A stretch of DNA of 64,000 nucleotides. Origin: Halalkaliarchaeum desulfuricum. GTDB taxonomy: Archaea > Halobacteriota > Halobacteria > Halobacteriales > Haloferacaceae. The position numbers and the translations under genes were made by a program. This document shows positions 1 through 64,000 of the stretch, one piece after another. Numbering within the stretch: the stretch's first letter is position 1; each line of letters starts with the position of its first letter. The stretch is from contig NZ_CP025066.1 of assembly GCF_002952775.1 (NCBI RefSeq), positions 434,001-498,000 on the forward strand. The letters run 5' to 3'. A model generated the notes under the pieces. That model worked only from the letters and a program-made list of their open reading frames with translations. It made no database searches and was not told where the DNA came from.

Positions 1-1036
1 GGCGCGCCCCGGAGGCGCCTAACGGATGTCCGATTGCGATCGCTCCGCCGTTGACGTTGAACTTTGCTTCGTCGATCCCGAGTTCGCGCCGGGAGTACTC
101 ACACTGGGAGGCGAACGCTTCGTTGAGTTCGACCAGGTCGTAGTCGTCGATCTCCCGTCCCGCGCGCTCGAGCAGGTTTCTGGTGGCGGGAACTGGACCG
201 ATACCCATCACGGTCGGATCGACGCCGGCGACGGCATTGCTGCCGATCTCGGCGAGGACGTCGAGGCCGTGGTCCTCGGCGAAGGCGCGGCTGGTCACCA
301 GAAGCGACGCCGCGCCGTCGGAGATCTGCGAGGAGTTGGCCGCCGTGACGGTGCCGTCGCCCGTAAACGCCGGCGGAAGCTCCGAAATCGTCTCGACGTC
401 GGTGTCCGGGCGGATCCCCTCGTCCTCGTCGATCAGGCCGTCGTCGGTCTCGACGGGGACGATCTCGTCGTCGAACCGCCCGGATTCGGTCGCCTCCGCC
501 GCGCGGTGGTGGCTGCGAACCGCGTACTCGTCTTGCGCCTCCCGGCTCACGCCGTACTCCTCGGCGACTTTCTCTGCGGTCATCCCCATCTGGAGCTGGA
601 ACACGTTGTATTTGTTCGACAGCTCCGGGTGGAGATGCTGGTAGGAGTCGCCGTCCATCGGGACCCGAGTCATGTTCTCGGCGCCGCCGACGAGCACGCA
701 GTCGCGGTTGCCCGCGCCGATCGCATCGCCCGCGCTGACGATCGCCTGCATCGAGGAGGCACACCATCGGTTGATCGTGGTCGCGGGGGTCCCTTCCCCG
801 AGCTCCGAGAGGAGCGCGATCACGCGCGCGACGTTGTTGTCCTGTTCCTTGCGCTGCTGGGCGATCCCCCACATCAGGTCGTCGATCTGGTCGGCCGACA
901 GTCCCGTCTCCGCGAGCACGTGATCGATCAGCGTGACCGACAGGTCCTCCGTTCTGGTCTCCGCGAACACGCCGTCCTCCCGTCCCTGGGGGGTTCGGTA
1001 CGCCGCCGCAACGACCGGTGTGGTATCGTCACTCAT
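1..1036 (-). CDS. Acetyl-CoA C-acyltransferase (thiolase), C-terminus beyond window
   Basis: Degradative/biosynthetic thiolase that joins or cleaves acyl-CoA and acetyl-CoA. The gene starts at the ATG ending at 1036 and runs off the left edge, so 345 residues are visible. The nucleophilic cysteine is C92 in NRWCASS, and the catalytic histidine is about H337 in GHPLGASGA, reached just before the cut. The second catalytic cysteine (CxG) lies outside. The visible length fits a normal 385-395 residue thiolase. Haloarchaeal thiolases are often followed by a DUF35 zinc protein; that would lie beyond position 1. Physiological direction (beta-oxidation or acetoacetyl-CoA synthesis) cannot be told from sequence. 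Confidence 0.95.
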
Positions 1037-1321
1037 GTACGGGGGAGTCGTCCCTCACGGTCTTAAAGAGGGATGGAACGTGAAGGAATGGAAAACGAGT
1101 TTTCGATTTAGTCGGCGACGGACGCTATCAACGTGAGTGAGAGGGATCTATCGGTTATCGGTACGTCATGTCCGCCGAGAGCGACACCGATCCGCGAACC
1201 GGCAATTTTCTCGTGCTCAAATATGATATTTGAAAACTCGGTCGATAGACTAATGTTAATGCTATCACCAGTTGAGAGCACTCGATAGCCTTATCGATTC
1301 CAAAAAAACGGTCGTCGTGGA

Positions 1322-1915
1322 ATGCAGGGGACTATGAAAGAACACGGACCGGAGAGAGATAGCGATTATCGACTGCTGGTGGTCGACGACCAGACGGCGA
1401 TCCGCGACCTGCTGGAACATCGGCTCGAAACCGAGGGATTCGACGTCGAGACGGTGTCCGACGGACGGTCGGCGCTAGATCAACTCCGCGAGGAGGGGAC
1501 CGCCTTTGATGCCGTCGTGCTCGACGTTTCGATGCCGAACATGGACGGCTTCGAGACGCTCCGCCGGATCCAGAACCTGGACCGCCCGCCGCTCACGATG
1601 ATGGTGAGCGGGCGCAAAAGCGAACGCGAACAGATACGGGCGTTCGAACTCGGAGCCGTCGACTACGTGACGAAACCGTTCAAACCACGCGTGCTCGTCG
1701 TTCGACTCGAAAGTCATCTGGATCGCTACTGGGGGAACGCGCCGGGCTCGGACGGGGACTCGACGGCGCGAAAAGCGACGGAGGAAGAGACAACGGCGAA
1801 GACAACATCAGCGGCGGAAACAGGCTCCGAACCGGAAACAGACGCCGAAACAGAGGACAGTGAGGGAGACGACTGGCCAGGCTCCTGGACACCCGGAGTG
1901 GAGGGCGACCAATGA
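1322..1915 (+). CDS. Response regulator, receiver domain only
   Basis: A CheY-like receiver domain fills residues 17-135. Acidic pocket D22/D23, phosphoacceptor D68 in VVLDVSMP, switch residue S96 and K118 in VTKPF are all present, so it should be phosphorylated by a histidine kinase. There is no DNA-binding output domain; residues 140-197 are a Thr/Glu-rich acidic tail of low complexity. An in-frame ATG at 1334 is an alternative start. The stop overlaps the start of the HEAT-repeat gene by 4 nt (ATGA), implying translational coupling. No kinase gene lies nearby. It probably controls the membrane glycosyltransferase made downstream through protein contacts with the HEAT protein; that role is inference. 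Confidence 0.9.
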   Translation: MQGTMKEHGPERDSDYRLLVVDDQTAIRDLLEHRLETEGFDVETVSDGRSALDQLREEGTAFDAVVLDVSMPNMDGFETLRRIQNLDRPPLTMMVSGRKSEREQIRAFELGAVDYVTKPFKPRVLVVRLESHLDRYWGNAPGSDGDSTARKATEEETTAKTTSAAETGSEPETDAETEDSEGDDWPGSWTPGVEGDQ

Positions 1916-3126
1916 CGCTGATATCGGCGACAGATGCGCCGGCGGCTGGGGTGCCGGCGACAGGGACCCCGACGCCAGTCGTTCCCGCACAGGCGCTAGA
2001 CGCACATCTCCCGCTGGAAATTGTCATCTGGGCAGGGGTCATCGTGCTGGCGCTTTTGATCGTGTCAGGGACGATGACACTCGGGAAGTCGATCTCGGAA
2101 TACTACGCCGATCGTCGCCGCGAGGCCGTCGAGCAGGCGGTCAGAACCCAGTTGTACGAGCGGATCGACGCCGACAACCCGAGGAGCCCAGAAGATGACG
2201 ACGAGTCCGGGAGAGACGGACAGTCCGACCTGGAGTCGTGGATAACGTCGCTCTCGGAGACGGAGCGCGACGTCCTGGAATCCCAGATCCGCGATCTCGT
2301 GGGGGTGATCTCCGGAAGCGACCGCGATCGGCTCGTCGAGATGGCGGAGCTACTCGGGCTCCGGGAGGAAGCCGTGGCGGGGATCGAGTCGGGCAACCGC
2401 CACGAGCGGCTCCGGGGACTGTCGACGATTCTCGCGTTCGACTGGACGCTCGAGACCGAGTGGCTCGCCGACACCCTCGGGGACAGCCGGGCCGAACGCG
2501 AGGCGGCGATCCGTCTCCTCGCGGTGCAGCCGACCGAAGACGACCGCTGGCTCGGAACCGACCTCGCGTTCGCAGGGGGACAGCTGTCTATCTACGGCGT
2601 CGACTCGCTGTTCCGACTCGTGCGGACTGACCCTGCACCGCTGTTGCACCACCTCGACCGGGGAGAGATCGAGGACACAGAGCTGCTGGTACAGGCACTG
2701 CTCGTCGTCGGTCACGCAAAGACGACGACGGGCGATCCGCCGATGGAGGGAGTGGTGCGCCTGCTGGACCACGACAGTGCCCCAGTTCGGGCGGAGGCGT
2801 GCCGGGCGCTGGGTGGCTACGGCTGGCGCGAGAACATCCGGAACGTGGTGGACGTGGGTGCACTGGCGTCGGATCCCGACCCGAAGGTCCGCATCGGGAT
2901 CTATCGGACGCTCGTCGAGTGGAGGGACCGCGACGCGGTGGACCAGCTTGTGGAAGCGGCCCAGCGGGAGACCGATCCGCGGGCGAAGCTTACCGCGCTC
3001 CGGGGGCTCGGCGATGAGGCGGCATGGGTGCTCGAGACGGACCTCGATCGCAAGTCGGCCGCCAGATTGCAGCCGTGGATCGATGTCGAGGGAACCCTGC
3101 AGCCGCGGCGGGACACAGTACTCTAA
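1912..3126 (+). CDS. Membrane-anchored HEAT-repeat protein
   Basis: 404 residues. A Pro/Ala/Thr-rich N-terminus precedes one hydrophobic span at about 34-54, followed by a charged stretch (55-115). From about 150 onward there are helical PBS-lyase/HEAT-like repeats, with segments of the type ...LLDHDSAPVRAEACRALG... and ...SDPDPKVRIGIYRTL. HEAT repeats are protein-interaction scaffolds, so the domain most likely sits in the cytoplasm. The start overlaps the response regulator stop (ATGA) and the stop is 14 nt before the glycosyltransferase start. This suggests an adaptor joining the phosphorylated receiver to the glycosyltransferase. No catalytic residues are seen. Confidence 0.8.
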   Translation: MTLISATDAPAAGVPATGTPTPVVPAQALDAHLPLEIVIWAGVIVLALLIVSGTMTLGKSISEYYADRRREAVEQAVRTQLYERIDADNPRSPEDDDESGRDGQSDLESWITSLSETERDVLESQIRDLVGVISGSDRDRLVEMAELLGLREEAVAGIESGNRHERLRGLSTILAFDWTLETEWLADTLGDSRAEREAAIRLLAVQPTEDDRWLGTDLAFAGGQLSIYGVDSLFRLVRTDPAPLLHHLDRGEIEDTELLVQALLVVGHAKTTTGDPPMEGVVRLLDHDSAPVRAEACRALGGYGWRENIRNVVDVGALASDPDPKVRIGIYRTLVEWRDRDAVDQLVEAAQRETDPRAKLTALRGLGDEAAWVLETDLDRKSAARLQPWIDVEGTLQPRRDTVL

Positions 3127-3140
3127 GATCGTGATCTACA

Positions 3141-4616
3141 ATGCTCCGTGAACTCTTCGCGACACTGCTCGTCTCCTCGGCGCTCGTGGTTCTCGTTTTG
3201 TACATCGTGATCAACGGCTACTACTTGCTGATACACGTGCTGTCACTCTTCCAGCTCCGCGACGAATACCGAACGCGGCAGTCGGACCCCGCGTACGGTA
3301 CGTACGAGAGTCCGTTCTTGCCGGGGATTGCAGTGATCGTCCCGGCGTACAACGAGGAGGCGACCATCGTCGACAGCGTCCGGTCGCTCCTGGATCAAAG
3401 CTACCCCGAGCGAAGCGTGATCGTCGTCAACGACGGCTCCGAGGACGCCACACTCGATCGTCTCCGGGAGGCGTACGACCTCGAGAAGATCCACGACCGG
3501 GCACCCTGGGACCTGCCCTGTGAGCAAGTCCACGGGGTGTATCACTCGGTGAGCGTCGACGATCTCCTGGTGATCGACAAGGAGAACGGCGGGAAAAGCG
3601 ACGCCTTGAACGCCGGGATCGGGCTCACGGAGCAACCGCTGTTCTGTTCGATCGACGCCGACTCGCTGATCGACAGGGACGGGCTCTGGCACGTCGTGCG
3701 GCCGTTCCTGGCACACCCATCCGAAACCGTGGCGTCGGGCGGGGTCGTCCGGGTGGCAAACGACTGCGAGATCGAGGGCGGGCAAGTGCTCGAGGCGAAC
3801 GTCTCGGAACGGTCGCTGATCGGGCTCCAGGAGATCGAGTATCTCCGGGCGTTTTACTCCGGCCGGCTCGGACTCGACCGGCTCCGGAGCCTGCTGGTCA
3901 TTTCGGGGACGTTCGGCCTGTTCGAAACCGAGGCGGTGCGGGAGATCGACGGCTACGCCACCGACATCGTCACCGAGGACCTGGATCTGGTGGTGCGGCT
4001 CCACCGACAGATGCTCGAGAACGATCGGCCGTATCGGGTCGAGTTCGTCCCGGAACCGGTGGTCTGGACCCAGGTGCCGGAGACGCTTGCGGATCTGAGC
4101 ACACAGCGCCGACGGTGGTACCGCGGACTGCTGGAGGTGTTCGCGCGGAACCGCGACATGATCGGCAACCCCAACTACGGCGTCGTCGGGACGGTGGCGA
4201 TGCCACTGTACCTGCTTTCGGAGGGAATCGGGCCGCTGATCGAAACGTACGGCTACGTTGTGGTGCCGGTCGCGTTCGCGCTGGGGATGGTGAACCTCGA
4301 GTTCTTCGCTTTCTTCCTGCTTGTGATCGTCGGCTTCGGGGTGTTCCTGTCGTGGTTCGGCGTCTTCAGCGAGGTGTGGAGCTACCGGCGGTACGACGAC
4401 CCGCGCGAGATTGCGATCCTCCTGGGGAACGCTGTGATCGAGAACGTGGGCTACCGACAGTGGAAGGCGTTCGTCTCCACGAGGGGTTTTCTGGAGTTCC
4501 TCCGGAACGACACCTCCTGGGGGGCGATCGAGCGGCAGTCGTTTTCAGACGAGACGGCGGAACCGAACCCGAACGTGGAGCCTGACGTGGATGCCGACAT
4601 TGATGTCGAGGGATGA
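3141..4616 (+). CDS. Processive family 2 glycosyltransferase, membrane
   Basis: 491 residues with an N-terminal membrane span (about 5-35), a cytoplasmic GT-A domain and two or more C-terminal spans (about 350-415). Motifs of cellulose/hyaluronan/PNAG-synthase-like enzymes are complete: PAYNEE near 68, D98 in NDGS, DxD (D172/D174), TED near 277 and Q322-RRRW. The QxxRW motif marks a processive enzyme that builds and probably extrudes a polysaccharide. The acidic C-terminal tail is short and disordered. It is the last gene of the response regulator/HEAT block, so its activity may be signal-controlled. The polymer cannot be predicted. Confidence 0.88.
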   Translation: MLRELFATLLVSSALVVLVLYIVINGYYLLIHVLSLFQLRDEYRTRQSDPAYGTYESPFLPGIAVIVPAYNEEATIVDSVRSLLDQSYPERSVIVVNDGSEDATLDRLREAYDLEKIHDRAPWDLPCEQVHGVYHSVSVDDLLVIDKENGGKSDALNAGIGLTEQPLFCSIDADSLIDRDGLWHVVRPFLAHPSETVASGGVVRVANDCEIEGGQVLEANVSERSLIGLQEIEYLRAFYSGRLGLDRLRSLLVISGTFGLFETEAVREIDGYATDIVTEDLDLVVRLHRQMLENDRPYRVEFVPEPVVWTQVPETLADLSTQRRRWYRGLLEVFARNRDMIGNPNYGVVGTVAMPLYLLSEGIGPLIETYGYVVVPVAFALGMVNLEFFAFFLLVIVGFGVFLSWFGVFSEVWSYRRYDDPREIAILLGNAVIENVGYRQWKAFVSTRGFLEFLRNDTSWGAIERQSFSDETAEPNPNVEPDVDADIDVEG

Positions 4617-4707
4617 GGCGGCGTGCACGTCTCGGGGTTGCGTCTATCCCTGCTGGCGTATCCCGTCTTCGACGCGCTTAAACGACTCGGCCGTGTAATT
4701 CGGTAGG

Positions 4708-6174
4708 ATGAACGACCCCGCTCTCGACGTGGTCGAGTTTGTGTTGACGGCTCACTGTTACACCGAAAACCGTCAACTCGAGGAGAGCGACCTGCCGCCG
4801 CGGTTCCGCCAGGTGTTCTGGTCGGACGGCGAGATCGAACGGCCGCTCCGACCGACGGAAGCAACGACAAAGACCGCAACCGGCGTCGAGCGCCCCTGGG
4901 AGGCGATCTCGGATCTGCTGTTTACCGGCCGCGAGGAGTTCTCCGGCGAGTTACAGCTCACCCAGTCGGAGATGGCACTCGAGTGGTTCCTCGAGCGCAC
5001 TGACCCCGAGCGTCTCCGGACGAACCCGACGCTCGCGTTCGCGGCCGAAGCGTTCCTGGAGGGGGAAGCGCCGGCGGACGTCGACCCCGAGGTCGCCGAG
5101 ATCACCCACGAACAGGCCCAGGAGAACGTCCGGCCGATCCAGGCCGACCGGGTGTGGATCGACTCGCTGCTCGAGGAGTACTTCGACGAGGAGGAGGACG
5201 CCGAGATGCTCGATCTGGTCACTATCAAGGCGCCCGAGGAGATCGAAACCACGCTCTCGGATCTGGTGTTGACTGAAGACCAGGAAGACGAGATCGCAAA
5301 GCTGGTGCAGGCGATCGAACACCGCGATTACCTCGCCTCGATCGGGCTGCGAGAGATCGGCAAACTGCTGTTTGTCGGCCCACCCGGAACCGGAAAGACG
5401 ACGATTTCCAGGGCACTGGCCCACGAACTCGGCCTGCCGTTCGTCGAGGTCAAGCTCTCGATGATCACCTCCCAGTACCTCGGCGAGACCGCCAAGAACG
5501 TCGAGAAGACCTTCGAGGTCGCGAAGCGACTCTCCCCGTGTATCCTCTTCATCGACGAGTTCGACTCCGTGGCGAAAACCCGGCGCAGCGACGAACACGC
5601 TGCCCTCAAACGGGCCGTGAACACCCTGCTCAAAAGCATCGACGAGGTGTCGCTGATCCGCGACGAGGTGCTTTTGATCGGCGCCACCAACCACCCCGAC
5701 CAGCTGGACGCCGCCGCCTGGCGCCGGTTCGACGAGATTGTCAACTTCCCGCGGCCCGACGAGGGGATGCGTGCGGACATTCTCCGGGTGATCACCCGCG
5801 AGATGGAGATCGCCTCCTTCGATCCCGCGGAGGTCGCCGCCCGGACCGAAGGCCTCACCGGCTCGGACCTCCGGATGGTGATGCGGGAGGCCGTCCTCGA
5901 GGCGCTCGTGGAGGGACGCCGCGAACTCACTCAGGACGACGTCCTCGCGGCCGTCGAGGACTTCGAGGAGCGCGACAACCTCAAGAACATGGACATGATC
6001 GAGGGCGAGGGGGCCGCGATCACCGGCGCCTCGGGCGGTTCAGCTGGCGGGAAGGGTCACGGTGACGACCACGACCACGATCACGACCACGACCACGACC
6101 ACGATACGGCGAACGGAGAGGGTCCCGATTCGAAGATGTCGGCCGAGCAGCGGCAGGATCCGGCGCAGCACTGA
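4708..6174 (+). CDS. AAA+ ATPase with His/Asp-rich C-terminal tail
   Basis: 488 residues. The first ~190 form a haloarchaeal N-terminal domain of unknown function with several acidic runs. The AAA+ core has Walker A at about 224-231 (GPPGTGKTT), Walker B ILFIDEFDS near 285, a sensor-1 GATN segment and an arginine-finger-like RRFDE region, followed by the helical lid. It resembles the SpoVK/26S-proteasome ATPase class. The tail (6055-6108) is a run of alternating Asp and His that looks metal-binding. TATA-like CTTAAAC at about 4677-4684 gives a leaderless start. Its stop shares one base with the ATG of the metallo-hydrolase (TGATG). Substrate unknown. Confidence 0.88.
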   Translation: MNDPALDVVEFVLTAHCYTENRQLEESDLPPRFRQVFWSDGEIERPLRPTEATTKTATGVERPWEAISDLLFTGREEFSGELQLTQSEMALEWFLERTDPERLRTNPTLAFAAEAFLEGEAPADVDPEVAEITHEQAQENVRPIQADRVWIDSLLEEYFDEEEDAEMLDLVTIKAPEEIETTLSDLVLTEDQEDEIAKLVQAIEHRDYLASIGLREIGKLLFVGPPGTGKTTISRALAHELGLPFVEVKLSMITSQYLGETAKNVEKTFEVAKRLSPCILFIDEFDSVAKTRRSDEHAALKRAVNTLLKSIDEVSLIRDEVLLIGATNHPDQLDAAAWRRFDEIVNFPRPDEGMRADILRVITREMEIASFDPAEVAARTEGLTGSDLRMVMREAVLEALVEGRRELTQDDVLAAVEDFEERDNLKNMDMIEGEGAAITGASGGSAGGKGHGDDHDHDHDHDHDHDTANGEGPDSKMSAEQRQDPAQH

Positions 6175-7016
6175 TGCGCGTTACGCTGCTTGGAACCGGC
6201 GACACGACGGGCACGCCGACCGTCGGCTGTGACTGTGACACCTGCAGCCTCGCCCGGGAGCGGGGCATCTCCAGGACCCGGTTTTCGGTCCACGTCGAAA
6301 ACGAGCGGACCGGCGAGTCGCTGCTGGTCGACGTGAGCCCGGACTTCCGGACGCAAATGCTCCGTCAGGGGGTTTCGCTCCCCGACGCCGCGATCGTCAC
6401 CCACATCCACTTCGATCACCTCGACGGGCTCGGCAACGTCTACCGGACGATCGACGACCTGGCGGTGTACGCCGCAAACGAAACCGACCCCGAAACGGGC
6501 GAAAGCGTCGCCGAGACCGTCGAACGTCGGTACGATTACCTGGCGAGGCGGCTCGAGATCCACCACGAGACGCCCGGCGAGCCGTTCCGGGCCGCCGGGT
6601 TCGACGTAACGCTGGTTCCGGTGTCGCATCCGCCGCTTTTGTGTTACGGGCTCCGGATCGAGGAGCCACCCGTGGACGGGGACGGCGACCCCGCGGTGCT
6701 CGCGATCACCGGCGACACGAGTTACGACATCCCCCAGGCGAGCCGCGAGGCGCTGTCGGATGCGGACCTGCTGCTCGCCGACGCCATCGTCCCGGCGAGC
6801 TCCTGTGTTCACCATCCGATCGGCGGGAACCACCACGACGAAAACGGTGTTCCGCACACGTTCGGAACGAAACACATGACCCGCGAGGGCGCGCTCCAGT
6901 TGGCCGAGGAGCTGAACGCAGACAGGATCCGGCTGGTCCACGTCGCGCACTTTTATCCCGCCGACGAGGCGTTCGAGGAGCCACTCGCCGTCGACGGCGA
7001 GCGGTACGACCTGTGA
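6174..7016 (+). CDS. PhnP-like MBL-fold metallo-hydrolase
   Basis: 280 residues of metallo-beta-lactamase fold. The metal motif THIHFDHLDG gives H77, H79, D81 and H82; a later ITGDTSYD supplies the bridging Asp, and further His residues (HHPIGGNHHD) follow. C19, C21 and C24 in GCDCDTC match the extra zinc site of PhnP (5-phosphoribosyl 1,2-cyclic phosphate phosphodiesterase). No phosphonate genes are near, so the substrate is left open: a cyclic phosphodiester is the family expectation. Translation is coupled to the AAA+ ATPase whose His/Asp tail could load or buffer metal; this link is a guess. Confidence 0.85.
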   Translation: MRVTLLGTGDTTGTPTVGCDCDTCSLARERGISRTRFSVHVENERTGESLLVDVSPDFRTQMLRQGVSLPDAAIVTHIHFDHLDGLGNVYRTIDDLAVYAANETDPETGESVAETVERRYDYLARRLEIHHETPGEPFRAAGFDVTLVPVSHPPLLCYGLRIEEPPVDGDGDPAVLAITGDTSYDIPQASREALSDADLLLADAIVPASSCVHHPIGGNHHDENGVPHTFGTKHMTREGALQLAEELNADRIRLVHVAHFYPADEAFEEPLAVDGERYDL

Positions 7017-7046
7017 GAGATCGGGAGACCCCTCGAAAACGGCGGC

Positions 7047-8903
7047 TCAAACGAAAAAGACCAGCATTCCGAGCAGGAACGTCACGAGCCCGTAGATCGG
7101 GACGGCGACGAACGCGAAGACGACGTGGACGATCGCCCACTCGCGTTTGATCCGGCCCGCCGGACGATCGAGCGCCGTCTCGTGTTCCGGTAGCCACCGA
7201 TACGCGATCACCGCCCACGGTCCGCCGATCGCAAGCGCCGCAAACACCGGCGGCCAGAGGAACAACGCCCCCAACAGCAGTGGCCCGGCCACCCCGCCGA
7301 GCGGGCCGAACAGGCGGGGGAGTCCCAGCTGAATACCCAAGAATAGCGCCCCGAAGACAGTCGAGAGCGCGACGCCCGCCAGGAAGTGAGCGAACACGGC
7401 GTCCCGCCGGGAAACCGCCGCGAGCGGCCGGCGGCGGAGTTTCCCGGCGAAGATCGTCGGCGGAAGCCGCGAGTAGTTGCCCAGCCGGATCAGTCCCCAC
7501 GTGAGGCCGGCCCCGACGAGGCCGCCGAGGAGCCCGCCGACGGCCCCGAAGCTCGCCATGCCGAGTTCGGCGTTGTCCCTGAGCCATCGCACCAGGTCCA
7601 CGACGCCACCTTCCCTCGCGTCCCCGCCCTCGGTCAGCGCCTGCGTGGTTCTGACCATGTGGGTCGCGTAGACGGTGTCGTCGACGACCGCGAGCTCGTT
7701 GTCGGTCCCTCCGTAGGGATCGCCGGGGCGGTGCTGCCATGCGAGGGTGCCCGACTCGCGATCGATCGCGTAGATCGCGTCGCTGTCGGAGATGTACACG
7801 TGTTCGCTGCCGACCGTCGGTGGGGATCGCGGATCGTCGACGCTCCATTCGGTCCAGACGACGTCGCCGGCGTCGGTGTCGAACGCCGCCACGCCGGCAG
7901 GCTCCTCGTAGCCCGTGCTCGTCGGGTAGTACAGGGTTCCGTCGGCGTACGCCATCGGCGTGTCGTAGTGGACGTCGATGTCGTACTCCTCGCGGATCTC
8001 CCCCGTGTCAGGATCAACCGCATAGAGGCGCTCGCTCGTGTGGGTGTACAGGGTACCGTCGGCCAGAAGGAGGTGACGCGTGTACCCGTCGACAGACTGC
8101 GTCCACTGGAGTTCCTCCGAGTCACGGTCGAACGCGTGCAGAACGGTCGGATCCTCGGACGTCCGCTGTTGCCCGCCCAGCGAGTAGACCGCGTCGTCGG
8201 TCACCACTGGGAGGCCAGCCTGCCCCTCGTGGGTGACCCGCCACAGGTCGGGCCACTCGTCCTCCGGCGGCGTCGGATCGACGCCGAGGATCACCCGTTC
8301 GCCGTTGTCGGTTCCGGCGACTGCAACGCTGCCGTCGTCGGCCACGGTCGGCGATTCAGTCACGTCGAAGCCCAGTTCGTACTCCCACTCGATTTCGCCG
8401 GTCTCCCTGTCCAGGGCCACGAGCGTGTCCGCCATCTCCCATCCGACGTGAACTGCGAGCACGCGAGTGTCGGTCACTGCGGGCGTGGTCCAGACGCCAC
8501 CCTCCAGTTCCGTCTGCCACTCGACGCTGCCCGACTCGGCGTCCAGCGCGATCACGTCGCCGTGCCGATTGCCGGTGTAAAGCGTGCCCTCGGAGACGGC
8601 GGGGCCGCCGCCCGTCGCCCCGGTCCGAACGATCCAGGCCGGCCCGACGTCGTCGGCCGGGCCGGGCGCTCCCGGATTCGCTCCCGTCAGTGCGGGACCG
8701 CCGCGCACGGACGGCCAGTCGTCCCCGACGACCGGCTCCGCCTGGGCCACAGCCCCGTCGATCGCCCCCGAGTCGACAGAAGAAAGTCCGGGACCGATCG
8801 CCCCGACGGCGACGCCCGCGATGAGAACCGCGAGGACGAATCCGACGACGACTGCCGCGACGCGCCACGGCGGAACTGTGGCTCGAAGCGAGTGATGGCC
8901 CAT
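7047..8903 (-). CDS. Membrane-anchored PQQ-type beta-propeller protein
   Basis: 618 residues from the ATG ending at 8903, chosen over an upstream in-frame codon at 8948 because a membrane span follows directly (about 12-34). The middle (about 65-430) is a run of propeller blades with the typical DxxTGxxxW pattern (DAESGSVEW, DRETGEIEW, DRESGTLAW). These are PQQ/BamB-like repeats without evident PQQ ligands. The last ~170 residues hold about four hydrophobic spans, ending at the C-terminus. The propeller most likely faces outward. Function unknown; such proteins are common on haloarchaeal surfaces and may act in binding or assembly. Confidence 0.82.
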   Translation of the reverse strand: MGHHSLRATVPPWRVAAVVVGFVLAVLIAGVAVGAIGPGLSSVDSGAIDGAVAQAEPVVGDDWPSVRGGPALTGANPGAPGPADDVGPAWIVRTGATGGGPAVSEGTLYTGNRHGDVIALDAESGSVEWQTELEGGVWTTPAVTDTRVLAVHVGWEMADTLVALDRETGEIEWEYELGFDVTESPTVADDGSVAVAGTDNGERVILGVDPTPPEDEWPDLWRVTHEGQAGLPVVTDDAVYSLGGQQRTSEDPTVLHAFDRDSEELQWTQSVDGYTRHLLLADGTLYTHTSERLYAVDPDTGEIREEYDIDVHYDTPMAYADGTLYYPTSTGYEEPAGVAAFDTDAGDVVWTEWSVDDPRSPPTVGSEHVYISDSDAIYAIDRESGTLAWQHRPGDPYGGTDNELAVVDDTVYATHMVRTTQALTEGGDAREGGVVDLVRWLRDNAELGMASFGAVGGLLGGLVGAGLTWGLIRLGNYSRLPPTIFAGKLRRRPLAAVSRRDAVFAHFLAGVALSTVFGALFLGIQLGLPRLFGPLGGVAGPLLLGALFLWPPVFAALAIGGPWAVIAYRWLPEHETALDRPAGRIKREWAIVHVVFAFVAVPIYGLVTFLLGMLVFFV

Positions 8904-8987
8904 ATGAAGATCGCCTCCGCGAGAAACCTTAGTTATATGGACGGTCACCGCTCCGCGGATCCTCCTCGATCCCGCCGGTCGGGAGCG

Positions 8988-11078
8988 TCACCGACGCCTT
9001 CCGAGAACGGCCAAAATCACCGCGGCGATCGCGATCACTGCCGTCGCGGGACCGAACCCGGGTGTTCGTGTGGCCGTTTCCCCGGGCTCGGTCGGCGTCG
9101 GCGTCGGCGACACGGAAATTGTCCGCGAGCGATCGCCGACCCGCACCGTCACCTCGCCGTCGTGTTCGGGCTGGATCGCCCACTCGAGTGTCTCCACCCC
9201 GTCGACGTCGAGGAACACCTCCCTGGGTTCGCGTTCCTCGCCGTCGACGGCGACGGCGAACGTTCCGCGGGCGGGCAGGCGGGCGTCGTTTCGGACGGTC
9301 GCGGTGACGGTCGCCGTCTCGCCGAGGGTGAACGCCGCCGGCGAGACGTCGACGTCGACGACCGTCGGCTCGGCGGGTTCGCGAACCACAACGGAGAGCC
9401 GCTCCCCGCCGACGTTGATCTCGTGGTCGCCCGTGGAGTCGAACTCCCGCTCGAACCGTTCTGTGATCGTCTCGCCGGCGCCGATCCGGCCGTCGCGGCT
9501 CTCGATTACCCGGCCGTCCTCCACCATCGTCAGGTCGTACTCCCCGCCGGTGCCGCCGGTGTTTTCGATCTCGACGGCGAGTTCGAGCGTCTCCCCTGTC
9601 ACCAGGACGACCGGTTCGCGGGCGACCGGCCGATCCCGATAGGAACCGCTCGCGCGCACCGCGTCGTCGGCCGCGATCGAGTAGCCGATGCGGGCGGGGA
9701 GTCGGCCGAACGCCTCGTCGTGCGCTTCGCGATCCCACATCGAGGGCACCGCCTCGGTCGTCGTGAACCGGTCGGCCTCGGCGGCGACAGCGCTGCCGCC
9801 GGCGTCGTCGACGAGTCCGAGAACCGCCGCCCCGTCGACGGGCTCGTCGCGGGCGTTCATGCCCCGGAAGACGGTCGCGAGCGTCGCCTCCCCGTCGGTG
9901 GCGAGCCGGACCCGTCGGTCGACCTCTCCGGCCACCAGCGCACCCTTGGTGTAATCGGCGTTGTTCTGCCAGGTGGTGGGATCCGCGAGCACCGACCCGG
10001 ACTGTGGGGAGCGCTCGCCGCGAGCCAGTACCCGCCGGAAGGTGTCGAAGTCGACGTCCCCGCGCTCGAGAGTCAGCAAGGCGGCGTAGTAGGTGGCCGA
10101 CCCCTCGGTGAACCACCGGGCACTCGGGTTCGCCTGGTACCCCTGTCTGGAATGGACGTACTCGTGCATCCAGACGTTCTCCGGATCGTCGAGGCGTTCG
10201 AGGTCCCGTACCCACATGTCCGCCGGGCCGGTCTGGAGTCCACGCACCGCCCACGCGACGTCGTCGGTCGGCGCCGCGACGACGAACACCGACGGATCGC
10301 GGCTCCCCACCCGGAGGGCGTCCGAGCCGTCGGCGAACGCGTCGAGGACTGCCTCTGGAGGTTCCTCCATATCGGCCGCCTCGGGGACGACGAGCCGGAA
10401 GCGCTGACCGTGGGCCTCCCGAACGTGCTCTTCGCCCGGGCCCAGGTACGCTACCACGTCGCCCGCGGCACCCTCCCCGTCGACGGCGGTCTCGCGGTGG
10501 AGCCGGACGTCCGCACCGCGCCATCCCCAGCCGACGCGGAGGTTCGGCACCCGGACGAGCCCCCACTCGTCGGTGTCGACGAAGAGGTGATCCCCGTCCC
10601 CGGCGAGCGGCCCCGGCTCGCTCGTCCGGTTTGCGTCCACCCGGTACCGCAACCACGGCTCGTCGGTGGATCCGTCCCACTCGTAGGTCGTTCCGTCGTC
10701 GGTCTCGAAGCCGGTCGCCTCGACCGATTTCGCCTCCGTGGGCAGGGTCACCTCGATACGGCTCACGCGGTCGGGAACGGCAAACCGCGTCGTCGCACCG
10801 TACTCCCCGGCGAGGTCGACCTGCCGGAGTTGGGTCCGCATCGTGATGTCGTCGTCCGTCGACCGGGCGGGATCGACGATCCCGTCATCGCCGATCAGGA
10901 GCGCGGGGCCCTCGTCGGGAGCGGTGTCGACGACGGCGTCGAACCCGTCCACGTCGGAGATCCCGTGTGTGTCCCCGTCCACACCGGCCGGACCGATCCC
11001 CGCGGCGACAGCACCACCGCCGAGAACCAGAACCGCGAGAAAAAGTCCGACGAGCCACCCCGGTGGGATCGGACGCAT
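8988..11078 (-). CDS. Surface gluzincin metalloprotease with PGF-CTERM anchor
   Basis: 696 residues. An N-terminal signal/anchor span lies at about 8-28. The zinc site is H305-E-Y-V-H309 with the third ligand E325 in WFTEGSATYYA, the M1/M61-type (gluzincin) arrangement. The region about 440-640 looks like CARDB/Ig-like beta domains. A Thr/Pro spacer then leads to a PGF motif at 673, a hydrophobic span and a terminal RRR. That tripartite tail is the PGF-CTERM signal processed by archaeosortase A, so the protein should be lipid-anchored at the cell surface. Peptide substrate unknown. Confidence 0.88.
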   Translation of the reverse strand: MRPIPPGWLVGLFLAVLVLGGGAVAAGIGPAGVDGDTHGISDVDGFDAVVDTAPDEGPALLIGDDGIVDPARSTDDDITMRTQLRQVDLAGEYGATTRFAVPDRVSRIEVTLPTEAKSVEATGFETDDGTTYEWDGSTDEPWLRYRVDANRTSEPGPLAGDGDHLFVDTDEWGLVRVPNLRVGWGWRGADVRLHRETAVDGEGAAGDVVAYLGPGEEHVREAHGQRFRLVVPEAADMEEPPEAVLDAFADGSDALRVGSRDPSVFVVAAPTDDVAWAVRGLQTGPADMWVRDLERLDDPENVWMHEYVHSRQGYQANPSARWFTEGSATYYAALLTLERGDVDFDTFRRVLARGERSPQSGSVLADPTTWQNNADYTKGALVAGEVDRRVRLATDGEATLATVFRGMNARDEPVDGAAVLGLVDDAGGSAVAAEADRFTTTEAVPSMWDREAHDEAFGRLPARIGYSIAADDAVRASGSYRDRPVAREPVVLVTGETLELAVEIENTGGTGGEYDLTMVEDGRVIESRDGRIGAGETITERFEREFDSTGDHEINVGGERLSVVVREPAEPTVVDVDVSPAAFTLGETATVTATVRNDARLPARGTFAVAVDGEEREPREVFLDVDGVETLEWAIQPEHDGEVTVRVGDRSRTISVSPTPTPTEPGETATRTPGFGPATAVIAIAAVILAVLGRRR

Positions 11079-11099
11079 GCCCGATCACGGACGCGGAGA

Positions 11100-11108
11100 C
11101 TTATAAGT
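11100..11108 (+). promoter_or_regulatory. TATA box of cdd
   Basis: CTTATAAGT sits about 25 nt before the cdd ATG at 11130, preceded by purine-rich CGGAGA that could act as BRE. The spacing means a leaderless or nearly leaderless transcript. Confidence 0.65.
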
Positions 11109-11129
11109 CCACTCGCCGGAACGGGAGCC

Positions 11130-11567
11130 ATGGACGAGACGAACCCGATAGAGGACCTCCTCGAACGCGCCCGGGAGGCGCTCTCGAACGCACACGCTCC
11201 CTACTCGGAGTACCGGGTCGGGGCAGCCATCGAAACCGCCGACGGGACGGTGTACACCGGCTGCAACATCGAGAACGCCAACTACTCGAACAGTCTCCAC
11301 GCCGAGGAGGTCGCGATCGCGGCGGCGGTAACGCGCGGCCACGTCGACTTCTCGCGGATCGCGGTCACCTCCGGCGCCCGGGACGGTGTCACCCCCTGTG
11401 GAATGTGCCGGCAGACCCTCGCAGAGTTTTGCGGGGAGTCACTGGTCGTGCTGTGTGACGAGGGGGAAAACGAAGCGCCGAGCGAGTACACGCTGGGAGA
11501 ACTGCTGCCGAACACCATCTCACAGGACACCCTGGAAGCGTCGGCGGAAGCTGACGGCGACCGTTAG
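11130..11567 (+). CDS. cdd: Cytidine deaminase
   Basis: 145 residues, the size of small tetrameric cytidine deaminases, converting (deoxy)cytidine to (deoxy)uridine in pyrimidine salvage. Substrate-binding region GCNIENANYSNS (44-55), H57-A-E59 and P89-CGMC place the zinc ligands at H57, C90 and C93 with E59 as proton shuttle. Most small tetrameric enzymes have Cys rather than His at the first zinc position; here it is His as in the larger dimeric type. The start is fixed by the TATA box 25 nt upstream. The gene converges with gnd and overlaps its end by 4 nt. Confidence 0.94.
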   Translation: MDETNPIEDLLERAREALSNAHAPYSEYRVGAAIETADGTVYTGCNIENANYSNSLHAEEVAIAAAVTRGHVDFSRIAVTSGARDGVTPCGMCRQTLAEFCGESLVVLCDEGENEAPSEYTLGELLPNTISQDTLEASAEADGDR

Positions 11568-12463
11568 CTGTCCCGTCGAGCGACCTCGTGTCGACCGAAG
11601 CCGTACCGCAGCCGGTTCGCGAGCCGGCGCGAGAACCGGGCGTCTGCCCTGGAGCCGAACCGCTCTGAAAGCGCCGTGTAGATCAGCGGCAGCGGCACCT
11701 CCTGTTCCAGCGACTCCTGGACCGTCCAGGTGCCCGTCGAGCCGCCGGCGACGTGGTCGGCGACGTCACCGAGGTCGGAGCCCTCCTCGCGGAACGCCTC
11801 CTCGCACAGCTCCAGCAGCCACGACCGGATGACTGCGCCGTTGTTCCAGGTGCGGGCGACCGCCTCGAGATCCAGATCGTACCGCCCTTCGTGGAGCAGT
11901 TCGAACCCTTCCCCGTACGCCTGCATCAGCGCGTACTCGACGCCGTTGTGGATCATCTTCACGTAGTGGCCCGAACCCGACTCGCCCATGCGGTCGTGCC
12001 CCTCGGGGCCGGTTGCGACCGCGTCGAAGGCCGGCGCGAGTGCTTCGTACGCCCACGCCGGACCGCCGACCATCAGCGAGAAGCCGAGTTCCGCCCCCGC
12101 GGGACCGCCGGAGGTGCCACAGTCGAGGTAGGCTGCGTCGGTTTCCTCCGCGCGACGGAGTGAGGCCTCGAAGTGGGAGTTGCCGCCGTCGACGACGACG
12201 TCCTCGTCCCCGAGGTGGGGTTCCAGTTCCGCCAGCGTCTCGTCGACCGGATCGCCCGCGGGAACCATCAACCAGATCCGCTTCGGCTCCGCGAGCCGGT
12301 CACACAGGTCCCCGACCGAGTCGGCCGGGGATGCACCCAACTCCGCGGCCGCGGCCGTCGCCTCCGCCGAAACGTCGTACGCGACGACCGAGTGATCCGC
12401 CGCGAGCAATCGATCGACGACGATCCGTCCCATGCGCCCGAGTCCGATGACGCCCAGTTCCAT
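11564..12463 (-). CDS. gnd: 6-phosphogluconate dehydrogenase, decarboxylating
   Basis: 299 residues, matching the short (about 300) Gnd form of haloarchaea and Gram-positives. It oxidises 6-phosphogluconate to ribulose 5-phosphate, supplying pentoses in organisms lacking a classical pentose-phosphate pathway. N-terminal Rossmann motif GVIGLGRMG; substrate motif DGGNS near 112; GTSGGPAGAE near 136; catalytic Lys/Asn in HYVKMIHNGVEYA; C-terminal RDS end. It runs convergently to cdd with a 4-nt 3' overlap. Confidence 0.94.
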   Translation of the reverse strand: MELGVIGLGRMGRIVVDRLLAADHSVVAYDVSAEATAAAAELGASPADSVGDLCDRLAEPKRIWLMVPAGDPVDETLAELEPHLGDEDVVVDGGNSHFEASLRRAEETDAAYLDCGTSGGPAGAELGFSLMVGGPAWAYEALAPAFDAVATGPEGHDRMGESGSGHYVKMIHNGVEYALMQAYGEGFELLHEGRYDLDLEAVARTWNNGAVIRSWLLELCEEAFREEGSDLGDVADHVAGGSTGTWTVQESLEQEVPLPLIYTALSERFGSRADARFSRRLANRLRYGFGRHEVARRDS

Positions 12464-12552
12464 ATCGGGGGCTCACCGCCCTGGCGGTAAGCCGTTGCGG
12501 TCTGGGTTCGCGGCGCGCGCCATTCATGTCTCTCGAGCCCCAAGGGACGTCG

Positions 12553-13089
12553 ATGACGAACCAACTGGAAACCGCGACGTTCGGCGGCGGCTGCTTCTGG
12601 TGTATCGAGGCCGCACTCGAGGAGCTTGCGGGCGTCCGGCAGGTCACCTCCGGCTACGCCGGCGGACACACCGAAGACCCGACGTACGGGGAAGTCTGTT
12701 CGGGCGGAACCGGCCACGCCGAGGTCGTGCAGGTCGAGTACGACCCCGACGAGATCGGATACATCGATCTGCTCGAGGTGTTTTTCACGATCCACGACCC
12801 GACGCAGTTGAACCGGCAGGGGCCCGACGTCGGGACCCAGTACCGCTCGATCGTCCTCTATCACGACGACGAGCAACGCCAGCTTGCAGATGAGTTCATC
12901 GAGGCACTCGACCGAGTGTACGACGACGACGTGGTGACCGAACTCGAACCGCTCGAGACGTTCTATCGGGCCGAGGACAAACACCAAAATTACTTCGAGA
13001 AGAACCCCAACGACGCCTACTGCACGTTTCACGCACAGCCGAAAGTGGAGAAGGTGCGAGAGAAGTTCGAGGCGAAGATCGAGAGCTGA
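12553..13089 (+). CDS. msrA: Peptide-methionine (S)-S-oxide reductase
   Basis: 178 residues from the ATG at 12553; an ATG 27 nt upstream (12526) is possible but adds a tail not typical of the family. GGGCFWC gives catalytic C14 and C17, followed by SGYAGG and the GTGHAEVVQVEYDP segment that are MsrA signatures. It repairs oxidised methionine in proteins with thioredoxin-type reductants. It stands divergent from gnd with about 90 nt between. No msrB is fused or adjacent. Confidence 0.95.
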   Translation: MTNQLETATFGGGCFWCIEAALEELAGVRQVTSGYAGGHTEDPTYGEVCSGGTGHAEVVQVEYDPDEIGYIDLLEVFFTIHDPTQLNRQGPDVGTQYRSIVLYHDDEQRQLADEFIEALDRVYDDDVVTELEPLETFYRAEDKHQNYFEKNPNDAYCTFHAQPKVEKVREKFEAKIES

Positions 13090-13120
13090 GCGCGCCGGAA
13101 CCGGTGGCGCATCAGGTCGA

Positions 13121-13708
13121 CTACAGCCGCTGTGAGTCGACGTGAACGTCGAGTTCGACCGCCCGGGGCTGGCCCTCGAGATCGGCGACCGCACGGGAGA
13201 CGATGCGTTCTGCCTCGCGTTTTATTCGGGGGATCACCTTCGAGAGCACCCAGTCGAAGGAGACCAGCGCCGGGAGATCGAAAACCCCCGCGCGGGCGGA
13301 GTCCGGATCGAAAAACACCTGGAACGTCACCTCGCAGGCCTCCCCCTCCGGATTGCCGGAGACGGCCGCCGCGTCGGTTTTCAGCGTCTCCGCTGGATCC
13401 AGCTCCAGCGGATCGACGTGCCAGTAGCCGTAGGCGTCGATGTCCTTGGTGAGCCGCCAGTCGATACGGTCCGGCGAATCGACGTCAGTTACTTTCGAGT
13501 GGGCGGTGTACGATAGCTGCCACCACGAGAACGTGAGTCCGTATCTGGTTCCCGGACCGCCGTCGCCTTCGTATGTTTCGACGGCTTCGAGGTACTGGGA
13601 GTACTCCGCGTATCCGGGGAAGTCCAGAAGGAACTCGAACGCCTCCTCCTGGGGCACGTACACGACTGCGGAGACGCGAATCTCGTCCACGATGGCGGTG
13701 TTACTCAC
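13121..13708 (-). CDS. SRPBCC (START/Bet v1-like) protein
   Basis: 195 residues. The opening VDEIRVSAVVYVPQEEAFEFL with a following FPGYAEYSQYLEAVE is the usual start of polyketide-cyclase/dehydrase SRPBCC proteins, which form a hydrophobic ligand pocket. The rest is alternating beta strands and a long C-terminal helix (about 150-180). No catalytic motif is specific enough to name a ligand. Single gene, facing away from hflX. Confidence 0.75.
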   Translation of the reverse strand: MSNTAIVDEIRVSAVVYVPQEEAFEFLLDFPGYAEYSQYLEAVETYEGDGGPGTRYGLTFSWWQLSYTAHSKVTDVDSPDRIDWRLTKDIDAYGYWHVDPLELDPAETLKTDAAAVSGNPEGEACEVTFQVFFDPDSARAGVFDLPALVSFDWVLSKVIPRIKREAERIVSRAVADLEGQPRAVELDVHVDSQRL

Positions 13709-13866
13709 CGAGGTTTAAAAACACCAGTGACGCGACGACCGCCGATCGAACCGGAATCGCTCTCCTGTCGGGGCGGGTTTAAGGTGATCCAGCACCAACT
13801 TTTCACCTGAACAGTGCAGAACATCCGCAGACACCAGGACGCCCCGGCACGCCAGGACACCGACGC

Positions 13867-15162
13867 ATGAAGGCAATTCTCGCAAAGCGCGTCGACAGCG
13901 GTACGGCCGATCTGACGGAGATCGAGGACCTCGCGGTTTCGGCTGGATACGACGTAGTGGGTCGACTCACCCAGACCCGAACGGAGGACGCGGCGTACCA
14001 CTTCGGCGAGGGGAAAGTCGACGAACTCGCCGAACTGGTCGAACGGACGGACGCCGACGCTGTCATACTCGACAACGAGGTCGGCCCGTATCAGACGTTC
14101 AACATCGGACAGAAGCTTCCGGAGGGCGTCGAGGTCGTCGACCGGTTTACGCTGATCCTCGACATCTTCGGACAGCGAGCCAACACCCGCAAGGCGCAGC
14201 TACAGGTCGAACTGGCACAGCTGCGATACGAACTGCCGCGGGCGGAGGCGAAAGCCAGCCTCGCGAAACGCGACGAACGGCCCGGATTCATGGGACTGGG
14301 CGAGTACGACGAGTCCCGAGAACAGGACATCAAACGCCAGATCTCCGAGATCCGCGAGGAGCTGGAGTCGATCGCTGACAAGGAACGGTCCCGCCGGAAG
14401 CAGCGTCGCGACTCCGGGTTCGACCTCGTCGCGTTGGCCGGCTACACCAACGCGGGCAAGTCGACGCTGCTGCGCCAGTTGGCCGCGGAACTCGACGTCG
14501 ACGAGAACGAGGACCGCCACCCCGATCTCGCGACGACTGCCGAATCCGAAGACAGGCTATTTACGACGCTGGGAACGACGACCCGCCGGGCGAAGATGGA
14601 GCGGCGGGACGTGTTGCTTACCGACACCGTCGGGTTCATCTCGGATCTGCCACACTGGCTCGTCGAGTCGTTCCAGTCGACGCTGGACTCCGTCTACCGG
14701 GCCGACCTGGTGTTGCTGGTCGTCGACGCGGGTGAGCCGACCCGGACGATGCGCGAGAAGCTCGTTACCTCTCACGACACGCTCTACGAGCGCAACGAGG
14801 CGCCGATCGTCACCGTTTTCAACAAGATCGATCGGATCACCGACGAGGAACTCGCGGAGAAGCGTTCGGCGCTGTCGGACATCGCCCCGAACCCGGTGGC
14901 CGTGTCGGCGAAAACCGGCGCCGGGATCGACCGCCTGCGCGAGCGCGTCGAGCGGGAGCTGCCCGACTGGCAGCGGGAACGGCTGGTGTTGCCGCTCTCG
15001 GAGTCGACAATGGGCGTCGTCTCCTGGATCCACGACAACGCTCACGTCGAAGAGGAGTCGTACTCCGACGACTACGTCACCCTGGAGTTCGAAGCCAGGC
15101 CGGCGGTCGTCTCGAAGGCCCGGGCGAAAGCAGCCGAAATCGCCCCGGCCGAATCAGTCTGA
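13867..15162 (+). CDS. hflX: GTPase HflX
   Basis: 431 residues with the N-terminal HflX subdomain (1-180: FGEGKVDEL, ILDIFGQRANTRKAQLQVELAQL, GFMGLGE), a coiled-coil linker, and a GTPase domain with G1 GYTNAGKST near 195, G3 DTVGF, G4 NKID and a SAKTG G5. HflX binds the large ribosomal subunit and helps rescue stalled ribosomes under stress. The N-terminal motif order is typical and the length is normal. Its last 9 nt overlap the convergent HTH-10 gene. Confidence 0.95.
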   Translation: MKAILAKRVDSGTADLTEIEDLAVSAGYDVVGRLTQTRTEDAAYHFGEGKVDELAELVERTDADAVILDNEVGPYQTFNIGQKLPEGVEVVDRFTLILDIFGQRANTRKAQLQVELAQLRYELPRAEAKASLAKRDERPGFMGLGEYDESREQDIKRQISEIREELESIADKERSRRKQRRDSGFDLVALAGYTNAGKSTLLRQLAAELDVDENEDRHPDLATTAESEDRLFTTLGTTTRRAKMERRDVLLTDTVGFISDLPHWLVESFQSTLDSVYRADLVLLVVDAGEPTRTMREKLVTSHDTLYERNEAPIVTVFNKIDRITDEELAEKRSALSDIAPNPVAVSAKTGAGIDRLRERVERELPDWQRERLVLPLSESTMGVVSWIHDNAHVEEESYSDDYVTLEFEARPAVVSKARAKAAEIAPAESV

Positions 15163-15798
15163 GAGGATCGGTTCGAGCAGCTTCGTCTGGGCGGCCGCGA
15201 GGTGTTCTGCGAACGTGGAGTGACTGATGCCGAGCGCCTCCGCGACGTCGCCGGCGTTCGTCCCGCTGTCGTAATCGAAGTAGCCCATCGCGAAGGCGGT
15301 CCGGATCACCTCCCGCTGTCTCTCGGTGAGGTGGTTCCGATTGACGAGGACGTAATCGTCGCCACTTTCGTCGTTTTCCCGGACGAGATGGCGCAGTTGC
15401 ACGTCGCCGAACTCCGCCTGGAGGTCGGCAACGATAGACCGGATCGACTCGACGTCGGACGCATACAGCCACAGGTAAAGCGAGCCGTTCTCCGCGCGGA
15501 TCGACGAGATGGGGTTTTCCGAGCGTTCGATCACCTCACAGACACAGCCGTCGGCAGTCTCGCGTTCGAATCGGTAGACGTCGACACCGTCGACGGAGAA
15601 CACCTTTCGGACGTCCTCATCGGAGAGCCCGTCTGAATCCCCGGGCGAGGCCACCTCGAACTCCTCGAAGATCGCGTCCGATCCGACCTGCGAGGACCGC
15701 GAGACGTCATCGATCGGCCCGTCGACCTCGGTTGACGCCCGCGCGAGTGGACACCCCATCGCGTCGCCCACGACGAACGACGCCCGTATTCCGCTCAT
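15154..15798 (-). CDS. HTH-10 (bacterio-opsin activator type) regulator
   Basis: 214 residues. The N-terminal ~150 residues are a haloarchaeal sensor-like domain containing Cys residues (C16, CVCEV). The C-terminus LTERQREVIRTAFAMGYFDYDSGTN...VAEALGISHSTFAEHLAAAQTKL is the HTH_10 DNA-binding domain found in Bat and related haloarchaeal regulators. AT-rich GGCATATAAAAGAGG just upstream of the start (about 15798-15812) holds the likely promoter. Target genes unknown. Its end overlaps hflX on the opposite strand. Confidence 0.85.
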   Translation of the reverse strand: MSGIRASFVVGDAMGCPLARASTEVDGPIDDVSRSSQVGSDAIFEEFEVASPGDSDGLSDEDVRKVFSVDGVDVYRFERETADGCVCEVIERSENPISSIRAENGSLYLWLYASDVESIRSIVADLQAEFGDVQLRHLVRENDESGDDYVLVNRNHLTERQREVIRTAFAMGYFDYDSGTNAGDVAEALGISHSTFAEHLAAAQTKLLEPILSD

Positions 15799-15840
15799 GG
15801 CATATAAAAGAGGCTACTGCACCAAAGAGTAGGCCGACCG

Positions 15841-15884
15841 TTGCCAAAAACTGGGAACGGCTGACATCCCCGGTTAGCCGGGGA
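15841..15884 (-). terminator. Hairpin plus T-run after the CBS gene
   Basis: A 7-bp stem (15867-15873 with 15878-15884) closes a 4-nt loop; on the minus strand it is followed about 17 nt later by a T5 run (15846-15850). It lies 18 nt past the stop of the minus-strand CBS gene. Archaeal termination mainly needs the T-run, so the hairpin itself may be incidental or a processing site. Confidence 0.4.
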
Positions 15885-15901
15885 ACGGATGGTGGAGTCG
15901 A

Positions 15902-17125
15902 TCAGCTTTCGAGCCACCAGCCGAACCGCTTCTCCCAGAACTCCTCGTCGCGCGGCTTTTTGCTCTTGCCGTAGGTTTTCCGGTCCTGGATCCGCCGCTG
16001 GAGCACCTCGCGTGCCTCGCCGATGGCGTGGCTCGCACCGTACCCCTCGCCGGACGCCATGTACAGCCCGCGGTCGGTGTGCAGGCGGATCCGCGCGAGC
16101 AAAAGCGGCGTCCCTCGCAGCGTCTCGTCGTGCTCGTGGAGGTGGATCCTGGCGTCGAGCACCGTCATGTCCCGGTCCCGCTGGTCGAACGCGTCGATCA
16201 TCTCCACGACCTCCGAGTAAGTCATGTCGTCCAGCAGGTCGCTGCCGTACAGCTGCACCGCCCGAGTGCCCTCCGCCTCCCAGGTGAGGACGTCCAACAG
16301 GTCCGTCTTCGTGACGATCCCGTTTGCGTTTCCGTCGTCGACGACGACCAGCGCCGAGCCGCCGACGTCGAACATCTCCCCGACGGCGTCCTGGAGCGTC
16401 CGGTCGGGGGTGATCGTGCGGACGGGCGAAACCATCACGTCTCGGACCGAGAGTTCGAGCATCCGGGCGAGTTCCCCCTCCCGGGCGCCGTATCCGCCAC
16501 GCCTGGTGCGGCCGGCGCTGTGGGCGATCTCCCCGCCGAACGGGTCGGTGCCGGCGGCGTCCCCACCCTGGCTTTTGCCCTCCGATCTGACGACGATTCC
16601 CATGACGTCGTACAGGCTGAGGATACCGACTGCCTCGCCGCCGTCGACGACCGGAAGGTGGGCGATGCGATTGTCACGGAGCACGTGCAACGCCTCCCCG
16701 AACGTCGAGTCGGGGGTCACCGAAACGAGATCCTTGCTGTAGACGTCGGCGACGGTGGCCGCATCCAGGAACGGTTCGACCGCCTCGAGTATGTCGTCTG
16801 CGGTGACGGCTCCGACCAGTTCACCGCCGTCGATCACCGGGAGATACTGAGAGTCGCTTCCGGTCATCAGCCGCGCGACCTTGCGGACGTCCTCGTCGGG
16901 CGCAATCTGTGGAACGTGCCACACCAGCGACCCGAGTTTCTCGTCCGGTGGGTGATACGAACTCGCGAGCTGGCGCCTCGTGACCACGCCCTCCACGTCC
17001 CCGTCCTCCTCGCGGACGACGACCCCCTTGACTGTCGGATCCTCGAACGTCCCGACCAACTTCGAAACCCGGGTGTCGGGCGTAAACTCTACGTACTCCG
17101 TCGAAACGATGTCGGCAATATCCAT
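15902..17125 (-). CDS. Quadruple CBS-domain protein with C-terminal RaiA-like tail
   Basis: 407 residues from the ATG ending at 17125; the longer frame starting at 17254 adds 43 poorly structured residues and is rejected. Two Bateman modules are visible: CBS 1-2 at about 1-120 and CBS 3-4 at about 125-310 with an Arg/Gly-rich insertion, each with the usual VxxGxVTxxD-type turns (VGAVTADD, VGILSLYD, NGIVTKTD). The last ~100 residues have a strand-helix pattern (ARIHLHEHD...REVLQRRIQ) resembling ribosome hibernation/S30AE proteins. CBS pairs bind adenosine nucleotides, so the protein may tie energy state to translation; inference only. Confidence 0.82.
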   Translation of the reverse strand: MDIADIVSTEYVEFTPDTRVSKLVGTFEDPTVKGVVVREEDGDVEGVVTRRQLASSYHPPDEKLGSLVWHVPQIAPDEDVRKVARLMTGSDSQYLPVIDGGELVGAVTADDILEAVEPFLDAATVADVYSKDLVSVTPDSTFGEALHVLRDNRIAHLPVVDGGEAVGILSLYDVMGIVVRSEGKSQGGDAAGTDPFGGEIAHSAGRTRRGGYGAREGELARMLELSVRDVMVSPVRTITPDRTLQDAVGEMFDVGGSALVVVDDGNANGIVTKTDLLDVLTWEAEGTRAVQLYGSDLLDDMTYSEVVEMIDAFDQRDRDMTVLDARIHLHEHDETLRGTPLLLARIRLHTDRGLYMASGEGYGASHAIGEAREVLQRRIQDRKTYGKSKKPRDEEFWEKRFGWWLES

Positions 17126-17265
17126 GGTCTGTAGTTGGGTTCGCTCGGGGTATCTCCGCTCCGGTGCTTGCAACGCGGGATTCCGCGATTCGGGTCTCCC
17201 AGATGGATGTTGGTCGACCAGTTCCAAGTAATTCGGGGGTTGTTCCCATCCCACGGGAAGAATAC

Positions 17266-17301
17266 GATCGGTGAAGCCGGCCCGATCGGTGAAGCCGACC
17301 C
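17266..17301 (+). repeat. Two tandem 18-bp units
   Basis: GATCGGTGAAGCCGRCCC occurs twice in a row (17266-17283 and 17284-17301), differing at one base. It lies in the spacer between the CBS gene and the hydrolase gene, close to the 3' end of the hydrolase. Likely a recent slippage duplication; no function evident. Confidence 0.6.
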
Positions 17302-17318
17302 GTTCGACCGGGTGTCGA

Positions 17319-18089
17319 CTACAGTCGCGAGAGGAACTCCTCGAGAGCGGCGTTGAACGCGGTCGGCTGCTCGAGCATCGCCAGGTGCGCGGCGTCTTCG
17401 ACGTGGGCCAGCCCGCAGTCGGGAATCTCCTCGGCCAGATACTCGTGATACCACGGCGGAGTCAGCTTGTCGTGTTCCCCGACGATTGCAAGCGACGGGA
17501 CGTCGATTCCGTCGAGACGGTCACGGATGTCGAACGTGTGACAGGTCCGGAAGTCCCGTTCGGTGACCGCCCGGCCGGCCGTCCGCATCGACTCCCGCGA
17601 GAGTTCGAGCAGTCGCTCGTCCGGGTCGTGAAACAGTCGGTCCGAGGCGTGAAGGAACTCGATGACCCGATCGAAGTCCTCGGAGAGCCACACGAGCAGG
17701 TCCTCGAGCACCGAGAGCTTCGCACCTGTGCCGACAAGCACCACTCCGTCGGGATCGAACTCGCGTTCGAGCGTGACCCACATCGCCACCGCGCCGCCGA
17801 GCGAGTTGCCGACGAGCACGTCGGCACCGGTTTCCTCGGCGACTGCCTCGACGTCCGTCGCGTACGCCGAAAGCGCCTCGGTTCCAGCGCCGGCGTCGAC
17901 GTTGTCGCTCTCGCCGTGTCCCGACAGGTCCAGCGAAACCACCCGGTAGCGGTCCGCCAGCCGGGACTGACTCTTCCAGACGCCGTGGCTTCCCCCGCTG
18001 CCGTGGATACACAGAAGCGTCGGCCCCGTCCCGCCGCGGTCGGATACCCGATAGGCGGTTTCCCGCCCGTGATGGCGCACTCGTTGCAT
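17319..18089 (-). CDS. Alpha/beta-fold hydrolase
   Basis: 256 residues. Oxyanion region CIHGSGGS (27-34), nucleophile S96 in GNSLGG, acid residue in IVGEHDKLTPP near 222, and the catalytic His in EDAAHLAMLEQP near 240 form a complete triad. The helical cap (about 125-185) is of normal size for esterase/lactonase-type hydrolases. Substrate unknown. It is a single gene; AT-poor spacer upstream shows no clear TATA box. Confidence 0.9.
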   Translation of the reverse strand: MQRVRHHGRETAYRVSDRGGTGPTLLCIHGSGGSHGVWKSQSRLADRYRVVSLDLSGHGESDNVDAGAGTEALSAYATDVEAVAEETGADVLVGNSLGGAVAMWVTLEREFDPDGVVLVGTGAKLSVLEDLLVWLSEDFDRVIEFLHASDRLFHDPDERLLELSRESMRTAGRAVTERDFRTCHTFDIRDRLDGIDVPSLAIVGEHDKLTPPWYHEYLAEEIPDCGLAHVEDAAHLAMLEQPTAFNAALEEFLSRL

Positions 18090-18280
18090 ACGTACTGATC
18101 CGACACGCGGAGGTAAAAATCCCCACTAGCCCACCACCTCCGACCGATCGATACAACCGGGTCACACCGACGGACCCGAACGGCCCGAACGGTGTGAACC
18201 GCAATTCCATCGTTACACCGTGAAAACCGCCGAATTATCGAGATATCCCGCTCGAGTCACGCGGTTATGCTGTTCGAAAC

Positions 18281-18314
18281 TCTTAAATACTAATGCGCCT
18301 AACCTATCGTTAGG
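18281..18314 (+). promoter_or_regulatory. TATA box and inverted repeat before the Cdc48 operon
   Basis: CTTAAATAC (18282-18290) is a good haloarchaeal TATA box about 30 nt before the ATG at 18321. CCTAAC (18298-18303) and GTTAGG (18309-18314) form a 6-bp inverted repeat with 5-nt spacer over the expected transcription start, a suitable place for an operator. A regulator is not known. Confidence 0.5.
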
Positions 18315-18320
18315 ATACTA

Positions 18321-18629
18321 ATGAACCACCATCTACAGATCGATCGAGACGAAGGATTCCTGCGCCGGTACGACTACGGCGACAGGGTCGTCATCGCCGC
18401 CGACCTGCCGGTCGCCGACGAGGCAGTCGACGTCGACGTCGTCGGCGACACTGCCATCGTCGTGATCGAACGAAACGGCCGGATCGCGGAGTCCGAACTC
18501 GATCTTCCCCACGGCGAGACCAGCGCCGGAGTCAACAACGGCGTGCTCACGATCGAGATCGAAACGGACCGGACCGAAGACGCTATCGGATCAGGAGACG
18601 ATTCGACCGAACTGGACGAAGACGCATGA
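18321..18629 (+). CDS. Small Hsp20/CS-like protein coupled to Cdc48
   Basis: 102 residues, highly acidic, beta-rich: a compact fold at 1-85 with [10 protein letters not shown] and [12 protein letters not shown], the latter like the GVL motif of Hsp20 alpha-crystallin domains, then an acidic tail. I think it is the haloarchaeal DUF7127-type protein commonly placed before cdc48. The stop overlaps the Cdc48 start (ATGA), so the two are probably made in fixed ratio. It may act as substrate adaptor or co-chaperone of the ATPase; not shown by sequence. Confidence 0.75.
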
Positions 18630-20887
18630 AACTCACCGTCAAACCACTCAAACAGAAGGACGCCGGGCGCCGCCTCGCGGCGATCGATCGGGTCGCCGCC
18701 GACGAGATGGGGCTTTCGGGCGGGGACTTCATCCGCATCGAAAGCAGCGACGGCACCGCCGTCGCGCGCGTGTGGCCCGGATATCCCGATGACGACGGCA
18801 CGGGTGTCGTCCGGATCGACGGCCAGCTCCGACAGGAGGCCGGCGTCGGGATCGACGACCGCGTGACCGTCGAGAAGGCCGACGTCGCGCCCGCCGAGCG
18901 CGTCACGATCGCGCTGCCCCAGCGGCTCGGCATCCGCGGGAACCTCGAGTCGCTCATCCGGCGCGAGCTCGGCGGTCGGCCGGTGACGAAGGGACAGAAC
19001 GTCCAGCTACCGCTGGGGTTCGGCTTCATGGGCGGACAGTCGCAGGCGATCCCGCTGAAGATTGCCTCGACGACCCCCTCGGGGACGGTCGTGGTCACCG
19101 ACTCGACGGAGGTCGAGATCAGCCAGCAGCCCGCCGAGGAGATCCGCGACGCCGGACCGGCAGACGCCGCGGACACGCCGGACGTAACCTACGAGGACAT
19201 CGGGGGGCTCGACCAGGAGCTCGAGCAGGTTCGCGAGATGATCGAGCTGCCGATGCGGCACCCGGAACTGTTCAAGCGACTCGGCATCGAGCCGCCCAAG
19301 GGCGTGTTGCTGCATGGGCCGCCCGGAACCGGAAAGACGCTGATCGCGAAAGCGGTCGCAAACGAGATCGACGCCTCCTTCCACACCGTCTCCGGTCCGG
19401 AGATCATGTCGAAGTACTACGGCGAGAGCGAAGAGCAGCTCCGGGAGATCTTCGAGGAGGCCACCGAGGAGGCACCCGCGATCATCTTCATGGACGAACT
19501 CGACTCGATCGCCGCAAAGCGCGAGGAGGCAAGCGGCGACGTCGAGCGCCGGGTGGTCGCCCAGCTGCTCTCGCTGATGGACGGGCTCGAGGAGCGCGGG
19601 CAGGTGGTCGTCATCGGCGCCACCAACCGCGTGGACGCGATCGATCCCGCGCTGCGCCGGGGGGGCCGGTTCGACCGCGAGATCGAAATCGGCGTCCCCG
19701 ACCGGGACGGCCGCAAGGAGATCCTCCAGGTCCACACCCGGAACATGCCGCTTTCCGACGACGTCGACCTCGACGAGTACGCCGAAAACACCCACGGCTT
19801 CGTCGGCGCCGACCTCGAGAGCCTGGCGAAGGAGGCGGCGATGACCGCGCTCCGGCGGATCCGCCCGCAGCTCGACCTCGAGAGCGACGAGATCGACGCG
19901 GAGGTGCTGGAGTCGATCCAGGTCCGCAAAGGCGACTTCAAGGAGTCGCTGAAGGGGATCGAACCCTCCGCGCTGCGGGAGGTGTTCGTCGAGGTGCCCG
20001 ACGTCAGCTGGGAGGACGTCGGCGGCCTCGAGGACACCAAAGAGCGGCTCCGCGAGACGATCCAGTGGCCGCTGGAGTACCCCGAAATGTTCGAGGAACT
20101 GGACATCCAGTCGGCGAAGGGAGTCCTCATGTACGGTCCGCCCGGAACGGGCAAGACGCTGCTCGCGAAGGCGGTCGCAAACGAGGCCCAGTCGAACTTC
20201 ATCTCGATCAAGGGGCCGGAGCTGCTCAACAAGTTCGTCGGCGAATCCGAAAAGGGCGTCCGCGAGGTGTTCTCGAAGGCTCGAGAAAACGCCCCGACGA
20301 TCGTCTTCTTCGACGAGATCGATTCGATCGCGACCGAACGCGGCAGCCACACCGGCGACTCGGGCGTCTCCGAGCGCGTGGTTTCACAGCTGCTCACGGA
20401 GCTCGACGGGCTGGAGGCGCTCGAGGACGTCGTCGTGATCGCGACGACCAACCGGCCGGACCTGATCGACACGGCCTTGCTGCGCCCGGGTCGCCTCGAC
20501 CGCCACGTCCACGTGCCCGTCCCCGACGAGGACGCCCGGCGGGCGATCATCGAGGTCCACACCCGCGACAAGCCGCTCGCGGATGACGTCGACCTGGACT
20601 CGTTGGCCCGCCGAACAGAGGGCTACGTGGGCGCCGACCTGGAGGCGGTCGCCCGCGAGGCCGCGATGGCCGCCTCCCGGGAGTTCGTCCACAGCGTCTC
20701 CCCCGAGGAGGTCGGGGAGTCGGTCGGCAACGTCCGGATCACCGCCGACCACTTCGAGCAGGCGCTCGACGAGGTGAACCCGAGCGTCACGGCCGAAACA
20801 CGGGAGCGCTACGAGGAGATCGAACAGCAGTTCCAGAAAAGCGACGTCGAGCGCGACGACGCGGAGCTGGGCCGGACGTTCCAGTAA
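18626..20887 (+). CDS. Cdc48/VCP-type double-AAA ATPase
   Basis: 753 residues with the full archaeal VAT/Cdc48 plan: N-domain (1-185, double-psi barrel with the [13 protein letters not shown] start), D1 ATPase with Walker A at 231-239 (GPPGTGKTL) and Walker [10 protein letters not shown], and D2 ATPase with Walker A at about 504-512 and Walker [10 protein letters not shown]. Sensor and arginine-finger segments (GATNR...[16 protein letters not shown]...RPGRLDR) are intact. It unfolds proteins for degradation by the proteasome. C-terminus lacks a canonical HbYX ending. Second gene of a two-gene operon. Confidence 0.96.
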
Positions 20888-20906
20888 CGACTCGCGAAAA
20901 GACCGC

Positions 20907-20912
20907 TTTTTT
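20907..20912 (+). terminator. T6 run after cdc48
   Basis: Six T residues 20 nt after the Cdc48 stop, following a GC-rich AAAAGACCGC context, fit a simple archaeal intrinsic terminator between two convergent genes. Confidence 0.45.
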
Positions 20913-20917
20913 AAGAG

Positions 20918-22315
20918 TCAGTCGTCCGACGCGCCGTCGACCTGTCGGACCCCTATTCCGTGGAAGTCGGCGTCCGGATTGTCACCCGCGGGCTGGAGCA
21001 GGTTCACGCGCTCTCTCGTTTCGACGTCCATCACGGCGACGCCGGGATTGACGCCGGTCGCGGCGTGCGGATCGCCCGAAAGCGGATTCGGCCCCCGGAG
21101 CGTGACGAACATGTACTCGTCGTCAGGTGAACTCCACATAATATCTGGGGAGTCGCCGCCGGGTGCCGGCGAGGTGTCAGGCCCGAATTCGTCGATCGTT
21201 TCGACACCCTCTTCATCATCTTCACCGGGCCCGGTGAGGGTGTCGTCAGCAGGATCGACAACGATCCCGTCGTTCGTCTCTCTGTTGAGCAGCCACAGTT
21301 CCAGATCGTCTGGCTCTGCGAACCAGAAGCCGTGTGCGTCGACTCCATCGGAGTCCCGGGCGATGTCTTCAGGATCAATATCATCCTTTGTCTCTACGGT
21401 GGAACCGTCGGTGTTGATCGGCAGATGTTCTGACGTATCGAAGACGTACCATTCGCCGACGCCTTCGGCGGCTTCAGGGTTCTCATCGGGATCGGCGTCC
21501 GGATCCGATGGCAGTCCGGCAGTAAGGTAAAACCGCTCCCGCTCCGGGTGGGCGATCGTCCCACAGTTCGTCGGGACTTCGGTGGGCGGGAACGCCGCTT
21601 CGAGTTCAAACGTCTCGATATTGAGAATCACTAGCCCGGCGTTGTGGTAACTGGGTCCAAGCGTGTGATACGAGTGGCCTTCCCCGGTGTAGTCGTGGCA
21701 GATCGGACGCAGCGCCCCATCGTCTTTCTCGAACTCTGCGTATCGGTCTTCGTCTCCGACCAGTTCCTCAACCTTCGCGGTGATGTCAATATCGTCACCG
21801 ATCTCGAACTCCTCGTCTTTGAGGTTAGCGTCGACACGGACGATCTCACCTTCGCCGATGACATCGACGAGCAAGTACTCGTCGTCCGGCGAGAAACTGG
21901 CAAAGTGAGAGCCTGCACCCGTGTCGATGGTTTCGACGACCCGTTTTGTCTCGGTATCGATAACTGCTACGTTACCGGATCCGGTGTTGGCGACGGCCGC
22001 ATAGCTGTCATCCGAAGAGAAGGACACCATGTGCGGTGTTTGAATCCCGTGGGGATTCAGTGGGATCGTTTGCTTTTTTACGAATTCGTCGTCCTGTCGT
22101 GGATGTGGCTCGTATACGTGGATTTTGTTTTGTCCCTCGCCCTGGTCGAGCGCCCATACCTCGTAAGCGCCGCCCGCGCCGGTTTCGTTTTGGGGACCGT
22201 TACCTTGCCCACGTTCGTTTCCGCCACCGTTTCCGCTTGCGCTTCCCGGTACCGTTCCAAGGACGATTCCGCCGGTCGCTGCTTTCACCACGTCGCGTCT
22301 TTTCACTGGGTGCAT
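20918..22315 (-). CDS. Tat-exported YVTN-type beta-propeller protein
   Basis: 465 residues. The N-terminus KRRDVVKAATGGIVLG is a twin-arginine signal followed by a Gly/Asn-rich linker. The body carries YVTN/cytochrome-D1-like blades (VAVIDTETKRVVETIDTG, LVILNIETFELEAAF, VAVMDVETRERVNLL), each with the SPDDEY element. Several His residues (HGIQTPHM, HGFWF, DFHGIGV) sit at blade starts and might bind metal or cofactor, as in NirF/N2OR-like propellers, but no haem motif is present. Function unknown. Confidence 0.82.
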   Translation of the reverse strand: MHPVKRRDVVKAATGGIVLGTVPGSASGNGGGNERGQGNGPQNETGAGGAYEVWALDQGEGQNKIHVYEPHPRQDDEFVKKQTIPLNPHGIQTPHMVSFSSDDSYAAVANTGSGNVAVIDTETKRVVETIDTGAGSHFASFSPDDEYLLVDVIGEGEIVRVDANLKDEEFEIGDDIDITAKVEELVGDEDRYAEFEKDDGALRPICHDYTGEGHSYHTLGPSYHNAGLVILNIETFELEAAFPPTEVPTNCGTIAHPERERFYLTAGLPSDPDADPDENPEAAEGVGEWYVFDTSEHLPINTDGSTVETKDDIDPEDIARDSDGVDAHGFWFAEPDDLELWLLNRETNDGIVVDPADDTLTGPGEDDEEGVETIDEFGPDTSPAPGGDSPDIMWSSPDDEYMFVTLRGPNPLSGDPHAATGVNPGVAVMDVETRERVNLLQPAGDNPDADFHGIGVRQVDGASDD

Positions 22316-22706
22316 CGTGGGCTATAATAAAAAGTCCCACAATAATGAGGCTTGGGTATGTAACCAAATCAGCTGCTATCTCGGAGATGGTGATACTGAA
22401 ATGCGTAACGCCCCGAAACAATCTCGGGTACTCCCTGGCGGGCCGTCCGGAGGGAACAAAAAAGATGGCTCTTACCGAACAGAGTGAAACAACAGTATTC
22501 ATCCGGGAATTGGCAGGTAGTGCAGTGGAAGATACAACGCGCATATTCAGCACCGACGCGGTTCTCCACCGTAGCTGGTCGAATCGATCAGTGCAGATCG
22601 AAATTCAGCACCTCAGAACCGAGTCGACCAGGTCGGTCGATGTGATTATACAATAAGCATTTGAGTTTAAATAAAATATATGAATTACCCGGTCAGAGTT
22701 TGCGTT
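22316..22706. other. Intergenic stretch, no gene seen
   Basis: 391 nt between divergent genes. Base composition is lower in GC than neighbours. Short open frames on both strands have no recognisable product, codon use unlike the flanking genes, and no start context. The GTTTAAATAAAATATATG stretch (about 22667-22684) probably holds the promoter of the lipoprotein gene. Confidence 0.5.
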
Positions 22707-23126
22707 ATGAACCGTCGAACAATCCTCGCGTCACTCGTCGCCTCGATGTCGGGGGTTGGACTCGCTGGCTGTCTCGACAGCCCATCAGTCACATCTAATG
22801 ACCTAGACGGCACAACCACGTCCACACCCGAGACGATCTCGAAAGATGAGGCGAAAAAGCGAGCGTACGAGGCAGAGGAGGAGTTCGTTATTGAAATCGT
22901 AAAAAACGCAGAGTGCGTGACAAGCGATGTCGGGACTGGATATCCGTACACTGAATTTACCAGTATCGACGACCGAACGGAAGAAGGTGTGTACGTCGCC
23001 GTTGAGCTGCCGTACTGGTACAAAACGGGAATCGCCCACGTCCACACCAAGACTCAGGCGACGTACTTCGTCACGGATGATACTGTCGAACGTGTGGACG
23101 GTGACGAAGTGACAATCAAATGTTAA
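22707..23126 (+). CDS. Small lipoprotein of unknown function
   Basis: 139 residues from the ATG at 22707. MNRRTILASL...GLAGC is a twin-arginine-like signal ending in a lipobox, with lipidated C22. A Thr/Ser-rich linker follows, then a ~100-residue alpha/beta domain with a second Cys pair (C at AECVTS and the terminal Cys of TIKC) that might form a disulfide. It resembles many haloarchaeal surface lipoproteins but I do not recognise the family. GC is lower than neighbours. Confidence 0.7.
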   Translation: MNRRTILASLVASMSGVGLAGCLDSPSVTSNDLDGTTTSTPETISKDEAKKRAYEAEEEFVIEIVKNAECVTSDVGTGYPYTEFTSIDDRTEEGVYVAVELPYWYKTGIAHVHTKTQATYFVTDDTVERVDGDEVTIKC

Positions 23127-23297
23127 AATCATGTTCATCGACCGGATGATTCAACGCAACCCGGTCGAAACAAATGAGGTAAGCGTGCTGCATCCATCTG
23201 CTATCTTGTACTGAACTACATACCAATCACCCGATAGGTTCTACTGTTTCACTAAGTTTGGGAAGGGCCACTTGAGAAATGCAACCGTTGTCGACCG

Positions 23298-24350
23298 TTA
23301 GGGTGCCCGAAAAGCGCGCACTAGACCATCGCTCGTCGTGTAGAGGAGGTCGTCGACAAGCGCGAACCGCTCGCCGACATCTGGGGCGGACCGGGACCAC
23401 TGTTCGTTCCCGTCGTCGGGATCGAGACGCGTGAGTCCGCGATCACGACCGGCCGTCGGCACGAACAGGGCGTCGTCGGTCGCGACGACCGGTCCCCGGG
23501 CGTTGACGTCGGCGTGCCACGCCCGCGAGCCGTCGATCAGCGCGTAGGCGTACAGCCCGGGCTTCTCGCCGTCGTTAGCGTGGACGTAAACGCGGTCGGG
23601 CGCGATCGTGAACCGACCGAACCCGTGGGCGTTGGGGCGAGCGATCCAGTCGGGGCCGTGGACGTTACCCTCCAAGTCGCCGTGAACGAGATGCCCGTCG
23701 CGAACGGCGAGGCCGCCGGGGTGTCCCCCCGGGACCGAGTCCGCGAGGATCGTCCCGTCGTCGTCTAGTTCGAACAGTCGTTCGAGGTCGGTCCGCCACC
23801 CCTTCGCCCCTTCAGTCGGATCGAGAGCGACGACGTGTGTCGATTCGCCGCGCCGGTCGAGGAGGTAGACACCATGTTCTGAGACGGCGACCCTTCGGAG
23901 GTCCATCGGCTCTGCGATCCACACCTGTTCACCGTTGTCGTCGAGCGCCACGACACGTTCATCGGTCTCGACGTGGATCCGTCCCGCGGCGTATCGGACG
24001 GCGTCGACCACCCCATCGACTGCAGCCGTCCACAGTTCGGTACCGTCACGGGCGTCGAGCGCGAAGAGCTCCCCGTCTGCAGTCCCGATGAAGACGATGC
24101 TGTCGACCACAATCGGCGTCGTCGGCTCCGCGCCGGTTTCGACGCTCCAGAGTTCCGCGACCGGTTCGTCTGGTCCGGACGACGCAGGCGTGTAGTGTGT
24201 CCGACCGTGATCGGCCGCCGGCATAGGCCAGTCTGCGTCGAGGGCGTCTGGCGGGTCAGGTTCTTCTGCGGACGGCGGTTCGTCGCCGAGACAGCCGGTG
24301 ATCCCGACGAGAGAGCTACCGAGCAGAGTAAGGAGGGAGCGGCGGTTCAT
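23298..24350 (-). CDS. PQQ-type beta-propeller lipoprotein
   Basis: 350 residues. Twin-arginine/lipobox N-terminus MNRRSLLTLLGSSLVGITGC with lipidated C20, acidic Pro linker, then propeller blades with the AxDxxxGxxxW pattern (ALDARDGTELW, ALDPTEGAKGW, RLDPDDGNEQW). It should be displayed on the outer face of the membrane. No PQQ-ligand or enzymatic residues are evident. Similar in architecture to the larger propeller at 7047-8903 but lipid-anchored instead of membrane-spanning. Confidence 0.82.
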   Translation of the reverse strand: MNRRSLLTLLGSSLVGITGCLGDEPPSAEEPDPPDALDADWPMPAADHGRTHYTPASSGPDEPVAELWSVETGAEPTTPIVVDSIVFIGTADGELFALDARDGTELWTAAVDGVVDAVRYAAGRIHVETDERVVALDDNGEQVWIAEPMDLRRVAVSEHGVYLLDRRGESTHVVALDPTEGAKGWRTDLERLFELDDDGTILADSVPGGHPGGLAVRDGHLVHGDLEGNVHGPDWIARPNAHGFGRFTIAPDRVYVHANDGEKPGLYAYALIDGSRAWHADVNARGPVVATDDALFVPTAGRDRGLTRLDPDDGNEQWSRSAPDVGERFALVDDLLYTTSDGLVRAFRAP

Positions 24351-24532
24351 AACTGGCGCTTACAGCGTTATAAAAAAAGAATTCTGTGGAAACACGATTC
24401 GTTGTTTGAGTCTATCTGCCGGCTTGTGCTGCATTCATGCTCTCCATCTTGCACGCCAACCTGCGACAATTTCACTAGTCCAATGGTTGTTTCACTAGCG
24501 CAGACAAGAGCCAAAGGGACCTCGAGTGCTTG

Positions 24533-25198
24533 TCACTCCACCCGTTCTTTGTCGGGATCGACGATCGTCATGCCGATGAGCCGCGTGAGGCCACGGCGAA
24601 GCCGCCCACTTGCGGCAGCAGGAGAGATGCCCAGTTCGTCCGCGAGTTCGACAAGCGAAATTCCCCGGGGTTCTTCGAAGTAACCGCGGTCATAGGCCGT
24701 CACGAGCGCCTCGTGCTGTTCGGCGGTCAGGCCGTAGCCGTCGTCGTGCTCCCGCTCGCTGATCTGGTGGAGTTCCAGCACGTCGAAGGTAAAGGAGTTC
24801 TCCCTGGCGTACTCCCAGATCTCCGCCAGCACCTCGCGGTTGGGGAGCTGCCAGCGTTCGATCCAACCATCGGAAAACGACCTGGCGTCCAGCGACATCC
24901 CACCGACCTCAGTGACTTTCGGGGCGATGAGCTTCGCATTGTCGGTGAAGATGATACCGTACACGAGTTGATCACCGTAATCGGACATCAGCTTGGATTC
25001 TGCGACCGTATGATCCTCCTCGAGGATCTCGCCGATCGGCTCGTCGAGACTCCCCTCGAACACGATGAAGTACATGTTGTGCTCGGGATCGGTCGCGACC
25101 TCCGGAAGTACCCTGACGTCGCCGTCCGAGAGCGTCCGGATGGTATGAGAGAGGGCCATATCCGGATGAGAGAAATGGATCTTCGTGATGGTACTCAT
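24533..25198 (-). CDS. HTH-10 regulator next to the one-carbon locus
   Basis: 221 residues. The N-terminal ~150 residues are a haloarchaeal sensor-type domain beginning MSTITKIHFSHPDMALSHT. The C-terminal LTAEQHEALVTAYDRGYFEEPRGISLVELADELGIS...RLRRGLTRL is a clear HTH_10 domain. It reads away from the core-MetE gene and sits at the edge of the methyl-transfer cluster, so it is a candidate regulator of that cluster, but no site was matched. Two TTTCACTAG copies (24470-24478, 24490-24498) lie just past its 3' end. Confidence 0.85.
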   Translation of the reverse strand: MSTITKIHFSHPDMALSHTIRTLSDGDVRVLPEVATDPEHNMYFIVFEGSLDEPIGEILEEDHTVAESKLMSDYGDQLVYGIIFTDNAKLIAPKVTEVGGMSLDARSFSDGWIERWQLPNREVLAEIWEYARENSFTFDVLELHQISEREHDDGYGLTAEQHEALVTAYDRGYFEEPRGISLVELADELGISPAAASGRLRRGLTRLIGMTIVDPDKERVE

Positions 25199-25318
25199 TT
25201 GGGTTCCCTTTGGCGAGCGTCCCTATAATTGTTCAGTGTTTCACCCAAAAGGTGATACTCCGATAGCACGTTCTATTGACGATCCGCCGTACCAACGTCC
25301 CTGAACTGCGAAAACGGG

Positions 25319-26347
25319 TTATGCCGTCTCGACTTCACCGGCGTCCATGGCCGCCTCGACGGCTTCGACGGCCTCGACCATGTTCTCGAGCTTTTCGCGG
25401 GCGATCGGTCGCTTCACCGGCTTGAGCCCGCAGTCGGGTGTGATCGTCAACTGTTCGGGCGGGACGAGCGACACCGCCTCCTCGATCCGGGCGCGGATCT
25501 CCTCGATCGAGTCGACGTCCCTGTCCTGAGGATCGACGACCCCGAACCCAATGTCCACGTCGCCGTCCCACGCTGCGAGCACGTCTGCCGGGTCGTCGGC
25601 GTCGTCGCTCGCGAACTCCAGATCCACCTCGTCGACCGGAAACGAGAACATCTCCGGGGCGAGGTTGTCGTAGTTGCCCGAACAGACGTGAACGCCGAGC
25701 CGAACGTCGTCCGGCACCTCCTCGGCGATCCGCGAGAGGCTCTCGTGGGCAAGCTCAGAATGCGGTGAGATCCCCAGCCCCGGTTCGTCGATCTGGATCC
25801 ACTCGACGCCGGCGTCCACGAGCCGCGCGACTTCCGCGGCAACCAGTTCCGCCAGGTCCGCTGTGAGCTCTCCGACGTCGTCGTACGCCTGCGGCTGGCT
25901 GAACGACGCGAGCGTGAACGGCCCCGTGACGGTTACCTTGACCGGGCAGTCGGTGACCGACGCGGCGAACCGGTAGTCGTCGACCAGCCACGGCTCGCTC
26001 GAGGAGACCTCGTCGACGATCGTCGGCATCCCTGTGTTCCAGCCGGTTCCGTCCCCGCCGCCGTCCTGCTCCATGTTGTCGATGAACCGCGCGAAGTACT
26101 CGATCATCCCCTCCCGACGCACCTCCCCGTCGGTGACGACGTCCAGCCCCATCCGGTCGAAGATGTTCACGGCGGCCCGACTGGCGTCGTCGAGCGCCTC
26201 CTCGACGGTCCCCTCGGGGACCGATCCGTCGGCGTGGGCGTCCTCGATCTCGGGAAGCCAGGCCGGCCGAGGGTAACTGCCGACGACTGTCGTCAGAAGG
26301 AAACTCTCCGTTTCGTGATCGGGGGGACGGAATCGTTCACGTGTCAT
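25319..26347 (-). CDS. Core methionine synthase (MetE C-terminal-type)
   Basis: 342 residues, equal to the catalytic C-terminal half of cobalamin-independent MetE, without the N-terminal half. Zinc/homocysteine ligands are in place: H220 and C222 (GVHVCSGN), E244 (DLEFA) and C306 (PDCGLK). The start VGSYPRP is typical. Stand-alone core-MetE proteins of methanogens and some bacteria take the methyl from methyl-corrinoid instead of methyl-THF-glutamate. Being beside a methyl-corrinoid cluster, that is a likely donor here, though haloarchaea often carry tandem metE-like genes elsewhere. The wide AT-rich spacer upstream carries its promoter. Confidence 0.85.
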   Translation of the reverse strand: MTRERFRPPDHETESFLLTTVVGSYPRPAWLPEIEDAHADGSVPEGTVEEALDDASRAAVNIFDRMGLDVVTDGEVRREGMIEYFARFIDNMEQDGGGDGTGWNTGMPTIVDEVSSSEPWLVDDYRFAASVTDCPVKVTVTGPFTLASFSQPQAYDDVGELTADLAELVAAEVARLVDAGVEWIQIDEPGLGISPHSELAHESLSRIAEEVPDDVRLGVHVCSGNYDNLAPEMFSFPVDEVDLEFASDDADDPADVLAAWDGDVDIGFGVVDPQDRDVDSIEEIRARIEEAVSLVPPEQLTITPDCGLKPVKRPIAREKLENMVEAVEAVEAAMDAGEVETA

Positions 26348-26684
26348 TGCCCCATCCTACGGGGCGGCCGGAATAATCGTTTGGCTTACCGGCACGATCG
26401 GCAAAACTAACAAATAAATAATAATTCTGAATAGACATAACTTGCAAACAGGAATCACAACGAGGAAACAAGAAATATAAGCGGTACTCGCGGGAGGCGA
26501 TATAGTAACACAATCTCAAAATTTGAATGGATGTTTTCTCGGGTTGTAATATAATTGGGGGACTTCAACTCTAATAATTTCAATAATTCAGTTTTCCAAT
26601 CAAACCAGGAATGAGCAGATCTCGTATGGTATGGAGTAACTACAAGATATTATATACGATGTGGGTCCCGGGCGACGGGGTCGT
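26348..26684. other. AT-rich intergenic stretch
   Basis: 337 nt between the core-MetE start and the etfA stop, both on the minus strand. It is much richer in AT than the genes around. It should hold the MetE promoter near 26365-26400 and the etf operon terminator near 26640-26684. Short frames here (up to about 60 codons) have no recognisable product. No repeats or mobile-element ends found. Confidence 0.5.
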
Positions 26685-27647
26685 CTACTCTTCGAGCTCT
26701 TCGTTGAGCCGCGGGACGACCTCGTGGAGGTCGGCGACGACTGCGTAGTCGGCCTTCTGCATGATCGCGGCTTCCGGATCGGTGTTGATCGCGATCACGT
26801 TCTCGCTGCCCTTGGCACCGACCCAGTGCTGGACCGCACCGCTGATGCCGGCCGCGATGTACACCTCGGGGGCGATTTTCGCGCCGGTCTGTCCGATCTG
26901 GTCGTCGTGGGGCCGCCAGCCTTCGTTGACGGCCGCGCGGGTCGCGCCGACCGTCCCGGTGAGTTTGTCCGCGAGTGCCTCGAGCTGGGCGAACTCCTCC
27001 TCGCCGCCGACACCGCGACCGCCACCGATGACGACGCGAGCCTCCGACAGGGGGATGCCTTCCATGTCGGACTCCTCCTGACGAACGACGCGCACCGCGA
27101 CGTCCTCGTCGTCGAGTTCGGGCGCGAACGGCTCCACGGCAGGGTCACTCTCGGCCTCGGCGGGTTCGGCGGACACCTCGTGGGGAACGACAGTGAGCAG
27201 CTTGACGTCCGCCTCGAGTTCCGCGTGTTCGATGAGGCTGCCACCCCAGCGCTGGCGGGTGATCCCGTACACGTCACCGGCCTCGACCTCGGTACAGCTC
27301 GTGGCCATCGGCACGTCGAGCTTCGTCGCGAGATGTACGAGCACTTCGTGGCCGCGATCGCTACCCGGAGCGACGACCGTCCCTGCCGACAGCTCCTCGA
27401 CCAGTTGGGCGAGACTCTCCGCGTAGCCTTCCGGCGCGTAGGCGTCCAGCAGGTCGTGCTCGATCGCACACACCTGGTCGACACCGTACGCCGAGAGGTC
27501 GTCCGCGATGTCTTCTGCGCCGTCACCGAACGCGGCGGCGACGAGCTGTTCGTCCTCCTGTATCGCGACGTCCCGCGCGAACGTGACCGTCTCCAGGGAG
27601 ACGTCATCGACCGCGCCGGCGTCGTGTTCGACGAGCGTGAGTACCAT
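26685..27647 (-). CDS. etfA: Electron transfer flavoprotein, alpha subunit
   Basis: 320 residues. The C-terminal FAD domain is unmistakable: GGGRGVGGEEEF, GATRAAVNEGWRPHDDQIGQTG, then YIAAGISGAVQHWVG and NTDPEAAI. It forms a heterodimer with EtfB and takes electrons from the dimethylglycine dehydrogenase encoded just upstream, passing them to a membrane ETF:quinone oxidoreductase not in the window. The start follows the etfB stop with no spacer. Last gene of a three-gene operon. A Glu-rich insertion (about 165-200) is typical of haloarchaeal versions. Confidence 0.96.
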   Translation of the reverse strand: MVLTLVEHDAGAVDDVSLETVTFARDVAIQEDEQLVAAAFGDGAEDIADDLSAYGVDQVCAIEHDLLDAYAPEGYAESLAQLVEELSAGTVVAPGSDRGHEVLVHLATKLDVPMATSCTEVEAGDVYGITRQRWGGSLIEHAELEADVKLLTVVPHEVSAEPAEAESDPAVEPFAPELDDEDVAVRVVRQEESDMEGIPLSEARVVIGGGRGVGGEEEFAQLEALADKLTGTVGATRAAVNEGWRPHDDQIGQTGAKIAPEVYIAAGISGAVQHWVGAKGSENVIAINTDPEAAIMQKADYAVVADLHEVVPRLNEELEE

Positions 27648-28412
27648 TTACACCACCTCCAGGTCATCGAGCACTTCGACGACGTCCACGGCCGCCTCGG
27701 GAGTGTCCCCGAGCACTTCCGCGGGACTTTCGTCCCGTTCGGGCACCTCGAGTTCGACCTTCCGCACGTCGGTGACGTCGGCCGGCTCGGCGCCGCTGCG
27801 GTCGACGTCCGTCTGGCGGGCCTGCATTCGGCTCCGCATCGACGGGTACCGGGGAGTGTTTACACCCTCCTTCACGGTGACGACGGCGGGCATCGGCACC
27901 TCGAAGACGTTGTTGCCGCCGGGCACCTCCCGCTTTGCGATCACGGTGTCGCCGTCGACCTCGACGTCCTTGATCCCGGTGACGACGGGAACGTCGAGCT
28001 GGTTCGCCACGCGGATGCCGACCTGGTAGTTCTGGGCGTCGGCTGACTCGTTGCCGAAAAACATCAGGTCGTACTTCGGCTCCCCGTCCTCGTCGCTGAC
28101 GGCGTCGGCGATCTCGCGGGCTGTCGAGATCGGACCCCACTCGTGGTCGCCGGCCTCGAGCAGCTTCGCCTCGTCGACACCCATCGCGACGCCGGTGCGG
28201 AGCTGCTCGGTGGCGTCCTCCTCGCCGAGCGTCAGCACCGTCGACGTGCCGCCGTGCTCCTCGACGAGTTGGACGGCCGCCTCGACGGCACACTCCTCGT
28301 GCGGGCTGATGGTGTAGCCGATGCTGCTTGCATCGACGTCTTGCTTGTCGTCGGTCAGTACGATCTTTGCGCCCGTGTCGGGCACGCGCTTGATACAGGC
28401 TATAGTTTCCAT
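27648..28412 (-). CDS. etfB: Electron transfer flavoprotein, beta subunit
   Basis: 254 residues from the ATG ending at 28412 (METIACIKRVPDT, the standard EtfB start; a longer frame to 28463 is rejected). AMP-binding and recognition-loop features include NPxD-like SPHEECAVEAA and the GNESADAQNYQVG segment, and DRSG...VRKVELEVP near the C-terminus. Partner of EtfA, which begins at the next base. The 64-nt gap from the dehydrogenase gene supports one transcript. Confidence 0.95.
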   Translation of the reverse strand: METIACIKRVPDTGAKIVLTDDKQDVDASSIGYTISPHEECAVEAAVQLVEEHGGTSTVLTLGEEDATEQLRTGVAMGVDEAKLLEAGDHEWGPISTAREIADAVSDEDGEPKYDLMFFGNESADAQNYQVGIRVANQLDVPVVTGIKDVEVDGDTVIAKREVPGGNNVFEVPMPAVVTVKEGVNTPRYPSMRSRMQARQTDVDRSGAEPADVTDVRKVELEVPERDESPAEVLGDTPEAAVDVVEVLDDLEVV

Positions 28413-28476
28413 CGTTGTGTGTATGAGTGTTCGGTGGAACGCTAAATAAACCGGCGGTTTCAACGCCCCTACGGGC

Positions 28477-30996
28477 TTACTGGAGGATCCGCTCGTTGCT
28501 CGGATCGAACAGCGGCTTGCTGCCGACCCGCTCGACGGTCACCGGGTACTGGGTGCCCATGTACTCGACCTGCAGGTCCTGCCCTTCCTCGGCATATTCC
28601 TGCGGGATGTACGACATGAGGAGGTGCTTGCCGAGCGACGGCCCCGTGCCGGCGCTGGTCACGTACGAGCGGCGACCTTCCTCGTCCTCGAGGACGTTGC
28701 CGTCGAGGTCGAGGATCGGTTCGCCGCCGGTCATGAACCGCGGCTCGCCGCCCTCGGGGGCGTGGTCGTCGACGGTGAGGGTACACAGCGTGGCGACGTT
28801 CTCCTCGTCGATCGCCTCGGCGTACGCCTCCTTGCCGATGAAGTCCTCGTCTTTGACGCCGTGGAAGGTGAGACCGGCCTCGGCGGGGTTGTACTCCAGC
28901 TCGAGCTCGTGGCCGTACAGCCGGTAGCCCTTCTCCATGCGACCGGTGGTGCCGTAGACGCCCATCCCGACCGGCCGGATGTCGTAGTCCTGACCGGCCT
29001 CGTAGATGATGTCCCACAGGCGGCCGCCCTGCTCCATCGGGGCGTACAGCTCCCAGCCGAGTTCGCCGACGTAGGAGATGCGGAACGCCCAGACGTCGAC
29101 CTCACCGAGCGTGAGGTGCTGGGCGGTGTACGGCGGGAACGCCTCGTGGGAGACGTCCTCTTCGGCGACTTCCTGGACGACGTCCCGAGCGTTGGGGCCC
29201 CAGACGCCGAGGGTGGCTAAGGAGGACGTCTGATCGACGATGCGGACGTCCAGACTGCCGATGTTGTTCCGGAACCACCGCTTGTCGGGACCGGTTTCGC
29301 CGCCGCCGGTCATCACTCGATAATGATCGTCGGCCAGGCGGGCCATCGTCAGGTCGGAGATGAACCCACCGTTCTCAGCGAGCACCGGTGTGTACACCGA
29401 CTCGCCGACGTCGATGGCCGTGTCCGCGACGAAGATCTTCTGGGTGAACTCCTCGACGTCGTCGCCGACCAGGTCGATGAGGCCAAAGCCCATGTCGCCG
29501 ATCATGCCGACGTTGTCGCGCATGTGGAGATGCTCGCCCAGGATGATCTCCGACCACCAGCGGCTGTCCCACTCGTTGGGGCGCTGGAGGCCTTCGAGTT
29601 CGTCCTCGTACTTCTCGAGGAGGTCCTCGTTGGACTCGAACCACTGCGGGCGCTCCCAGCCGGCCGACTCGAAGAACTCCGCACCGAGATCCTCCTGCCG
29701 GTCGTAGAAGGCGCTTTGCCGCAGCGGACGGGACGACTGCCACTGCTCGCGCGGGTGGACGATGTCGTAGATCTTCTGGAACCCTTCGTGGGCGCGCTCC
29801 TTGACGAACTTCTTGGAGGTGCCGTAGCCCTCGAAGCGGTTGACGTCGGACTGGTGGAGGTCGACCTCGGGGTAGCCCTGCGTCATCCACTGGGCGGTGT
29901 ACTTCGCGAACGCCGGTGCCTCCTTGATCCAGATCGCCGAACACGACCAGAGGCCGTCGACGTCGTCCATCGGGCCCACGAGCGGCATGCCGTCCGGCGT
30001 GACCGAAAGCAGGCCGTCGATCGCGTGACGGATCTCGGCGTCCTCGAGGATCTCGGGCATGATTTCGAGGGCGTGCTCCATCGACGGATCGAACGCGTCC
30101 TGGGTCAGCGGCGGCTGGGTCGGCGACAGCGGCGCCTCCTCGTTGGACGGCACGTCTTCGACGTCCCACAGGATCGGCCGGTGTTCGTAGGAACCGACCT
30201 CCATGTCGTTGCCGCTCGGACGCTCGTACATCTGGGTGTCGACGTCCCGAACGATCGGGTACCCGATTTCCTCGCCTGTCTCCTCGAGGACGTCGATCGG
30301 GCCGACGCTGATCATCTGGTGGACTGCCGGTGTGAGCGGGATCTCGGTGCCGGCCATCTCGGCGAGCTTCGGGCTCCACAGGCCGGCGGCGATGACGACC
30401 TCGTCGGCCTTCACCGTGCCGCGGTCGGTCTCGACCGCCGAGATCGCGCCGTTCTCGACGTGGAGATCGGTTACCTCGGTGTTGGCGAACGACTGCAGTA
30501 CGCCCCACTCCTCGGCCTCCTTGCGCTTGATCTCGCCGAACCGGAGCGGGTCACAGACGCCGGCCCGGGGCTCCCAGAATCCGCCCTCGATAATGTCCTC
30601 GTTGATGTACGGAACCATCTCCTTGACCTCCTCGGTCGAGATGATCTCCGCTTCCTGCCCCCAGGACTTCGAGGACGCGATCTGACGTCGGAACTCCTCC
30701 ATTCGCTCTTCGGTCCGGGCGACCTCGATGCCACCGCTTTCTGTGTAGAGGTCTTCCTCCTTGTACTGCTCCATCGCCTCCTGTGTCAACAAGGCCATCT
30801 CCTTGTTGTGTTCGATGGGCATGATGAAGTTGGAGGCGTGGCCGGTCGATCCACCCGGGTCCGGGAACGGCCCCTTGTCGATCAGAACGATGTCCTCGCG
30901 CCCCTGATCCGCGAGGTGATACGCGAGACTCGTTCCGACGATCCCTGCGCCGATAATGACGGTGCCTGCCTTCGACGGCAGCTCTTTACTGCTCAT
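28477..30996 (-). CDS. Dimethylglycine/sarcosine dehydrogenase-like FAD-GcvT fusion
   Basis: 839 residues, the size of dimethylglycine and sarcosine dehydrogenases. Residues 1-400 are a DAO-type FAD oxidoreductase with G16-x-G18-xx-G21 and GSTGHAS, where H53 aligns with the histidine that binds FAD covalently in DMGDH. About 410-480 is the FAO_M linker, and 480-839 a GcvT/YgfZ-type folate domain (VYGTTGRMEKGYRLYGHELE, then the C-terminal barrel). It oxidatively demethylates an N-methylglycine and traps the carbon as 5,10-methylene-THF. It heads the operon with etfB and etfA, its electron acceptor. Dimethylglycine is favoured by the betaine context; sarcosine remains possible. Confidence 0.9.
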   Translation of the reverse strand: MSSKELPSKAGTVIIGAGIVGTSLAYHLADQGREDIVLIDKGPFPDPGGSTGHASNFIMPIEHNKEMALLTQEAMEQYKEEDLYTESGGIEVARTEERMEEFRRQIASSKSWGQEAEIISTEEVKEMVPYINEDIIEGGFWEPRAGVCDPLRFGEIKRKEAEEWGVLQSFANTEVTDLHVENGAISAVETDRGTVKADEVVIAAGLWSPKLAEMAGTEIPLTPAVHQMISVGPIDVLEETGEEIGYPIVRDVDTQMYERPSGNDMEVGSYEHRPILWDVEDVPSNEEAPLSPTQPPLTQDAFDPSMEHALEIMPEILEDAEIRHAIDGLLSVTPDGMPLVGPMDDVDGLWSCSAIWIKEAPAFAKYTAQWMTQGYPEVDLHQSDVNRFEGYGTSKKFVKERAHEGFQKIYDIVHPREQWQSSRPLRQSAFYDRQEDLGAEFFESAGWERPQWFESNEDLLEKYEDELEGLQRPNEWDSRWWSEIILGEHLHMRDNVGMIGDMGFGLIDLVGDDVEEFTQKIFVADTAIDVGESVYTPVLAENGGFISDLTMARLADDHYRVMTGGGETGPDKRWFRNNIGSLDVRIVDQTSSLATLGVWGPNARDVVQEVAEEDVSHEAFPPYTAQHLTLGEVDVWAFRISYVGELGWELYAPMEQGGRLWDIIYEAGQDYDIRPVGMGVYGTTGRMEKGYRLYGHELELEYNPAEAGLTFHGVKDEDFIGKEAYAEAIDEENVATLCTLTVDDHAPEGGEPRFMTGGEPILDLDGNVLEDEEGRRSYVTSAGTGPSLGKHLLMSYIPQEYAEEGQDLQVEYMGTQYPVTVERVGSKPLFDPSNERILQ

Positions 30997-31021
30997 ACGT
31001 GAACTACATTATCCGCCTGCC

Positions 31022-31034
31022 CTAAAAAATACTA
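31022..31034 (-). promoter_or_regulatory. Probable TATA box of the dehydrogenase-etfBA operon
   Basis: On the minus strand AGTATTTTTTAGG lies about 28-36 nt before the ATG ending at 30996, the right distance for a leaderless haloarchaeal promoter. Confidence 0.45.
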
Positions 31035-31150
31035 TCCCATCAAGATTTCACGTCTTTATTATTCCCGACGGCAAAGGCAGAACCGACGCGTCACGGTCGG
31101 ACCGAACGGAGAAAACCGAACGTTGTGTAGCCCCAGTCTCCGCAGTGATC

Positions 31151-31164
31151 TTAATTATAATTAA
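31151..31164. promoter_or_regulatory. Perfect 14-bp AT palindrome
   Basis: TTAATTATAATTAA is exactly self-complementary and lies in the spacer between the cupin 3' end (31288) and the dehydrogenase start (30996). It could bind a dimeric regulator upstream of the dehydrogenase operon, or be a chance AT feature. Confidence 0.3.
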
Positions 31165-31287
31165 CTATACACACGTAACTCTTGTCGTTAAATAGTTCGC
31201 CCCTTTAAGTGCTCCATTACAACAGTAGGAATGTTATCGTACCGACAACCGCCGGGGCGCCAGACATCGGATCGAACGGTTCGGTTC

Positions 31288-31680
31288 TCATTCCTCGTCG
31301 ACCACAACGTACTCCCCGTAGTCCTCGACAGTGCCGACCGTCGGCGCACCGAGCATGAGCCACACCGCCTCACCCTCCTCGGCGTCGTTCAACAACTGTC
31401 GCGGCGTCTCCGAGGGGACGCGAACGACACCCCACTTCGGCACGTCGACGAGATCCCCGCCGATCCGCGCCCTGCCAGGACCCGACAACAACACGAACAC
31501 CTCCTCCTGACGCTCGTGTCTGTGATACCCGGTGACGTCTCCGGGAGACAGTCGGATGACGTTCACCCGCATCTCCGTCGCACCGAGCGCCTCCGTCAGT
31601 TTTCTGTGGTTTAGTCCGGACTCGGGAAACTGGTCGGGTTCGATCTCGTCGGGATCAACGACGGTGTACTCGTCTGACAT
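31288..31680 (-). CDS. Single-domain cupin protein
   Basis: 130 residues forming one cupin barrel. Motif 1 is GYHRHERQEEVFVLLSG (H53, H55 and E59 as metal ligands) and motif 2 is weaker (VRVPSETPRQLLN, without the usual His). A one-metal or metal-free binding protein is therefore possible. It is divergent from the RACo operon and about 290 nt upstream of the dehydrogenase operon on the same strand. Function in the methyl pathway is unknown; it could be a sensor or small-molecule-binding protein. Confidence 0.8.
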   Translation of the reverse strand: MSDEYTVVDPDEIEPDQFPESGLNHRKLTEALGATEMRVNVIRLSPGDVTGYHRHERQEEVFVLLSGPGRARIGGDLVDVPKWGVVRVPSETPRQLLNDAEEGEAVWLMLGAPTVGTVEDYGEYVVVDEE

Positions 31681-31816
31681 CGTCCGTGAGATGCAATCCG
31701 CCGGAGATATAGTTTATGTCGGTGATACTTTGCTTTCGGACGTGGTTCGTGGCGGGTTAGCAAATCACGGCGACACCCTTTTGACGGGGCATTCCTGTTC
31801 TCCAACAGAAACCGAC

Positions 31817-33769
31817 ATGAGTGACGAACCGACTGTGCGATTTTCTCCCTGGGAGACGAGCGTCGACGTCGAGGAGGGAACGACCGTTCTCGAGGCCGCC
31901 GACCGGGCAGGTCTGTCGATCGAAAGTCTGTGTGGCGGCGAGGGTCTCTGTGGCACCTGCAAAGTCGTCGTCGACGACGGCGCGGACTGTCTGTCCGCCG
32001 TCACGGACGCAGACGAACTACTGCTCTCCGAAGAGCAACTCGAATCGGGCTACCGACTCTCCTGTCGTTCGGACGTCGAATGTGGCCCGGTCGACGTCAC
32101 GGTTCCGAACGTCTCGCAAAACACCGGCGGCGTCGTCCTCACCGAAGGCAGAGAACTGGAGGTCGATCTCGATCCCGTGGTCACGAACTACCACCTCGAG
32201 CTGTCGCCGCCGTCGCTTTCGGACAACACGGCGGACCTCGAACGTGTGGGGGAAGCGCTCAAAGAAAACTACGAAGTATCGATCGAAGAGATCGATCGGG
32301 TCGTCCATCAGGAGCTGCCGAACCTGATGCGCGGTGCGGAGGTCGAGGACAAACTCCACGCGACGGTGACGGTGTACGACGACGAGGAGATCATCGACGT
32401 CACCCCGGGATGGGACGAGACGATGTACGGGTTGGCTATCGACATCGGGACGACCACGATCGCCGTCTATCTCGTCGATCTCCGGACCGCCGACCGCGTC
32501 GCGGTGAGTTCGCGGATGAACCCACAGAGCACGTTCGGCGGCGACATCATGAGCCGGATGCGACACACTCGACGAAGCGAGAACGGTCGCGAAGAGCTCC
32601 AGGACGCGATCGTCGACGGTGTAAACGAACTGGTCGACGAGGTGGTCGAGGAAGCCGAAATCGACCCCGATAACGTTTACGAGGCGGTGTTCGTCGGGAA
32701 CACCGCGATGCATCACCTCTTTCTGGGGATCGATCCCCACTACGTCGCCGGCTCCCCGTACGTGGCGGCCAACCACGCCCCCGTCACCGTCAAGGCCCGG
32801 GAGCTGGACATCGACATCAACCCGGCCGGCTACCTCTACTGGCTCCCGATAAGCGGCGGGTGGGTCGGGCCGGACAAGGTGTCGGTGCTTCTGGTGTCCG
32901 AGCACCACAAACGCGAGGAACTCACCGTCTGTGTCGACATCGGAACCAACGGCGAGATTTCGGTCGGGAACAGCGAACGGATGTGGTCGACCTCCGCGCC
33001 GGCCGGTCCCGCACTCGAGGGCGCGGAGATCACACACGGTGTGCGCGCCCGGGACGGCGCCGTGGAGTTCGTCACGATCGACGACGAGACGCTGGAACCC
33101 GACCTCGAGGTCATCGGCGACGAGCCGCCGATCGGTATCTGTGGGTCCGGGATCATCGACGTCCTCGCGGAGCTGTTCGAGGCGGGCGTGATCGACCAGC
33201 GGGGACAGTTCCAGGAGGAACTGCTGGATCACCCGCGGCTCAGGCGCAACGCCCACGATGTCCTCGAGTACGTGCTCGTTTTCGCAGACGAGTCCGGGAT
33301 CGACGGTGACGTCGTCGTCACCCAGAACGACCTCCGGGAGATCCAGCAGGCGAAGGCAGCGATCCAGGCCGGTACCCGCGTGTTGATGGACGAACTCGAC
33401 ATCGACACCGTCGACAGGGTCGTTCTCGCGGGGGCGTTCGGCAACTACATCGATCCGGAGTCCGCGATGACGGTCGGACTGTATCCCGACGTCGACTTCG
33501 ACGCGGTCGAATCCCTGGGTAACGCCGCCGGGATCGGGGCACAGCTCGCGCTGTTGAACCGCGACAAGCGAGCGGAGGCCATGGAGATCGTCGACCACGT
33601 CGAGTACTTCGAGATCGCCGGGACCGACGTGTTCCGGAACAACTTCATGGAGTCGATGTACGTCCCCCACCAGCGGATCGAACTGTACCCCAGTGTCCGG
33701 GAACGGATCGGTGAGTTCGACGAAGGGCGGGGTGTCGTCGTGCGCGAGGGACGCAGCGCCGAACGATGA
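31817..33769 (+). CDS. RACo-type corrinoid protein reductive activator (DUF4445)
   Basis: 650 residues from the ATG at 31817 (an upstream-extended frame at 31532 crosses the cupin gene and is rejected). N-terminal plant-type [2Fe-2S] ferredoxin with C39-x5-C45-x2-C48 and C83; linker (about 95-200); then an ASKHA-fold actin-like ATPase with LAIDIGTTTIAVYL and a second VDIGTNGEI motif plus LAGAFGNYIDPE. This is the layout of RACo/AcsV proteins that use ATP to re-reduce inactive cob(II)alamin to cob(I)alamin in corrinoid methyltransferase systems. It overlaps the DUF1638 gene by 4 nt. The likely target is the corrinoid protein at 44361. Confidence 0.93.
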   Translation: MSDEPTVRFSPWETSVDVEEGTTVLEAADRAGLSIESLCGGEGLCGTCKVVVDDGADCLSAVTDADELLLSEEQLESGYRLSCRSDVECGPVDVTVPNVSQNTGGVVLTEGRELEVDLDPVVTNYHLELSPPSLSDNTADLERVGEALKENYEVSIEEIDRVVHQELPNLMRGAEVEDKLHATVTVYDDEEIIDVTPGWDETMYGLAIDIGTTTIAVYLVDLRTADRVAVSSRMNPQSTFGGDIMSRMRHTRRSENGREELQDAIVDGVNELVDEVVEEAEIDPDNVYEAVFVGNTAMHHLFLGIDPHYVAGSPYVAANHAPVTVKARELDIDINPAGYLYWLPISGGWVGPDKVSVLLVSEHHKREELTVCVDIGTNGEISVGNSERMWSTSAPAGPALEGAEITHGVRARDGAVEFVTIDDETLEPDLEVIGDEPPIGICGSGIIDVLAELFEAGVIDQRGQFQEELLDHPRLRRNAHDVLEYVLVFADESGIDGDVVVTQNDLREIQQAKAAIQAGTRVLMDELDIDTVDRVVLAGAFGNYIDPESAMTVGLYPDVDFDAVESLGNAAGIGAQLALLNRDKRAEAMEIVDHVEYFEIAGTDVFRNNFMESMYVPHQRIELYPSVRERIGEFDEGRGVVVREGRSAER

Positions 33770-34581
33770 GCGATCTACCCCGACAGGACGCACTCGGAAT
33801 CGTCGCCTGTGAAACCCTGTATGCGGAACTCGACCGGTTCGCACCCGATGCGACGGTTCGGTACGTCCCCCAGGAGTATCACGAGTTTCCGGTGAACGTT
33901 CCCCGGAACGCAGAGATTGTCGAGGTTATCGAGCGACACGTCCGGGAACTCGAAGACGCCGATATCGACCGGATCCACCTCCTGTACGACGCCGACGACG
34001 AGGCGCTGTCCGGGATCCAGACGGAACGGGTACCGCTGTACCGCAGCCGGGCCGGCGACTGCGTTTCGGTGTTCCTCCACGGGATCGAACCGCTCGAATT
34101 CGGCGAGCGGAAGGCCAGCGGGACGTACTATCTCACACGCGGGTGGATCGACCGCGGCCTCGACGCCCACAAACTGTACCGGGGATTCCTCGGGGAAGGG
34201 GAGCAACTGATCGAACAGTTCGACCGCGCGGCAGCCGACACCGACGAACTCACGATTACCTGGCCGGACGCCGACGGGTTCGAACGCGCAGTCGAACGCG
34301 GGCAGGGGATGTCCCGGGAGGCGATCGGGCGCTTCTTCCACGATGTCGTCGGGTTCTACGACCGGGTGGTTCTGGTCGACACCGGCACGTGCCGCGAGTT
34401 CCACCGGGAGTACGCCGAGTCGTTCCGGGAGTTCGTTGCAGAACTCTCCGCCGAACACGGCGACGGACACGACGTGACGCTCTCGGTCGTCGACGGCGAC
34501 ACGTCCGTGCTGGAATCGATGCTCGAATCGGATGGAGAAACCGAACACCTCGAACGGTATCCAGCCGGAAAACCCATATAG
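33766..34581 (+). CDS. DUF1638 protein
   Basis: 271 residues matching, by the ALGIVACETLYAEL start and the later GHEKLY-like DAHKLYRGFLGEGE and VLVDTGTC segments, the DUF1638 family. Members occur beside MttB-type methyltransferases and their activators in methanogens and bacteria. C17 and the Cys in DTGTC may be functional. The gene overlaps the RACo stop (ATGA), so the products are likely made together. The role is not established; a helper in corrinoid activation or insertion is the best guess from position. Confidence 0.78.
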   Translation: MSDLPRQDALGIVACETLYAELDRFAPDATVRYVPQEYHEFPVNVPRNAEIVEVIERHVRELEDADIDRIHLLYDADDEALSGIQTERVPLYRSRAGDCVSVFLHGIEPLEFGERKASGTYYLTRGWIDRGLDAHKLYRGFLGEGEQLIEQFDRAAADTDELTITWPDADGFERAVERGQGMSREAIGRFFHDVVGFYDRVVLVDTGTCREFHREYAESFREFVAELSAEHGDGHDVTLSVVDGDTSVLESMLESDGETEHLERYPAGKPI

Positions 34582-34744
34582 CTGCCATCGGACCGCCTCC
34601 ACCGTCCTCCACCCCACCCCCGCGGCTGGAAGCGCGCAGCGGTGGGACCGAAATACTGTTTCTCGAACCGCGTGTTTCTCCCCGAGATAGCAAAGTATTA
34701 TTTCATTCTTCCAAACATATATCCCGGCTTCACTCATACTAAAA

Positions 34745-34750
34745 GAGGAG
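34745..34750 (+). promoter_or_regulatory. Strong Shine-Dalgarno of metF
   Basis: GAGGAG ends 10 nt before the ATG at 34761. Most genes here look leaderless, so this supports a leadered transcript, perhaps read through from the RACo/DUF1638 genes or begun at the AACATATATCC region near 34710. Confidence 0.5.
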
Positions 34751-34760
34751 ATACCGAGAA

Positions 34761-35591
34761 ATGACACGCGACGACATCACAGCCTTACTCACCGATCCGC
34801 GCTTCGAGTTGTTACCGTTCGACAGCTTCTACGATCAGGCCGACCAGCTGCCGGAGGGATCGAAGATTGCGGTGACCGCCTCGCCGGATCTGGGAGTCGA
34901 CAGAACCGTCGAGGTGTCGCTCGACGCCGTCGAGCGCGGCTTCGAGGTGACCCCCCACATCGCCGCCCGGGGTGTAAGCGACGTCGACCACCTCCAGGAC
35001 ATCGCCGACCAGTACGAGGAGGCAGGGATCTCGGATCTGTTCGTCGTCGGCGGGGACAACGAGGAACCGGTCGGCGAGTTCGAGTCGGCCCACGACGCGC
35101 TCGTGGCGCTTGCGGAACACGGCTACGACTTCGAGGAAGTCGGCATCGGCGGCTACCCCGAGGGCCACCAGAAGATCGACGACGACACCCTCGCGGAGGC
35201 GCTCGAGAAGAAATCTCCGTATGCCACGTACGCGGTCACCCAGCTGTGTTTCGACCCCGAAGCGATCATCGAGTGGACCGACGAAGTCCAGGATCGGGGG
35301 ATCGACCTCCAGGTACACGTCGGAATACCCGGCGTGGTGAAGTACCAGCGGCTGTTGCAGATCTCCCGGAAGGTCGGCGTCGGCGACTCGATCGGCTTCC
35401 TGCGCAAGACCACCGGCATCATCGGCTTCGTCAAACAGCTCGTCGGATCGCGCGGCAACTACACCCCCGACAGGCTCGTCGAGGAACTCGCGCCGTACGG
35501 TGCGGATCCGGATTACCCGATCGAAGGCGTCCACCTGTACACGTTCAACCAGGCCGCCGATACCGAGAAGTGGCGACGCGAACTGGTGTAG
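34761..35591 (+). CDS. metF: Methylenetetrahydrofolate reductase family
   Basis: 276 residues, slightly shorter than bacterial MetF (~290). The TIM-barrel features are visible: VTASPDLGVD (early strand), HIAARGVSD, VVGGDN, GGYPEGH, and TQLCFDPEAIIEW, the last being the FAD/folate signature. It interconverts 5-methyl-THF and 5,10-methylene-THF. In this cluster the oxidising direction is likely, carrying methyl groups from the corrinoid route to methylene-THF. The electron acceptor is not evident; no MetV or HdrA-type partner lies nearby. It is followed by the MtrH-like gene 107 nt later. Confidence 0.88.
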   Translation: MTRDDITALLTDPRFELLPFDSFYDQADQLPEGSKIAVTASPDLGVDRTVEVSLDAVERGFEVTPHIAARGVSDVDHLQDIADQYEEAGISDLFVVGGDNEEPVGEFESAHDALVALAEHGYDFEEVGIGGYPEGHQKIDDDTLAEALEKKSPYATYAVTQLCFDPEAIIEWTDEVQDRGIDLQVHVGIPGVVKYQRLLQISRKVGVGDSIGFLRKTTGIIGFVKQLVGSRGNYTPDRLVEELAPYGADPDYPIEGVHLYTFNQAADTEKWRRELV

Positions 35592-35698
35592 CAACCACCA
35601 AGGAACGCCGGGGACTCGGCCGGGAGCGAGGTCCGACAAAAAAGACCCGCCGAATAAGTTACAAAGAAATAAGGGTGCCCTCACAGTACCTGTACACG

Positions 35699-36619
35699 AT
35701 GTTCACGTTCGAAGCGGAGCAAGAGGTGTACGACATTAATGGCGTCAAGATCGGTGGGCAACCCGGCGAGCATCCCACCGTGATGGTCGGCAGTATTTTC
35801 TACAAGGGCGACTCCCTGCTCGAAGACCCGAAAACCGGCGAGTTCGACGAGGAGGGTGCCCGCGAGGCGATCCGGATGGTCGAGGAAACCTCCGAGAAGA
35901 CTGGCAACCCCGCAATGCTCGACGTGATCGGCGACACGCCCGAGGCGCTGATCAAACACGTCGACTTCGTCGCCGAGGAGACCGACATCCCGATCTTCAT
36001 GGACGGCCCGACCCCAAATATTCGATCGAAGGCCGCCAAACACGTCGGCGAGATCGGCATCCAGGACCAGATCATCTACAACTCGATCGAGTCCAGCACG
36101 AAGGAGGTCGACACCGAGATCGAGGCGATCCAGAACGCCGGCATCGACGCCGCCGTCCTGCTCAGCATCGACACCAAGAACCTCACCCTGCAGGGCCGGT
36201 TCGACGCGCTCGACAAGAACCTCGAGGTCGCCGAGGAGGCGGGCATCTCGAAGCCGATCGTCGACCCCGCAGTCATCGACATCCCCGACTCCGGGTTCGC
36301 CGCGAAGGCGATCCACGAGATCAAGGACCGGTACGGCATCCCCGCCGGCTGCTCCCCGCACAACGAAGTGATCCGCTGGGAGATGGAAGACCCACTGAGC
36401 CCGGACACCAAGAAGCTCCGCCAGGCGGTCGCCAACTCCGTCATCGTCCACCTCGGGGCCGACTTCAACCTCTATGGAACGATCCACAGTGCTCCCGAGA
36501 TGTACTCCGTCGTCTCGCAGGCCGACGCCTACGTCGGCTACGCGGCCCAGATGACCGAGCGCCGCCGCCCCTCCCAGGATCACCCGCTGTACAAGATCTT
36601 CCGCAAGGGCGGAAACTGA
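35699..36619 (+). CDS. MtrH/MtgA-like methylcorrinoid:tetrahydrofolate methyltransferase
   Basis: 306 residues from the ATG at 35699; the longer frame from 35246 overlaps metF and is rejected. It is of the MtrH family (start FEAEQEVYDINGVKIGGQPGE, then MVGSIFYKGD, IPIFMDGPTP, AGCSPHNEVIRW). MtrH is the soluble methyltransferase of the methanogen Mtr complex; free-standing relatives such as MtgA and MtoA move methyl groups between a corrinoid protein and a pterin. No other mtr genes are present and the neighbours use folate, so methyl-corrinoid to THF transfer is the likely reaction. Confidence 0.88.
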   Translation: MFTFEAEQEVYDINGVKIGGQPGEHPTVMVGSIFYKGDSLLEDPKTGEFDEEGAREAIRMVEETSEKTGNPAMLDVIGDTPEALIKHVDFVAEETDIPIFMDGPTPNIRSKAAKHVGEIGIQDQIIYNSIESSTKEVDTEIEAIQNAGIDAAVLLSIDTKNLTLQGRFDALDKNLEVAEEAGISKPIVDPAVIDIPDSGFAAKAIHEIKDRYGIPAGCSPHNEVIRWEMEDPLSPDTKKLRQAVANSVIVHLGADFNLYGTIHSAPEMYSVVSQADAYVGYAAQMTERRRPSQDHPLYKIFRKGGN

Positions 36620-36666
36620 AACTCCGATACGCTGGTCGAAAAACGGCGCTTTTGGGCTTCGTCTTT

Positions 36667-38784
36667 TCAGTCGTCCGCGGGCGCGTCGTCCGGTGCCTCC
36701 GCGGGTTCGATCCCGATCTCGACCTCCGCGGCCGCGGCCTTGTACTCGGGGATCTTCGCCCGCTCGTCGAGCACGTCGTTCGTGAGCCGGTTCGCCGAGG
36801 CCGCTGCGAAGTGTGGCGTCGTCCAGACGACACCCTCTTTGATATCCTCAGTGACCTGCGCCAGGAGCGTGATCTCGCCGCGGCGGGACTTGAGCTTCAC
36901 GTACTCGCCGTCTTCGATGCCGTACCGCTCGGCATCGTTCGGATGGATGTCGACGAAGTTCTCTGGGTGCTGCCGGTTCAGCGTCGGCGACCGCCGACTC
37001 ATCGTCCCCGTGTTGTAGTGCTCCTCCAGCCGCGCGGTCGTCAACACGAGGGGGTACTCCTCGTCCGGCGTCTCCTTTGGCGGTTGGTGGGTGACGCCCT
37101 CGATCTGCCCGAGGCCGTTCTCCGTGTCGAACTCATCTTCATAGAGGAACGTGTCCCCTTCGTCGCCGGGTTCATAACAGGGCCACTGGAGCCCTTCCTC
37201 GCCCAGCAGGTCGTAGGTCATCCCGTGGTAGATCGGGCAGACCTGGCGCAGTTCCTCGAATACCTCCTCGACGTCATCGAACCGGAACTTCTCATCGCCG
37301 AACAGCCGGGAGCCGACCTCCATCATGATGTCGAGGTCGTGTTTCGTGTTCTCGTGAACCTTCTCGACCCCCCGCATCCGCTGGACGCGACGGTCGGTGT
37401 TGGTGACAGTGCCGCCGCGTTCGGCCCACGTCGTCGCCGGCAGGATCACGTCGGCCAGCTTGGCGGTTTCGGTCATGAAGATGTCCTGGACGACCATGAA
37501 CTCCAGTTCCTGGAGGCGCTCTTCGACCCGGTTTCCGTCGGGCTCGCTCATGATCGGGTTCTCCCCCATCACGTACAGCCCGTGGACGGACTTTCCGGCC
37601 TCGTGTGAGATCTCCACGTTCGTCAGGCCCGGTTCCGGAGGCACTTCGAAGCCCCACTCCTGCTCGACACTCTCGCGGGCCTCGTCGTCGTCGACGAGCT
37701 GGTAGCCCGGAAGCACGTTCGGCATGGCGCCGACGTCGCAGGTCCCCTGGACGTTGTTCTGGCCGCGAAGCGGATTGACGCCCGTCCCCGGCCGGCCGAG
37801 GTTGCCGGTGATCAACGCCAGGTTGATCTCGTTTTGGACGTTGTCGACTCCGCAGGTGTGCTGGCTCATCCCCATCCCGGTGAAGATGGCGGCGTTGTCG
37901 GCGGTGGCGTACTTCTCTGCGGCTGCTTCGATGTCCGAAAGCGGGACGCCACACTCCTCGGCGGCAGCCTCCTTGTCGAAGTCCTCGAGCGTCTCCGTCA
38001 GGTCGTCGAACCCCTCGGTGCGCTGTTCGATGAACTCCTCGTCGATCCAGCCGTTCTCCAGGATCGTCTTGAGAACGATGTTCAAGAGCGGGATGTCGGT
38101 CCCGGGCTTCAGCTGGAGGTGCATGTGCCGGTCGGTCTCGTCGATCTTGAACGACCGGGTCGTCTTGTTGGCGTGGGGATCGACCTGGATCACCGTCGCC
38201 CCCTCGAGCACTGCCTGCCTGAAGTACTGGCTGTTGGCGATCGGGTGCTGCTCGCCCGGGTTCGCACCCTGGATCCACAGCACGTCCGCCTCGTCGCGGA
38301 GGTCCGCCATACTGTTTGTCATCGCGCCGGCGCCCAGGCTGGTCCGCAGCGCCCACACTGTCGACGCGTGGCACATCCGCGTGCAGTTGTCGACGTTGTT
38401 GGTGCCGTAGCGCCGCGCGAGCTTCTGGAGGAGGTAGTTCTCCTCGTTCATCACCTTCGAGGAGCCGAAAAAGCCCATCGCGTCCGGCTCGTGCTCCTCG
38501 CGGATCCGCTGCATCTCCGAAACCACCAGGTCGTACGCCTCCTCCCAGGTGGCCTCGCGGAACTCGCCGTCCTCCCGGATCAGCGGGTCGGTGAGTCGGT
38601 CTTCGTGGTCGACGACCTCCGTCGCGGCACCGCCCTTGATGCAGACGCGCCCCTCGTTGACCGGGGCCTCGCCCCACGGCATGAACCGCATGTCGCCCGG
38701 CTCCGCTCCGGGTTGGACGGAGATACCACAGCCGACGCCACAGTACGGACAGATCGTCTTCACCGGCTCGTCGTCACTGGACAT
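36667..38784 (-). CDS. fdhA: Formate dehydrogenase, catalytic subunit (Mo/W, Cys-type)
   Basis: 705 residues, the size of FdhF/FdhA. N-terminal [4Fe-4S] ligands C12, C15, C19 and C48; bis-MGD binding domains follow; active-site C138-H139 in NCTRMCHAS replaces the selenocysteine of FdhF. C-terminal molydopterin dinucleotide domain (VKLKSRRGEI) is intact. Start is the ATG ending at 38784, not the GTG 9 nt upstream. Converts formate to CO2. No beta/gamma subunit, FdhD or ferredoxin gene is adjacent, so the electron partner is unknown. It converges with the MtrH-like gene with 47 nt between. Confidence 0.92.
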   Translation of the reverse strand: MSSDDEPVKTICPYCGVGCGISVQPGAEPGDMRFMPWGEAPVNEGRVCIKGGAATEVVDHEDRLTDPLIREDGEFREATWEEAYDLVVSEMQRIREEHEPDAMGFFGSSKVMNEENYLLQKLARRYGTNNVDNCTRMCHASTVWALRTSLGAGAMTNSMADLRDEADVLWIQGANPGEQHPIANSQYFRQAVLEGATVIQVDPHANKTTRSFKIDETDRHMHLQLKPGTDIPLLNIVLKTILENGWIDEEFIEQRTEGFDDLTETLEDFDKEAAAEECGVPLSDIEAAAEKYATADNAAIFTGMGMSQHTCGVDNVQNEINLALITGNLGRPGTGVNPLRGQNNVQGTCDVGAMPNVLPGYQLVDDDEARESVEQEWGFEVPPEPGLTNVEISHEAGKSVHGLYVMGENPIMSEPDGNRVEERLQELEFMVVQDIFMTETAKLADVILPATTWAERGGTVTNTDRRVQRMRGVEKVHENTKHDLDIMMEVGSRLFGDEKFRFDDVEEVFEELRQVCPIYHGMTYDLLGEEGLQWPCYEPGDEGDTFLYEDEFDTENGLGQIEGVTHQPPKETPDEEYPLVLTTARLEEHYNTGTMSRRSPTLNRQHPENFVDIHPNDAERYGIEDGEYVKLKSRRGEITLLAQVTEDIKEGVVWTTPHFAAASANRLTNDVLDERAKIPEYKAAAAEVEIGIEPAEAPDDAPADD

Positions 38785-38895
38785 TTCTATCACTCCAGAA
38801 GGTAACCGGTTTTAGTTTCTCCCGTCCCGTCGTCCCCGGGCTGGCGATCGTGTGTGGATGTCGAGTCATACGTCTCAACCTGCGACTCCAGAGAC

Positions 38896-39516
38896 ATGAA
38901 TCTTTCTCGGGGAAACGTTCACCCCGCTGGACCCCTTGCCCGCCGTATGGAACTCTCGCCCTCGCTGGTCGCCGAGAAAGCCGCCGAGTACCGGAGCGTG
39001 GAACCGCTGTACGCAGTCGAGGCCGACCACCTCGAGATCATGCCGAAGACGTTCGACTCCGGAGAGTACGGCCGCCGCGACGCCCAGTGGCCGGTGCGAT
39101 GGTACTACCGCCGTCACCTCGGGGCGTTTCCGGACCGCGACCGACGCGACGCCGAGAGCCGGTTCCGGGAGAACGACTTCGAAGCGGTGATGGAGTCGAT
39201 CGAGGCCGCGAAACGATCGGAGTCGGCCGCCGACGCCGTCGGTGAGCTCACGGCGCTTTCGGGCGTCGACGTCGGCGTCGCCTCGGCACTCCTCTTTTTC
39301 AGTGATCCCTCACAGTACGTCGCCGTCGGTGCCCGGGAGTGGAACACCCTCGGAACGGCCGGAGAGCTTTCCGAGCCGTACCCGGATCCACTCTCCCCGT
39401 CCGACTACGAACGGTATCTCGGCGCGTGTCGCCGGGTCGCCGATCGTGTCGACTGCGACCTGTGGACGCTTTACCGGGCGCTGTGGCGACTGTCGGACGA
39501 GTCGACAGCCCCATAA
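38896..39516 (+). CDS. Uncharacterised protein inside the one-carbon locus
   Basis: 206 residues from the ATG at 38896; an internal ATG at 38947 (MELSPSLVAEK) is an equally good start. Rich in Arg, Trp and Tyr (WPVRWYYRRHLG) with a helix-hairpin-helix-like LTALSGVDVGVASALLFFSDP and YVAVGAREWNTLG near the middle, which resembles DNA-glycosylase/HhH-type folds of haloarchaeal hypothetical proteins. It sits between the formate dehydrogenase and formate-THF ligase genes but faces the other way. No catalytic motif assigned; it may be unrelated to the pathway. Confidence 0.72.
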   Translation: MNLSRGNVHPAGPLARRMELSPSLVAEKAAEYRSVEPLYAVEADHLEIMPKTFDSGEYGRRDAQWPVRWYYRRHLGAFPDRDRRDAESRFRENDFEAVMESIEAAKRSESAADAVGELTALSGVDVGVASALLFFSDPSQYVAVGAREWNTLGTAGELSEPYPDPLSPSDYERYLGACRRVADRVDCDLWTLYRALWRLSDESTAP

Positions 39517-39548
39517 AAAACGGAAACGTGTGAAAAGCGACCGGCGGC

Positions 39549-41258
39549 CTAGAAGAGGCCGGAGATGGTGCCGTCTGCGTCGATGTCCATGTCGGCGGCG
39601 GCGGGACGACCCGGCAGGCCGGGTAGGTCCATCACGTCGCCAGTTAGCACGACCAGGAAGCCGGCGCCAGCAGACGGGTACACTTCACGCACGTCAAGCG
39701 TCCAGTCTTTGGGGACGCCCTTCTTCGAGGGGTCGTCGCTGAACGAGTGGAACGTCTTCGACATCACGATCGGCATGTCGTCCAGACCCAGCTCTTCCAT
39801 CCGCTCGATGTCGTCTTCGGCCCCGTCGACGTAGTTGACGCCGTCGGCGCCGTAGATCTCCGTCGCCACCGTCTCGACCTTCGATTTGATCGACTCTTCG
39901 GTGTCGTACAGGAACTCGAAGTCCGCCTCGCTCTCCTCGACGGCACCGGTGATCTTCTCGACCAGTTCCACGCCGCCTTCCCCGCCCTCGGAGAAGACGT
40001 TCGAGACGCCCGCCGGGATCCCCTGGGATTCACAGTGGTCGACGACCGCTTCGATCTCCTCGTCGGTGTCCTGCGGGAACCGGTTGATGGAGACGACGAC
40101 CGGCACGCCGAACTGCTGGAGGTTCGCGGCGTGCTTGTCGAGGTTCTCCAGGCCGGCCTCGACGGCCTCGACGTCCGGCTCTTCGAGTTCGTCCATGTCG
40201 GCGGGCCACATGTCCTTGCCGTGGTACTTGAGCGCACGCACGGACGACACCAGCACGATCGCCGACGGCTCGACGTCGCCGAAGCGGCTCACCACGTTGA
40301 GGAACTTCTCGGCGCCCAGGTCCGAGCCGAAGCCCGCCTCGGTGAGCACCCAGTCGGCCATCCCGAAGGCGGCCTGGTCGGCGATCAGCGAGTTGGTGCC
40401 GTGAGCGATGTTCGCGAACGGCCCCGCGTGCACCAGCGCCGGCGTTCCCTCCAGCGTCTGCACCACGTTCGGCTTCAAAGCGTCGCGAAGCAGGATCGTG
40501 GCGGCGCCGGTTGCCTCGATGTCGTCGACGGTGACCGGCTCGCCTTCCTCGTCGTAGGCGACGATGATCCGGCCGACGCGTTCCTTGAGGTCTTCAAGCG
40601 AGTCGGCAAGCGCCAGCACGGCCATCAGTTCGGAGGCGGCCGTAAGCAGGAAGCTCGCCTCGCGAGTCTGACCGCCCGACTCGCCGCCCAGCCCGATCAC
40701 CATGTTGCGCAGCGCGCGGTCGTTCATGTCGATGGCGCGCTTCCAAGAGATGTTGTTCGGGTCGATGTTGAGCTCGTTGCCCTTCGAGATGTGGGCGTCC
40801 AGCATCGCGGAGATGAGATTGTGCGCCGCAGTCAGCGCGTGAATGTCGCCCGTGAAGTGGAGGTTGATGTCCTCCATGGGCAGCACCTGCGAGTAGCCGC
40901 CGCCGGCGGCGCCGCCCTTGATACCGAAGACCGGTCCCAGCGAGGGCTCGCGGATGGCGATCATCGCCTGCCGGCCCGTGTGGTTGAACGCCTGGCCCAG
41001 GCCGACGGTGGTAACCGTCTTGCCCTCGCCCATCGGCGTCGGCGTCATTCCCGTGACCAAAACGAGGTTCGAATCCTCCGACCGCTGGTCTTTGAGACGC
41101 TCGACCGCATCCATCGAGAGTTTGGCCTTGTAGTCGCCGTACAGCTCCAGGTCGTCCTCGGTGAGACCGAACGGCTCGACCACGTCAGTGATGTGTTCCA
41201 GATCGGCGTCCTGTGCGATTTCGTAGTCCGTCGGGAATCCGCTATCGTCTTCAGACAT
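39549..41258 (-). CDS. fhs: Formate-tetrahydrofolate ligase
   Basis: 569 residues from MSEDDSGF (ATG ending 41258). P-loop PTPMGEGKTVTT near 70, REPSLGPVFGIKGGAAGGG, and GDIHALTAAHNL are family signatures, and the C-terminal GDVMDLPGLP is complete. It makes 10-formyl-THF from formate with ATP; in the oxidising direction it yields ATP by substrate-level phosphorylation. It lies between formate dehydrogenase and the methyltransferase, which fits a methyl-to-CO2 route. The gene is on the minus strand, 268 nt after the end of the MttB gene, so it probably has its own promoter. Confidence 0.95.
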   Translation of the reverse strand: MSEDDSGFPTDYEIAQDADLEHITDVVEPFGLTEDDLELYGDYKAKLSMDAVERLKDQRSEDSNLVLVTGMTPTPMGEGKTVTTVGLGQAFNHTGRQAMIAIREPSLGPVFGIKGGAAGGGYSQVLPMEDINLHFTGDIHALTAAHNLISAMLDAHISKGNELNIDPNNISWKRAIDMNDRALRNMVIGLGGESGGQTREASFLLTAASELMAVLALADSLEDLKERVGRIIVAYDEEGEPVTVDDIEATGAATILLRDALKPNVVQTLEGTPALVHAGPFANIAHGTNSLIADQAAFGMADWVLTEAGFGSDLGAEKFLNVVSRFGDVEPSAIVLVSSVRALKYHGKDMWPADMDELEEPDVEAVEAGLENLDKHAANLQQFGVPVVVSINRFPQDTDEEIEAVVDHCESQGIPAGVSNVFSEGGEGGVELVEKITGAVEESEADFEFLYDTEESIKSKVETVATEIYGADGVNYVDGAEDDIERMEELGLDDMPIVMSKTFHSFSDDPSKKGVPKDWTLDVREVYPSAGAGFLVVLTGDVMDLPGLPGRPAAADMDIDADGTISGLF

Positions 41259-41526
41259 AGCTAGGAGAGACAACAGTGTCCACCATTAAGAAAGGTTCTG
41301 TTTAGTCCTTGGCTCGTTTAAGTACACCCGAGGAATAATTCATCTGATTGGCGAATAATCGTGGAAAACGTTGACAAACAGGGGGATTCGCCTGAAATCA
41401 GTAGACGGGGGTCGAACGGAACGGAGGGGGATTGAACGCAGCGAGCGACGAATGAGAATCGGGAGGGGAGCAGGTCACGCCCCGGCGGCGTGGCGGCGTC
41501 GGTGCAACCAGCGGATCGATCTCGGT

Positions 41527-42984
41527 TCAGTAGGCGGTTTCGGTGGCTTCCGCGACGTACGCCTCGAGGTCCTCCTCGATCTCCTCGTCGATCGGCGGTC
41601 GTTCGTACTCCTCGAGCCGGGTTTGCACGCGATCGTGCCCCATCTCGAACCCGGTCTTTTCGCCGTCCTCCTCCCAGTCACCGTGGGAGCGCTTGTCGAA
41701 CACCTCGGTGCGGAAATGCTCGTCGCGAGAGTGCGTCAGCGTGTGTCGCTTGCTGAGGTAGTGGCCCGCGGGTTCCACTTCCGAGATGAGGTCGAACGCG
41801 AAGCTCTCCTTGTCGATCTGGAACCCCTCGTTGATCCGTTCGAGGTTCCGGATCAGCTCGCAGTCGAGGACGAACTTCTCCGGGGAGATCGCCGAGTACG
41901 ACTCCAGGATGCCACACGAGTGGAGCACGAAGTCGATCCCCGAAAACTCCGCGGCGGTGAGCGTCATCATCGATTCGAAGCCGGCCTGGTAGTCGACCGA
42001 CTTGGAGTCGGAGAGGCCGCCGCCGCCCCGTGACGGGACGCCGTAGTACCGCCCCATCTGCCCGGCAAACGAGATGAACAGCGCCGACTCGGGGCTACCG
42101 ATCGACAGCGAGCCGTACCGGACGTCGATGTTCGAAGAGGGGACGCCGTACACGACGGGCGTGCCCGGATTGACGAGCTGTGCCAGGGTGATCCCCGTGA
42201 GGTTCTCCGCGTTCGCCTGTGCCATCGCGCCCGAAAGCGTCGCCGGCCCCGACGCGCCGGCCATCGTGAACGAGGAGACGACCGCGGGCTGGCCGTTCTT
42301 CGCCATCGTGAGCAGCCCGCCCAGCATCTTCTTGTCGAGGCTCCGGGGTGGGACCGTGTTGACCAGCGCTGCCGCGTACGGCTTCGACAGGTCCGGATCC
42401 TCGTGTGCAATGCCGACCATCTCCAGGCCGGCCTCGGCCCGGTCTTCGCCGTACGCCGACACCATCGGCACCTTGTCGGTGAGCGTCAGCGACCGCTTTA
42501 CCATCTCCAGGTGTTTGACCTCCTGGTCGACGTCGTTCGGCTCACAGACGTTGTAGCCGGCGGAGTTGAGCACGTCCTCGGTCTGGACGAGCTTCATCAT
42601 CGTCTCGTAGTCCTCGATCGTCGACTTCCGACGACCGTCCTCGAACGTCCGGACGTTCGGGGCGCCGTAGCCCGGCGCACGCAGCGGCTCCCCGGAGTCG
42701 CCGCCGATCGTGACGTTGTTATCCGGATTGCGCGCGTGGAGCGTGAACGAGGAGGGGGCCGTTTCGACGGCGTCCTCGATCACGTCGCGGGGGATGGTCA
42801 CGACGTTGTCCTCGTGAACCTCGGCGCCGTGTTCCTCGAGGACCTCGATCGCCTCCTCGTGGTTCAGCTGGATCCCGATCTCCTCGATGATGCGGATCGC
42901 TGCCTCGTGGAGCGCTTCCTCACCTTCCTCCGTGAGTCTGTCGAAGGATGGCACCGGCTGTGTTTCCGTATCGTATTCTTTCAC
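41527..42984 (-). CDS. MttB-superfamily methyltransferase without pyrrolysine (MtgB-like)
   Basis: 485 residues, the normal length for the trimethylamine methyltransferase family. The reading frame contains no in-frame amber codon and ends in TGA, so it is a non-pyrrolysine member. Signatures include GRRKSTIEDYETMM, VNTVPPRSLDKKMLGGLL, TLAQLVNPGTPVVYG and PSRGGGGLSDSKSVDYQAG. Non-Pyl members characterised in bacteria demethylate quaternary amines, including glycine betaine (MtgB), proline betaine and carnitine, onto a corrinoid protein. With dimethylglycine dehydrogenase nearby, glycine betaine is the best guess here. On the minus strand with folD 84 nt upstream. Confidence 0.93.
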   Translation of the reverse strand: MKEYDTETQPVPSFDRLTEEGEEALHEAAIRIIEEIGIQLNHEEAIEVLEEHGAEVHEDNVVTIPRDVIEDAVETAPSSFTLHARNPDNNVTIGGDSGEPLRAPGYGAPNVRTFEDGRRKSTIEDYETMMKLVQTEDVLNSAGYNVCEPNDVDQEVKHLEMVKRSLTLTDKVPMVSAYGEDRAEAGLEMVGIAHEDPDLSKPYAAALVNTVPPRSLDKKMLGGLLTMAKNGQPAVVSSFTMAGASGPATLSGAMAQANAENLTGITLAQLVNPGTPVVYGVPSSNIDVRYGSLSIGSPESALFISFAGQMGRYYGVPSRGGGGLSDSKSVDYQAGFESMMTLTAAEFSGIDFVLHSCGILESYSAISPEKFVLDCELIRNLERINEGFQIDKESFAFDLISEVEPAGHYLSKRHTLTHSRDEHFRTEVFDKRSHGDWEEDGEKTGFEMGHDRVQTRLEEYERPPIDEEIEEDLEAYVAEATETAY

Positions 42985-43009
42985 GTCTGGTTGTGATTAC
43001 TTGTGACTC

Positions 43010-43020
43010 CCCCATAAACA
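43010..43020 (-). promoter_or_regulatory. Possible TATA box of the MttB gene
   Basis: On the minus strand TGTTTATGGG lies 26-36 nt before the ATG ending at 42984, so the methyltransferase may be transcribed separately from folD as well as with it. Confidence 0.4.
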
Positions 43021-43068
43021 TTTCCAGGTGCGGCCCGTTGCCGCAGAAAATTCACTGCAGGGTCCAGC

Positions 43069-43962
43069 TCAGGGAAGTTCGATGTCGACGTCGTGCTGGA
43101 GGCTCGCGGCTTTGACCGTGTTGTACAGGAGCATCGTGATCGTCATGGGTCCGACGCCGCCTGGCACGGGCGTGATCGCGGAGGCTTTCTCCTTGGCGGA
43201 GTCGAATTCGACGTCGCCAACCAGTTCGTAGCCCTTCTCGTTGTCTGCGTCCACGCGGTTCACTCCGACGTCGATGACGACCGTGTCCTCGGTGAGCATC
43301 GACCCGTCGACGAACTCCGGGACACCCACCGCGGCGATGACGATGTCGGCGTTTCTCGTCTTCTCGGCCGTGTTTTTCGTCCGCGAGTGACAGACGGTGA
43401 CCGTGGCGTTGCCCAGTTTCGTCTTCTGGATCAGCAGGTTCGCCATCGGCTTGCCCACGATGTTCGACCGACCCACGATCACCGCGTCTTTCCCTTCGGT
43501 GTCGACGCCGGCCGATTCGAGGAGTTTCTGGACACCGAACGGCGTACAGGGTTTGAATCGGGCGTTACCCGCCACCAGTTTGCCGACGTTTTCCGGGTGG
43601 AAGCCGTCGACGTCCTTCATCGGGTCGATGTACTCCAGGACCGCACGCTCGTCGACGTGGTCCGGTACGGGCATCTGGACGAGGATGCCGTGTACCGCGG
43701 GATCCTCGTTGAGCTCGTCGATCTTCTCGAACAGGACGTCCGCGGGCGCGTCCGGATCGATCTCGTGGTGGAAGCTCTCGATGCCGATCTGCTCGCAGGC
43801 CTTCTGCTTCATCGAGACGTACGTCTCGCTTGCGGCGTCGTCGCTCATCAACACCGTCGCCAGCCCCGGCGTGACGCCCTCCTCCTCGAGGGTCCCGATG
43901 CTCGATTCCAGCTCCGACTTGATGCGATCGCCGACCTCGTTTCCGTCGATTATCTCTGTCAT
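43069..43962 (-). CDS. folD: Methylene-THF dehydrogenase/methenyl-THF cyclohydrolase
   Basis: 297 residues. Catalytic Y48-x3-K52 (YVSMKQKA), DVDGFHPENVGKL, the NADP-binding VIVGRSNIVGKPMANLL and the PVPGGVGPMTI signature are all intact. It converts 5,10-methylene-THF to 5,10-methenyl-THF and on to 10-formyl-THF with NAD(P). It links MetF and the dimethylglycine dehydrogenase products to Fhs. It is the first gene of the minus-strand folD-mttB pair and diverges from the corrinoid-protein gene across a 398-nt regulatory spacer. Confidence 0.95.
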   Translation of the reverse strand: MTEIIDGNEVGDRIKSELESSIGTLEEEGVTPGLATVLMSDDAASETYVSMKQKACEQIGIESFHHEIDPDAPADVLFEKIDELNEDPAVHGILVQMPVPDHVDERAVLEYIDPMKDVDGFHPENVGKLVAGNARFKPCTPFGVQKLLESAGVDTEGKDAVIVGRSNIVGKPMANLLIQKTKLGNATVTVCHSRTKNTAEKTRNADIVIAAVGVPEFVDGSMLTEDTVVIDVGVNRVDADNEKGYELVGDVEFDSAKEKASAITPVPGGVGPMTITMLLYNTVKAASLQHDVDIELP

Positions 43963-44130
43963 AGTTGTGGATGTTCGCGCGCACGAGTCGAATCAGCTGT
44001 CGCTCGACCCGTCGCCTTCCGTTCGAAAATTTCTCTGCGATGCTAAGTAAGTTGTTGCTCGGTGTTTCGGGCGTTTATAAGCGAGGCCCGAGTTCCGCCG
44101 GCGACACGCAGCGGAGGCGATCCACTTGAC

Positions 44131-44170
44131 CGATATACAACAATGGTTCTCGGTCGGTATACAACCATAG
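44131..44170 (+). repeat. Two 16-bp direct repeats upstream of the corrinoid gene
   Basis: CGATATACAACAATGG (44131-44146) and CGGTATACAACCATAG (44155-44170) match at 13 of 16 positions with 24-bp start-to-start spacing, a little over two helical turns. They lie in the middle of the divergent promoter and look like a tandem operator for a regulator of methyl-transfer genes. Confidence 0.45.
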
Positions 44171-44320
44171 TGGGACTTGTGAATCTATAATTGTACTCCA
44201 ATCGAACCAATCTAGCATGGAATGGCGCCTCCCGTAAATCAGCTATAGAGCGCCTACTTCACCAGTTCTCGTCATTGAAAGGAAATGAATCCGGCGGTCG
44301 TGTCTGATAAGAAAAACAAG

Positions 44321-44328
44321 CTTTATAG
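44321..44328 (+). promoter_or_regulatory. TATA box of the corrinoid-protein gene
   Basis: CTTTATAG preceded by GAAAAACAAG (BRE-like) lies 33-40 nt before the ATG at 44361, implying a short 5' leader of several nucleotides. Confidence 0.6.
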
Positions 44329-44360
44329 ACAATCATAATCTTTCTCCGGGTACTGGATAC

Positions 44361-45071
44361 ATGACCGACACCAATGGGGGAGAAAACGATGCCGAGGAAG
44401 AAGTCGAGGACGAACTGTTACTCGAGATCCAGCAGTCGATCATTGATCTCGAGGAGGATCGGACCGAAGAGTTGACCAAACAGGCGATCGACGAGGGGTA
44501 CGATCCGCTCGACATCCTGCAGAAGGGCCTGACGAAAGGCGTCAAGACCGTCGGCGACAAGTTCGGACGTGGGGAAGTCTTCCTGCCCGAGCTGGCGATG
44601 TCGGCAGACTGCATGCGTGCCGGCGTCCAGCACGTCGACCCACTGCTTGCGGATCTGGAACTCGACGACGAGGACACCGGCGGGAAGTTCCTCATCGGCA
44701 CCGTCGACGAGGACATCCACAACATCGGGAAGAACATCCTCATCACGATGCTGAAGGCCAACGGCTTCGAGGTCGTCGACCTCGGCGTCGAGATCCCCAA
44801 CGAAGAGTTCGTCGAAGCCGTCAAAGAACACGACCCGGACATTCTCGGCATGTCCGCACTGATGACGATGACGATGGACCACCAGGAAGAGGTCATCGAA
44901 CTGCTCGAGGAGGAGGGCCTCCGCGACGACCTGAAGATCATGGTCGGCGGCGCCCCCACCTCAAAGGAGTGGTGCGAGGAGATCGGTGCCGACGGCTACG
45001 GCGACAACGCCGACGCCGCCGTCGAAGTCGCGAAGGAATTGGTCGAAGAACACCGGGCCGCGAAGGCGTAA
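44361..45071 (+). CDS. Methyl-accepting corrinoid protein (MtgC/MttC-like)
   Basis: 236 residues. The N-terminal helical cap (about 20-100: ILQKGLTKGVKTVGDKFGRGE, LPELAMSADCMRAG) is followed by a B12-binding Rossmann domain with D118-x-H120-xx-G123 (DIHNIGKN), whose His is the lower cobalt ligand, then GMSALMTMTM and VGGAPTS. It carries the methyl group from the MttB-type enzyme to the MtrH-like enzyme. It is about 20 residues longer than bacterial homologues because of an acidic N-terminus, as expected in halophiles. Followed by the BCCT transporter gene. Confidence 0.95.
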   Translation: MTDTNGGENDAEEEVEDELLLEIQQSIIDLEEDRTEELTKQAIDEGYDPLDILQKGLTKGVKTVGDKFGRGEVFLPELAMSADCMRAGVQHVDPLLADLELDDEDTGGKFLIGTVDEDIHNIGKNILITMLKANGFEVVDLGVEIPNEEFVEAVKEHDPDILGMSALMTMTMDHQEEVIELLEEEGLRDDLKIMVGGAPTSKEWCEEIGADGYGDNADAAVEVAKELVEEHRAAKA

Positions 45072-45095
45072 CCGACGGCAGATTTATAATAGATC
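45071..45095 (+). repeat. 25-bp direct repeat, copy 1
   Basis: ACCGACGGCAG, then ATTTATAATAGATC. It begins at the last base of the corrinoid gene stop. Copy 2 at 45207 is identical at 23 of 25 positions. Each contains TTTATAA, a TATA-like core, so both may be promoters or one a duplicated promoter for the BCCT gene. Confidence 0.6.
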
Positions 45096-45124
45096 CGCGA
45101 ATTGACTCTAGATGACCCTCGCTG

Positions 45125-45289
45125 ATGGTGGGGTCGTTTGACGAGATCGATCATGTCACGGACAGTCGAACCGTATCGGCAGAAGAAGTCGAAAAATACC
45201 GTACGGACCGACGGCAGTTTTATAACAGATCAATGAGTCGTTTGGAAACGACCCTCACATGGGTTCACTGGAACGTAAATAACGATTAA
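45125..45289 (+). CDS. Possible 54-residue protein before the BCCT gene
   Basis: An open frame from ATG 45125 to TAA 45287-45289, ending two bases before the BCCT start. Deduced protein is hydrophilic, with an EEVEKYRTDRRQFYNRS helix and a WVHWNV end, no membrane span. Third-position GC is near half, well below the surrounding genes, and the frame passes through a 25-bp repeat that may be a promoter. I do not recognise the product. It may be a small protein coupled to the transporter or only a leader. Confidence 0.25.
   Translation: MVGSFDEIDHVTDSRTVSAEEVEKYRTDRRQFYNRSMSRLETTLTWVHWNVNND
45207..45231 (+). repeat. 25-bp direct repeat, copy 2
   Basis: ACCGACGGCAG, then TTTTATAACAGATC, 136 bp after copy 1 and about 61-85 nt before the BCCT ATG. 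Both copies are followed at 19-20 nt by GACCCTC, so the duplicated segment is somewhat longer than the core. The TTTATAA core would put transcription start near 45250. Confidence 0.6.
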
Positions 45290-45291
45290 AT

Positions 45292-46911
45292 ATGAGTCAA
45301 CAACAATCGCAAGGCTGGATGGAGAAGTTCACGAGCGAACTGGACTACGTCGTATTCGGTATCGGCGTGGTCGTGGCAGCACTGGCGGTCGCGGCGTTCG
45401 TCCTGCGCGAGGAGGCGGCGTCAGCGGCGATGTGGGACGTAAACGACTTCCTGTGGACGAACCTGGGCTGGGCGTACCTGCTCATCATGTTCGTCCTGGT
45501 GCTGATGGTCTTCTTCCTGATACTCGGGCCATGGGGGAACATCAGGCTCGGGAAGGAAGACGAAGAACCAGAATTCACGTTCCTGTCGTACTTCGTGATG
45601 CTGTACTCGGCAGCGATCGCCGCAGGGATCGTGTTCTGGGGCCCCACGGAGGGCGTCGTCTTCTTCGGTGACCCCTTCGAGCAGGGAATCGGGTACCTCG
45701 GCTTCCCAGGAGAGGGTGATGCAGCAGTCGGTGCGATGCAGTACACCTTCTTCCACTGGGGCATCTCGGCGTGGTCGGCCTACGTCGTGATGGCAATCCC
45801 GATCGCCTACCTCGCGTACCGGTACGACGCGCCGCTGCGCATTTCGACGGTGATCGCCCCGTGGGTCGGGCTGGACAACCTCGACAGCGTCTGGGCGAAG
45901 ATCATCGACATCGTCGCAGTGTTCGCCACCATCGGCGGCGTCGCGACGACCCTTGGACTCGTCGGCTCCCAATTCCTCGTGGGGTTGGAGTACGCCTACG
46001 GGATCGAGCTGGGCGATATGGGGACGGTCATCACCATCACCGGATTGACCATCGCGTTCACGATCTCGGTGGCGGCCGGGATCCAGAAGGGGATCCGCCG
46101 GATATCCTACTTCAACATGGCGCTGTTCGCGCTGTTGATGGTCGTCATCTTCTTCGTCGGCCCGACCAGGTTCATCATGACCACCGGGACCGAAGCGCTC
46201 GGCGGCTACATCAACGACTTCATCAACATGAGCCTCTACACCGAGGCATCCATGGTGGATCCGGTTGGCTTCGTCGGCGGCTGGACCGTCTTCTACTGGG
46301 CATGGTGGTTCTCGTGGGCGCCGTTCGTCGGGCTGTTCATCGCCCGCATTTCCCGCGGTCGGACGGTCAGGCAGGTCGCCTTTACGGGCGTCTTCGCCGC
46401 GACCGGCGTGACCATCCCGTGGTTCGCGACGATGGGCGGCACGTCGATCTACATGGAGATGAACAACATCGCCCCGATCCTCGACGTGTATGCGGACTTC
46501 GGCTTCGACGAAGCCGTGGTCGGCTTCCCGATGTTCGAGGCCCTGCCGCTCGGCGGTGTGTTCATGTTCCTGTTCCTGGTGTTGATCACGACGTTCTTCA
46601 TCACCTCGGCCGACTCGTCGACGCTGGCCCTGGGGATGCTCACCACCGGCGGCGCTGAGAGCCCCTCGACGGTCAACCGCGTCATCTGGGGAGCGCTCAT
46701 CGGACTGCTGGCCTCGATCTTGATGGTCGTCGGCGGCGTCGACGCGCTGCAGGCCGCAGCGATCATCACCGGCGGACCGTTCGGCCTCATCCTGCTTGTC
46801 GCCGTGGTGGCGATGGCCGTCCTGTTCGGGAAGCGGCGTCCGATCTTCATGCAGGAAAGTGACGACTCGCTACCCGGCACGTCGGTGGACTTCGTCGAAT
46901 CCGACGACTGA
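45292..46911 (+). CDS. BCCT-family transporter, divergent glycine motif
   Basis: 539 residues with about 12 membrane spans. The aromatic substrate box FYWAWWFSWAPFVGLFIAR and following RISRGRTVR are classic for betaine/choline/carnitine transporters. In the span where Na+-coupled members carry GMGIG, this protein has SAAIAAGI (106-113). It may therefore differ in coupling, for instance exchange of substrate and product as in CaiT; this is inference. It lies just downstream of the corrinoid-protein gene and most likely imports the methylated amine used by the cluster. No long osmosensing tail: the C-terminus is short and acidic. Confidence 0.93.
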   Translation: MSQQQSQGWMEKFTSELDYVVFGIGVVVAALAVAAFVLREEAASAAMWDVNDFLWTNLGWAYLLIMFVLVLMVFFLILGPWGNIRLGKEDEEPEFTFLSYFVMLYSAAIAAGIVFWGPTEGVVFFGDPFEQGIGYLGFPGEGDAAVGAMQYTFFHWGISAWSAYVVMAIPIAYLAYRYDAPLRISTVIAPWVGLDNLDSVWAKIIDIVAVFATIGGVATTLGLVGSQFLVGLEYAYGIELGDMGTVITITGLTIAFTISVAAGIQKGIRRISYFNMALFALLMVVIFFVGPTRFIMTTGTEALGGYINDFINMSLYTEASMVDPVGFVGGWTVFYWAWWFSWAPFVGLFIARISRGRTVRQVAFTGVFAATGVTIPWFATMGGTSIYMEMNNIAPILDVYADFGFDEAVVGFPMFEALPLGGVFMFLFLVLITTFFITSADSSTLALGMLTTGGAESPSTVNRVIWGALIGLLASILMVVGGVDALQAAAIITGGPFGLILLVAVVAMAVLFGKRRPIFMQESDDSLPGTSVDFVESDD

Positions 46912-46933
46912 CCGACGCAACCGCGTTTTCCGG

Positions 46934-46942
46934 TTTTTTTTT
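46934..46942 (+). terminator. T9 run after the BCCT gene
   Basis: Nine consecutive T residues 23 nt past the BCCT stop, after a GC-rich CCGCGTTTTCCGG, a strong archaeal terminator. Confidence 0.65.
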
Positions 46943-47019
46943 CATTCGCCGTCAGCCACGGCTCCCGACGAGTACGTATCGATTGACCGAAAGAAACCGA
47001 AATCGAACGCGGCCCGTTA

Positions 47020-47457
47020 CTAGAGCTTCGGTCGGCGGATCGTCACGACCGGCACGTTCGACGTGCGGACGACCTTCTCCGTGACGTTGCCGAGGAGGTA
47101 ATCTTCGATCCCGCTGCGGCCCCGAGTCCCCATCACGATCGCGTCGATCGCGTTCTCGTCGGCGAAATCGACGATTTCCTCGTAGGGCTTGCCCTTACGA
47201 ATCGCGGTTTCCGCCGTGAGGCCCGCCTCCTCGGCCCTCTCGGCGATCCGGCCGGTGAGTTCCTCGCCGTACTCCTCCATCTCGTCCATCGACGCGGCCT
47301 GTTGCATCGACTTCGATGGAAGCCCACTCACCTGAGACTCGATGACGTACAGGACACAGACGTCGGCGCCGAGATCCTCGGCGAGATCGAGACCGTGTTG
47401 TGCGGCTGCTTCGGCTTCGTCGCTACCGTCCGTCGGGATCAGGATCTGCTCGTACAT
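47020..47457 (-). CDS. Universal stress protein UspA family
   Basis: 145 residues with the single USP fold. MYEQILIPTDGSDEA start and the ATP-binding MGTRGRSGIEDYLLGNVTEKVV (G-x2-G-x9-G-S/T type) are clear. Haloarchaea have many UspA paralogues, often next to transporters, where they may sense ATP or modulate transport. It is convergent with the BCCT gene. Substrate or partner is unknown. Confidence 0.93.
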   Translation of the reverse strand: MYEQILIPTDGSDEAEAAAQHGLDLAEDLGADVCVLYVIESQVSGLPSKSMQQAASMDEMEEYGEELTGRIAERAEEAGLTAETAIRKGKPYEEIVDFADENAIDAIVMGTRGRSGIEDYLLGNVTEKVVRTSNVPVVTIRRPKL

Positions 47458-47699
47458 GTGTAAGTTGCCTCCGTGACAGGTGTAATGTCTAACGGAGGTT
47501 ATAAAATTCTTTGTGTGAAGAGTTGAGCCCGGTAAGTCCCTCCCGAGAAAACTCGGCGAATAGCAAATTTTCTCCCGGACGCGTTCTACGTCGAGACGGA
47601 CGTGGGGCGACCTGTGTCGTCACCGGTGCACTTATACTACGGTCGGCACGAGTAGCGTCCGTTCGGATCGACGATACACGACAGACGATCACGCGAACG

Positions 47700-48935
47700 A
47701 TGACAGGAGACAACACGCGAGTACGGTACGAGGACATCGAGCGGGCCAACGAACGGCTCGACGATCCGACAGTGGTAAAGCGGACGCCGGTCGAGCAGAG
47801 CACCTCGCTTGGAGCGGTGGTCGATGCAACCGTCCACCTCAAGATGGAGCACCTCCAGTGGACGGGGTCGTTCAAGACCAGGGGCGCATTCAACAAGATC
47901 TCACGGGCCGTCGAGGAGGGCACGAAGGAATTCGTCGCCGCCAGCGCCGGCAACCACGCGCAAGGCGTCGCACTCGCCGCGACCAAGTGTGGTGCGGATT
48001 CGACGATCGTGATGCCCCGAAACGCCCCCCAGGCGAAGATCGACGCCACCCGGGAGTACGGCGCGACCGTCGAACTTGTCGGCCAGGACTTCCAGGAGGC
48101 GATGACCCACGCGAAATCGCTCGCAGGAGACGGCGACGTCGAGTTCGTCCACGCCTACGACGATCCGGACATCGTCGCCGGCCAGGGAACCCTCGGCATG
48201 GAGATGTACGACGATCTCCCGGACGTCGACACCGTCGTCGTTCCGATCGGCGGCGGCGGACTGATAAGCGGGATCGCCGTGGCGTTCGACCACCTCGCAC
48301 CGGACACCCGGATCGTCGGCGTGCAGGCGACCGGGGCGGAGACGGTCCACGAGAGTCTGGACAAGGGAATGCCAGTCACCCTCGGGGAGGTGAACACGAT
48401 CGCCGACGGGATCGCGACTGGCGGGATCTCCGATCTCACGCTGGGGCTCATCGAGGAACACGTCGACGAAATCGTCACCGTAACTGACGAAGAGATCGCG
48501 AAGGCGATCCTGCTCCTGTTAGAGCGGGCAAAACAGGTCGTCGAAGGTGCCGGGGCGGCGTCGGTCGCGGCGCTTCTGGGCGATCAGCTCGACGTCGAGG
48601 GCGAGACGGTGATGCCGCTTCTGTGCGGGGGCAACCTCGATATGACGATGCTGCGGACGGTGCTCGTTCACGCGATGACCGAGCGCAGACAGCTGCTCGA
48701 CCTCCGGGTCAAGATCGACGATCAGATCGGCGTGATGGAGGAGCTGTCGGGGATTCTCGCCAACCAGGGGGCGAATATCCACAACGTCCGCCACGACCGG
48801 TCGGTCCAGGACCTGGCAGTCGGCGAGGCGTATCTGGTCTTCGAAGTCGAGACCAGCGGGACCGAACACGCCAGCGCGATCGTGGAGGCGATCGAATCGG
48901 CCGGCTACCCGGTCACGGACGTTACCCGGAGCTGA
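47700..48935 (+). CDS. ilvA: Threonine ammonia-lyase
   Basis: 411 residues from the ATG at 47700. PLP lysine K59 in GSFKTRGA, phosphate-binding ASAGNHAQG, VPIGGGGLISG, and a C-terminal ACT domain (about 325-411, starting LRVKIDDQIGVMEELSG). Size and single ACT domain match the TdcB/IlvA short type, which deaminates threonine to 2-oxobutanoate, for isoleucine synthesis or catabolism. Serine may also be used. Divergent from uspA. No isoleucine-pathway genes nearby. Confidence 0.93.
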   Translation: MTGDNTRVRYEDIERANERLDDPTVVKRTPVEQSTSLGAVVDATVHLKMEHLQWTGSFKTRGAFNKISRAVEEGTKEFVAASAGNHAQGVALAATKCGADSTIVMPRNAPQAKIDATREYGATVELVGQDFQEAMTHAKSLAGDGDVEFVHAYDDPDIVAGQGTLGMEMYDDLPDVDTVVVPIGGGGLISGIAVAFDHLAPDTRIVGVQATGAETVHESLDKGMPVTLGEVNTIADGIATGGISDLTLGLIEEHVDEIVTVTDEEIAKAILLLLERAKQVVEGAGAASVAALLGDQLDVEGETVMPLLCGGNLDMTMLRTVLVHAMTERRQLLDLRVKIDDQIGVMEELSGILANQGANIHNVRHDRSVQDLAVGEAYLVFEVETSGTEHASAIVEAIESAGYPVTDVTRS

Positions 48936-48967
48936 GACGGCTCAAAAAACGGCTGCCGGTCTGCCGA

Positions 48968-49933
48968 TCACCGGCTCTCCTTCCACTCGCCGATCCCGCC
49001 CGGATCGAGGTGAACGTGGACGTCGCCGACGCCCGCGATCGCACCGACGTCCTCCATCAGCACGGTTTCGACGTCGTGTGCCTCCCGCAGCGTCAGGTCG
49101 CCGTCGACCTCGACGTGAACCTCCACCTCGAGGGCGGTCCCGTCGTAGTACACCGCCAGGTCGTGGATGCCGTTGACCGCCGGATGCGACCGGAGCCGCT
49201 CCTCGATCTCGGCTCGCTGATCGACGTCCGGTGCTGCACCGACGAGATAACCAACGTTCTCGCGGGCGATTTCGACGCCCTGGTAGATCACGAGACCACT
49301 CACGAACGCCCCCGCGAGCGGATCGAGCCGCGGAACCTCCAAGAGCACGCCGAGAACACCCACGAGCGCGGCGATCGAGGTGTAGATATCGTTCCGACAG
49401 TCGACCGCAAGTGCCGCCAGCGCGGTCGACCCGATGTCGGCGTTCACCAGATCCGTGTACCGGTACACGAGGTACATGTCGACGATCGCGAACGCGAGTG
49501 CCCCGACGAGAAGCCAACTGAACTGGACGTCCGTCCCGAACAACAGCCCCCGCGCCGACTCGTACAGCAAGGTACCCCCCAGGAGAACGATCACCGCACC
49601 GACGAACAGCGCCGTGAGCGGTTCGATCCGCTGGTGGCCGTGAGGGTGTGACGTGTCGGGTTCGTCGTACCGACGGCTCCCCCAGACGAACACGACGATC
49701 GAGGCAACGAGATCCGCGATCGAATGGGCTGCGTCGGCGACCAGTGCCGCGGAGCCGAACGCCAGTCCGGCGGCACCCTCGACGACGATCTTCGCCGCGT
49801 TGCCGAGAACGTTGACGAGGGAGGCCCGCTGGAACCGACCTCTTTCCCCGTCGACGTCGACCGTTCCGTCCCCGTCGACGTCGACCGTTCCGTCCCCGTC
49901 GACGTCGACCGTTCCGTCCCCGGCGCCGTCCAT
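48968..49933 (-). CDS. Cation diffusion facilitator transporter
   Basis: 321 residues with six membrane spans between about 35 and 225. Metal-site motifs are ADAAHSIADL (span 2: Asp, His, Asp) and VDCRNDIYTS (span 5), followed by a cytoplasmic C-terminal domain (about 235-321) with HVHLDPGGIGEW at the end. It probably exports Zn2+, Fe2+ or Mn2+ in exchange for protons. The first ~28 residues are a repeated DGTVDVDG encoded by a 24-bp tandem DNA repeat, giving an acidic disordered tail absent from most relatives. The gene converges with ilvA. Confidence 0.92.
   Translation of the reverse strand: MDGAGDGTVDVDGDGTVDVDGDGTVDVDGERGRFQRASLVNVLGNAAKIVVEGAAGLAFGSAALVADAAHSIADLVASIVVFVWGSRRYDEPDTSHPHGHQRIEPLTALFVGAVIVLLGGTLLYESARGLLFGTDVQFSWLLVGALAFAIVDMYLVYRYTDLVNADIGSTALAALAVDCRNDIYTSIAALVGVLGVLLEVPRLDPLAGAFVSGLVIYQGVEIARENVGYLVGAAPDVDQRAEIEERLRSHPAVNGIHDLAVYYDGTALEVEVHVEVDGDLTLREAHDVETVLMEDVGAIAGVGDVHVHLDPGGIGEWKESR
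49850..49921 (-). repeat. Three perfect 24-bp tandem repeats in the CDF gene
   Basis: The unit (plus strand GTCGACGTCGACCGTTCC, then GTCCCC) occurs three times without mismatch at 49850, 49874 and 49898. It is in frame (8 codons) and encodes the N-terminal DGTVDVDG repeats. Copy number could vary between strains without breaking the frame. Confidence 0.9.
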
Positions 49934-49963
49934 AGGGGTACTGTCCGGCGCGTCGTATTTAAA

Positions 49964-50593
49964 TCACTCCGACCGGTCGGCGTCCCACTGCCGAAACCCC
50001 TCGATTCCGCGGTCGTGCAACGCCGCCGAGACCTCTCCGACGCCGTCGACGAGGCCCTCGTGATACTCGACCAGCCGGTCCTCGATCTCGGGATGTTTCC
50101 GGGCGAGTATCTGGGCCGCCGACAGCGCCGCGTTGAACGACTTGCCGGCGTCGACGGCGGTGATCGGCGCGCCGGTTGGCATTCCGATAACCGAGGCGAC
50201 GGATTTCTCCTGGACCGGGACGCCGATCACCGGAAGCGGGTACGCGATGGAGGCAGTCATGTTCGGCAGGTCCGCCGATTTTCCGCCCGCGCCGGCGATG
50301 ACCACCTCGAGCCCGCGATCCCGGGCGGTCTCCCCGTAGGCGTACATGAGATCCGGGGTGCGGTGGGCCGAAACGACGTAGCTCTCGAAGGAGAACCGCG
50401 CGTCCGGCGGATCGGCGAAGTCGGTCTGCTCTTCGAACCCGAGTTCGAACAGCGCCTCGTAGGCGCCCTCCATCGTCGGCAGGTCCGAGTCCGACCCCAT
50501 GATGATCCCGACGTCTGGGGTCGTCTCCGGGTCCCGACGCTGGTTCGCCTCCGATTCGAGCCGATCGATGAGTTGTTGAACGCGTTCGCTCAT
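49964..50593 (-). CDS. purE: N5-CAIR mutase
   Basis: 209 residues. GIIMGSDSDLPTM near 30, SAHRTPDLMYAYGETA and AGAGGKSADLPNMTASIAYPLPVIGVPV are PurE signatures with the catalytic His in SAHRTP. It rearranges N5-carboxyaminoimidazole ribotide to CAIR in purine synthesis, downstream of PurK. The C-terminal ~40 residues extend a little beyond bacterial PurE. The start overlaps the purK stop by 4 nt, so they are translationally coupled. Confidence 0.96.
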   Translation of the reverse strand: MSERVQQLIDRLESEANQRRDPETTPDVGIIMGSDSDLPTMEGAYEALFELGFEEQTDFADPPDARFSFESYVVSAHRTPDLMYAYGETARDRGLEVVIAGAGGKSADLPNMTASIAYPLPVIGVPVQEKSVASVIGMPTGAPITAVDAGKSFNAALSAAQILARKHPEIEDRLVEYHEGLVDGVGEVSAALHDRGIEGFRQWDADRSE

Positions 50594-51834
50594 TGTTCCT
50601 CCCCGGGCCGATCGTCGACCGTTCCCTGCTTAAAGGTGAGCCCGTCGCGGAGCAGCCGGGCGCGTTCGAGTACCTCGGGGGCAGCCTCTCCGTCGACGTC
50701 TGCGCCCCCATCCACGTCGTGAGTCCGTCCGGTGACGGCGAGATGGCCCATCTTTCGGAGCGGGCGAACCTCGCGTTTCCCGTACCAGTGGAGGTGGGCG
50801 TTCGGCGCCGAGAGGACCGATTCGACGCCCGAAAGCGTCGCCACCGTCGTCTCCTCGACGTCGCCAAGCAGGTTCGCGATCGCCGTCGGGCACCGGTGGG
50901 TGGTCTCGCCCAGCGGCCAGCCGAGCGTCGCCCTGACGTGCGTTTCGAACTGCGAGCAGGTCGCCCCCTCGATCGTCCAGTGGCCGGAGTTGTGGGGGCG
51001 GGGGGCGATCTCGTTTACGAGCACCTCCCCCTCCCGGGTCTCGAACAGTTCGATCCCGTAGACGCCACGCCCGTCGAGTTCTGCGAGGACGTCGCGTGCG
51101 ACCGCCTGTGCGCGCTCGCGGACAACCTCGCCCGCCCGAGCCGGCGTCACCGTCTCCCGGAGGATCTCCTCGCGGTGGATCGTCTCGGTCGTTGGGTAGG
51201 TCCGGACCGCCCCGTCGCCTTTCACGCCGATCACGGCGAGTTCGCGCTCGAAGTCGAGGAACTCCTCGGCCATAGCGTCGCCGCCGATAGCGTCGAACGC
51301 CTGCCCGGCCGCCTCGGCCGTCGCGACCGGGACGTTCCCCCGGCCGTCGTATCCCCCCTTCCGGGCTTTCAACATCACGCCGTCGTGTCGTTCGACCGTC
51401 CGACGCACCGCTTTTGCGTCCTCGACCCGTTCGAACTCCGGCACCGGAATCCCCGCCGCCGCGAGCGTCTCCTTTTGAACGAGCTTGTCCTGGATCGTCC
51501 GTAACGTCGACGGATCCGGCTGGATCGGGACGCCGGTTTCCTCACGGACCGCATCGAGGAGGTCCGGATCCGCGAGTTCGATCTCGAAGGTCAGGAGGTC
51601 CCCGCGTTCCGCGAGTTCCCGCACCCCCTCGGGATCGTCGAAGTCGGCGACGATCTGGTCGCGCGCCACCGGCGCCGCAGGACAGTCGGGCGTCGGATCG
51701 AGAACGATCACCTCGACGCCCAGCGGGGCGGCCGCCTCCGCCAGCATCCGACCGAGCTGTCCACCGCCGACGACCCCGAGCGTCGGTCCCGGTAGTGTCA
51801 GTGTCACGGCCGGAGGTTGTAGACGATCCTGCAT
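50590..51834 (-). CDS. purK: 5-(Carboxyamino)imidazole ribonucleotide synthase
   Basis: 414 residues from the ATG ending at 51834. ATP-grasp enzyme: GVVGGGQLGRMLAEAA near 22, KARKGGYDGRGN, EEFLDFERELAVIGVKG, and LVNEIAPRPHNSGHWT all match PurK. It carboxylates AIR with ATP and bicarbonate to N5-CAIR for PurE. The C-terminal ~40 residues are a variable acidic extension. Transcribed ahead of purE with a 4-nt overlap; a GTG 12 nt upstream is a weaker start. Confidence 0.95.
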   Translation of the reverse strand: MQDRLQPPAVTLTLPGPTLGVVGGGQLGRMLAEAAAPLGVEVIVLDPTPDCPAAPVARDQIVADFDDPEGVRELAERGDLLTFEIELADPDLLDAVREETGVPIQPDPSTLRTIQDKLVQKETLAAAGIPVPEFERVEDAKAVRRTVERHDGVMLKARKGGYDGRGNVPVATAEAAGQAFDAIGGDAMAEEFLDFERELAVIGVKGDGAVRTYPTTETIHREEILRETVTPARAGEVVRERAQAVARDVLAELDGRGVYGIELFETREGEVLVNEIAPRPHNSGHWTIEGATCSQFETHVRATLGWPLGETTHRCPTAIANLLGDVEETTVATLSGVESVLSAPNAHLHWYGKREVRPLRKMGHLAVTGRTHDVDGGADVDGEAAPEVLERARLLRDGLTFKQGTVDDRPGEEQ

Positions 51835-52107
51835 AAGTATTCCCACTCATAAAGAAATAGTTGCACTGTCGTGTGTATTCTCGGGCGGTGCCGGGGTCGA
51901 ACGCCGACACGGAGATAGAAGGATTCAAAACTTCCGGTCGGAAACATCCGTAACGGGCCGGACAACGAGACAGCGGGCCGGCAGCCGATTCGCGGGTCGA
52001 TAGCCGCCGAAAGCGCCGCGGCAGCGGTGCGTCCGACGATCGACAGGAGAAGGTTCCATGAAACCGAGCATTACCGATACGTTCGACCGGGAAACCGATC
52101 ACCCGCT

Positions 52108-52114
52108 GGAGGGG
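52108..52114 (+). promoter_or_regulatory. Strong Shine-Dalgarno of the second BCCT gene
   Basis: GGAGGGG lies 5 nt before ATG 52120 and decides that start over an in-frame upstream codon at 52027. A leadered transcript is therefore likely. Confidence 0.6.
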
Positions 52115-52119
52115 CGAAA

Positions 52120-53865
52120 ATGACCGACGACGACAGGATCGAGGGAATCAGACACCTCTTCACCGCCGATACCGATCACGAACCGGGGGAAGACAACGTC
52201 GAACGGCTGGGATTCGACGTCCATCCCTACGTCTTCTTCATCTCCGGGTTCGTCATCGTGGCGTTCGTCCTCCTTTCGGTGCTGTTCACCGAGCAGGCGG
52301 ACGCAGCCTACGAGTGGGCGTTCGAGTCGATCAACCACTACTTCAACTGGTTTTACGTGATCGCCGCGAATCTCATCGTCGCGGCGGTGGTGTACTTCGC
52401 GTTGAGTCGCTTTGGCGACATCCGAATCGGCGGCGTCGACGCCGAAAAGGAGTTCAGCGACATCTCCTGGCTGGCGATGCTGTTCAGCGCCGGGATGGGG
52501 ATCGGCCTGATGTTCTTCAGCGTGGCCGAACCCCTGTGGCACTTCGACGATCCGCTGTTCGGCGTCGAGAGCCAGTCGGAGGCAGCAGCCCAGATGGCGA
52601 TGGTGGTCACGTACTTCCACTGGGGCTTTCACCCGTGGGCGATCTACGGACTGGTCGGGCTCAGCCTGGCGTTTTTCATGTACAACAAGGGGCTGCCGCT
52701 CACGTTCCGGTCGGTGTTCTGGCCGGTGTTGGGCGAGCGGATCTACGGCTGGCCCGGCCACCTCATCGACGTGTTGACCGTCTTCGCGACGCTGTTTGGC
52801 ATCACCACGTCGCTCGGTCTCGGGGCCCAGCAGATCAACGCTGGCCTCTCATTCCTGGGGGAAGAGGTCCTGGGTACCACCATTCCGGTGGCGACGCCGA
52901 TCCAGCTGGTGATCATCACCGTCATCACGACGATCACCGTCGTCTCCGTGCTCGTCGGGCTGGAAAAGGGAATGCGCCGGCTCAGCAACCTCAACATCGC
53001 GCTGATCCTCGTGATGATGGCGCTCGTGCTTCTCATCGGGCCGGCGCTGTTCGTCGTCTCGCTGTTCCCCCAGGCGCTGGGATCGTATCTGGGCCAGTTC
53101 TTCGAACTGTCGGCGTTCACCAACTCCTTCGGGAACGTCCCCTACGAGGGCTGGCAGGGCTCCTGGACCATCTTCTACTGGGGCTGGTGGATCGCGTGGT
53201 CCCCCTTCGTCGGGATGTTCATCGCGCGCATCTCCCGGGGCCGGACCGTCCGCGAATTCGTCTTCGGCGTGCTGTTCGTCCCGGCGCTGTTCTCCTTCAC
53301 CTGGATGGCAACGCTCGGAGGGACCGCACTTCACTTCGAGCTGTTCACCGAATCGACGATCGTGGAGACAGTCACTACCCAGGGTGAGGAGGTCGCCATG
53401 TTCGAACTGTTCACGATGCTGCCGCTGACGCTCGTGTTGTCCGTGCTGGCGGTCGTGCTCGTGACGACGTTTTTCGTCACCTCCGCCGATTCCGGATCGA
53501 TGGTGCTTGGCCACCTCAGCTCCGGTGGCAAACACGATTCCCCCAGGAACCAGCGCGTCTCCTGGGCGATCGCCGAGGGGGCGATCGCGTCCGTGCTGCT
53601 GCTCGGCGGGGGATTGACTGCGCTACAAACCGCTTCGATCACTGCCGGACTCCCCTTCGCACTCGTGTTGTTGTTCATGGCGGTGTCGCTGAAACAGGGT
53701 CTCGAGGAGGAGTACCAGGTACTCAACTCCGAGGAGTTCGATAGGCTGATCGAGGAACTGGAAGAGTCCGGAGAGATCGAGGTCGACCGTGCCGGCGGTA
53801 CCGTGGTGACCGAACTGGAGCCGATCGGCGACCGGGAGGATGACGTCCAGCCAGGGACAGACTGA
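52120..53865 (+). CDS. BCCT-family transporter, canonical glycine motif
   Basis: 581 residues from the ATG at 52120 (preceded by GGAGGGG). About 12 spans. The GMGIG motif (125-129) in span 3 followed by LMFFSVAEPLWHF, and FYWGWWIAWSPFVGMFIAR with RISRGRTVRE, are those of Na+-coupled betaine/choline transporters. A C-terminal cytoplasmic tail (about 530-581) is acidic, with a predicted helix EEEYQVLNSEEFDRLIEELEE, unlike the Arg-rich osmosensing tail of BetP. Likely imports glycine betaine as solute or as substrate for the methyl-transfer cluster 6 kb away. Confidence 0.93.
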   Translation: MTDDDRIEGIRHLFTADTDHEPGEDNVERLGFDVHPYVFFISGFVIVAFVLLSVLFTEQADAAYEWAFESINHYFNWFYVIAANLIVAAVVYFALSRFGDIRIGGVDAEKEFSDISWLAMLFSAGMGIGLMFFSVAEPLWHFDDPLFGVESQSEAAAQMAMVVTYFHWGFHPWAIYGLVGLSLAFFMYNKGLPLTFRSVFWPVLGERIYGWPGHLIDVLTVFATLFGITTSLGLGAQQINAGLSFLGEEVLGTTIPVATPIQLVIITVITTITVVSVLVGLEKGMRRLSNLNIALILVMMALVLLIGPALFVVSLFPQALGSYLGQFFELSAFTNSFGNVPYEGWQGSWTIFYWGWWIAWSPFVGMFIARISRGRTVREFVFGVLFVPALFSFTWMATLGGTALHFELFTESTIVETVTTQGEEVAMFELFTMLPLTLVLSVLAVVLVTTFFVTSADSGSMVLGHLSSGGKHDSPRNQRVSWAIAEGAIASVLLLGGGLTALQTASITAGLPFALVLLFMAVSLKQGLEEEYQVLNSEEFDRLIEELEESGEIEVDRAGGTVVTELEPIGDREDDVQPGTD

Positions 53866-54211
53866 ACGAAGAGATGGATCGGATGGAGCAACCTCCGGTT
53901 CCGAATCCGTCGCGAAAAGGGAAACAGATAACTCAGCTATATATTCTGTTGTTGTTAACTTTTGTCCAAGCTTTCGGGGTTCGCGCTGATACTCTACCGA
54001 AACACAGTTCGGATTATCCCGTATATCGTCGTGAAATATCCCCAAAAATCGTGTGTAATCCAATATTTGTAAAATTTTGAGAGTGTAGTTCGAAAGATAT
54101 CTTACCCGCTCTCAGCTCCTCGAAATGGAACGACTCGTATTTAAATACAACTGATTGCTTATGATACATCAAAGTAGATATTCTTTCGATACTTCTGTCA
54201 GTCTGTGAAAG
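53866..54211. other. AT-rich intergenic stretch, no gene seen
   Basis: 346 nt between convergent genes with low GC. A 68-codon frame (53874-54080) has no family resemblance or start signal. No repeats, tRNA or mobile-element ends were noticed. It probably carries only the two terminators. Confidence 0.5.
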
Positions 54212-56029
54212 TCAGGAGGGAACCGGCCGATCGGCAGCGGCCAGCGCGTCTTCCTCGAGGAAGATCGCGATCCGAAAGCCCCACAGCCTGGCCTCGTGTT
54301 CGCGGACGACGTAGCCGTCGAGGTGTGGGGAAAGCGCCTCGCGGTCCTCGGCGACGGCGATCAAGACCGGCGGCGCACCGTCGGCGACGTCGGCGGGGTC
54401 GGTCCCGGGAGCGCTGCTGTCCACGTCGGCGCCGGCACGTTCGAGATACCACGGCAGCGGGAGTCGGTCGTACCACCCGGCTCCGGCGGGTTTCTGGTCG
54501 TTGTCGGACTCGTCTTCGACGTAGAACGTCATCCCGCGGGCGGAGTGGTCTGCACCGACAAACAGCACGTCCGGATCGTCGTCGTGGACGGCGACGATCG
54601 CCTCGACGTCGTCGAGCGACTCCCGGAGGTCGTTTTGCGGCTGGGCGAACTGGACGAGCTCCGTGTGATCCGGGTTCGTGGAGTTCCAGTAGGTCGCCGT
54701 CGGGAGGAGTACCCCGGCGAGAGCACCGACGAGCAGGAGGCCAGCAAGCGCGACAGCGACCGCGTCGCCCGAGATAATCCGACCGGATCCACCCCGGAGT
54801 CGATCCCGGAGCGCCGCCACGTCGATCCCCGCGAGGAACTGCCGGGCGACGAACGCGACGCCGACGGCGGCAGGAATCGACAGGGGGACGACGACGTGCG
54901 TCGCTGTCCAGCCGGCCTCGATGTCAGTCGCCGCGGGATAGCCGACGAAACTCGCGACGCCCCAGTAGAAACAGAACGCGACGAACAGGCGGTTCCGGCC
55001 ATCGAACGTGTCGACGACCATCCCGACTACGGCGAACACCGAGACGACAGCCGCGGCGTTGGCCATCGTCGAGGCCAGCCCGAAGGCGTACTCGAGGTAG
55101 TCGTGCTCCTGCATGTCGCCGGTCAGCCAGAGGTCGACGAGTTCGCGAGCGCTCCCGACGGTCGCCTCGTAGAACACGCCCGACAGAAGCGACGGGTCCG
55201 AAAGCGCCCCCCACAGTGCCGGCCGCGGGGCGAAAAACCAGACGATCACCGCAAGGAACGTGAGCGCTATCCCGGCCCCGTGGGCGACGGTCCAGGCGAC
55301 GGTTCGCCGGCGCGACGCCGGCTGCGGCTGTGTGGCGCCGATCTCGCCGGCTGCGGCCAGCCGCAGGGTCCCCCAGACGTCAGCTCCCCACCCGCGGATG
55401 GCGGTTCCGACCGGCCGACCCTGCTTGCGAGCCCGAACGAACAGGTGATCCACGATCAGCGCCGTCGCGCCGGCATAACAGAGCAGATACAGCAGTGCGT
55501 TCCCCTTCGTCGTGAACGCAAGCGCGACCAACGCGGCGGCCGGGTACAGCCGACGGATGTCCCGGGTCGACAGCGCCCGGATCGCGAATCCGAGCGCGAA
55601 CACGGAAAACGCCGCCACGAGGATGTCGTTGCGCATGAACCGTCCGTAGTAGACGAGCACCGGGTTACCGGCGAGCAGGATCCCCAGCGCGATCACCTCG
55701 AAGTCGTCCAGGTGATCGCGAAACAGCCACGCCGCAAGCGGCAGCAGGCCACCGACGACGGCGACGATCAGCCGGGCGACGGCGTCGGTCGGCCCCAGCA
55801 GGTCGAAGACCGTCGAGTTCACTAGCGGGAGGAACGGCCCGTGGATGATCGGGTTGTACTCGAAGATCCCCGAGTCGGCGTACCGGAGCGTCCAGTAGCC
55901 CACGCGGCCCTCGTCCCAGTGAAACACGCGGGTTCCGAGGCCGACGAACCGGACGAACAGCGCTGCCGCCGCGACGACACACAGCGAGAGGAGCGTCCGG
56001 TCGACCTCGCGGAGCCGTTCGGGGCGCAT
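54212..56029 (-). CDS. Agl23/ArnT-like membrane glycosyltransferase (TIGR03663-type)
   Basis: 605 residues from the ATG ending at 56029 (MRPERLREVDR). Twelve or so hydrophobic spans occupy 10-450, then a soluble C-terminal domain (about 460-605). HWDEGRVGYW near 50 carries the Asp-Glu pair of GT-C enzymes that use polyprenyl-phosphate sugars, and NPIIHGPFLPLVN and YGRFMRNDILV follow. Relatives are called flippase-associated Agl23 in haloarchaeal N-glycosylation. The exact step is unknown. It stands alone, divergent from ribH. Confidence 0.85.
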   Translation of the reverse strand: MRPERLREVDRTLLSLCVVAAAALFVRFVGLGTRVFHWDEGRVGYWTLRYADSGIFEYNPIIHGPFLPLVNSTVFDLLGPTDAVARLIVAVVGGLLPLAAWLFRDHLDDFEVIALGILLAGNPVLVYYGRFMRNDILVAAFSVFALGFAIRALSTRDIRRLYPAAALVALAFTTKGNALLYLLCYAGATALIVDHLFVRARKQGRPVGTAIRGWGADVWGTLRLAAAGEIGATQPQPASRRRTVAWTVAHGAGIALTFLAVIVWFFAPRPALWGALSDPSLLSGVFYEATVGSARELVDLWLTGDMQEHDYLEYAFGLASTMANAAAVVSVFAVVGMVVDTFDGRNRLFVAFCFYWGVASFVGYPAATDIEAGWTATHVVVPLSIPAAVGVAFVARQFLAGIDVAALRDRLRGGSGRIISGDAVAVALAGLLLVGALAGVLLPTATYWNSTNPDHTELVQFAQPQNDLRESLDDVEAIVAVHDDDPDVLFVGADHSARGMTFYVEDESDNDQKPAGAGWYDRLPLPWYLERAGADVDSSAPGTDPADVADGAPPVLIAVAEDREALSPHLDGYVVREHEARLWGFRIAIFLEEDALAAADRPVPS

Positions 56030-56181
56030 GTCCGGAAATCCGCCCGGGGGAATACAACTTTTGTGTTCCGTGTCGACCACGGCATCGGGGATCAGTCCTC
56101 GTTCGCGAGGGGAAATCCCAGCGAGTGGGAGAACCTGACGGGAACGGTAGTTCTATGATCGGTGGACTTCCTCGTTCGGAC

Positions 56182-56586
56182 ATGGTAACGCTCGGCCTCG
56201 TGGTAGCACAGTTTAACTCGGAAGTGACCGAAGAGATGGAGACAGAGGCGCTCGCGGCCGCACAGGAACGCGGCGCGACCGTCGCGGAAACGGTGCACGT
56301 TCCCGGCGTGTACGACTCTCCGCTGGCTGCAGACCGGCTCGCGCGCCGGGACGCGGTCGACGCGGTGGCCGTCGTGGGCGCGATCGTCACCGGCGATACC
56401 GATCACGATCGGGTGATCGCCGACGCGACCGCCCAGGGACTCACGCAGGTGAGCCTGGACCGCGACACGCCGATTACCTTCGGCGTCAGCGGCCCGGGAA
56501 TGTCCGGCGCCGAGGCGAGAGAGCGGACCGACAAGGGCGCTGAAGCCGTCAACGCCGCCGTCGACATGGTGGGGGTGGCAGCATGA
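56182..56586 (+). CDS. ribH: 6,7-Dimethyl-8-ribityllumazine synthase
   Basis: 134 residues from ATG 56182 (an in-frame ATG at 56125 would add 19 residues). VVAQFNSEVTEEM near 8, HVPGVYDSPLAA, VVGAIVTGDTDHDRV with the catalytic His, and TFGVSGPGMSGAEAR are lumazine synthase signatures in the archaeal form. It makes the penultimate riboflavin precursor, relevant to the flavoproteins in this window. Its stop overlaps the aminotransferase start (ATGA). Confidence 0.94.
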   Translation: MVTLGLVVAQFNSEVTEEMETEALAAAQERGATVAETVHVPGVYDSPLAADRLARRDAVDAVAVVGAIVTGDTDHDRVIADATAQGLTQVSLDRDTPITFGVSGPGMSGAEARERTDKGAEAVNAAVDMVGVAA

Positions 56587-57731
56587 GCGACGAGTTCGCC
56601 GCCCGCGTCGAACGCGTCGAACCCAGCGCGACGCTCGCAGTGTCGAACCTCGCGTCCGAACTGGAGGCGGACGGCGCCGACGTCGTCGACCTCTCAGTGG
56701 GTGAACCGGACTTCGACACCCCCGACAACATCGTCGAGGCGGGAAAAGCCGCCATGGACGCCGGGCACACCGGCTACACGCCGTCGAGTGGCATCCCGGA
56801 GCTGAAGTCGGCGATCGTCGACAAGTTGACCGGCCAGGGGATCGACTGCGGCCCCGAGAACCTCATCGTCACCCCAGGCGCGAAACAGGCGCTGTACGAG
56901 ACGTTCCAGACCGTCGTCGACGACGGCGACGAGGTCGTCCTGCTCGACCCGGCGTGGGTCTCCTACGAGGCGATGGCGAAGATGGCCGGCGGCTCGCTCG
57001 ACCGCGTCGACCTCGCGGCCCACGACTTCCAGCTCGAACCGGCGCTGGATGAACTCGGGCAGGCGGTCTCGGACGACACCGAACTGCTCGTGGTCAACTC
57101 TCCGTCGAACCCCACCGGCGCAGTGTACTCCGACGCCGCCCTCGAAGGGGTTCGCGACCTCGCAGTCGAGCACGACGTGACGGTGATCTCCGACGAGATC
57201 TACGAGCAGGTCACCTACGACGCGGATCCGACGCCGCTCGCGACGATCGACGGGATGGAAGACCGGACGGTGACGATCAACGGCTTCTCGAAGGCGTACT
57301 CGATGACCGGCTGGCGGCTCGGCTACCTGTGTGCCCCCGAGGAGCTGATCGCGCAGGCGGGCAAGCTCCACTCCCACTCGGTGTCGTGTGCGGTGAACTT
57401 CGTCCAGCACGCCGGGATCGAGGCGCTCGAGGACACCGACGACGCGGTCGAGGAGATGGTGGCGGCGTTCCGGAGCCGGCGCGACCTGCTCGTGGACCTG
57501 TTCGACGACCACGGCGTCGACGTCGCCGTCCCCGACGGGGCCTTTTATATGATGCTGCCCGTCGACGACGACGACCAGTCGTGGTGCATGGATGCCCTCG
57601 AGGACGCCCACGTGGCGACGGTGCCCGGCGGGGCGTTCAACGCGCCCGGCTACGCGCGGATCTCGTATGCCGCGAGCGAAACGCGGCTGCGGGAGGCGGT
57701 CGACCGGCTGGCAGCGGGCGGCTTCATTTAA
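56583..57731 (+). CDS. Class I/II PLP-dependent aminotransferase
   Basis: 382 residues. Fold-type I enzyme with SVGEPDFDTPDNI, NSPSNPTGAVYSD, YEQVTYD and the PLP lysine K237 in NGFSKAYSMTGWR. It resembles aspartate/aromatic aminotransferases of archaea (AspC/Aro8 group). Amino-acid specificity cannot be read off. It is coupled to ribH by a 4-nt overlap, which probably reflects operon packing and not a shared pathway. Confidence 0.92.
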   Translation: MSDEFAARVERVEPSATLAVSNLASELEADGADVVDLSVGEPDFDTPDNIVEAGKAAMDAGHTGYTPSSGIPELKSAIVDKLTGQGIDCGPENLIVTPGAKQALYETFQTVVDDGDEVVLLDPAWVSYEAMAKMAGGSLDRVDLAAHDFQLEPALDELGQAVSDDTELLVVNSPSNPTGAVYSDAALEGVRDLAVEHDVTVISDEIYEQVTYDADPTPLATIDGMEDRTVTINGFSKAYSMTGWRLGYLCAPEELIAQAGKLHSHSVSCAVNFVQHAGIEALEDTDDAVEEMVAAFRSRRDLLVDLFDDHGVDVAVPDGAFYMMLPVDDDDQSWCMDALEDAHVATVPGGAFNAPGYARISYAASETRLREAVDRLAAGGFI

Positions 57732-57777
57732 GGTTGGATCCGTCTCCCCGTACTCACCCCGGAACTCCTCCGAGCAA

Positions 57778-58917
57778 TTACAAGCCGAGTTCCCGTCCGA
57801 TCACAAGGTGCTGGATCTCGCTTGTCCCTTCGCCGATCTCCATCAGCTTCGCGTCCCGGTAGAACCGCTGTGGAGCGAACTCCTCGGTGTAGCCGTACCC
57901 GCCCAGCACCTGCACCGCGTCCTCGGCGACCTCCCGGGCGGCCTCGCTGGCGTCGAGCTTCGCCAGCGCCGACTCGCGGGTGACCCGCTCGCCGCGGTCG
58001 TATTTCGAGGCTGCACGGCGGGTGAGCAGCCTCGCGCGCTCGGTCTTGCGGTGCATGTCGACCAGCTTGTCCCGGATCGCGTCGAACTCGCTGATCGGCT
58101 GGCCGAACTGCTCACGCTCCAGGGCGTACTCCTTCGCGGCCTCGAAGGCGCCCTGTGCGAGCCCGGTCGATAGCGCCGCGATGGAGATCCGACCGCCGTC
58201 GAGCGTCTTCATCGTCTGTTTCCATCCCTCGCCCGTCTCGCCGAGCAGGCGGTTCTCGGGGAGCCGGACGCCGTCGAACGTGATCTCGCAGGTGGGCGAG
58301 GAGTTGAGCCCCATCTTCTCCCAGACTGTCGTCACCTCGAAGCCGTCGTCGTCGGGCGAAACGATGAACGTCGAGATCCCGTCGTATCCCGCCCCGGGGT
58401 CGGTGACCGCCTTCACGAGCACGCTGTTTGCGACGTTGGCGTTGGTGATGAACTGCTTCGTGCCGTTCAGTACCCACTCGTCGCCCTCCTTCCGGGCGGT
58501 CGTGTCCATGTCGGAGGCGTCGGATCCCGAGCCGGGTTCGGTGAGCGCCCACGCGCCCAGCTTCTCGCCCGACGCCAGCGGCTCGAGCCACTCGCGTTTC
58601 TGCGCGTCGGTGCCGAACAGTTCGATCGGCTTGCTGCCGAGCGAGACGTGGGCCGCATACGACAGCCCGATCCCGCCCGAGACGCGTCCCAGTTCCTCGG
58701 TCACGAGCGCGTACATGAGCTGGTCGCCGCCGAGTCCGCCGTACTCCTCGTCGATCGGAACTCCCATTACGTCGAGCTCTCCCAACTGCTCGAATATCTC
58801 GGCCGGGAACCGGTGCTCGTCCTCGATCTCCCCTGCGATCGGCTCGATCTCCGCTTCGCAAAACTCCCTGACGGTGTCGCGGATCATCCGGTGTTCCGCC
58901 GGCAGCTCGAAGTCCAT
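57778..58917 (-). CDS. Acyl-CoA dehydrogenase
   Basis: 379 residues from MDFELPAEHRM (ATG ending 58917); the longer frame overlaps the kinase gene and is rejected. FAD-binding WALTEPGSGSDASDM, acyl-binding EITFDGVRLPENRLLG, and catalytic base E363 in GEGTSEIQ identify a short/medium-chain type enzyme. Length is normal. It oxidises acyl-CoA in fatty-acid or branched-chain catabolism and passes electrons to EtfAB, so it may share the EtfAB pool encoded at 26685-28412. Confidence 0.95.
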   Translation of the reverse strand: MDFELPAEHRMIRDTVREFCEAEIEPIAGEIEDEHRFPAEIFEQLGELDVMGVPIDEEYGGLGGDQLMYALVTEELGRVSGGIGLSYAAHVSLGSKPIELFGTDAQKREWLEPLASGEKLGAWALTEPGSGSDASDMDTTARKEGDEWVLNGTKQFITNANVANSVLVKAVTDPGAGYDGISTFIVSPDDDGFEVTTVWEKMGLNSSPTCEITFDGVRLPENRLLGETGEGWKQTMKTLDGGRISIAALSTGLAQGAFEAAKEYALEREQFGQPISEFDAIRDKLVDMHRKTERARLLTRRAASKYDRGERVTRESALAKLDASEAAREVAEDAVQVLGGYGYTEEFAPQRFYRDAKLMEIGEGTSEIQHLVIGRELGL

Positions 58918-59004
58918 ACGTTCACGTTCGAGTCCGGGCGCATAAATAGTCCGAACGATCGTGACAGATCGCCGGTCGTCGCGACCCCTCCATCGTTCGG
59001 TGCG

Positions 59005-59012
59005 ATTTATAA
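59005..59012 (+). promoter_or_regulatory. TATA box of the kinase gene
   Basis: ATTTATAA sits 26-33 nt before ATG 59038, in line with a leaderless transcript and fixing this start rather than the far longer upstream frame. Confidence 0.6.
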
Positions 59013-59037
59013 CTTCCGAGCACGTCGTACGCACGTG

Positions 59038-59847
59038 ATGGAACTTCGCCGCCTGGTTCGTGGCCGCCTCGACTGGCCGCGGCTGGAGGCGGTCGCGATG
59101 GAGCTTGCAAAGCGGTACGACCGCGACTGCGTGCACGTCAGGTTCCTGGAGGCGGACAACTGGCTCTCGACGCCGATGGTGCTCGACGAGGACCTGTTCG
59201 TGAAGGTCATCTCCCGACAGAACACCCTCGTGCACACCCTGTTTACGACCGGACGGAACCTGGGGGCGTTCTCGGCCGGGACGGAGGGGTTCTTCGAACG
59301 GTTCAAGACACCCTACGAGATGGCGGAACACGAACTCGAGGCGACCCGGCAGATGCGCGAGCTGGGGATCAACGCACCCGAGCCGATCGAGGCCGTCGAG
59401 ATCGACGGCCTCGGCGTGGTGGTGCTGGAGTACCTCCCGGAGTTTCGGTCGCTCGACCAGCTCGACGGCAAGGAAGCACGGGACGCCGCAGTGCAGCTGT
59501 TCGACTCGCTGTGGACGCTTCACGACGCGGGGCTTGCACACGGGGACCTCAGGGCGGAGAACGTGCTCGTGCTCGAGGGAGAGGTGTACTTCATCGACGC
59601 GACGAACGTCAGCGCCGACGCCCGCGAGGACGCCCGGGCGTACGACCTCGCGAGCGCGCTGGCGGCGCTGGAGCCGGTCGTCGGGCCCCGGGAAACGATC
59701 GACGCCGCGTTGTCCGCCTACTCGACGGACGAACTGCTCGCGGCGCGGCGGTTCCTGGACTTCGTTGCGATCCGGCCCGACCACGAGTTCGACACGACGG
59801 CCCTGAAAGGGGAGCTCGAAAAACGGGCGGATGGGACGCCGGGATAA
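59038..59847 (+). CDS. RIO/Bud32-like serine kinase
   Basis: 269 residues of protein-kinase-like fold. The catalytic loop is HGDLRAENV near 180 with the metal-binding Asp in YFIDATN, and a Lys/Glu pair in the N-lobe (LFVKVIS and YEMAEHELEATRQM). This short archaeal type is close to Bud32/RIO kinases, but lacks an obvious N-terminal RIO winged helix. Substrates are unknown. The acyl-CoA dehydrogenase gene is divergent, with 120 nt between. Confidence 0.8.
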   Translation: MELRRLVRGRLDWPRLEAVAMELAKRYDRDCVHVRFLEADNWLSTPMVLDEDLFVKVISRQNTLVHTLFTTGRNLGAFSAGTEGFFERFKTPYEMAEHELEATRQMRELGINAPEPIEAVEIDGLGVVVLEYLPEFRSLDQLDGKEARDAAVQLFDSLWTLHDAGLAHGDLRAENVLVLEGEVYFIDATNVSADAREDARAYDLASALAALEPVVGPRETIDAALSAYSTDELLAARRFLDFVAIRPDHEFDTTALKGELEKRADGTPG

Positions 59848-59868
59848 CGTGGGCGAACGCGCGATCGA

Positions 59869-60882
59869 CTAGAGACCGTCGTACGGCCCGGCCTTCGCCT
59901 CGGTGAGCCGGTCGACCTGCTCATCGCTGAGGTCGATCGTCGCCGCCGCGAGGTTCTCGGTCAGCTGCTCGACCGTGCGGGCGCCCACGATCGGCGCCGT
60001 GACGCCCTCGCGGTGGATCAGCCACGCGAGCGCGACCTGGGCCGGCGTGGCGTCGACCTCCTCGGCGACGGCGTCGAGTTCCTCGTGGAGATCGAAGTTC
60101 TCGTCGGTGAGGTACGCCTCCCGAAACCGGCTCGATTCCGCCACCCGGGAGTCGCCCTCGAGGCCGTCCTCGCGGCTGTACTTGCCGGTCAAAAATCCCT
60201 GGCCGAGCGGGCTCCACGGACAGACCGCGAGCCCGCGCTGTCTGGCCATCTCGAGGTAGTCGCCCTCGATCTCCCGATCGACGAGATTGTACCGGGGCTG
60301 CAGCACGGTAAACGGCTCCCAGCCTTCGCTGTCGGCGATCGCGTTCGCCCGGGCGACCTTCCAGGCGTTCGGTCGCATCGTCGAGGCGCCCAGGTAGTGG
60401 ACCTTGCCCGACTCTATGAGGCCGTTCAGCGTTTTCATCAGCTCGCGGGTGGTCGTGGCGTCGTCCCACCGGTGGATGTACAGCACGTCGACGTAGTCGG
60501 TGTCGAGCCGGTCCAGCAGGGCGTCGATCCGGTGGCGGATGTTCTTCCGGTTGGTTCCCCCGCTGTTGGGATCGCCCTCGCGGATCTGCCAGTAAATCTT
60601 GGAGGCGACCGTGAACCGCTCGCGGTCGCGACCGTCGAGCCACTCGCCGATCCACCGCTCGCTGTCGCCGCCGCCGTAGACGTCGGCGGTGTCGATGTAC
60701 CGGCCGCCGGCGGCCTCGTAGGCGTCGAGCAGCTCTTTTGCGCGCGCCTCGCCGATCTCCACGTTCCCTTCTTCGGTCTCTTTGCCGAACCGCCAGGTGC
60801 CGAACTGCAGTTCGCTGGTGTGGAGGCCGGTTCGGCCGAGCGGGACGAAGTCGAGATCGATCTCTTCGGAGGATCGTGCCAT
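59869..60882 (-). CDS. Aldo/keto reductase
   Basis: 337 residues of (beta/alpha)8 AKR fold. The tetrad is visible as Asp and Tyr in YIDTADVYGGG near 57-64, Lys in ASKIYWQ, and His in YIHRWDD; the NADP-binding end has VGARTVEQLTENL. It belongs to the YajO/general AKR group. Substrate unknown; reduces or oxidises carbonyl/alcohol with NADP(H). Convergent with the kinase gene, 21 nt apart. Confidence 0.93.
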   Translation of the reverse strand: MARSSEEIDLDFVPLGRTGLHTSELQFGTWRFGKETEEGNVEIGEARAKELLDAYEAAGGRYIDTADVYGGGDSERWIGEWLDGRDRERFTVASKIYWQIREGDPNSGGTNRKNIRHRIDALLDRLDTDYVDVLYIHRWDDATTTRELMKTLNGLIESGKVHYLGASTMRPNAWKVARANAIADSEGWEPFTVLQPRYNLVDREIEGDYLEMARQRGLAVCPWSPLGQGFLTGKYSREDGLEGDSRVAESSRFREAYLTDENFDLHEELDAVAEEVDATPAQVALAWLIHREGVTAPIVGARTVEQLTENLAAATIDLSDEQVDRLTEAKAGPYDGL

Positions 60883-60963
60883 CGGTGTACTGTTGGTGGG
60901 TTCGGGGAAAAACCTGTAGCAACCGGAAACCCCCGGCGGAATGGACAGACGAAAGCCGCCTAC

Positions 60964-60972
60964 GTTTATAAG
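60964..60972 (+). promoter_or_regulatory. TATA box of the small membrane-protein gene
   Basis: GTTTATAAG lies 23-31 nt before ATG 60995 and selects this start over the upstream in-frame codon at 60941. Confidence 0.55.
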
Positions 60973-60994
60973 TGCTCATCAAGTACAAACGTGT

Positions 60995-61261
60995 ATGGAA
61001 CCGGGTCGGTTCGTGAGTTACGTGTTCGTCTACCTGGGCATCCTGTGGCTCGTCGAGTACGCCGTCTTCTACCCGCTCCAGTTCGGGTTCCCCGACGTGA
61101 TGTATCTGGGTGGCGGGATCTTCTTCACCTGGTTCGGCCTGTACAGGCGGCTGAAGCCCGAGACTCACGAGAAACACCCGAAAGAACACGGGATCGAATC
61201 GTACGGGTTCGCCCTCATCGCACTCGTGTTGACGGTGATCTTCCTGCTGCAGTTGCTGTGA
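60995..61261 (+). CDS. Small three-span membrane protein
   Basis: 88 residues from the ATG at 60995. Hydrophobic spans lie at about 6-25, 32-47 and 68-87, with a Lys/His/Glu-rich loop (about 50-66) between the second and third. No known motif. It sits between an aldo/keto reductase and TrmO gene in opposite orientation, so context says little. Confidence 0.75.
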   Translation: MEPGRFVSYVFVYLGILWLVEYAVFYPLQFGFPDVMYLGGGIFFTWFGLYRRLKPETHEKHPKEHGIESYGFALIALVLTVIFLLQLL

Positions 61262-61297
61262 GCGCTCGCGAGACTCACCGTCTCACGGTCTCCGCGA

Positions 61298-61735
61298 TCA
61301 GTCGCCCATCCACCCGATCTCCAGATCGTCCAGATCCGTCATTTTCGGAGCGTACGGTTTGATATCGAGGATCGGCGTCCCGTCCGCGAGATCGAGGTTC
61401 GAAACCGTCAGCTCCGTGCCGGATAGTTCAACCAGTTCCACGACGGACGTTCCGATCGGGTTCGGGCGCACCGTCCCCGACGTGGCGAAGATTCCAACCT
61501 CCCCCCGCGAGGCGATCGGCGTGACCCGAAGGCGAGTTTCCGCGACCTCGTGGAGATGCGAGACCAGGACGACGTGTGAAAACTCCTCCAGCCCCTTCAG
61601 GCCGGCTTCGTACTCGGGTTTCAGGTGAACCGTCCCGGTGGCGTCGACGAACTCGTCGGACGGCCGCGGGACCTCCTCCGGCTTCGAGAACGGCGATTCG
61701 ACGACGCCGATCGGATCGTACGTTACCGGTTCCAT
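61298..61735 (-). CDS. tRNA (N6-threonylcarbamoyladenosine-37-N6)-methyltransferase, TrmO family
   Basis: 145 residues of the YaeB/TrmO beta-barrel family. PIGVVESPF at the start, VLVSHLHEV, FATSGTVRPNPIGTSVVEL (normally ATRSPxRPNPIG) and LDIKPYAPKMT are the family signatures. It methylates N6 of t6A37 in tRNA with S-adenosylmethionine. The usual Arg-Ser-Pro in the motif is Ser-Gly-Thr here, which may affect activity. Convergent to the small membrane-protein gene. Confidence 0.88.
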   Translation of the reverse strand: MEPVTYDPIGVVESPFSKPEEVPRPSDEFVDATGTVHLKPEYEAGLKGLEEFSHVVLVSHLHEVAETRLRVTPIASRGEVGIFATSGTVRPNPIGTSVVELVELSGTELTVSNLDLADGTPILDIKPYAPKMTDLDDLEIGWMGD

Positions 61736-61842
61736 ACTGGAGAAAAACCACGAGGGAGGTAACCGCTTTCGGTTTCAACGAGGGCAACAGGCGGTGGCGG
61801 GGGAGATGCCTTTTTGTCTCGCCGGCCGTTCCGTACTGATAC

Positions 61843-63363
61843 ATGTCCGAACCGTACAACCATTACATCGACGGCGAGTGGACCGACGGCGCCGGCGACG
61901 AGACGTTCGAGAGCGAAAACCCCGCGACCGGAGAGACGCTCGGTGAGTTCCGACGGGGGACACCCGAGGACGTCGACCGCGCATCGCGAGCCGCCGAGGA
62001 GGCGTTCGAGGAGTGGCGCCGGATGTCTCACATCGACCGCGCGGAGTATCTCTGGGACATCTATCACGAACTCCGCGAGCGGACCGACGAGCTCGGCGAG
62101 ATCCTCACCAGGGAGAACGGCAAAGAGATCAGCGAGGGGAGAGCCGACGTCGTCGAGGCCGCCCACATGGTCGAGTGGGCCGCCGGCGACGCCAGACACC
62201 CGAAAGGCGACGTCGTTCCCTCCGAGATCCCCGAAAAGGACGCGTACATGCGGCGGAAGCCGCGGGGCGTGGTCGGCTGTATCACGCCGTGGAACTTCCC
62301 GGTAGCGATCCCGTTCTGGCACATGGCCGTCGCGCTGGTGGAGGGCAACACCGTCGTCTGGAAACCCGCCGAGCAGACGCCGTGGTGTGGGCAGGTCATC
62401 GCCGAGATGTTCGAGGACAGCGGCATCCCCGAGGGCGTGTTCAATATGGTCCAGGGGTTCGGCGACGCCGGTGCGGCGATCGTCGACCACGACGCCGTCG
62501 ACACGATCCTGTTTACCGGCTCGGCGGAGGTCGGCCACGAGGTCGCTCAGAAGGTCGCCGCCGACCCGAAAAAGCAGGCCGCCTGCGAGATGGGCGGGAA
62601 AAACGGGATCGTGATCACCGAAAACGCCGACCTCGACGTCGCCGTCCACTCGGCAGTGATGAGTTCGTTTAAAACGACCGGCCAGCGGTGCGTCTCCTCC
62701 GAGCGCCTGATCGTCCACACCGACGTGTACGACGAGTTCAAAGCGCGGTTCGTCGACGTCGCCGAGGACGTCGCCGTGGGCGATCCGCTCGAGGAGGACA
62801 CGTTCATGGGGCCGCTGATCGAGGAGGCCCACGTCGAGAAGGTGACGGAGTACAACGAACTCGCCAGAAAGGAGGGGGTGAACGTGCTCGTCGACCGAAC
62901 CGAACTGGACCCCGAGGAGATCCCCGCGGGTCACGAGGACGGTCACTGGGTCGGGCCGTTCGTCTACGAGGCCGATCCCGACGAGGACCTCCGGTGCACC
63001 CACGAGGAGGTGTTCGGCCCCCACGTCGCGCTCCTCGAATACGAGGGTGACATAGAGCGCGCGATGGAGATCCACAACGACACCGACTACGGGCTGGCAG
63101 GGGCGATCATCTCCGAGGACTACCGCCAGATCAACCACTACCGCGACAACGCGGAGGTCGGGCTGGCGTACGGCAACCTCCCGTGTATCGGCGCGGAGGT
63201 CCAGCTGCCGTTCGGCGGGGTGAAGAAGTCCGGCAACGGCTACCCCAGCGCCCGCGAGGTGATCGAGGCCGTCACCGAGCGCACCGCCTGGACGCTGAAC
63301 AACTCCAGGGAGATCGAGATGGCCCAGGGCCTCTCTGCGGACATCAAAACCCGCGACGAGTAG
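61843..63363 (+). CDS. Aldehyde dehydrogenase family protein
   Basis: 506 residues. The active-site Asn is in ITPWNFPVA near 152, the general-base Glu in CEMGGKNG near 250 and the nucleophile C283 in GQRCVSSE. GSAEVGHE is the NAD-binding turn and AEVQLPFGGVKKSGNG closes the fold. Length and motifs fit the succinate-semialdehyde/oxoglutarate-semialdehyde/betaine-aldehyde branch; the exact substrate is not clear. It is convergent with the aroA'-type gene, 12 nt apart. A betaine-aldehyde role would match the theme but is unproven. Confidence 0.92.
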   Translation: MSEPYNHYIDGEWTDGAGDETFESENPATGETLGEFRRGTPEDVDRASRAAEEAFEEWRRMSHIDRAEYLWDIYHELRERTDELGEILTRENGKEISEGRADVVEAAHMVEWAAGDARHPKGDVVPSEIPEKDAYMRRKPRGVVGCITPWNFPVAIPFWHMAVALVEGNTVVWKPAEQTPWCGQVIAEMFEDSGIPEGVFNMVQGFGDAGAAIVDHDAVDTILFTGSAEVGHEVAQKVAADPKKQAACEMGGKNGIVITENADLDVAVHSAVMSSFKTTGQRCVSSERLIVHTDVYDEFKARFVDVAEDVAVGDPLEEDTFMGPLIEEAHVEKVTEYNELARKEGVNVLVDRTELDPEEIPAGHEDGHWVGPFVYEADPDEDLRCTHEEVFGPHVALLEYEGDIERAMEIHNDTDYGLAGAIISEDYRQINHYRDNAEVGLAYGNLPCIGAEVQLPFGGVKKSGNGYPSAREVIEAVTERTAWTLNNSREIEMAQGLSADIKTRDE

Positions 63364-63375
63364 GACGCTGCGTTC

Positions 63376-64000
63376 TCACTCGCCGCCCGCGAAGCCACCC
63401 TGCTGCAAGGCCTCCTCGACGCCGGCGTCGTCGTGGACGACCGCGGAGACGGCCCGTGCGATTGCGCCCGGGTCGTCGTGCTGGAAGATCGACCGTCCCA
63501 TCGAGACGCCCGCGGCGCCGCCGTCCATCGCCCCGCGCACCATCTCGACTGTCTCCCGATCGGTTCCCTTCGAGCCACCCGCTATCACGACCGGCAGCCG
63601 GGTCGACTCCGTGACGTGTGTAAACGAGTCGCCGTCGCCGGAGTAACCTGTCTTGACGACGTCGGCCCCCAGCTCCTCGGCCAGCCGCACCGCGTGGCCC
63701 AGCGCCTCGGGATCCGACTCGTCGACGCCGGGACCCCGGGCGTACGCCATCGCGAGCACCGGGATCCCCAGGTCGGCCGCCTCGGTCGTGAGCGTTGCGA
63801 GGTCCTCGATCTGTTTCGGCTCGTACGTCGAGCCGACGTTGAGATGCATCGACACCGCGTCGGCTCCCGCGCGAACCGCGTCCCGCACTGTGCCGGTCAT
63901 CCGCTTGTCGTTTTCGTCGGGCCCGATCGTCGTCGAGGCGTTCACGTGGACGACGTAGCCCGCGCCGTTTTTGTTCGGATGGACGCGAGGGGCGATCCCC
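63376..64000 (-). CDS. DhnA-type class I aldolase (ADH synthase, archaeal aroA'), N-terminus cut
   Basis: 208 residues visible; the start lies beyond 64000. Strand elements VVHVNASTTIGP, AVSMHLNVGS, VLAMAYARGPG, Schiff-base Lys in VVKTGYSGDGDSF and VIAGGSKG match the archaeal 2-amino-3,7-dideoxy-D-threo-hept-6-ulosonate synthase of the early shikimate pathway, rather than glycolytic FBP aldolase, though these share a fold. The NPNKNGAGY-like HPNKNGAGY also appears upstream. A neighbouring aroB' gene is expected outside the window. Confidence 0.85.
   Translation of the reverse strand, partial: GIAPRVHPNKNGAGYVVHVNASTTIGPDENDKRMTGTVRDAVRAGADAVSMHLNVGSTYEPKQIEDLATLTTEAADLGIPVLAMAYARGPGVDESDPEALGHAVRLAEELGADVVKTGYSGDGDSFTHVTESTRLPVVIAGGSKGTDRETVEMVRGAMDGGAAGVSMGRSIFQHDDPGAIARAVSAVVHDDAGVEEALQQGGFAGGE

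Follow-up and report, generated by a model that had tools for sequence, protein, structure and literature searches.

Among the osmolytes of brines glycine betaine is a major one, and the haloarchaea dominant there are commonly regarded as living on amino acids, sugars and glycerol. Corrinoid-dependent demethylation of betaine is a route familiar from anaerobic bacteria and methanogens, and systems of the MtgABC type are accompanied by a RACo-type activator. In the archaeon Methanolobus vulcani, betaine is demethylated in a corrinoid-dependent manner and the methyl group is passed to CoM (PMC6855144). Marine Roseobacter use a split cobalamin methyltransferase, MtgBCD, with folate C1 oxidation in respiring hosts, and their MtgC is described as phylogenetically distinct from that of the anaerobes and as required for methionine synthesis (PMC12478193). 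For haloarchaea, dimethylglycine oxidase-like genes near BCCT were described in 2011 and the use of betaine, dimethylglycine or sarcosine was raised as a possibility; the words corrinoid and trimethylamine are absent from the accessible text of that paper (PMC3102087). The same source reports that growth of H. walsbyi was not enhanced by betaine and that H. utahensis was unable to grow on it, observations that may count against the pathway proposed below. The view of a first-pass annotation of the present DNA, that halophiles usually regard betaine as a solute, holds in part: these two species gained nothing from betaine, but its use by haloarchaea had already been raised. In salt-flat metagenomes mttB is abundant and is filed under methanogenesis (PMC9765009). 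No description of corrinoid betaine demethylation in Halobacteria was found among the matches listed in the open-licence literature, and the accessible portions of PMC10873845, PMC8211752, PMC7416419, PMC9765009, PMC6176080 and PMC11332174 hold nothing on it, so that the route, as far as found, would be new for haloarchaea.

The window is the whole 64,000-nucleotide stretch of Halalkaliarchaeum desulfuricum DNA that was analysed, and its assignment to a haloarchaeal host, made first from the letters alone, is supported. A Pfam profile search of the window located in 25,319-46,911 all the families named by the first-pass annotation (MttB, a corrinoid protein, RACo, MtrH, MetF, FolD, Fhs, FdhA, a DMGDH-GcvT fusion, EtfAB and BCCT), each at or near the place given for it. 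That list lacked the DUF1638 protein and the core MetE, as well as the genes by which the island exceeds these limits, a BAT-type regulator on the left and UspA, a threonine/serine ammonia-lyase and a second BCCT on the right. The features are as follows.

24533-25198, minus strand: BAT/HTH_10 regulator, candidate regulator of the island (Pfam HTH_10, E 7e-16)
25319-26347, minus: core-MetE-like methyltransferase, methionine synthase domain only (Meth_synt_2, E 2.6e-51)
26685-27647, minus: EtfA (ETF_alpha, E 4.1e-32)
27648-28463, minus: EtfB (ETF, E 1.8e-30)
28477-30996, minus: fusion of a dimethylglycine oxidase/dehydrogenase-type flavoprotein with a GcvT-type folate domain (DAO, E 2.7e-55; GCV_T, E 1.6e-69; FAO_M; GCV_T_C)
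31532-33769, plus: RACo-type reductive activator of corrinoid protein (RACo_C_ter, E 1.2e-93; Fer2)
33766-34581, plus: DUF1638 protein (Pfam, E 4.8e-13)
34761-35591, plus: MetF-type methylene-THF reductase (MTHFR, E 8.7e-15)
35699-36619, plus: MtrH/MtgA-type methylcorrinoid:THF methyltransferase (MtrH, E 1.4e-76)
36667-38793, minus: cytoplasmic-type formate dehydrogenase FdhA (TIGR01591, 755.9 bits, above the cut-off of 666.25)
39549-41273, minus: formate-THF ligase Fhs (FTHFS, E 1.6e-248; above the NF010030 cut-off)
41527-42984, minus: non-pyrrolysine MttB, candidate glycine betaine:corrinoid methyltransferase (MTTB, E 7.7e-152)
43069-43962, minus: FolD (both FolD domains; above the NF010764 cut-off)
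44361-45071, plus: MtgC-like corrinoid protein (B12-binding, PF02310, E 3.7e-30; B12-binding_2, PF02607, E 3.3e-21; above the TIGR02370 cut-off)
45292-46911, plus: BCCT betaine/choline/carnitine transporter (BCCT, E 2.3e-147)
47020-47457, minus: UspA-family protein (Usp, E 1.7e-37)
47511-48935, plus: threonine/serine ammonia-lyase, candidate for the step from serine to pyruvate (TIGR01127, 439.5 bits, cut-off 378.75)
52027-53865, plus: second BCCT transporter (BCCT, E 2.1e-181)

With the families of corrinoid-type betaine demethylation and of folate C1 metabolism thus confirmed side by side, as first claimed, it is probable that the island encodes an MtgABC-like catabolism of glycine betaine, in which the methyl group is carried to CO2 via folate and the rest is used via dimethylglycine and glycine, probably with anaerobic respiration. 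We infer the substrate, the direction of flux, the growth and the energetics as follows. Glycine betaine would be taken up by BCCT, and MttB would transfer a single methyl to Co(I) in the MtgC-like protein, with dimethylglycine as the remaining product; cobalt that slips to Co(II) would be re-reduced by RACo. The methyl group would move to tetrahydrofolate via the MtrH/MtgA-like protein, and MetF, FolD and Fhs would work oxidatively to formate, with ATP made at Fhs and formate oxidized to CO2 by FdhA. The DMGDH-GcvT fusion may release the next methyl group as methylene-THF, perhaps both of the remaining ones, with electrons passing to EtfAB. Glycine and methylene-THF would give serine through a presumed SHMT, the ammonia-lyase would convert serine to pyruvate, and the electrons would probably go to anaerobic respiration.

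The best solved relatives of MttB, at the top of the five solved sequences matched, are the MtgB structures 9yce/2qne (E 6.4e-126), and the island also holds the dimethylglycine oxidase/dehydrogenase-type protein and BCCT; glycine betaine is therefore the likeliest quaternary amine on sequence grounds, as the first-pass annotation had proposed. In the MttB tree, from which carnitine, proline betaine and other characterised superfamily members were left out, a separate clade (100/100) unites the 22 haloarchaeal MttB rows, and its join to the bacterial sequences MtgB and 4yyc is weakly supported (87/73). The same corrinoid-folate machinery might instead serve another quaternary amine, such as choline, proline betaine or a carnitine-type compound, or several of them. 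Each member of the MttB superfamily demethylates a specific quaternary amine (PMC8604678), identity to MtgB is just 43%, and the four MttB copies in genome G318, and likewise in G371, suggest several substrates. However, a dimethylglycine oxidase/dehydrogenase-type protein with EtfAB and BCCT fits dimethylglycine as the product, and MtgB is the best solved relative, which makes a different amine rather improbable.

The partners expected of a glycine betaine methyltransferase of this type are present at the same locus, namely an MtrH-family protein and a reductive activator, and both the corrinoid and 2Fe-2S motifs are intact. The MtgC-like protein carries DIHNIG at residue 118, matching the corrinoid motif DxHxxG, and the cap domain PF02607; RACo has a CX5CX2C motif at residue 134. 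Because the MtgC-like protein scores under both NCBIfam MtgC cut-offs (220.2 against 310 and 206.9 against 370) and the MtrH/MtgA-like protein under that of MtgA (273.9 bits against 550), the system is named MtgABC-like and not an equivalog. The mechanical open reading frame from 35246 is overlong for MtrH, and the gene was placed at 35699-36619. The RACo frame called from 31532 probably has some 100 codons too many at its beginning, with the true start near 31.8 kb, since the called frames of its homologues and paralogues are 644-675 aa. Paralogues of the DUF1638 protein adjoin other corrinoid clusters.

MetF, FolD, Fhs and formate dehydrogenase are all found in the island and make up the gene set of a putative oxidative folate C1 route to CO2; the FdhA frame is open, with a cysteine within its CxxxCH stretch. 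The DMGDH-type fusion has as its best solved match 1pj5, dimethylglycine oxidase (E 1.4e-142, 480 bits), against E 3e-98 and 333 bits for dimethylglycine dehydrogenase, and is under the cut-off for the best 25 of its 27 NCBIfam matches. Its closeness to the oxidase, not to the ETF-linked dehydrogenase, counts against the pathway. None of the five genomes with the full corrinoid set has an ETF:quinone oxidoreductase iron-sulfur family match above cut-off; their matches are sub-cut-off only, which likewise counts against the pathway. The core MetE at 25319, which falls short of the cut-off in each of the 12 NCBIfam models it matched, was considered as an invariant pathway component and dropped, as among the loci searched it adjoins the cluster in the same genus only.

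Across 391 haloarchaeal genomes, MttB was found in 14, and the MtgC-, MtrH- and RACo-type partners in five each. These are the identical five genomes, all with MttB, spanning three genera and three families, so that the co-occurrence which the first-pass annotation had proposed to look for across Halobacteria does hold. NrfD-family reductase subunits give 7, 6, 6, 6 and 2 matches in these five genomes and occur in just one of the nine remaining MttB genomes. The second genome of the genus, G318, has the same gene set at 85-96% identity across full-length matches, with the BAT regulator in place and 90% identical. The order DMGDH-EtfB-EtfA is preserved in G277, G306, G376 and G017. The BAT, UspA, ammonia-lyase and BCCT families are found again in related islands, BAT in the loci of G063, G277, G306, G376 and G380 and the ammonia-lyase in those of G017, G063, G098, G306, G371, G376 and G380.

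Two of the five corrinoid-set genomes match Halodesulfurarchaeum in gene order. The 'C1' genes HTSR_1736-1750 of Halodesulfurarchaeum formicicum, published in 2017 (PMC5437934), appear from their order to be the same cluster as this island. The tags run FdhA-Fhs-FdhA-MetF-FolD-Etf-'GcvT', which fits the ~27 kb cluster of G007 (FdhA-MttB-Fhs-FdhA-RACo-MtrH-MetF-FolD-EtfAB-DMGDH-MtgC-BCCT-FolCP); G007 fills the tag gaps with MttB, RACo and MtrH, and MtgC and BCCT adjoin. The words betaine and corrinoid are absent from the accessible text of the 2017 study, which pairs Etf with FdhA and assigns tag 1750 to a glycine-cleavage protein, whereas the window homologue of tag 1750 is the DMGDH-type fusion adjoining EtfAB. 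In Halodesulfurarchaeum the cytoplasmic FdhAs are up on formate plus thiosulfate and the cluster was taken as formate-linked C1 metabolism (PMC5437934); both the rise and the reading count against betaine catabolism. The island gives a different reading of this published cluster, testable in a cultured organism. There is a Halalkaliarchaeum strain with a name similar to that of Halodesulfurarchaeum sp. HSR-GB; 'GB' may stand for glycine betaine, and a published growth report may therefore exist. The HSR-GB name is in print (PMC13308652).

The published interpretation, formate-linked C1 supply or disposal (PMC5437934), favours an account in which the folate genes work reductively from formate to methyl-THF, which feeds biosynthesis and methionine, and MttB, MtgC and core MetE chiefly make methionine. 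It fits the adjacency of core MetE and EtfA in the window, and marine MtgC serves both methionine synthesis and betaine demethylation (PMC12478193). However, DMGDH, EtfAB, BCCT, FdhA and the ammonia-lyase belong to catabolic types and are retained with the set, and among the loci searched G318, a member of this genus, is the only other one to have core MetE next to the cluster; a role in C1 supply is on balance very unlikely. The pyrrolysine-type trimethylamine system suggested by the Pfam title of the MTTB family ('trimethylamine methyltransferase') can be virtually discounted, since the MttB frame is open with no in-frame stop or amber codon, which refutes pyrrolysine, and scores 339.6 bits against the TIGR02369 cut-off of 525, so that the 'methylamine' label in the first-pass title does not fit either.

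The nine further MttB genomes, with completeness of 98-100% in seven and 91-92% in two, lack a corrinoid cap-domain protein as well as MtrH and RACo. A corrinoid is thus not a constant companion of MttB in Halobacteria, which counts against the proposed pathway. The MttBs of these genomes form one clade in the MttB tree, and in six of the nine the MttB gene shares an island with MetF, Fhs, a FolC-FolP-type fusion and genes of the DMGDH type. A tentative and on present evidence unlikely explanation is that this clade works without a corrinoid, THF being methylated directly or via a partner such as a DmdA-like protein; the window's corrinoid form would then represent the island's anaerobic branch. 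In the corrin-contacting loop known from MttB-MttC, a proline follows the conserved glycine in all eight corrinoid-free genomes covering the site, which would preclude the backbone N-H hydrogen bond seen in MttB-MttC. The same proline occurs in 4yyc, in QS_1_68_17 and in the second MttB copy of G000, the corrinoid-bearing genome to which the window belongs; it was thus rejected as a clean marker and supports the corrinoid-free reading weakly. The DmdA-like GcvT-family protein near MetF has PRK12486 as its best NCBIfam model (two members score 243.4 and 249 bits against a cut-off of 410) and as its best solved relative 3tfh ('GcvT-like aminomethyltransferase', E 2.9e-42), which we take to be DmdA. 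As a simple swap for the corrinoid set in aerobic genomes this protein was rejected, because it occurs in 87 of 351 genomes, four corrinoid-bearing ones among them: G001, G007 and, with two copies apiece, G000 and G318. Neither MetF nor DMGDH was found near the DmdA-like gene in four 20-kb stretches, two of G000 and one each of G001 and G318. The split between MttB with and without corrinoid partners, marked by one branch of the gene tree, makes it testable whether MttB can act without B12.

If the betaine route of the island is complete, some haloarchaea would compete directly and under anaerobic conditions with the methanogens and bacteria that use betaine, and betaine turnover in salt lakes could be linked to sulfur cycling. 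The archaeal precedent in M. vulcani shares corrinoid-dependent betaine demethylation with the island, but the methyl group there goes to CoM (PMC6855144) and here would go to folate and CO2. With Roseobacter MtgBCD (PMC12478193) the island would share betaine demethylation by a split cobalamin methyltransferase coupled to folate C1 oxidation in a respiring host, but the window set goes with NrfD-family reductases. A close counterpart is Desulfitobacterium hafniense MtgABC (MtgB structures 2qne/9yce): the window also has a non-pyrrolysine MttB (43% identity) with MtgC-like and MtrH-family, MtgA-like proteins. It differs in that these proteins fall under the NCBIfam MtgA and MtgC cut-offs, that the host is haloarchaeal, and that the set is joined to DMGDH-EtfAB, Fhs, FolD, FdhA and the ammonia-lyase in a single island.

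Among 391 haloarchaeal genomes, one per species, MttB-type methyltransferases are found in 14 (E≤1e-40), and MtrH-like (1e-15), RACo-like (reductive activator; 1e-20) and MtgC-like (corrinoid protein; 1e-15) proteins in five each. The five genomes are the same for all three families and all belong to the 14 with MttB: that of the window (G000), a second genome of its genus (G318), G001, G007 and G371. The co-occurrence across Halobacteria that the first-pass annotation had put forward as a check is thus borne out. In a family search of the 14 MttB genomes the corrinoid cap domain PF02607 occurs in these five only; the control set for this search gave a match in 9 of 14, including E. coli and Methanosarcina. 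The five represent three genera and three families and, being related, are not five independent events. MetF is present in all 14. The set is looser in G371: a stretch of ~25 kb on one contig holds MttB, MtgC, FolD, DUF1638 and RACo, and MtrH and MetF adjoin each other on another contig.

The window covers bases 434001-498000 of one 3.31-Mb contig. Gene calling was repeated by codon composition and acidity, with naming by Pfam and NCBIfam, and every family named at first is present. For the MtrH-like gene, 35699 is the most likely start. The assigned RACo start, 31532, probably lies too far upstream, as its homologues and paralogues have called ORFs of 644-675 aa. The set is also found in G318 as full-length hits of 85-96% identity (DUF1638 lowest, FolD highest). 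Comparison of the MttB neighbourhoods of other Halobacteria, with clustering, extends the island beyond the limits of 25319-46911 first assigned to it.

Features of the island whose families recur with MttB in other Halobacteria
24533-25198, BAT-type regulator, outside the first limits
45292-46911 and 52027-53865, BCCT transporters
47020-47457, UspA, outside the first limits
47511-48935, threonine/serine ammonia-lyase, above the NCBIfam cut-off

The corrinoid protein has both B12-binding domains and the DIHNIG motif, and RACo carries the 2Fe-2S cysteine motif. With the MtgA model the MtrH-like protein reaches 273.9 bits (cut-off 550), more than with methanogen mtrH (226.1, cut-off 271.4), although it stays below the cut-off of both; the corrinoid protein scores 220.2 with one MtgC model (cut-off 310). 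Since both proteins fall under the NCBIfam cut-offs, the set is read from its sequences as MtgABC-like rather than strict MtgABC. G000 has a second corrinoid cluster, L116 (G000:C1:2560000-2579999), of an IclR regulator, DUF1638, a corrinoid protein, a pterin-binding methyltransferase (best NCBIfam PRK07535, 243.8 against a cut-off of 259), an MFS transporter, a URO-D-family methyltransferase and a second RACo. A further corrinoid protein and URO-D pair lies at ~2.49 Mb (L117, G000:C1:2483000-2502999), and parts of the second set are held by L121 (G318) and L122/L123 (G007). The second cluster may demethylate methoxylated or other methyl compounds. DUF1638 lies in or near corrinoid clusters at 33766-34581 of the window, L116:7203-8033, L118:13651-14628, L121:14657-15487 and L123:3254-4075, and may have an accessory role in corrinoid methyl transfer.

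The MttB frame of the window has no in-frame stop and is therefore not of the pyrrolysine type; its score of 339.6 falls short of the NCBIfam cut-off for pyrrolysine MttB (525). Of the five solved sequences that match it, 9yce ('glycine betaine methyltransferase') ranks best together with 2qne (E 6.4e-126), which PMC9842639 names as MtgB; identity with MtgB is 43% across 471 residues. The island flavoprotein, fused to a GcvT-type folate domain (DMGDH), adjoins EtfAB; among solved structures it is closest to dimethylglycine oxidase (480 bits), followed by dimethylglycine dehydrogenase (333 bits). Glycine betaine is the favoured substrate, since its demethylation would yield dimethylglycine and the island encodes this dimethylglycine oxidase/dehydrogenase-like flavoprotein. 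Substrates vary among members of the MttB superfamily (PMC8604678). G318 and G371 have four MttB copies each (loci L031, L032, L038, L039), some with DMGDH-like oxidoreductase or BCCT matches nearby, hinting at further quaternary-amine substrates. A second, divergent MttB of G000 (L019/L044, G000:C1 ~1.198 Mb; 43% identity) lies in a 20-kb stretch with no match to the MtgC, MtrH or RACo of the window; a single-domain B12-binding protein and MeaB ~2 kb away are probably mutase-related.

In the proposed route, a BCCT transporter would import glycine betaine, and its methyl group would pass from MttB to MtgC, kept active by RACo, and through MtrH to THF, from which MetF, FolD, Fhs and FdhA would carry it to CO2. 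DMGDH would pass electrons to EtfAB. The ammonia-lyase offers a plausible exit, in which glycine and methylene-THF would give serine (by a presumed SHMT) and serine pyruvate. The electron sink would be anaerobic respiration. All five corrinoid genomes have NrfD-family matches (7, 6, 6, 6 and 2), as does one of the nine other MttB genomes, an association of the corrinoid set with subunits that may serve anaerobic respiration. Haem-copper oxidase is found in 12 of the 14 MttB genomes, the exceptions being G001 and G007; G000 has three matches to it and so may be a facultative anaerobe. The order DMGDH-EtfB-EtfA in the window, G277, G306, G376 and G017, and the adjoining of EtfAB and DMGDH in G007, tie EtfAB to DMGDH as its likely partner. 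The ETF:quinone oxidoreductase iron-sulfur family, a candidate electron exit from EtfAB, gives only sub-cut-off matches in the five corrinoid genomes.

MttB occurs in nine genomes that lack a corrinoid cap-domain protein; two of these (G346, G376) are 91-92% complete, the other seven 98-100%. Halocatena marina and Halobaculum gomorrense are MttB carriers in which no such cap-domain protein was found. Six of the nine (G017, G063, G098, G277, G306, G376) have MttB in an island that also holds MetF, a DmdA-like GcvT-family protein (checked in G063 and G277), Fhs, a FolC-FolP-type fusion (domains checked by Pfam in G277 and G371) and DMGDH-type genes, which in G063 are just 35-37% identical to that of the window. 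Four or five of these islands also hold FolD, EtfB, BCCT, UspA, ammonia-lyase and FdhA. The DmdA-like protein (L142:5132-6517 of G063, and homologues) is a candidate for demethylating betaine or DMSP with folate and without B12. It occurs in 87 of 351 haloarchaeal genomes. Six of its loci were read in genomes that have no MttB match: MetF is nearby in 6/6, DMGDH-type genes (34-36%) in 5/6 and BCCT in 2/6.

In a maximum-likelihood tree built from 29 MttB rows, the nine no-corrinoid MttBs (L008-L016; the G380 row is partial) fall on one side of a single branch (99/98; 100% of 200 bootstrap trees), nested within the haloarchaeal clade. The tree omits L020, L021 and L025, which yielded no open translation, as well as duplicate rows of tested genomes, and takes in 7 of the 21 loci from one further search. 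The MttB of Halomicrococcus, a genome additional to those searched for corrinoid proteins, falls inside the clade of the nine. When nine rows from four corrinoid genomes (two corrinoid-genome rows omitted) are compared with nine clade rows (eight tested genomes and Halomicrococcus), two columns, A108 and G264 of the window, separate the groups, an observation made after the fact. Column 108 is alanine in 9/9 corrinoid and proline in 9/9 clade rows; column 264 is glycine in 9/9 corrinoid rows and alanine in 8/9 clade rows, Halomicrococcus having glycine. Over all tree rows, alanine-108 is found in 10 of 11 corrinoid-genome rows, the second G000 MttB (L019) having proline, as do all eight tested no-corrinoid rows covering the site, Halomicrococcus, QS_1_68_17 (likewise additional to the genomes searched) and 4yyc. 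Column 264 is glycine in 11/11 corrinoid-genome rows and alanine in 8/9 no-corrinoid rows (glycine in G380). Proline has no backbone peptide N-H. A108 aligns by eye with Thr111 of M. barkeri MttB, beside a one-residue gap that makes the register uncertain by one, and in the MttB-MttC complex the N-H of the Gly110-Thr111 peptide makes a hydrogen bond with the corrin ring (PMC9842639). Proline at 108 is ruled out as a clean marker of corrinoid-free MttB by the G000 paralogue and 4yyc.

A C1 cluster has been published for Halodesulfurarchaeum formicicum HTSR1, with FdhA 1736, Fhs 1739, FdhA 1740, MetF 1746, FolD 1747, EtfAB 1748-49 and 'GcvT' 1750 (PMC5437934). This tag order fits the ~27 kb in G007: FdhA, cupin, MttB, Fhs, FdhA, ..., RACo, MtrH, MetF, FolD, EtfAB, DMGDH, MtgC, BCCT, FolC-FolP-type fusion; we infer from size and gene order that G001 and G007 are Halodesulfurarchaeum. 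In that paper the genes are taken as formate-linked C1 metabolism, the words betaine and corrinoid do not occur, and EtfAB is paired with FdhA for electron bifurcation, whereas gene order here places it with DMGDH. The likely G007 homologue of the 'glycine cleavage' tag HTSR_1750 (L115:5235-7769) is a DMGDH-GcvT-type fusion, 65% identical to the window protein, and the annotation of HTSR_1750 may therefore need revision.

In 2011, dimethylglycine oxidase-like genes prompted the suggestion that haloarchaea may use betaine, and two haloarchaeal species were reported to gain no benefit from it (PMC3102087). The name of a strain in print, HSR-GB, suggests that its isolators may already know of growth on betaine. 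Corrinoid betaine demethylation is described for bacteria and methanogens (PMC8604678 and PMC12478193); among the papers listed in searches of open-licence literature, none deals with such a route in Halobacteria.

Follow-up and report, generated by a model that had tools for sequence, protein, structure and literature searches.

The window, which is the whole 64,000-nucleotide stretch of Halalkaliarchaeum desulfuricum DNA that was analysed, encodes a 485-residue MttB-family methyltransferase that lies in an unusually complete gene cluster and most probably acts on glycine betaine; there is good support for counting it as a new haloarchaeal corrinoid-dependent quaternary-amine demethylase. This reading draws on the gene families of the cluster, their linkage, their co-occurrence across haloarchaea, and the conservation of residues proposed to bind betaine, all of which were read from sequence.

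The frame was located on the minus strand, with a GTG start and 485 uninterrupted codons followed by TGA; reading of the whole frame on this strand gave no in-frame TAG or TAA, and the plus strand of the same interval is broken by a stop codon. The open frame without amber and with a TGA end described in the sequence-only reading was thus recovered on re-reading the letters, and the strand was added. The frame is not a chance one, because it matches PF06253 at 506 bits (cut-off 25) over 475 residues (profile positions 24–496 of 500), carries a haloarchaeal coding signature (GC3 0.89, acidic composition), and has a 95%-identical orthologue inside the same gene order in a congener (G001). The GTG start is supported by the orthologue of genome G355, whose ATG (MKEYDTHS...) aligns with the same residue. 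The whole-length profile match and a TIM-barrel fold place the protein in the MttB superfamily (PF06253/COG5598), and the profile score together with the amber-free frame agrees with its earlier description as a non-pyrrolysine MttB homologue. By score, MtgB of Desulfitobacterium hafniense comes first among its solved relatives (9YCE/2QNE, 424 bits, 43% identity), followed by a homologue from Sinorhizobium (4YYC, 284 bits) and the pyrrolysine MttB (7XCL, 170 bits).

A model of the 485-residue protein was produced with AlphaFold2 from an alignment built of window and fetched-locus sequences (mean pLDDT 89.8, pTM 0.89), and its top Foldseek match was MtgB 9YCE (TM 0.93, rmsd 2.2, 42% identity). 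Docking has led to Y94, N199, R309, H345, and F/Y353 being proposed as betaine-binding residues of MtgB (PMC6855144); in the alignment the 485-residue protein carries Y, N, R, H, and Y there, so that all five positions are conserved. The haloarchaeal orthologues of full-cluster genomes all carry the Y-N-R-H-[FY] set (9/9), as do 27/27 sequences more than 55% identical to MtgB, and it was found in just 2 of 41 MttB paralogues of one Eubacterium genome (G402; 42 MttB homologues, the best of the 41 being ~34% identical to the 485-residue protein). Since the 53%-identical paralogues MtcB and MtyB already prefer different quaternary amines (PMC8604678), neither identity nor a docking-derived pocket fixes the substrate.

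In an IQ-TREE phylogeny of 76 rows, all haloarchaeal MttBs formed one clade (100/100), within which a subclade of 17 rows contained the 485-residue protein (100/99), and the MtgB clade, including a methanogen homologue (L086), was recovered separately (100/99), with pyrrolysine MttB as the most distant branch. The haloarchaeal clade is nested neither in the MtgB clade nor among the G402 paralogues, which served as a stand-in, as a set with individual enzymes unnamed, for the enzymes that act on carnitine, proline betaine, and gamma-butyrobetaine; an attempt to assign MtcB and MtyB in G402 as the most similar pair failed, as identity reaches 83% in other pairs. Placement with MtgB was therefore not obtained, and neither was the grouping with carnitine or proline-betaine enzymes, as represented by this stand-in set, that would have spoken against betaine. 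As sister of the haloarchaeal clade, the free tree modestly favours the Eubacterium paralogues (95/80), and an AU test does not reject a grouping with the wider MtgB group (p = 0.274). Because the tree does not nest the protein in the MtgB clade, its assignment to betaine is best supported by context and pocket rather than by orthology.

The same corrinoid mechanism could have another or a broader quaternary amine as its main substrate (proline betaine, carnitine, gamma-butyrobetaine, or choline-type compounds), which we consider unlikely. Such a substrate would suit a clade of its own that leans to the Eubacterium paralogues in the free tree, and pocket residues vary among paralogues of the same organisms (L002, L004, L006, and L007, where Y94 is replaced by G or F and N199 by S), suggesting a diversified substrate range; against it stand the full MtgB pocket set in the window's subclade, compared with its rarity in G402, and the linked dimethylglycine dehydrogenase, which would be expected for betaine but not for proline betaine or carnitine. 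On balance, corrinoid-dependent quaternary-amine demethylation is very probably the function of the system, and glycine betaine is probably the physiological substrate. The proposal of a haloarchaeal betaine methyltransferase made in the sequence-only reading is supported by the pocket, the closest structure, and the linked dimethylglycine dehydrogenase, BCCT, and C1 genes, but not by the phylogeny. Counting against betaine are the 43% identity to MtgB, partner proteins that fall short of the NCBIfam cut-offs for MtgA and MtgC, and a clade that is not nested in that of MtgB; moreover, some haloarchaea that are not known to use betaine have dimethylglycine oxidase and BCCT genes too (PMC3102087).

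The genes of the cluster are listed in Table 1. On the plus strand, the genes for RACo/RamA, DUF1638, MetF, and MtrH/MtgA follow in this order, and then those for MtgC and the BCCT carrier. On the minus strand, the FolD, MttB, and Fhs genes are consecutive with formate dehydrogenase downstream, and farther on lie the genes for dimethylglycine dehydrogenase, ETF beta, ETF alpha, the MetE catalytic domain, and an HTH_10 protein, a possible regulator of the cluster.

Table 1. Positions of the cluster genes in the window, with the matches that identify them.
Feature	Position	Strand	Basis
HTH_10 (Bat-type) transcription regulator	24533..25198	-	PF04967
MetE catalytic-domain methionine synthase	25319..26347	-	PF01717
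ETF alpha subunit	26685..27647	-	PF00766 + PF01012
ETF beta subunit, predicted electron acceptor of dimethylglycine dehydrogenase	27648..28412	-	PF01012
Dimethylglycine dehydrogenase/oxidase, 839 aa	28477..30996	-	Pfam DAO, FAO_M, GCV_T, GCV_T_C
RACo/RamA-type ATP-dependent corrinoid reductive activase	31817..33769	+	PF14574 314 bits, PF17651, PF17650, PF00111
DUF1638 protein, predicted corrinoid-recharging partner	33766..34581	+	PF07796
MetF-like methylene-THF reductase, predicted to run oxidatively on methyl-THF	34761..35591	+	PF02219
MtrH/MtgA-type methylcorrinoid:tetrahydrofolate methyltransferase	35699..36619	+	PF02007 258 bits; ATG at 35699
Formate dehydrogenase alpha-type molybdoenzyme	36667..38793	-	TIGR01591 above cut-off
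220-aa protein	38854..39516		No Pfam or NCBIfam match
Fhs, formate-THF ligase	39549..41258	-	NF010030 above cut-off; downstream of mttB, same strand
MttB-family methyltransferase (MtgB-like, non-pyrrolysine), 485 aa	41527..42984	-	PF06253 506 bits; 43% to MtgB 2QNE/9YCE
FolD, methylene-THF dehydrogenase/cyclohydrolase	43069..43962	-	NF010764 above cut-off; 84 bp upstream of mttB
MtgC-type corrinoid protein, 236 aa	44361..45071	+	PF02607 + PF02310; TIGR02370 above cut-off
BCCT-family transporter (betaine/choline/carnitine/TMA/DMSP class)	45292..46911	+	PF02028 492 bits; TIGR00842 above cut-off

The corrinoid role suggested earlier for the MtgC-type protein was confirmed by its two Pfam domains and TIGR02370 score; it contains DIHNIG, SAL, and GG cobalamin-binding motifs, and reaches 220 bits with the MtgC model NF047995 (cut-off 310). 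The MtrH/MtgA-type protein scores 274 bits with the MtgA model NF047990 (cut-off 550), versus 226 bits with the methanogen MtrH model TIGR01114. In terms of these matches, both partners are homologous to MtgA and MtgC and of a different subfamily, and the three components of an Mtg system, a corrinoid protein and an MtrH-type methyltransferase together with MttB, are all encoded. In the RACo/RamA-type protein, the 2Fe-2S, linker, middle, and ASKHA domains are all above their Pfam cut-offs, and a part in corrinoid recharging has been proposed for DUF1638 (PMC12478193). The best PDB matches of the BCCT carrier are a TMA transporter, DddT, and BetP, and as BetP scores no higher than the TMA and DMSP carriers, the match does not discriminate the substrate. 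Whole-length matches of the dimethylglycine dehydrogenase were dimethylglycine oxidase 1PJ5 (480 bits) and human and rat DMGDH (~330 bits); the gene announced as a neighbour of mttB is real, but lies ~10.5 kb away, and in several relatives the distance is ~3 kb. Linkage of the two genes was found in the window, L034, L042, L043, L045, and L224. The unassigned 220-residue protein adjoins formate dehydrogenase in L029, L043, L046, and L223 as well (38–72% identity). An aldehyde dehydrogenase at 61843 was rejected as a betaine aldehyde dehydrogenase, being far below that cut-off.

Together, the linked genes are predicted to cover each step from betaine uptake to CO2, a full route from betaine to glycine and CO2. 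Betaine would be taken up by the BCCT carrier and bound in the TIM barrel of MttB, the putative first methyltransferase (MT-I), which would transfer a methyl group to Co(I)-MtgC, giving dimethylglycine and CH3-Co(III)-MtgC. The MtrH/MtgA-like protein would pass the methyl group from Co(III) to tetrahydrofolate, forming methyl-THF, RACo with ATP would recharge accidentally oxidised Co(II), perhaps with DUF1638, and methyl-THF would be oxidised to CO2 by MetF, FolD, Fhs, and formate dehydrogenase. Dimethylglycine dehydrogenase and ETF would convert dimethylglycine to sarcosine and possibly glycine, yielding methylene-THF. We infer the substrate, the direction, the pairing of the partners, and operation in an oxygen-respiring cell, as well as folate as the acceptor; folate is preferred over methanopterin because FolD, Fhs, and MetF are in the cluster and the MtgA model outscores the MtrH model.

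A gene for a MetE catalytic domain is linked to MttB, MtgC, or RACo genes in the window, in L033 (16742–17755), in L039 (5760–6785), and in L223 (18801–19262), and one might speculate that this protein carries methyl groups from the corrinoid protein to methionine synthesis as a second acceptor. With this linkage, and with one Ruegeria corrinoid protein serving both betaine demethylation and methionine synthesis (PMC12478193), the system could chiefly supply biosynthetic methyl groups (methyl-THF, and methionine via the MetE-domain protein) in place of carbon or energy, but this is very unlikely given the clustered Fhs, FolD, formate dehydrogenase, dimethylglycine dehydrogenase, and ETF, which point to oxidation of the methyl groups. 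A methanogen-type pyrrolysine MttB is ruled out by the missing amber codon and a score below the TIGR02369 cut-off, and a true trimethylamine methyltransferase, as annotation pipelines would name the 485-residue protein, is extremely improbable, TIGR02369 (trimeth_pyl) being its best NCBIfam model but at 340 bits against a cut-off of 525, with pyrrolysine MttB farthest away in the tree. A TAG flagged inside the MttB of L020 during the genome search was merely its stop codon.

Distribution was analysed in 392 Halobacteriales species, in 16 of which MttB was found above cut-off, making it rare. RACo (8/392) and MtrH (6/392) were confined to MttB genomes, and Fhs was above cut-off in 142/392. Co-occurrence of MttB with RACo gave p ~1e-12 by genome and ~1e-6 by genus (6 genera), and with MtrH p ~2e-9 by genome and ~1.5e-4 by genus (4 genera), all uncorrected for kinship. 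MttB, MtgC (PF02607), DUF1638, and RACo occur together in nine genomes (G000, G001, G013, G016, G031, G040, G148, G186, and G355), RACo being seen in the order sample for eight of them and in L029 for G001. Six of the eight order-sample genomes also have MtrH, as does G001, again in L029; the two genomes without it (G016 and G031) are 76–78% complete. The congener G001 keeps the gene order of the cluster with 72–96% protein identity. MttBs of the window's subclade were linked to Fhs in 11 fetched neighbourhoods, and no such linkage was seen in the fetched neighbourhoods of paralogues outside the subclade.

Unexpectedly, eight further MttB genomes (92–100% complete) have no MtgC, RACo, DUF1638, or MtrH: G284 (L042), G308 (L043), G154 (L044), G166 (L045), G159 (L046), G171 (L047), G077 (L226), and G223; a search of these eight for a pterin-binding alternative methyltransferase found none. 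Their MttBs belong to the window's subclade (seven full-length, one truncated) and adjoin Fhs, a fused FolC-FolP, dimethylglycine dehydrogenase, and ETF in varying combinations. The pocket His is replaced by Asn in 6/8, and of the 88 positions that are invariant in MtgB and the full-set proteins, 55 are likewise invariant in this group. Either these proteins dispense with a corrinoid protein or rely on one that escaped recognition, or they no longer catalyse the original reaction. Betaine demethylation with no corrinoid protein involved, the methyl group passing straight to folate, for instance, or to some other acceptor, is unlikely; if true, the haloarchaeal clade would contain a B12-independent derivative alongside the standard B12 system seen in the window.

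Other methyltransferase genes were noted in these genomes. A second corrinoid system in G000 (L220, 7203–14712, and L219, 6744–8758; G000:C1 ~2.493 Mb and 2.567–2.575 Mb) comprises two URO-D-type proteins, two MtgC-like proteins, a pterin-binding (MeTr-like) methyltransferase, RACo, DUF1638, and an MFS carrier, and looks like an O-demethylase-type system; its pterin-binding protein also occurs in G001, G013, G040, and G186. A second MttB paralogue (L002/L028, 8939–10279; G000:C1:1197890; 41–44% identical, pocket F-S-R-H-Y) lies near a gene for a methylmalonyl-CoA-mutase-type B12 domain, with no Mtg genes nearby. Haloarculaceae archaeon H-GB1-1 (G355) has six or more genes of the MttB family (L035, L036, L037, L049, L056, L059, L060, and L064), and the variety of their pocket residues suggests that more than one quaternary amine is used; its strain name is a possible hint at a betaine enrichment, on which no paper turned up in the open literature.

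The D. hafniense system (MtgB DSY3156, with MtgC and MtgA) resembles the haloarchaeal one in fold, the five pocket residues, a non-pyrrolysine enzyme, a corrinoid partner, and an MtrH-type methyltransferase with folate, whereas the haloarchaeal MttB is 43% identical, in a separate clade, and accompanied by genes for dimethylglycine dehydrogenase/ETF and for the predicted full oxidation to CO2. Methanolobus vulcani B1d MV8460 MtgB and the Methanococcoides vulcani homologue (L086) are likewise archaeal and have the Y353 pocket variant Y-N-R-H-Y; MV8460 MtgB is 65% identical to the D. hafniense protein, and a BCCT-type carrier (OpuD) and MtgC adjoin it (PMC6855144), as in the haloarchaeal cluster. 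The methanogen MtgB falls inside the bacterial MtgB clade and feeds coenzyme M, whereas folate is predicted for the separate haloarchaeal clade. In the aerobic marine bacterium Ruegeria pomeroyi, RamA, DUF1638, MetF2, and a BCCT carrier are induced with MtgBCD on betaine (PMC12478193). This system shares with the haloarchaeal cluster an aerobic host, the RamA, DUF1638, MetF2, and BCCT partners, and onward dimethylglycine oxidation (PMC12478193), but has a pterin-binding MtgD where the haloarchaeal cluster has MtrH/MtgA; related Rhodobacterales MttBs that were fetched have G at position 353, not Y/F. MtpB, MtcB, and MtyB of Eubacterium limosum are also non-pyrrolysine MttB-family enzymes with corrinoid and folate partners, and differ in substrates.

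Glycine betaine is a common osmolyte, likely abundant in brines, and haloarchaea are regarded as mainly aerobic. Dimethylglycine oxidases near BCCT carriers were reported for four haloarchaea in a genome survey of 2011, which gave no enzyme for the first demethylation and did not settle whether betaine is used (PMC3102087). Those genes would form the second half of the same pathway, to which the window adds a candidate for the first step. A search of the open literature, subscription papers and preprints aside, turned up no account of a corrinoid betaine demethylase from haloarchaea. In salt-flat metagenomes, mttB has been read as a methanogenesis gene for trimethylamine (PMC9765009); mttB hits in hypersaline metagenomes may partly stem from betaine-demethylating haloarchaea. 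The window would bring a corrinoid methyltransferase system like those of methanogens and acetogens into a mainly aerobic group, as a complete, testable betaine route predicted in a single-contig genome.
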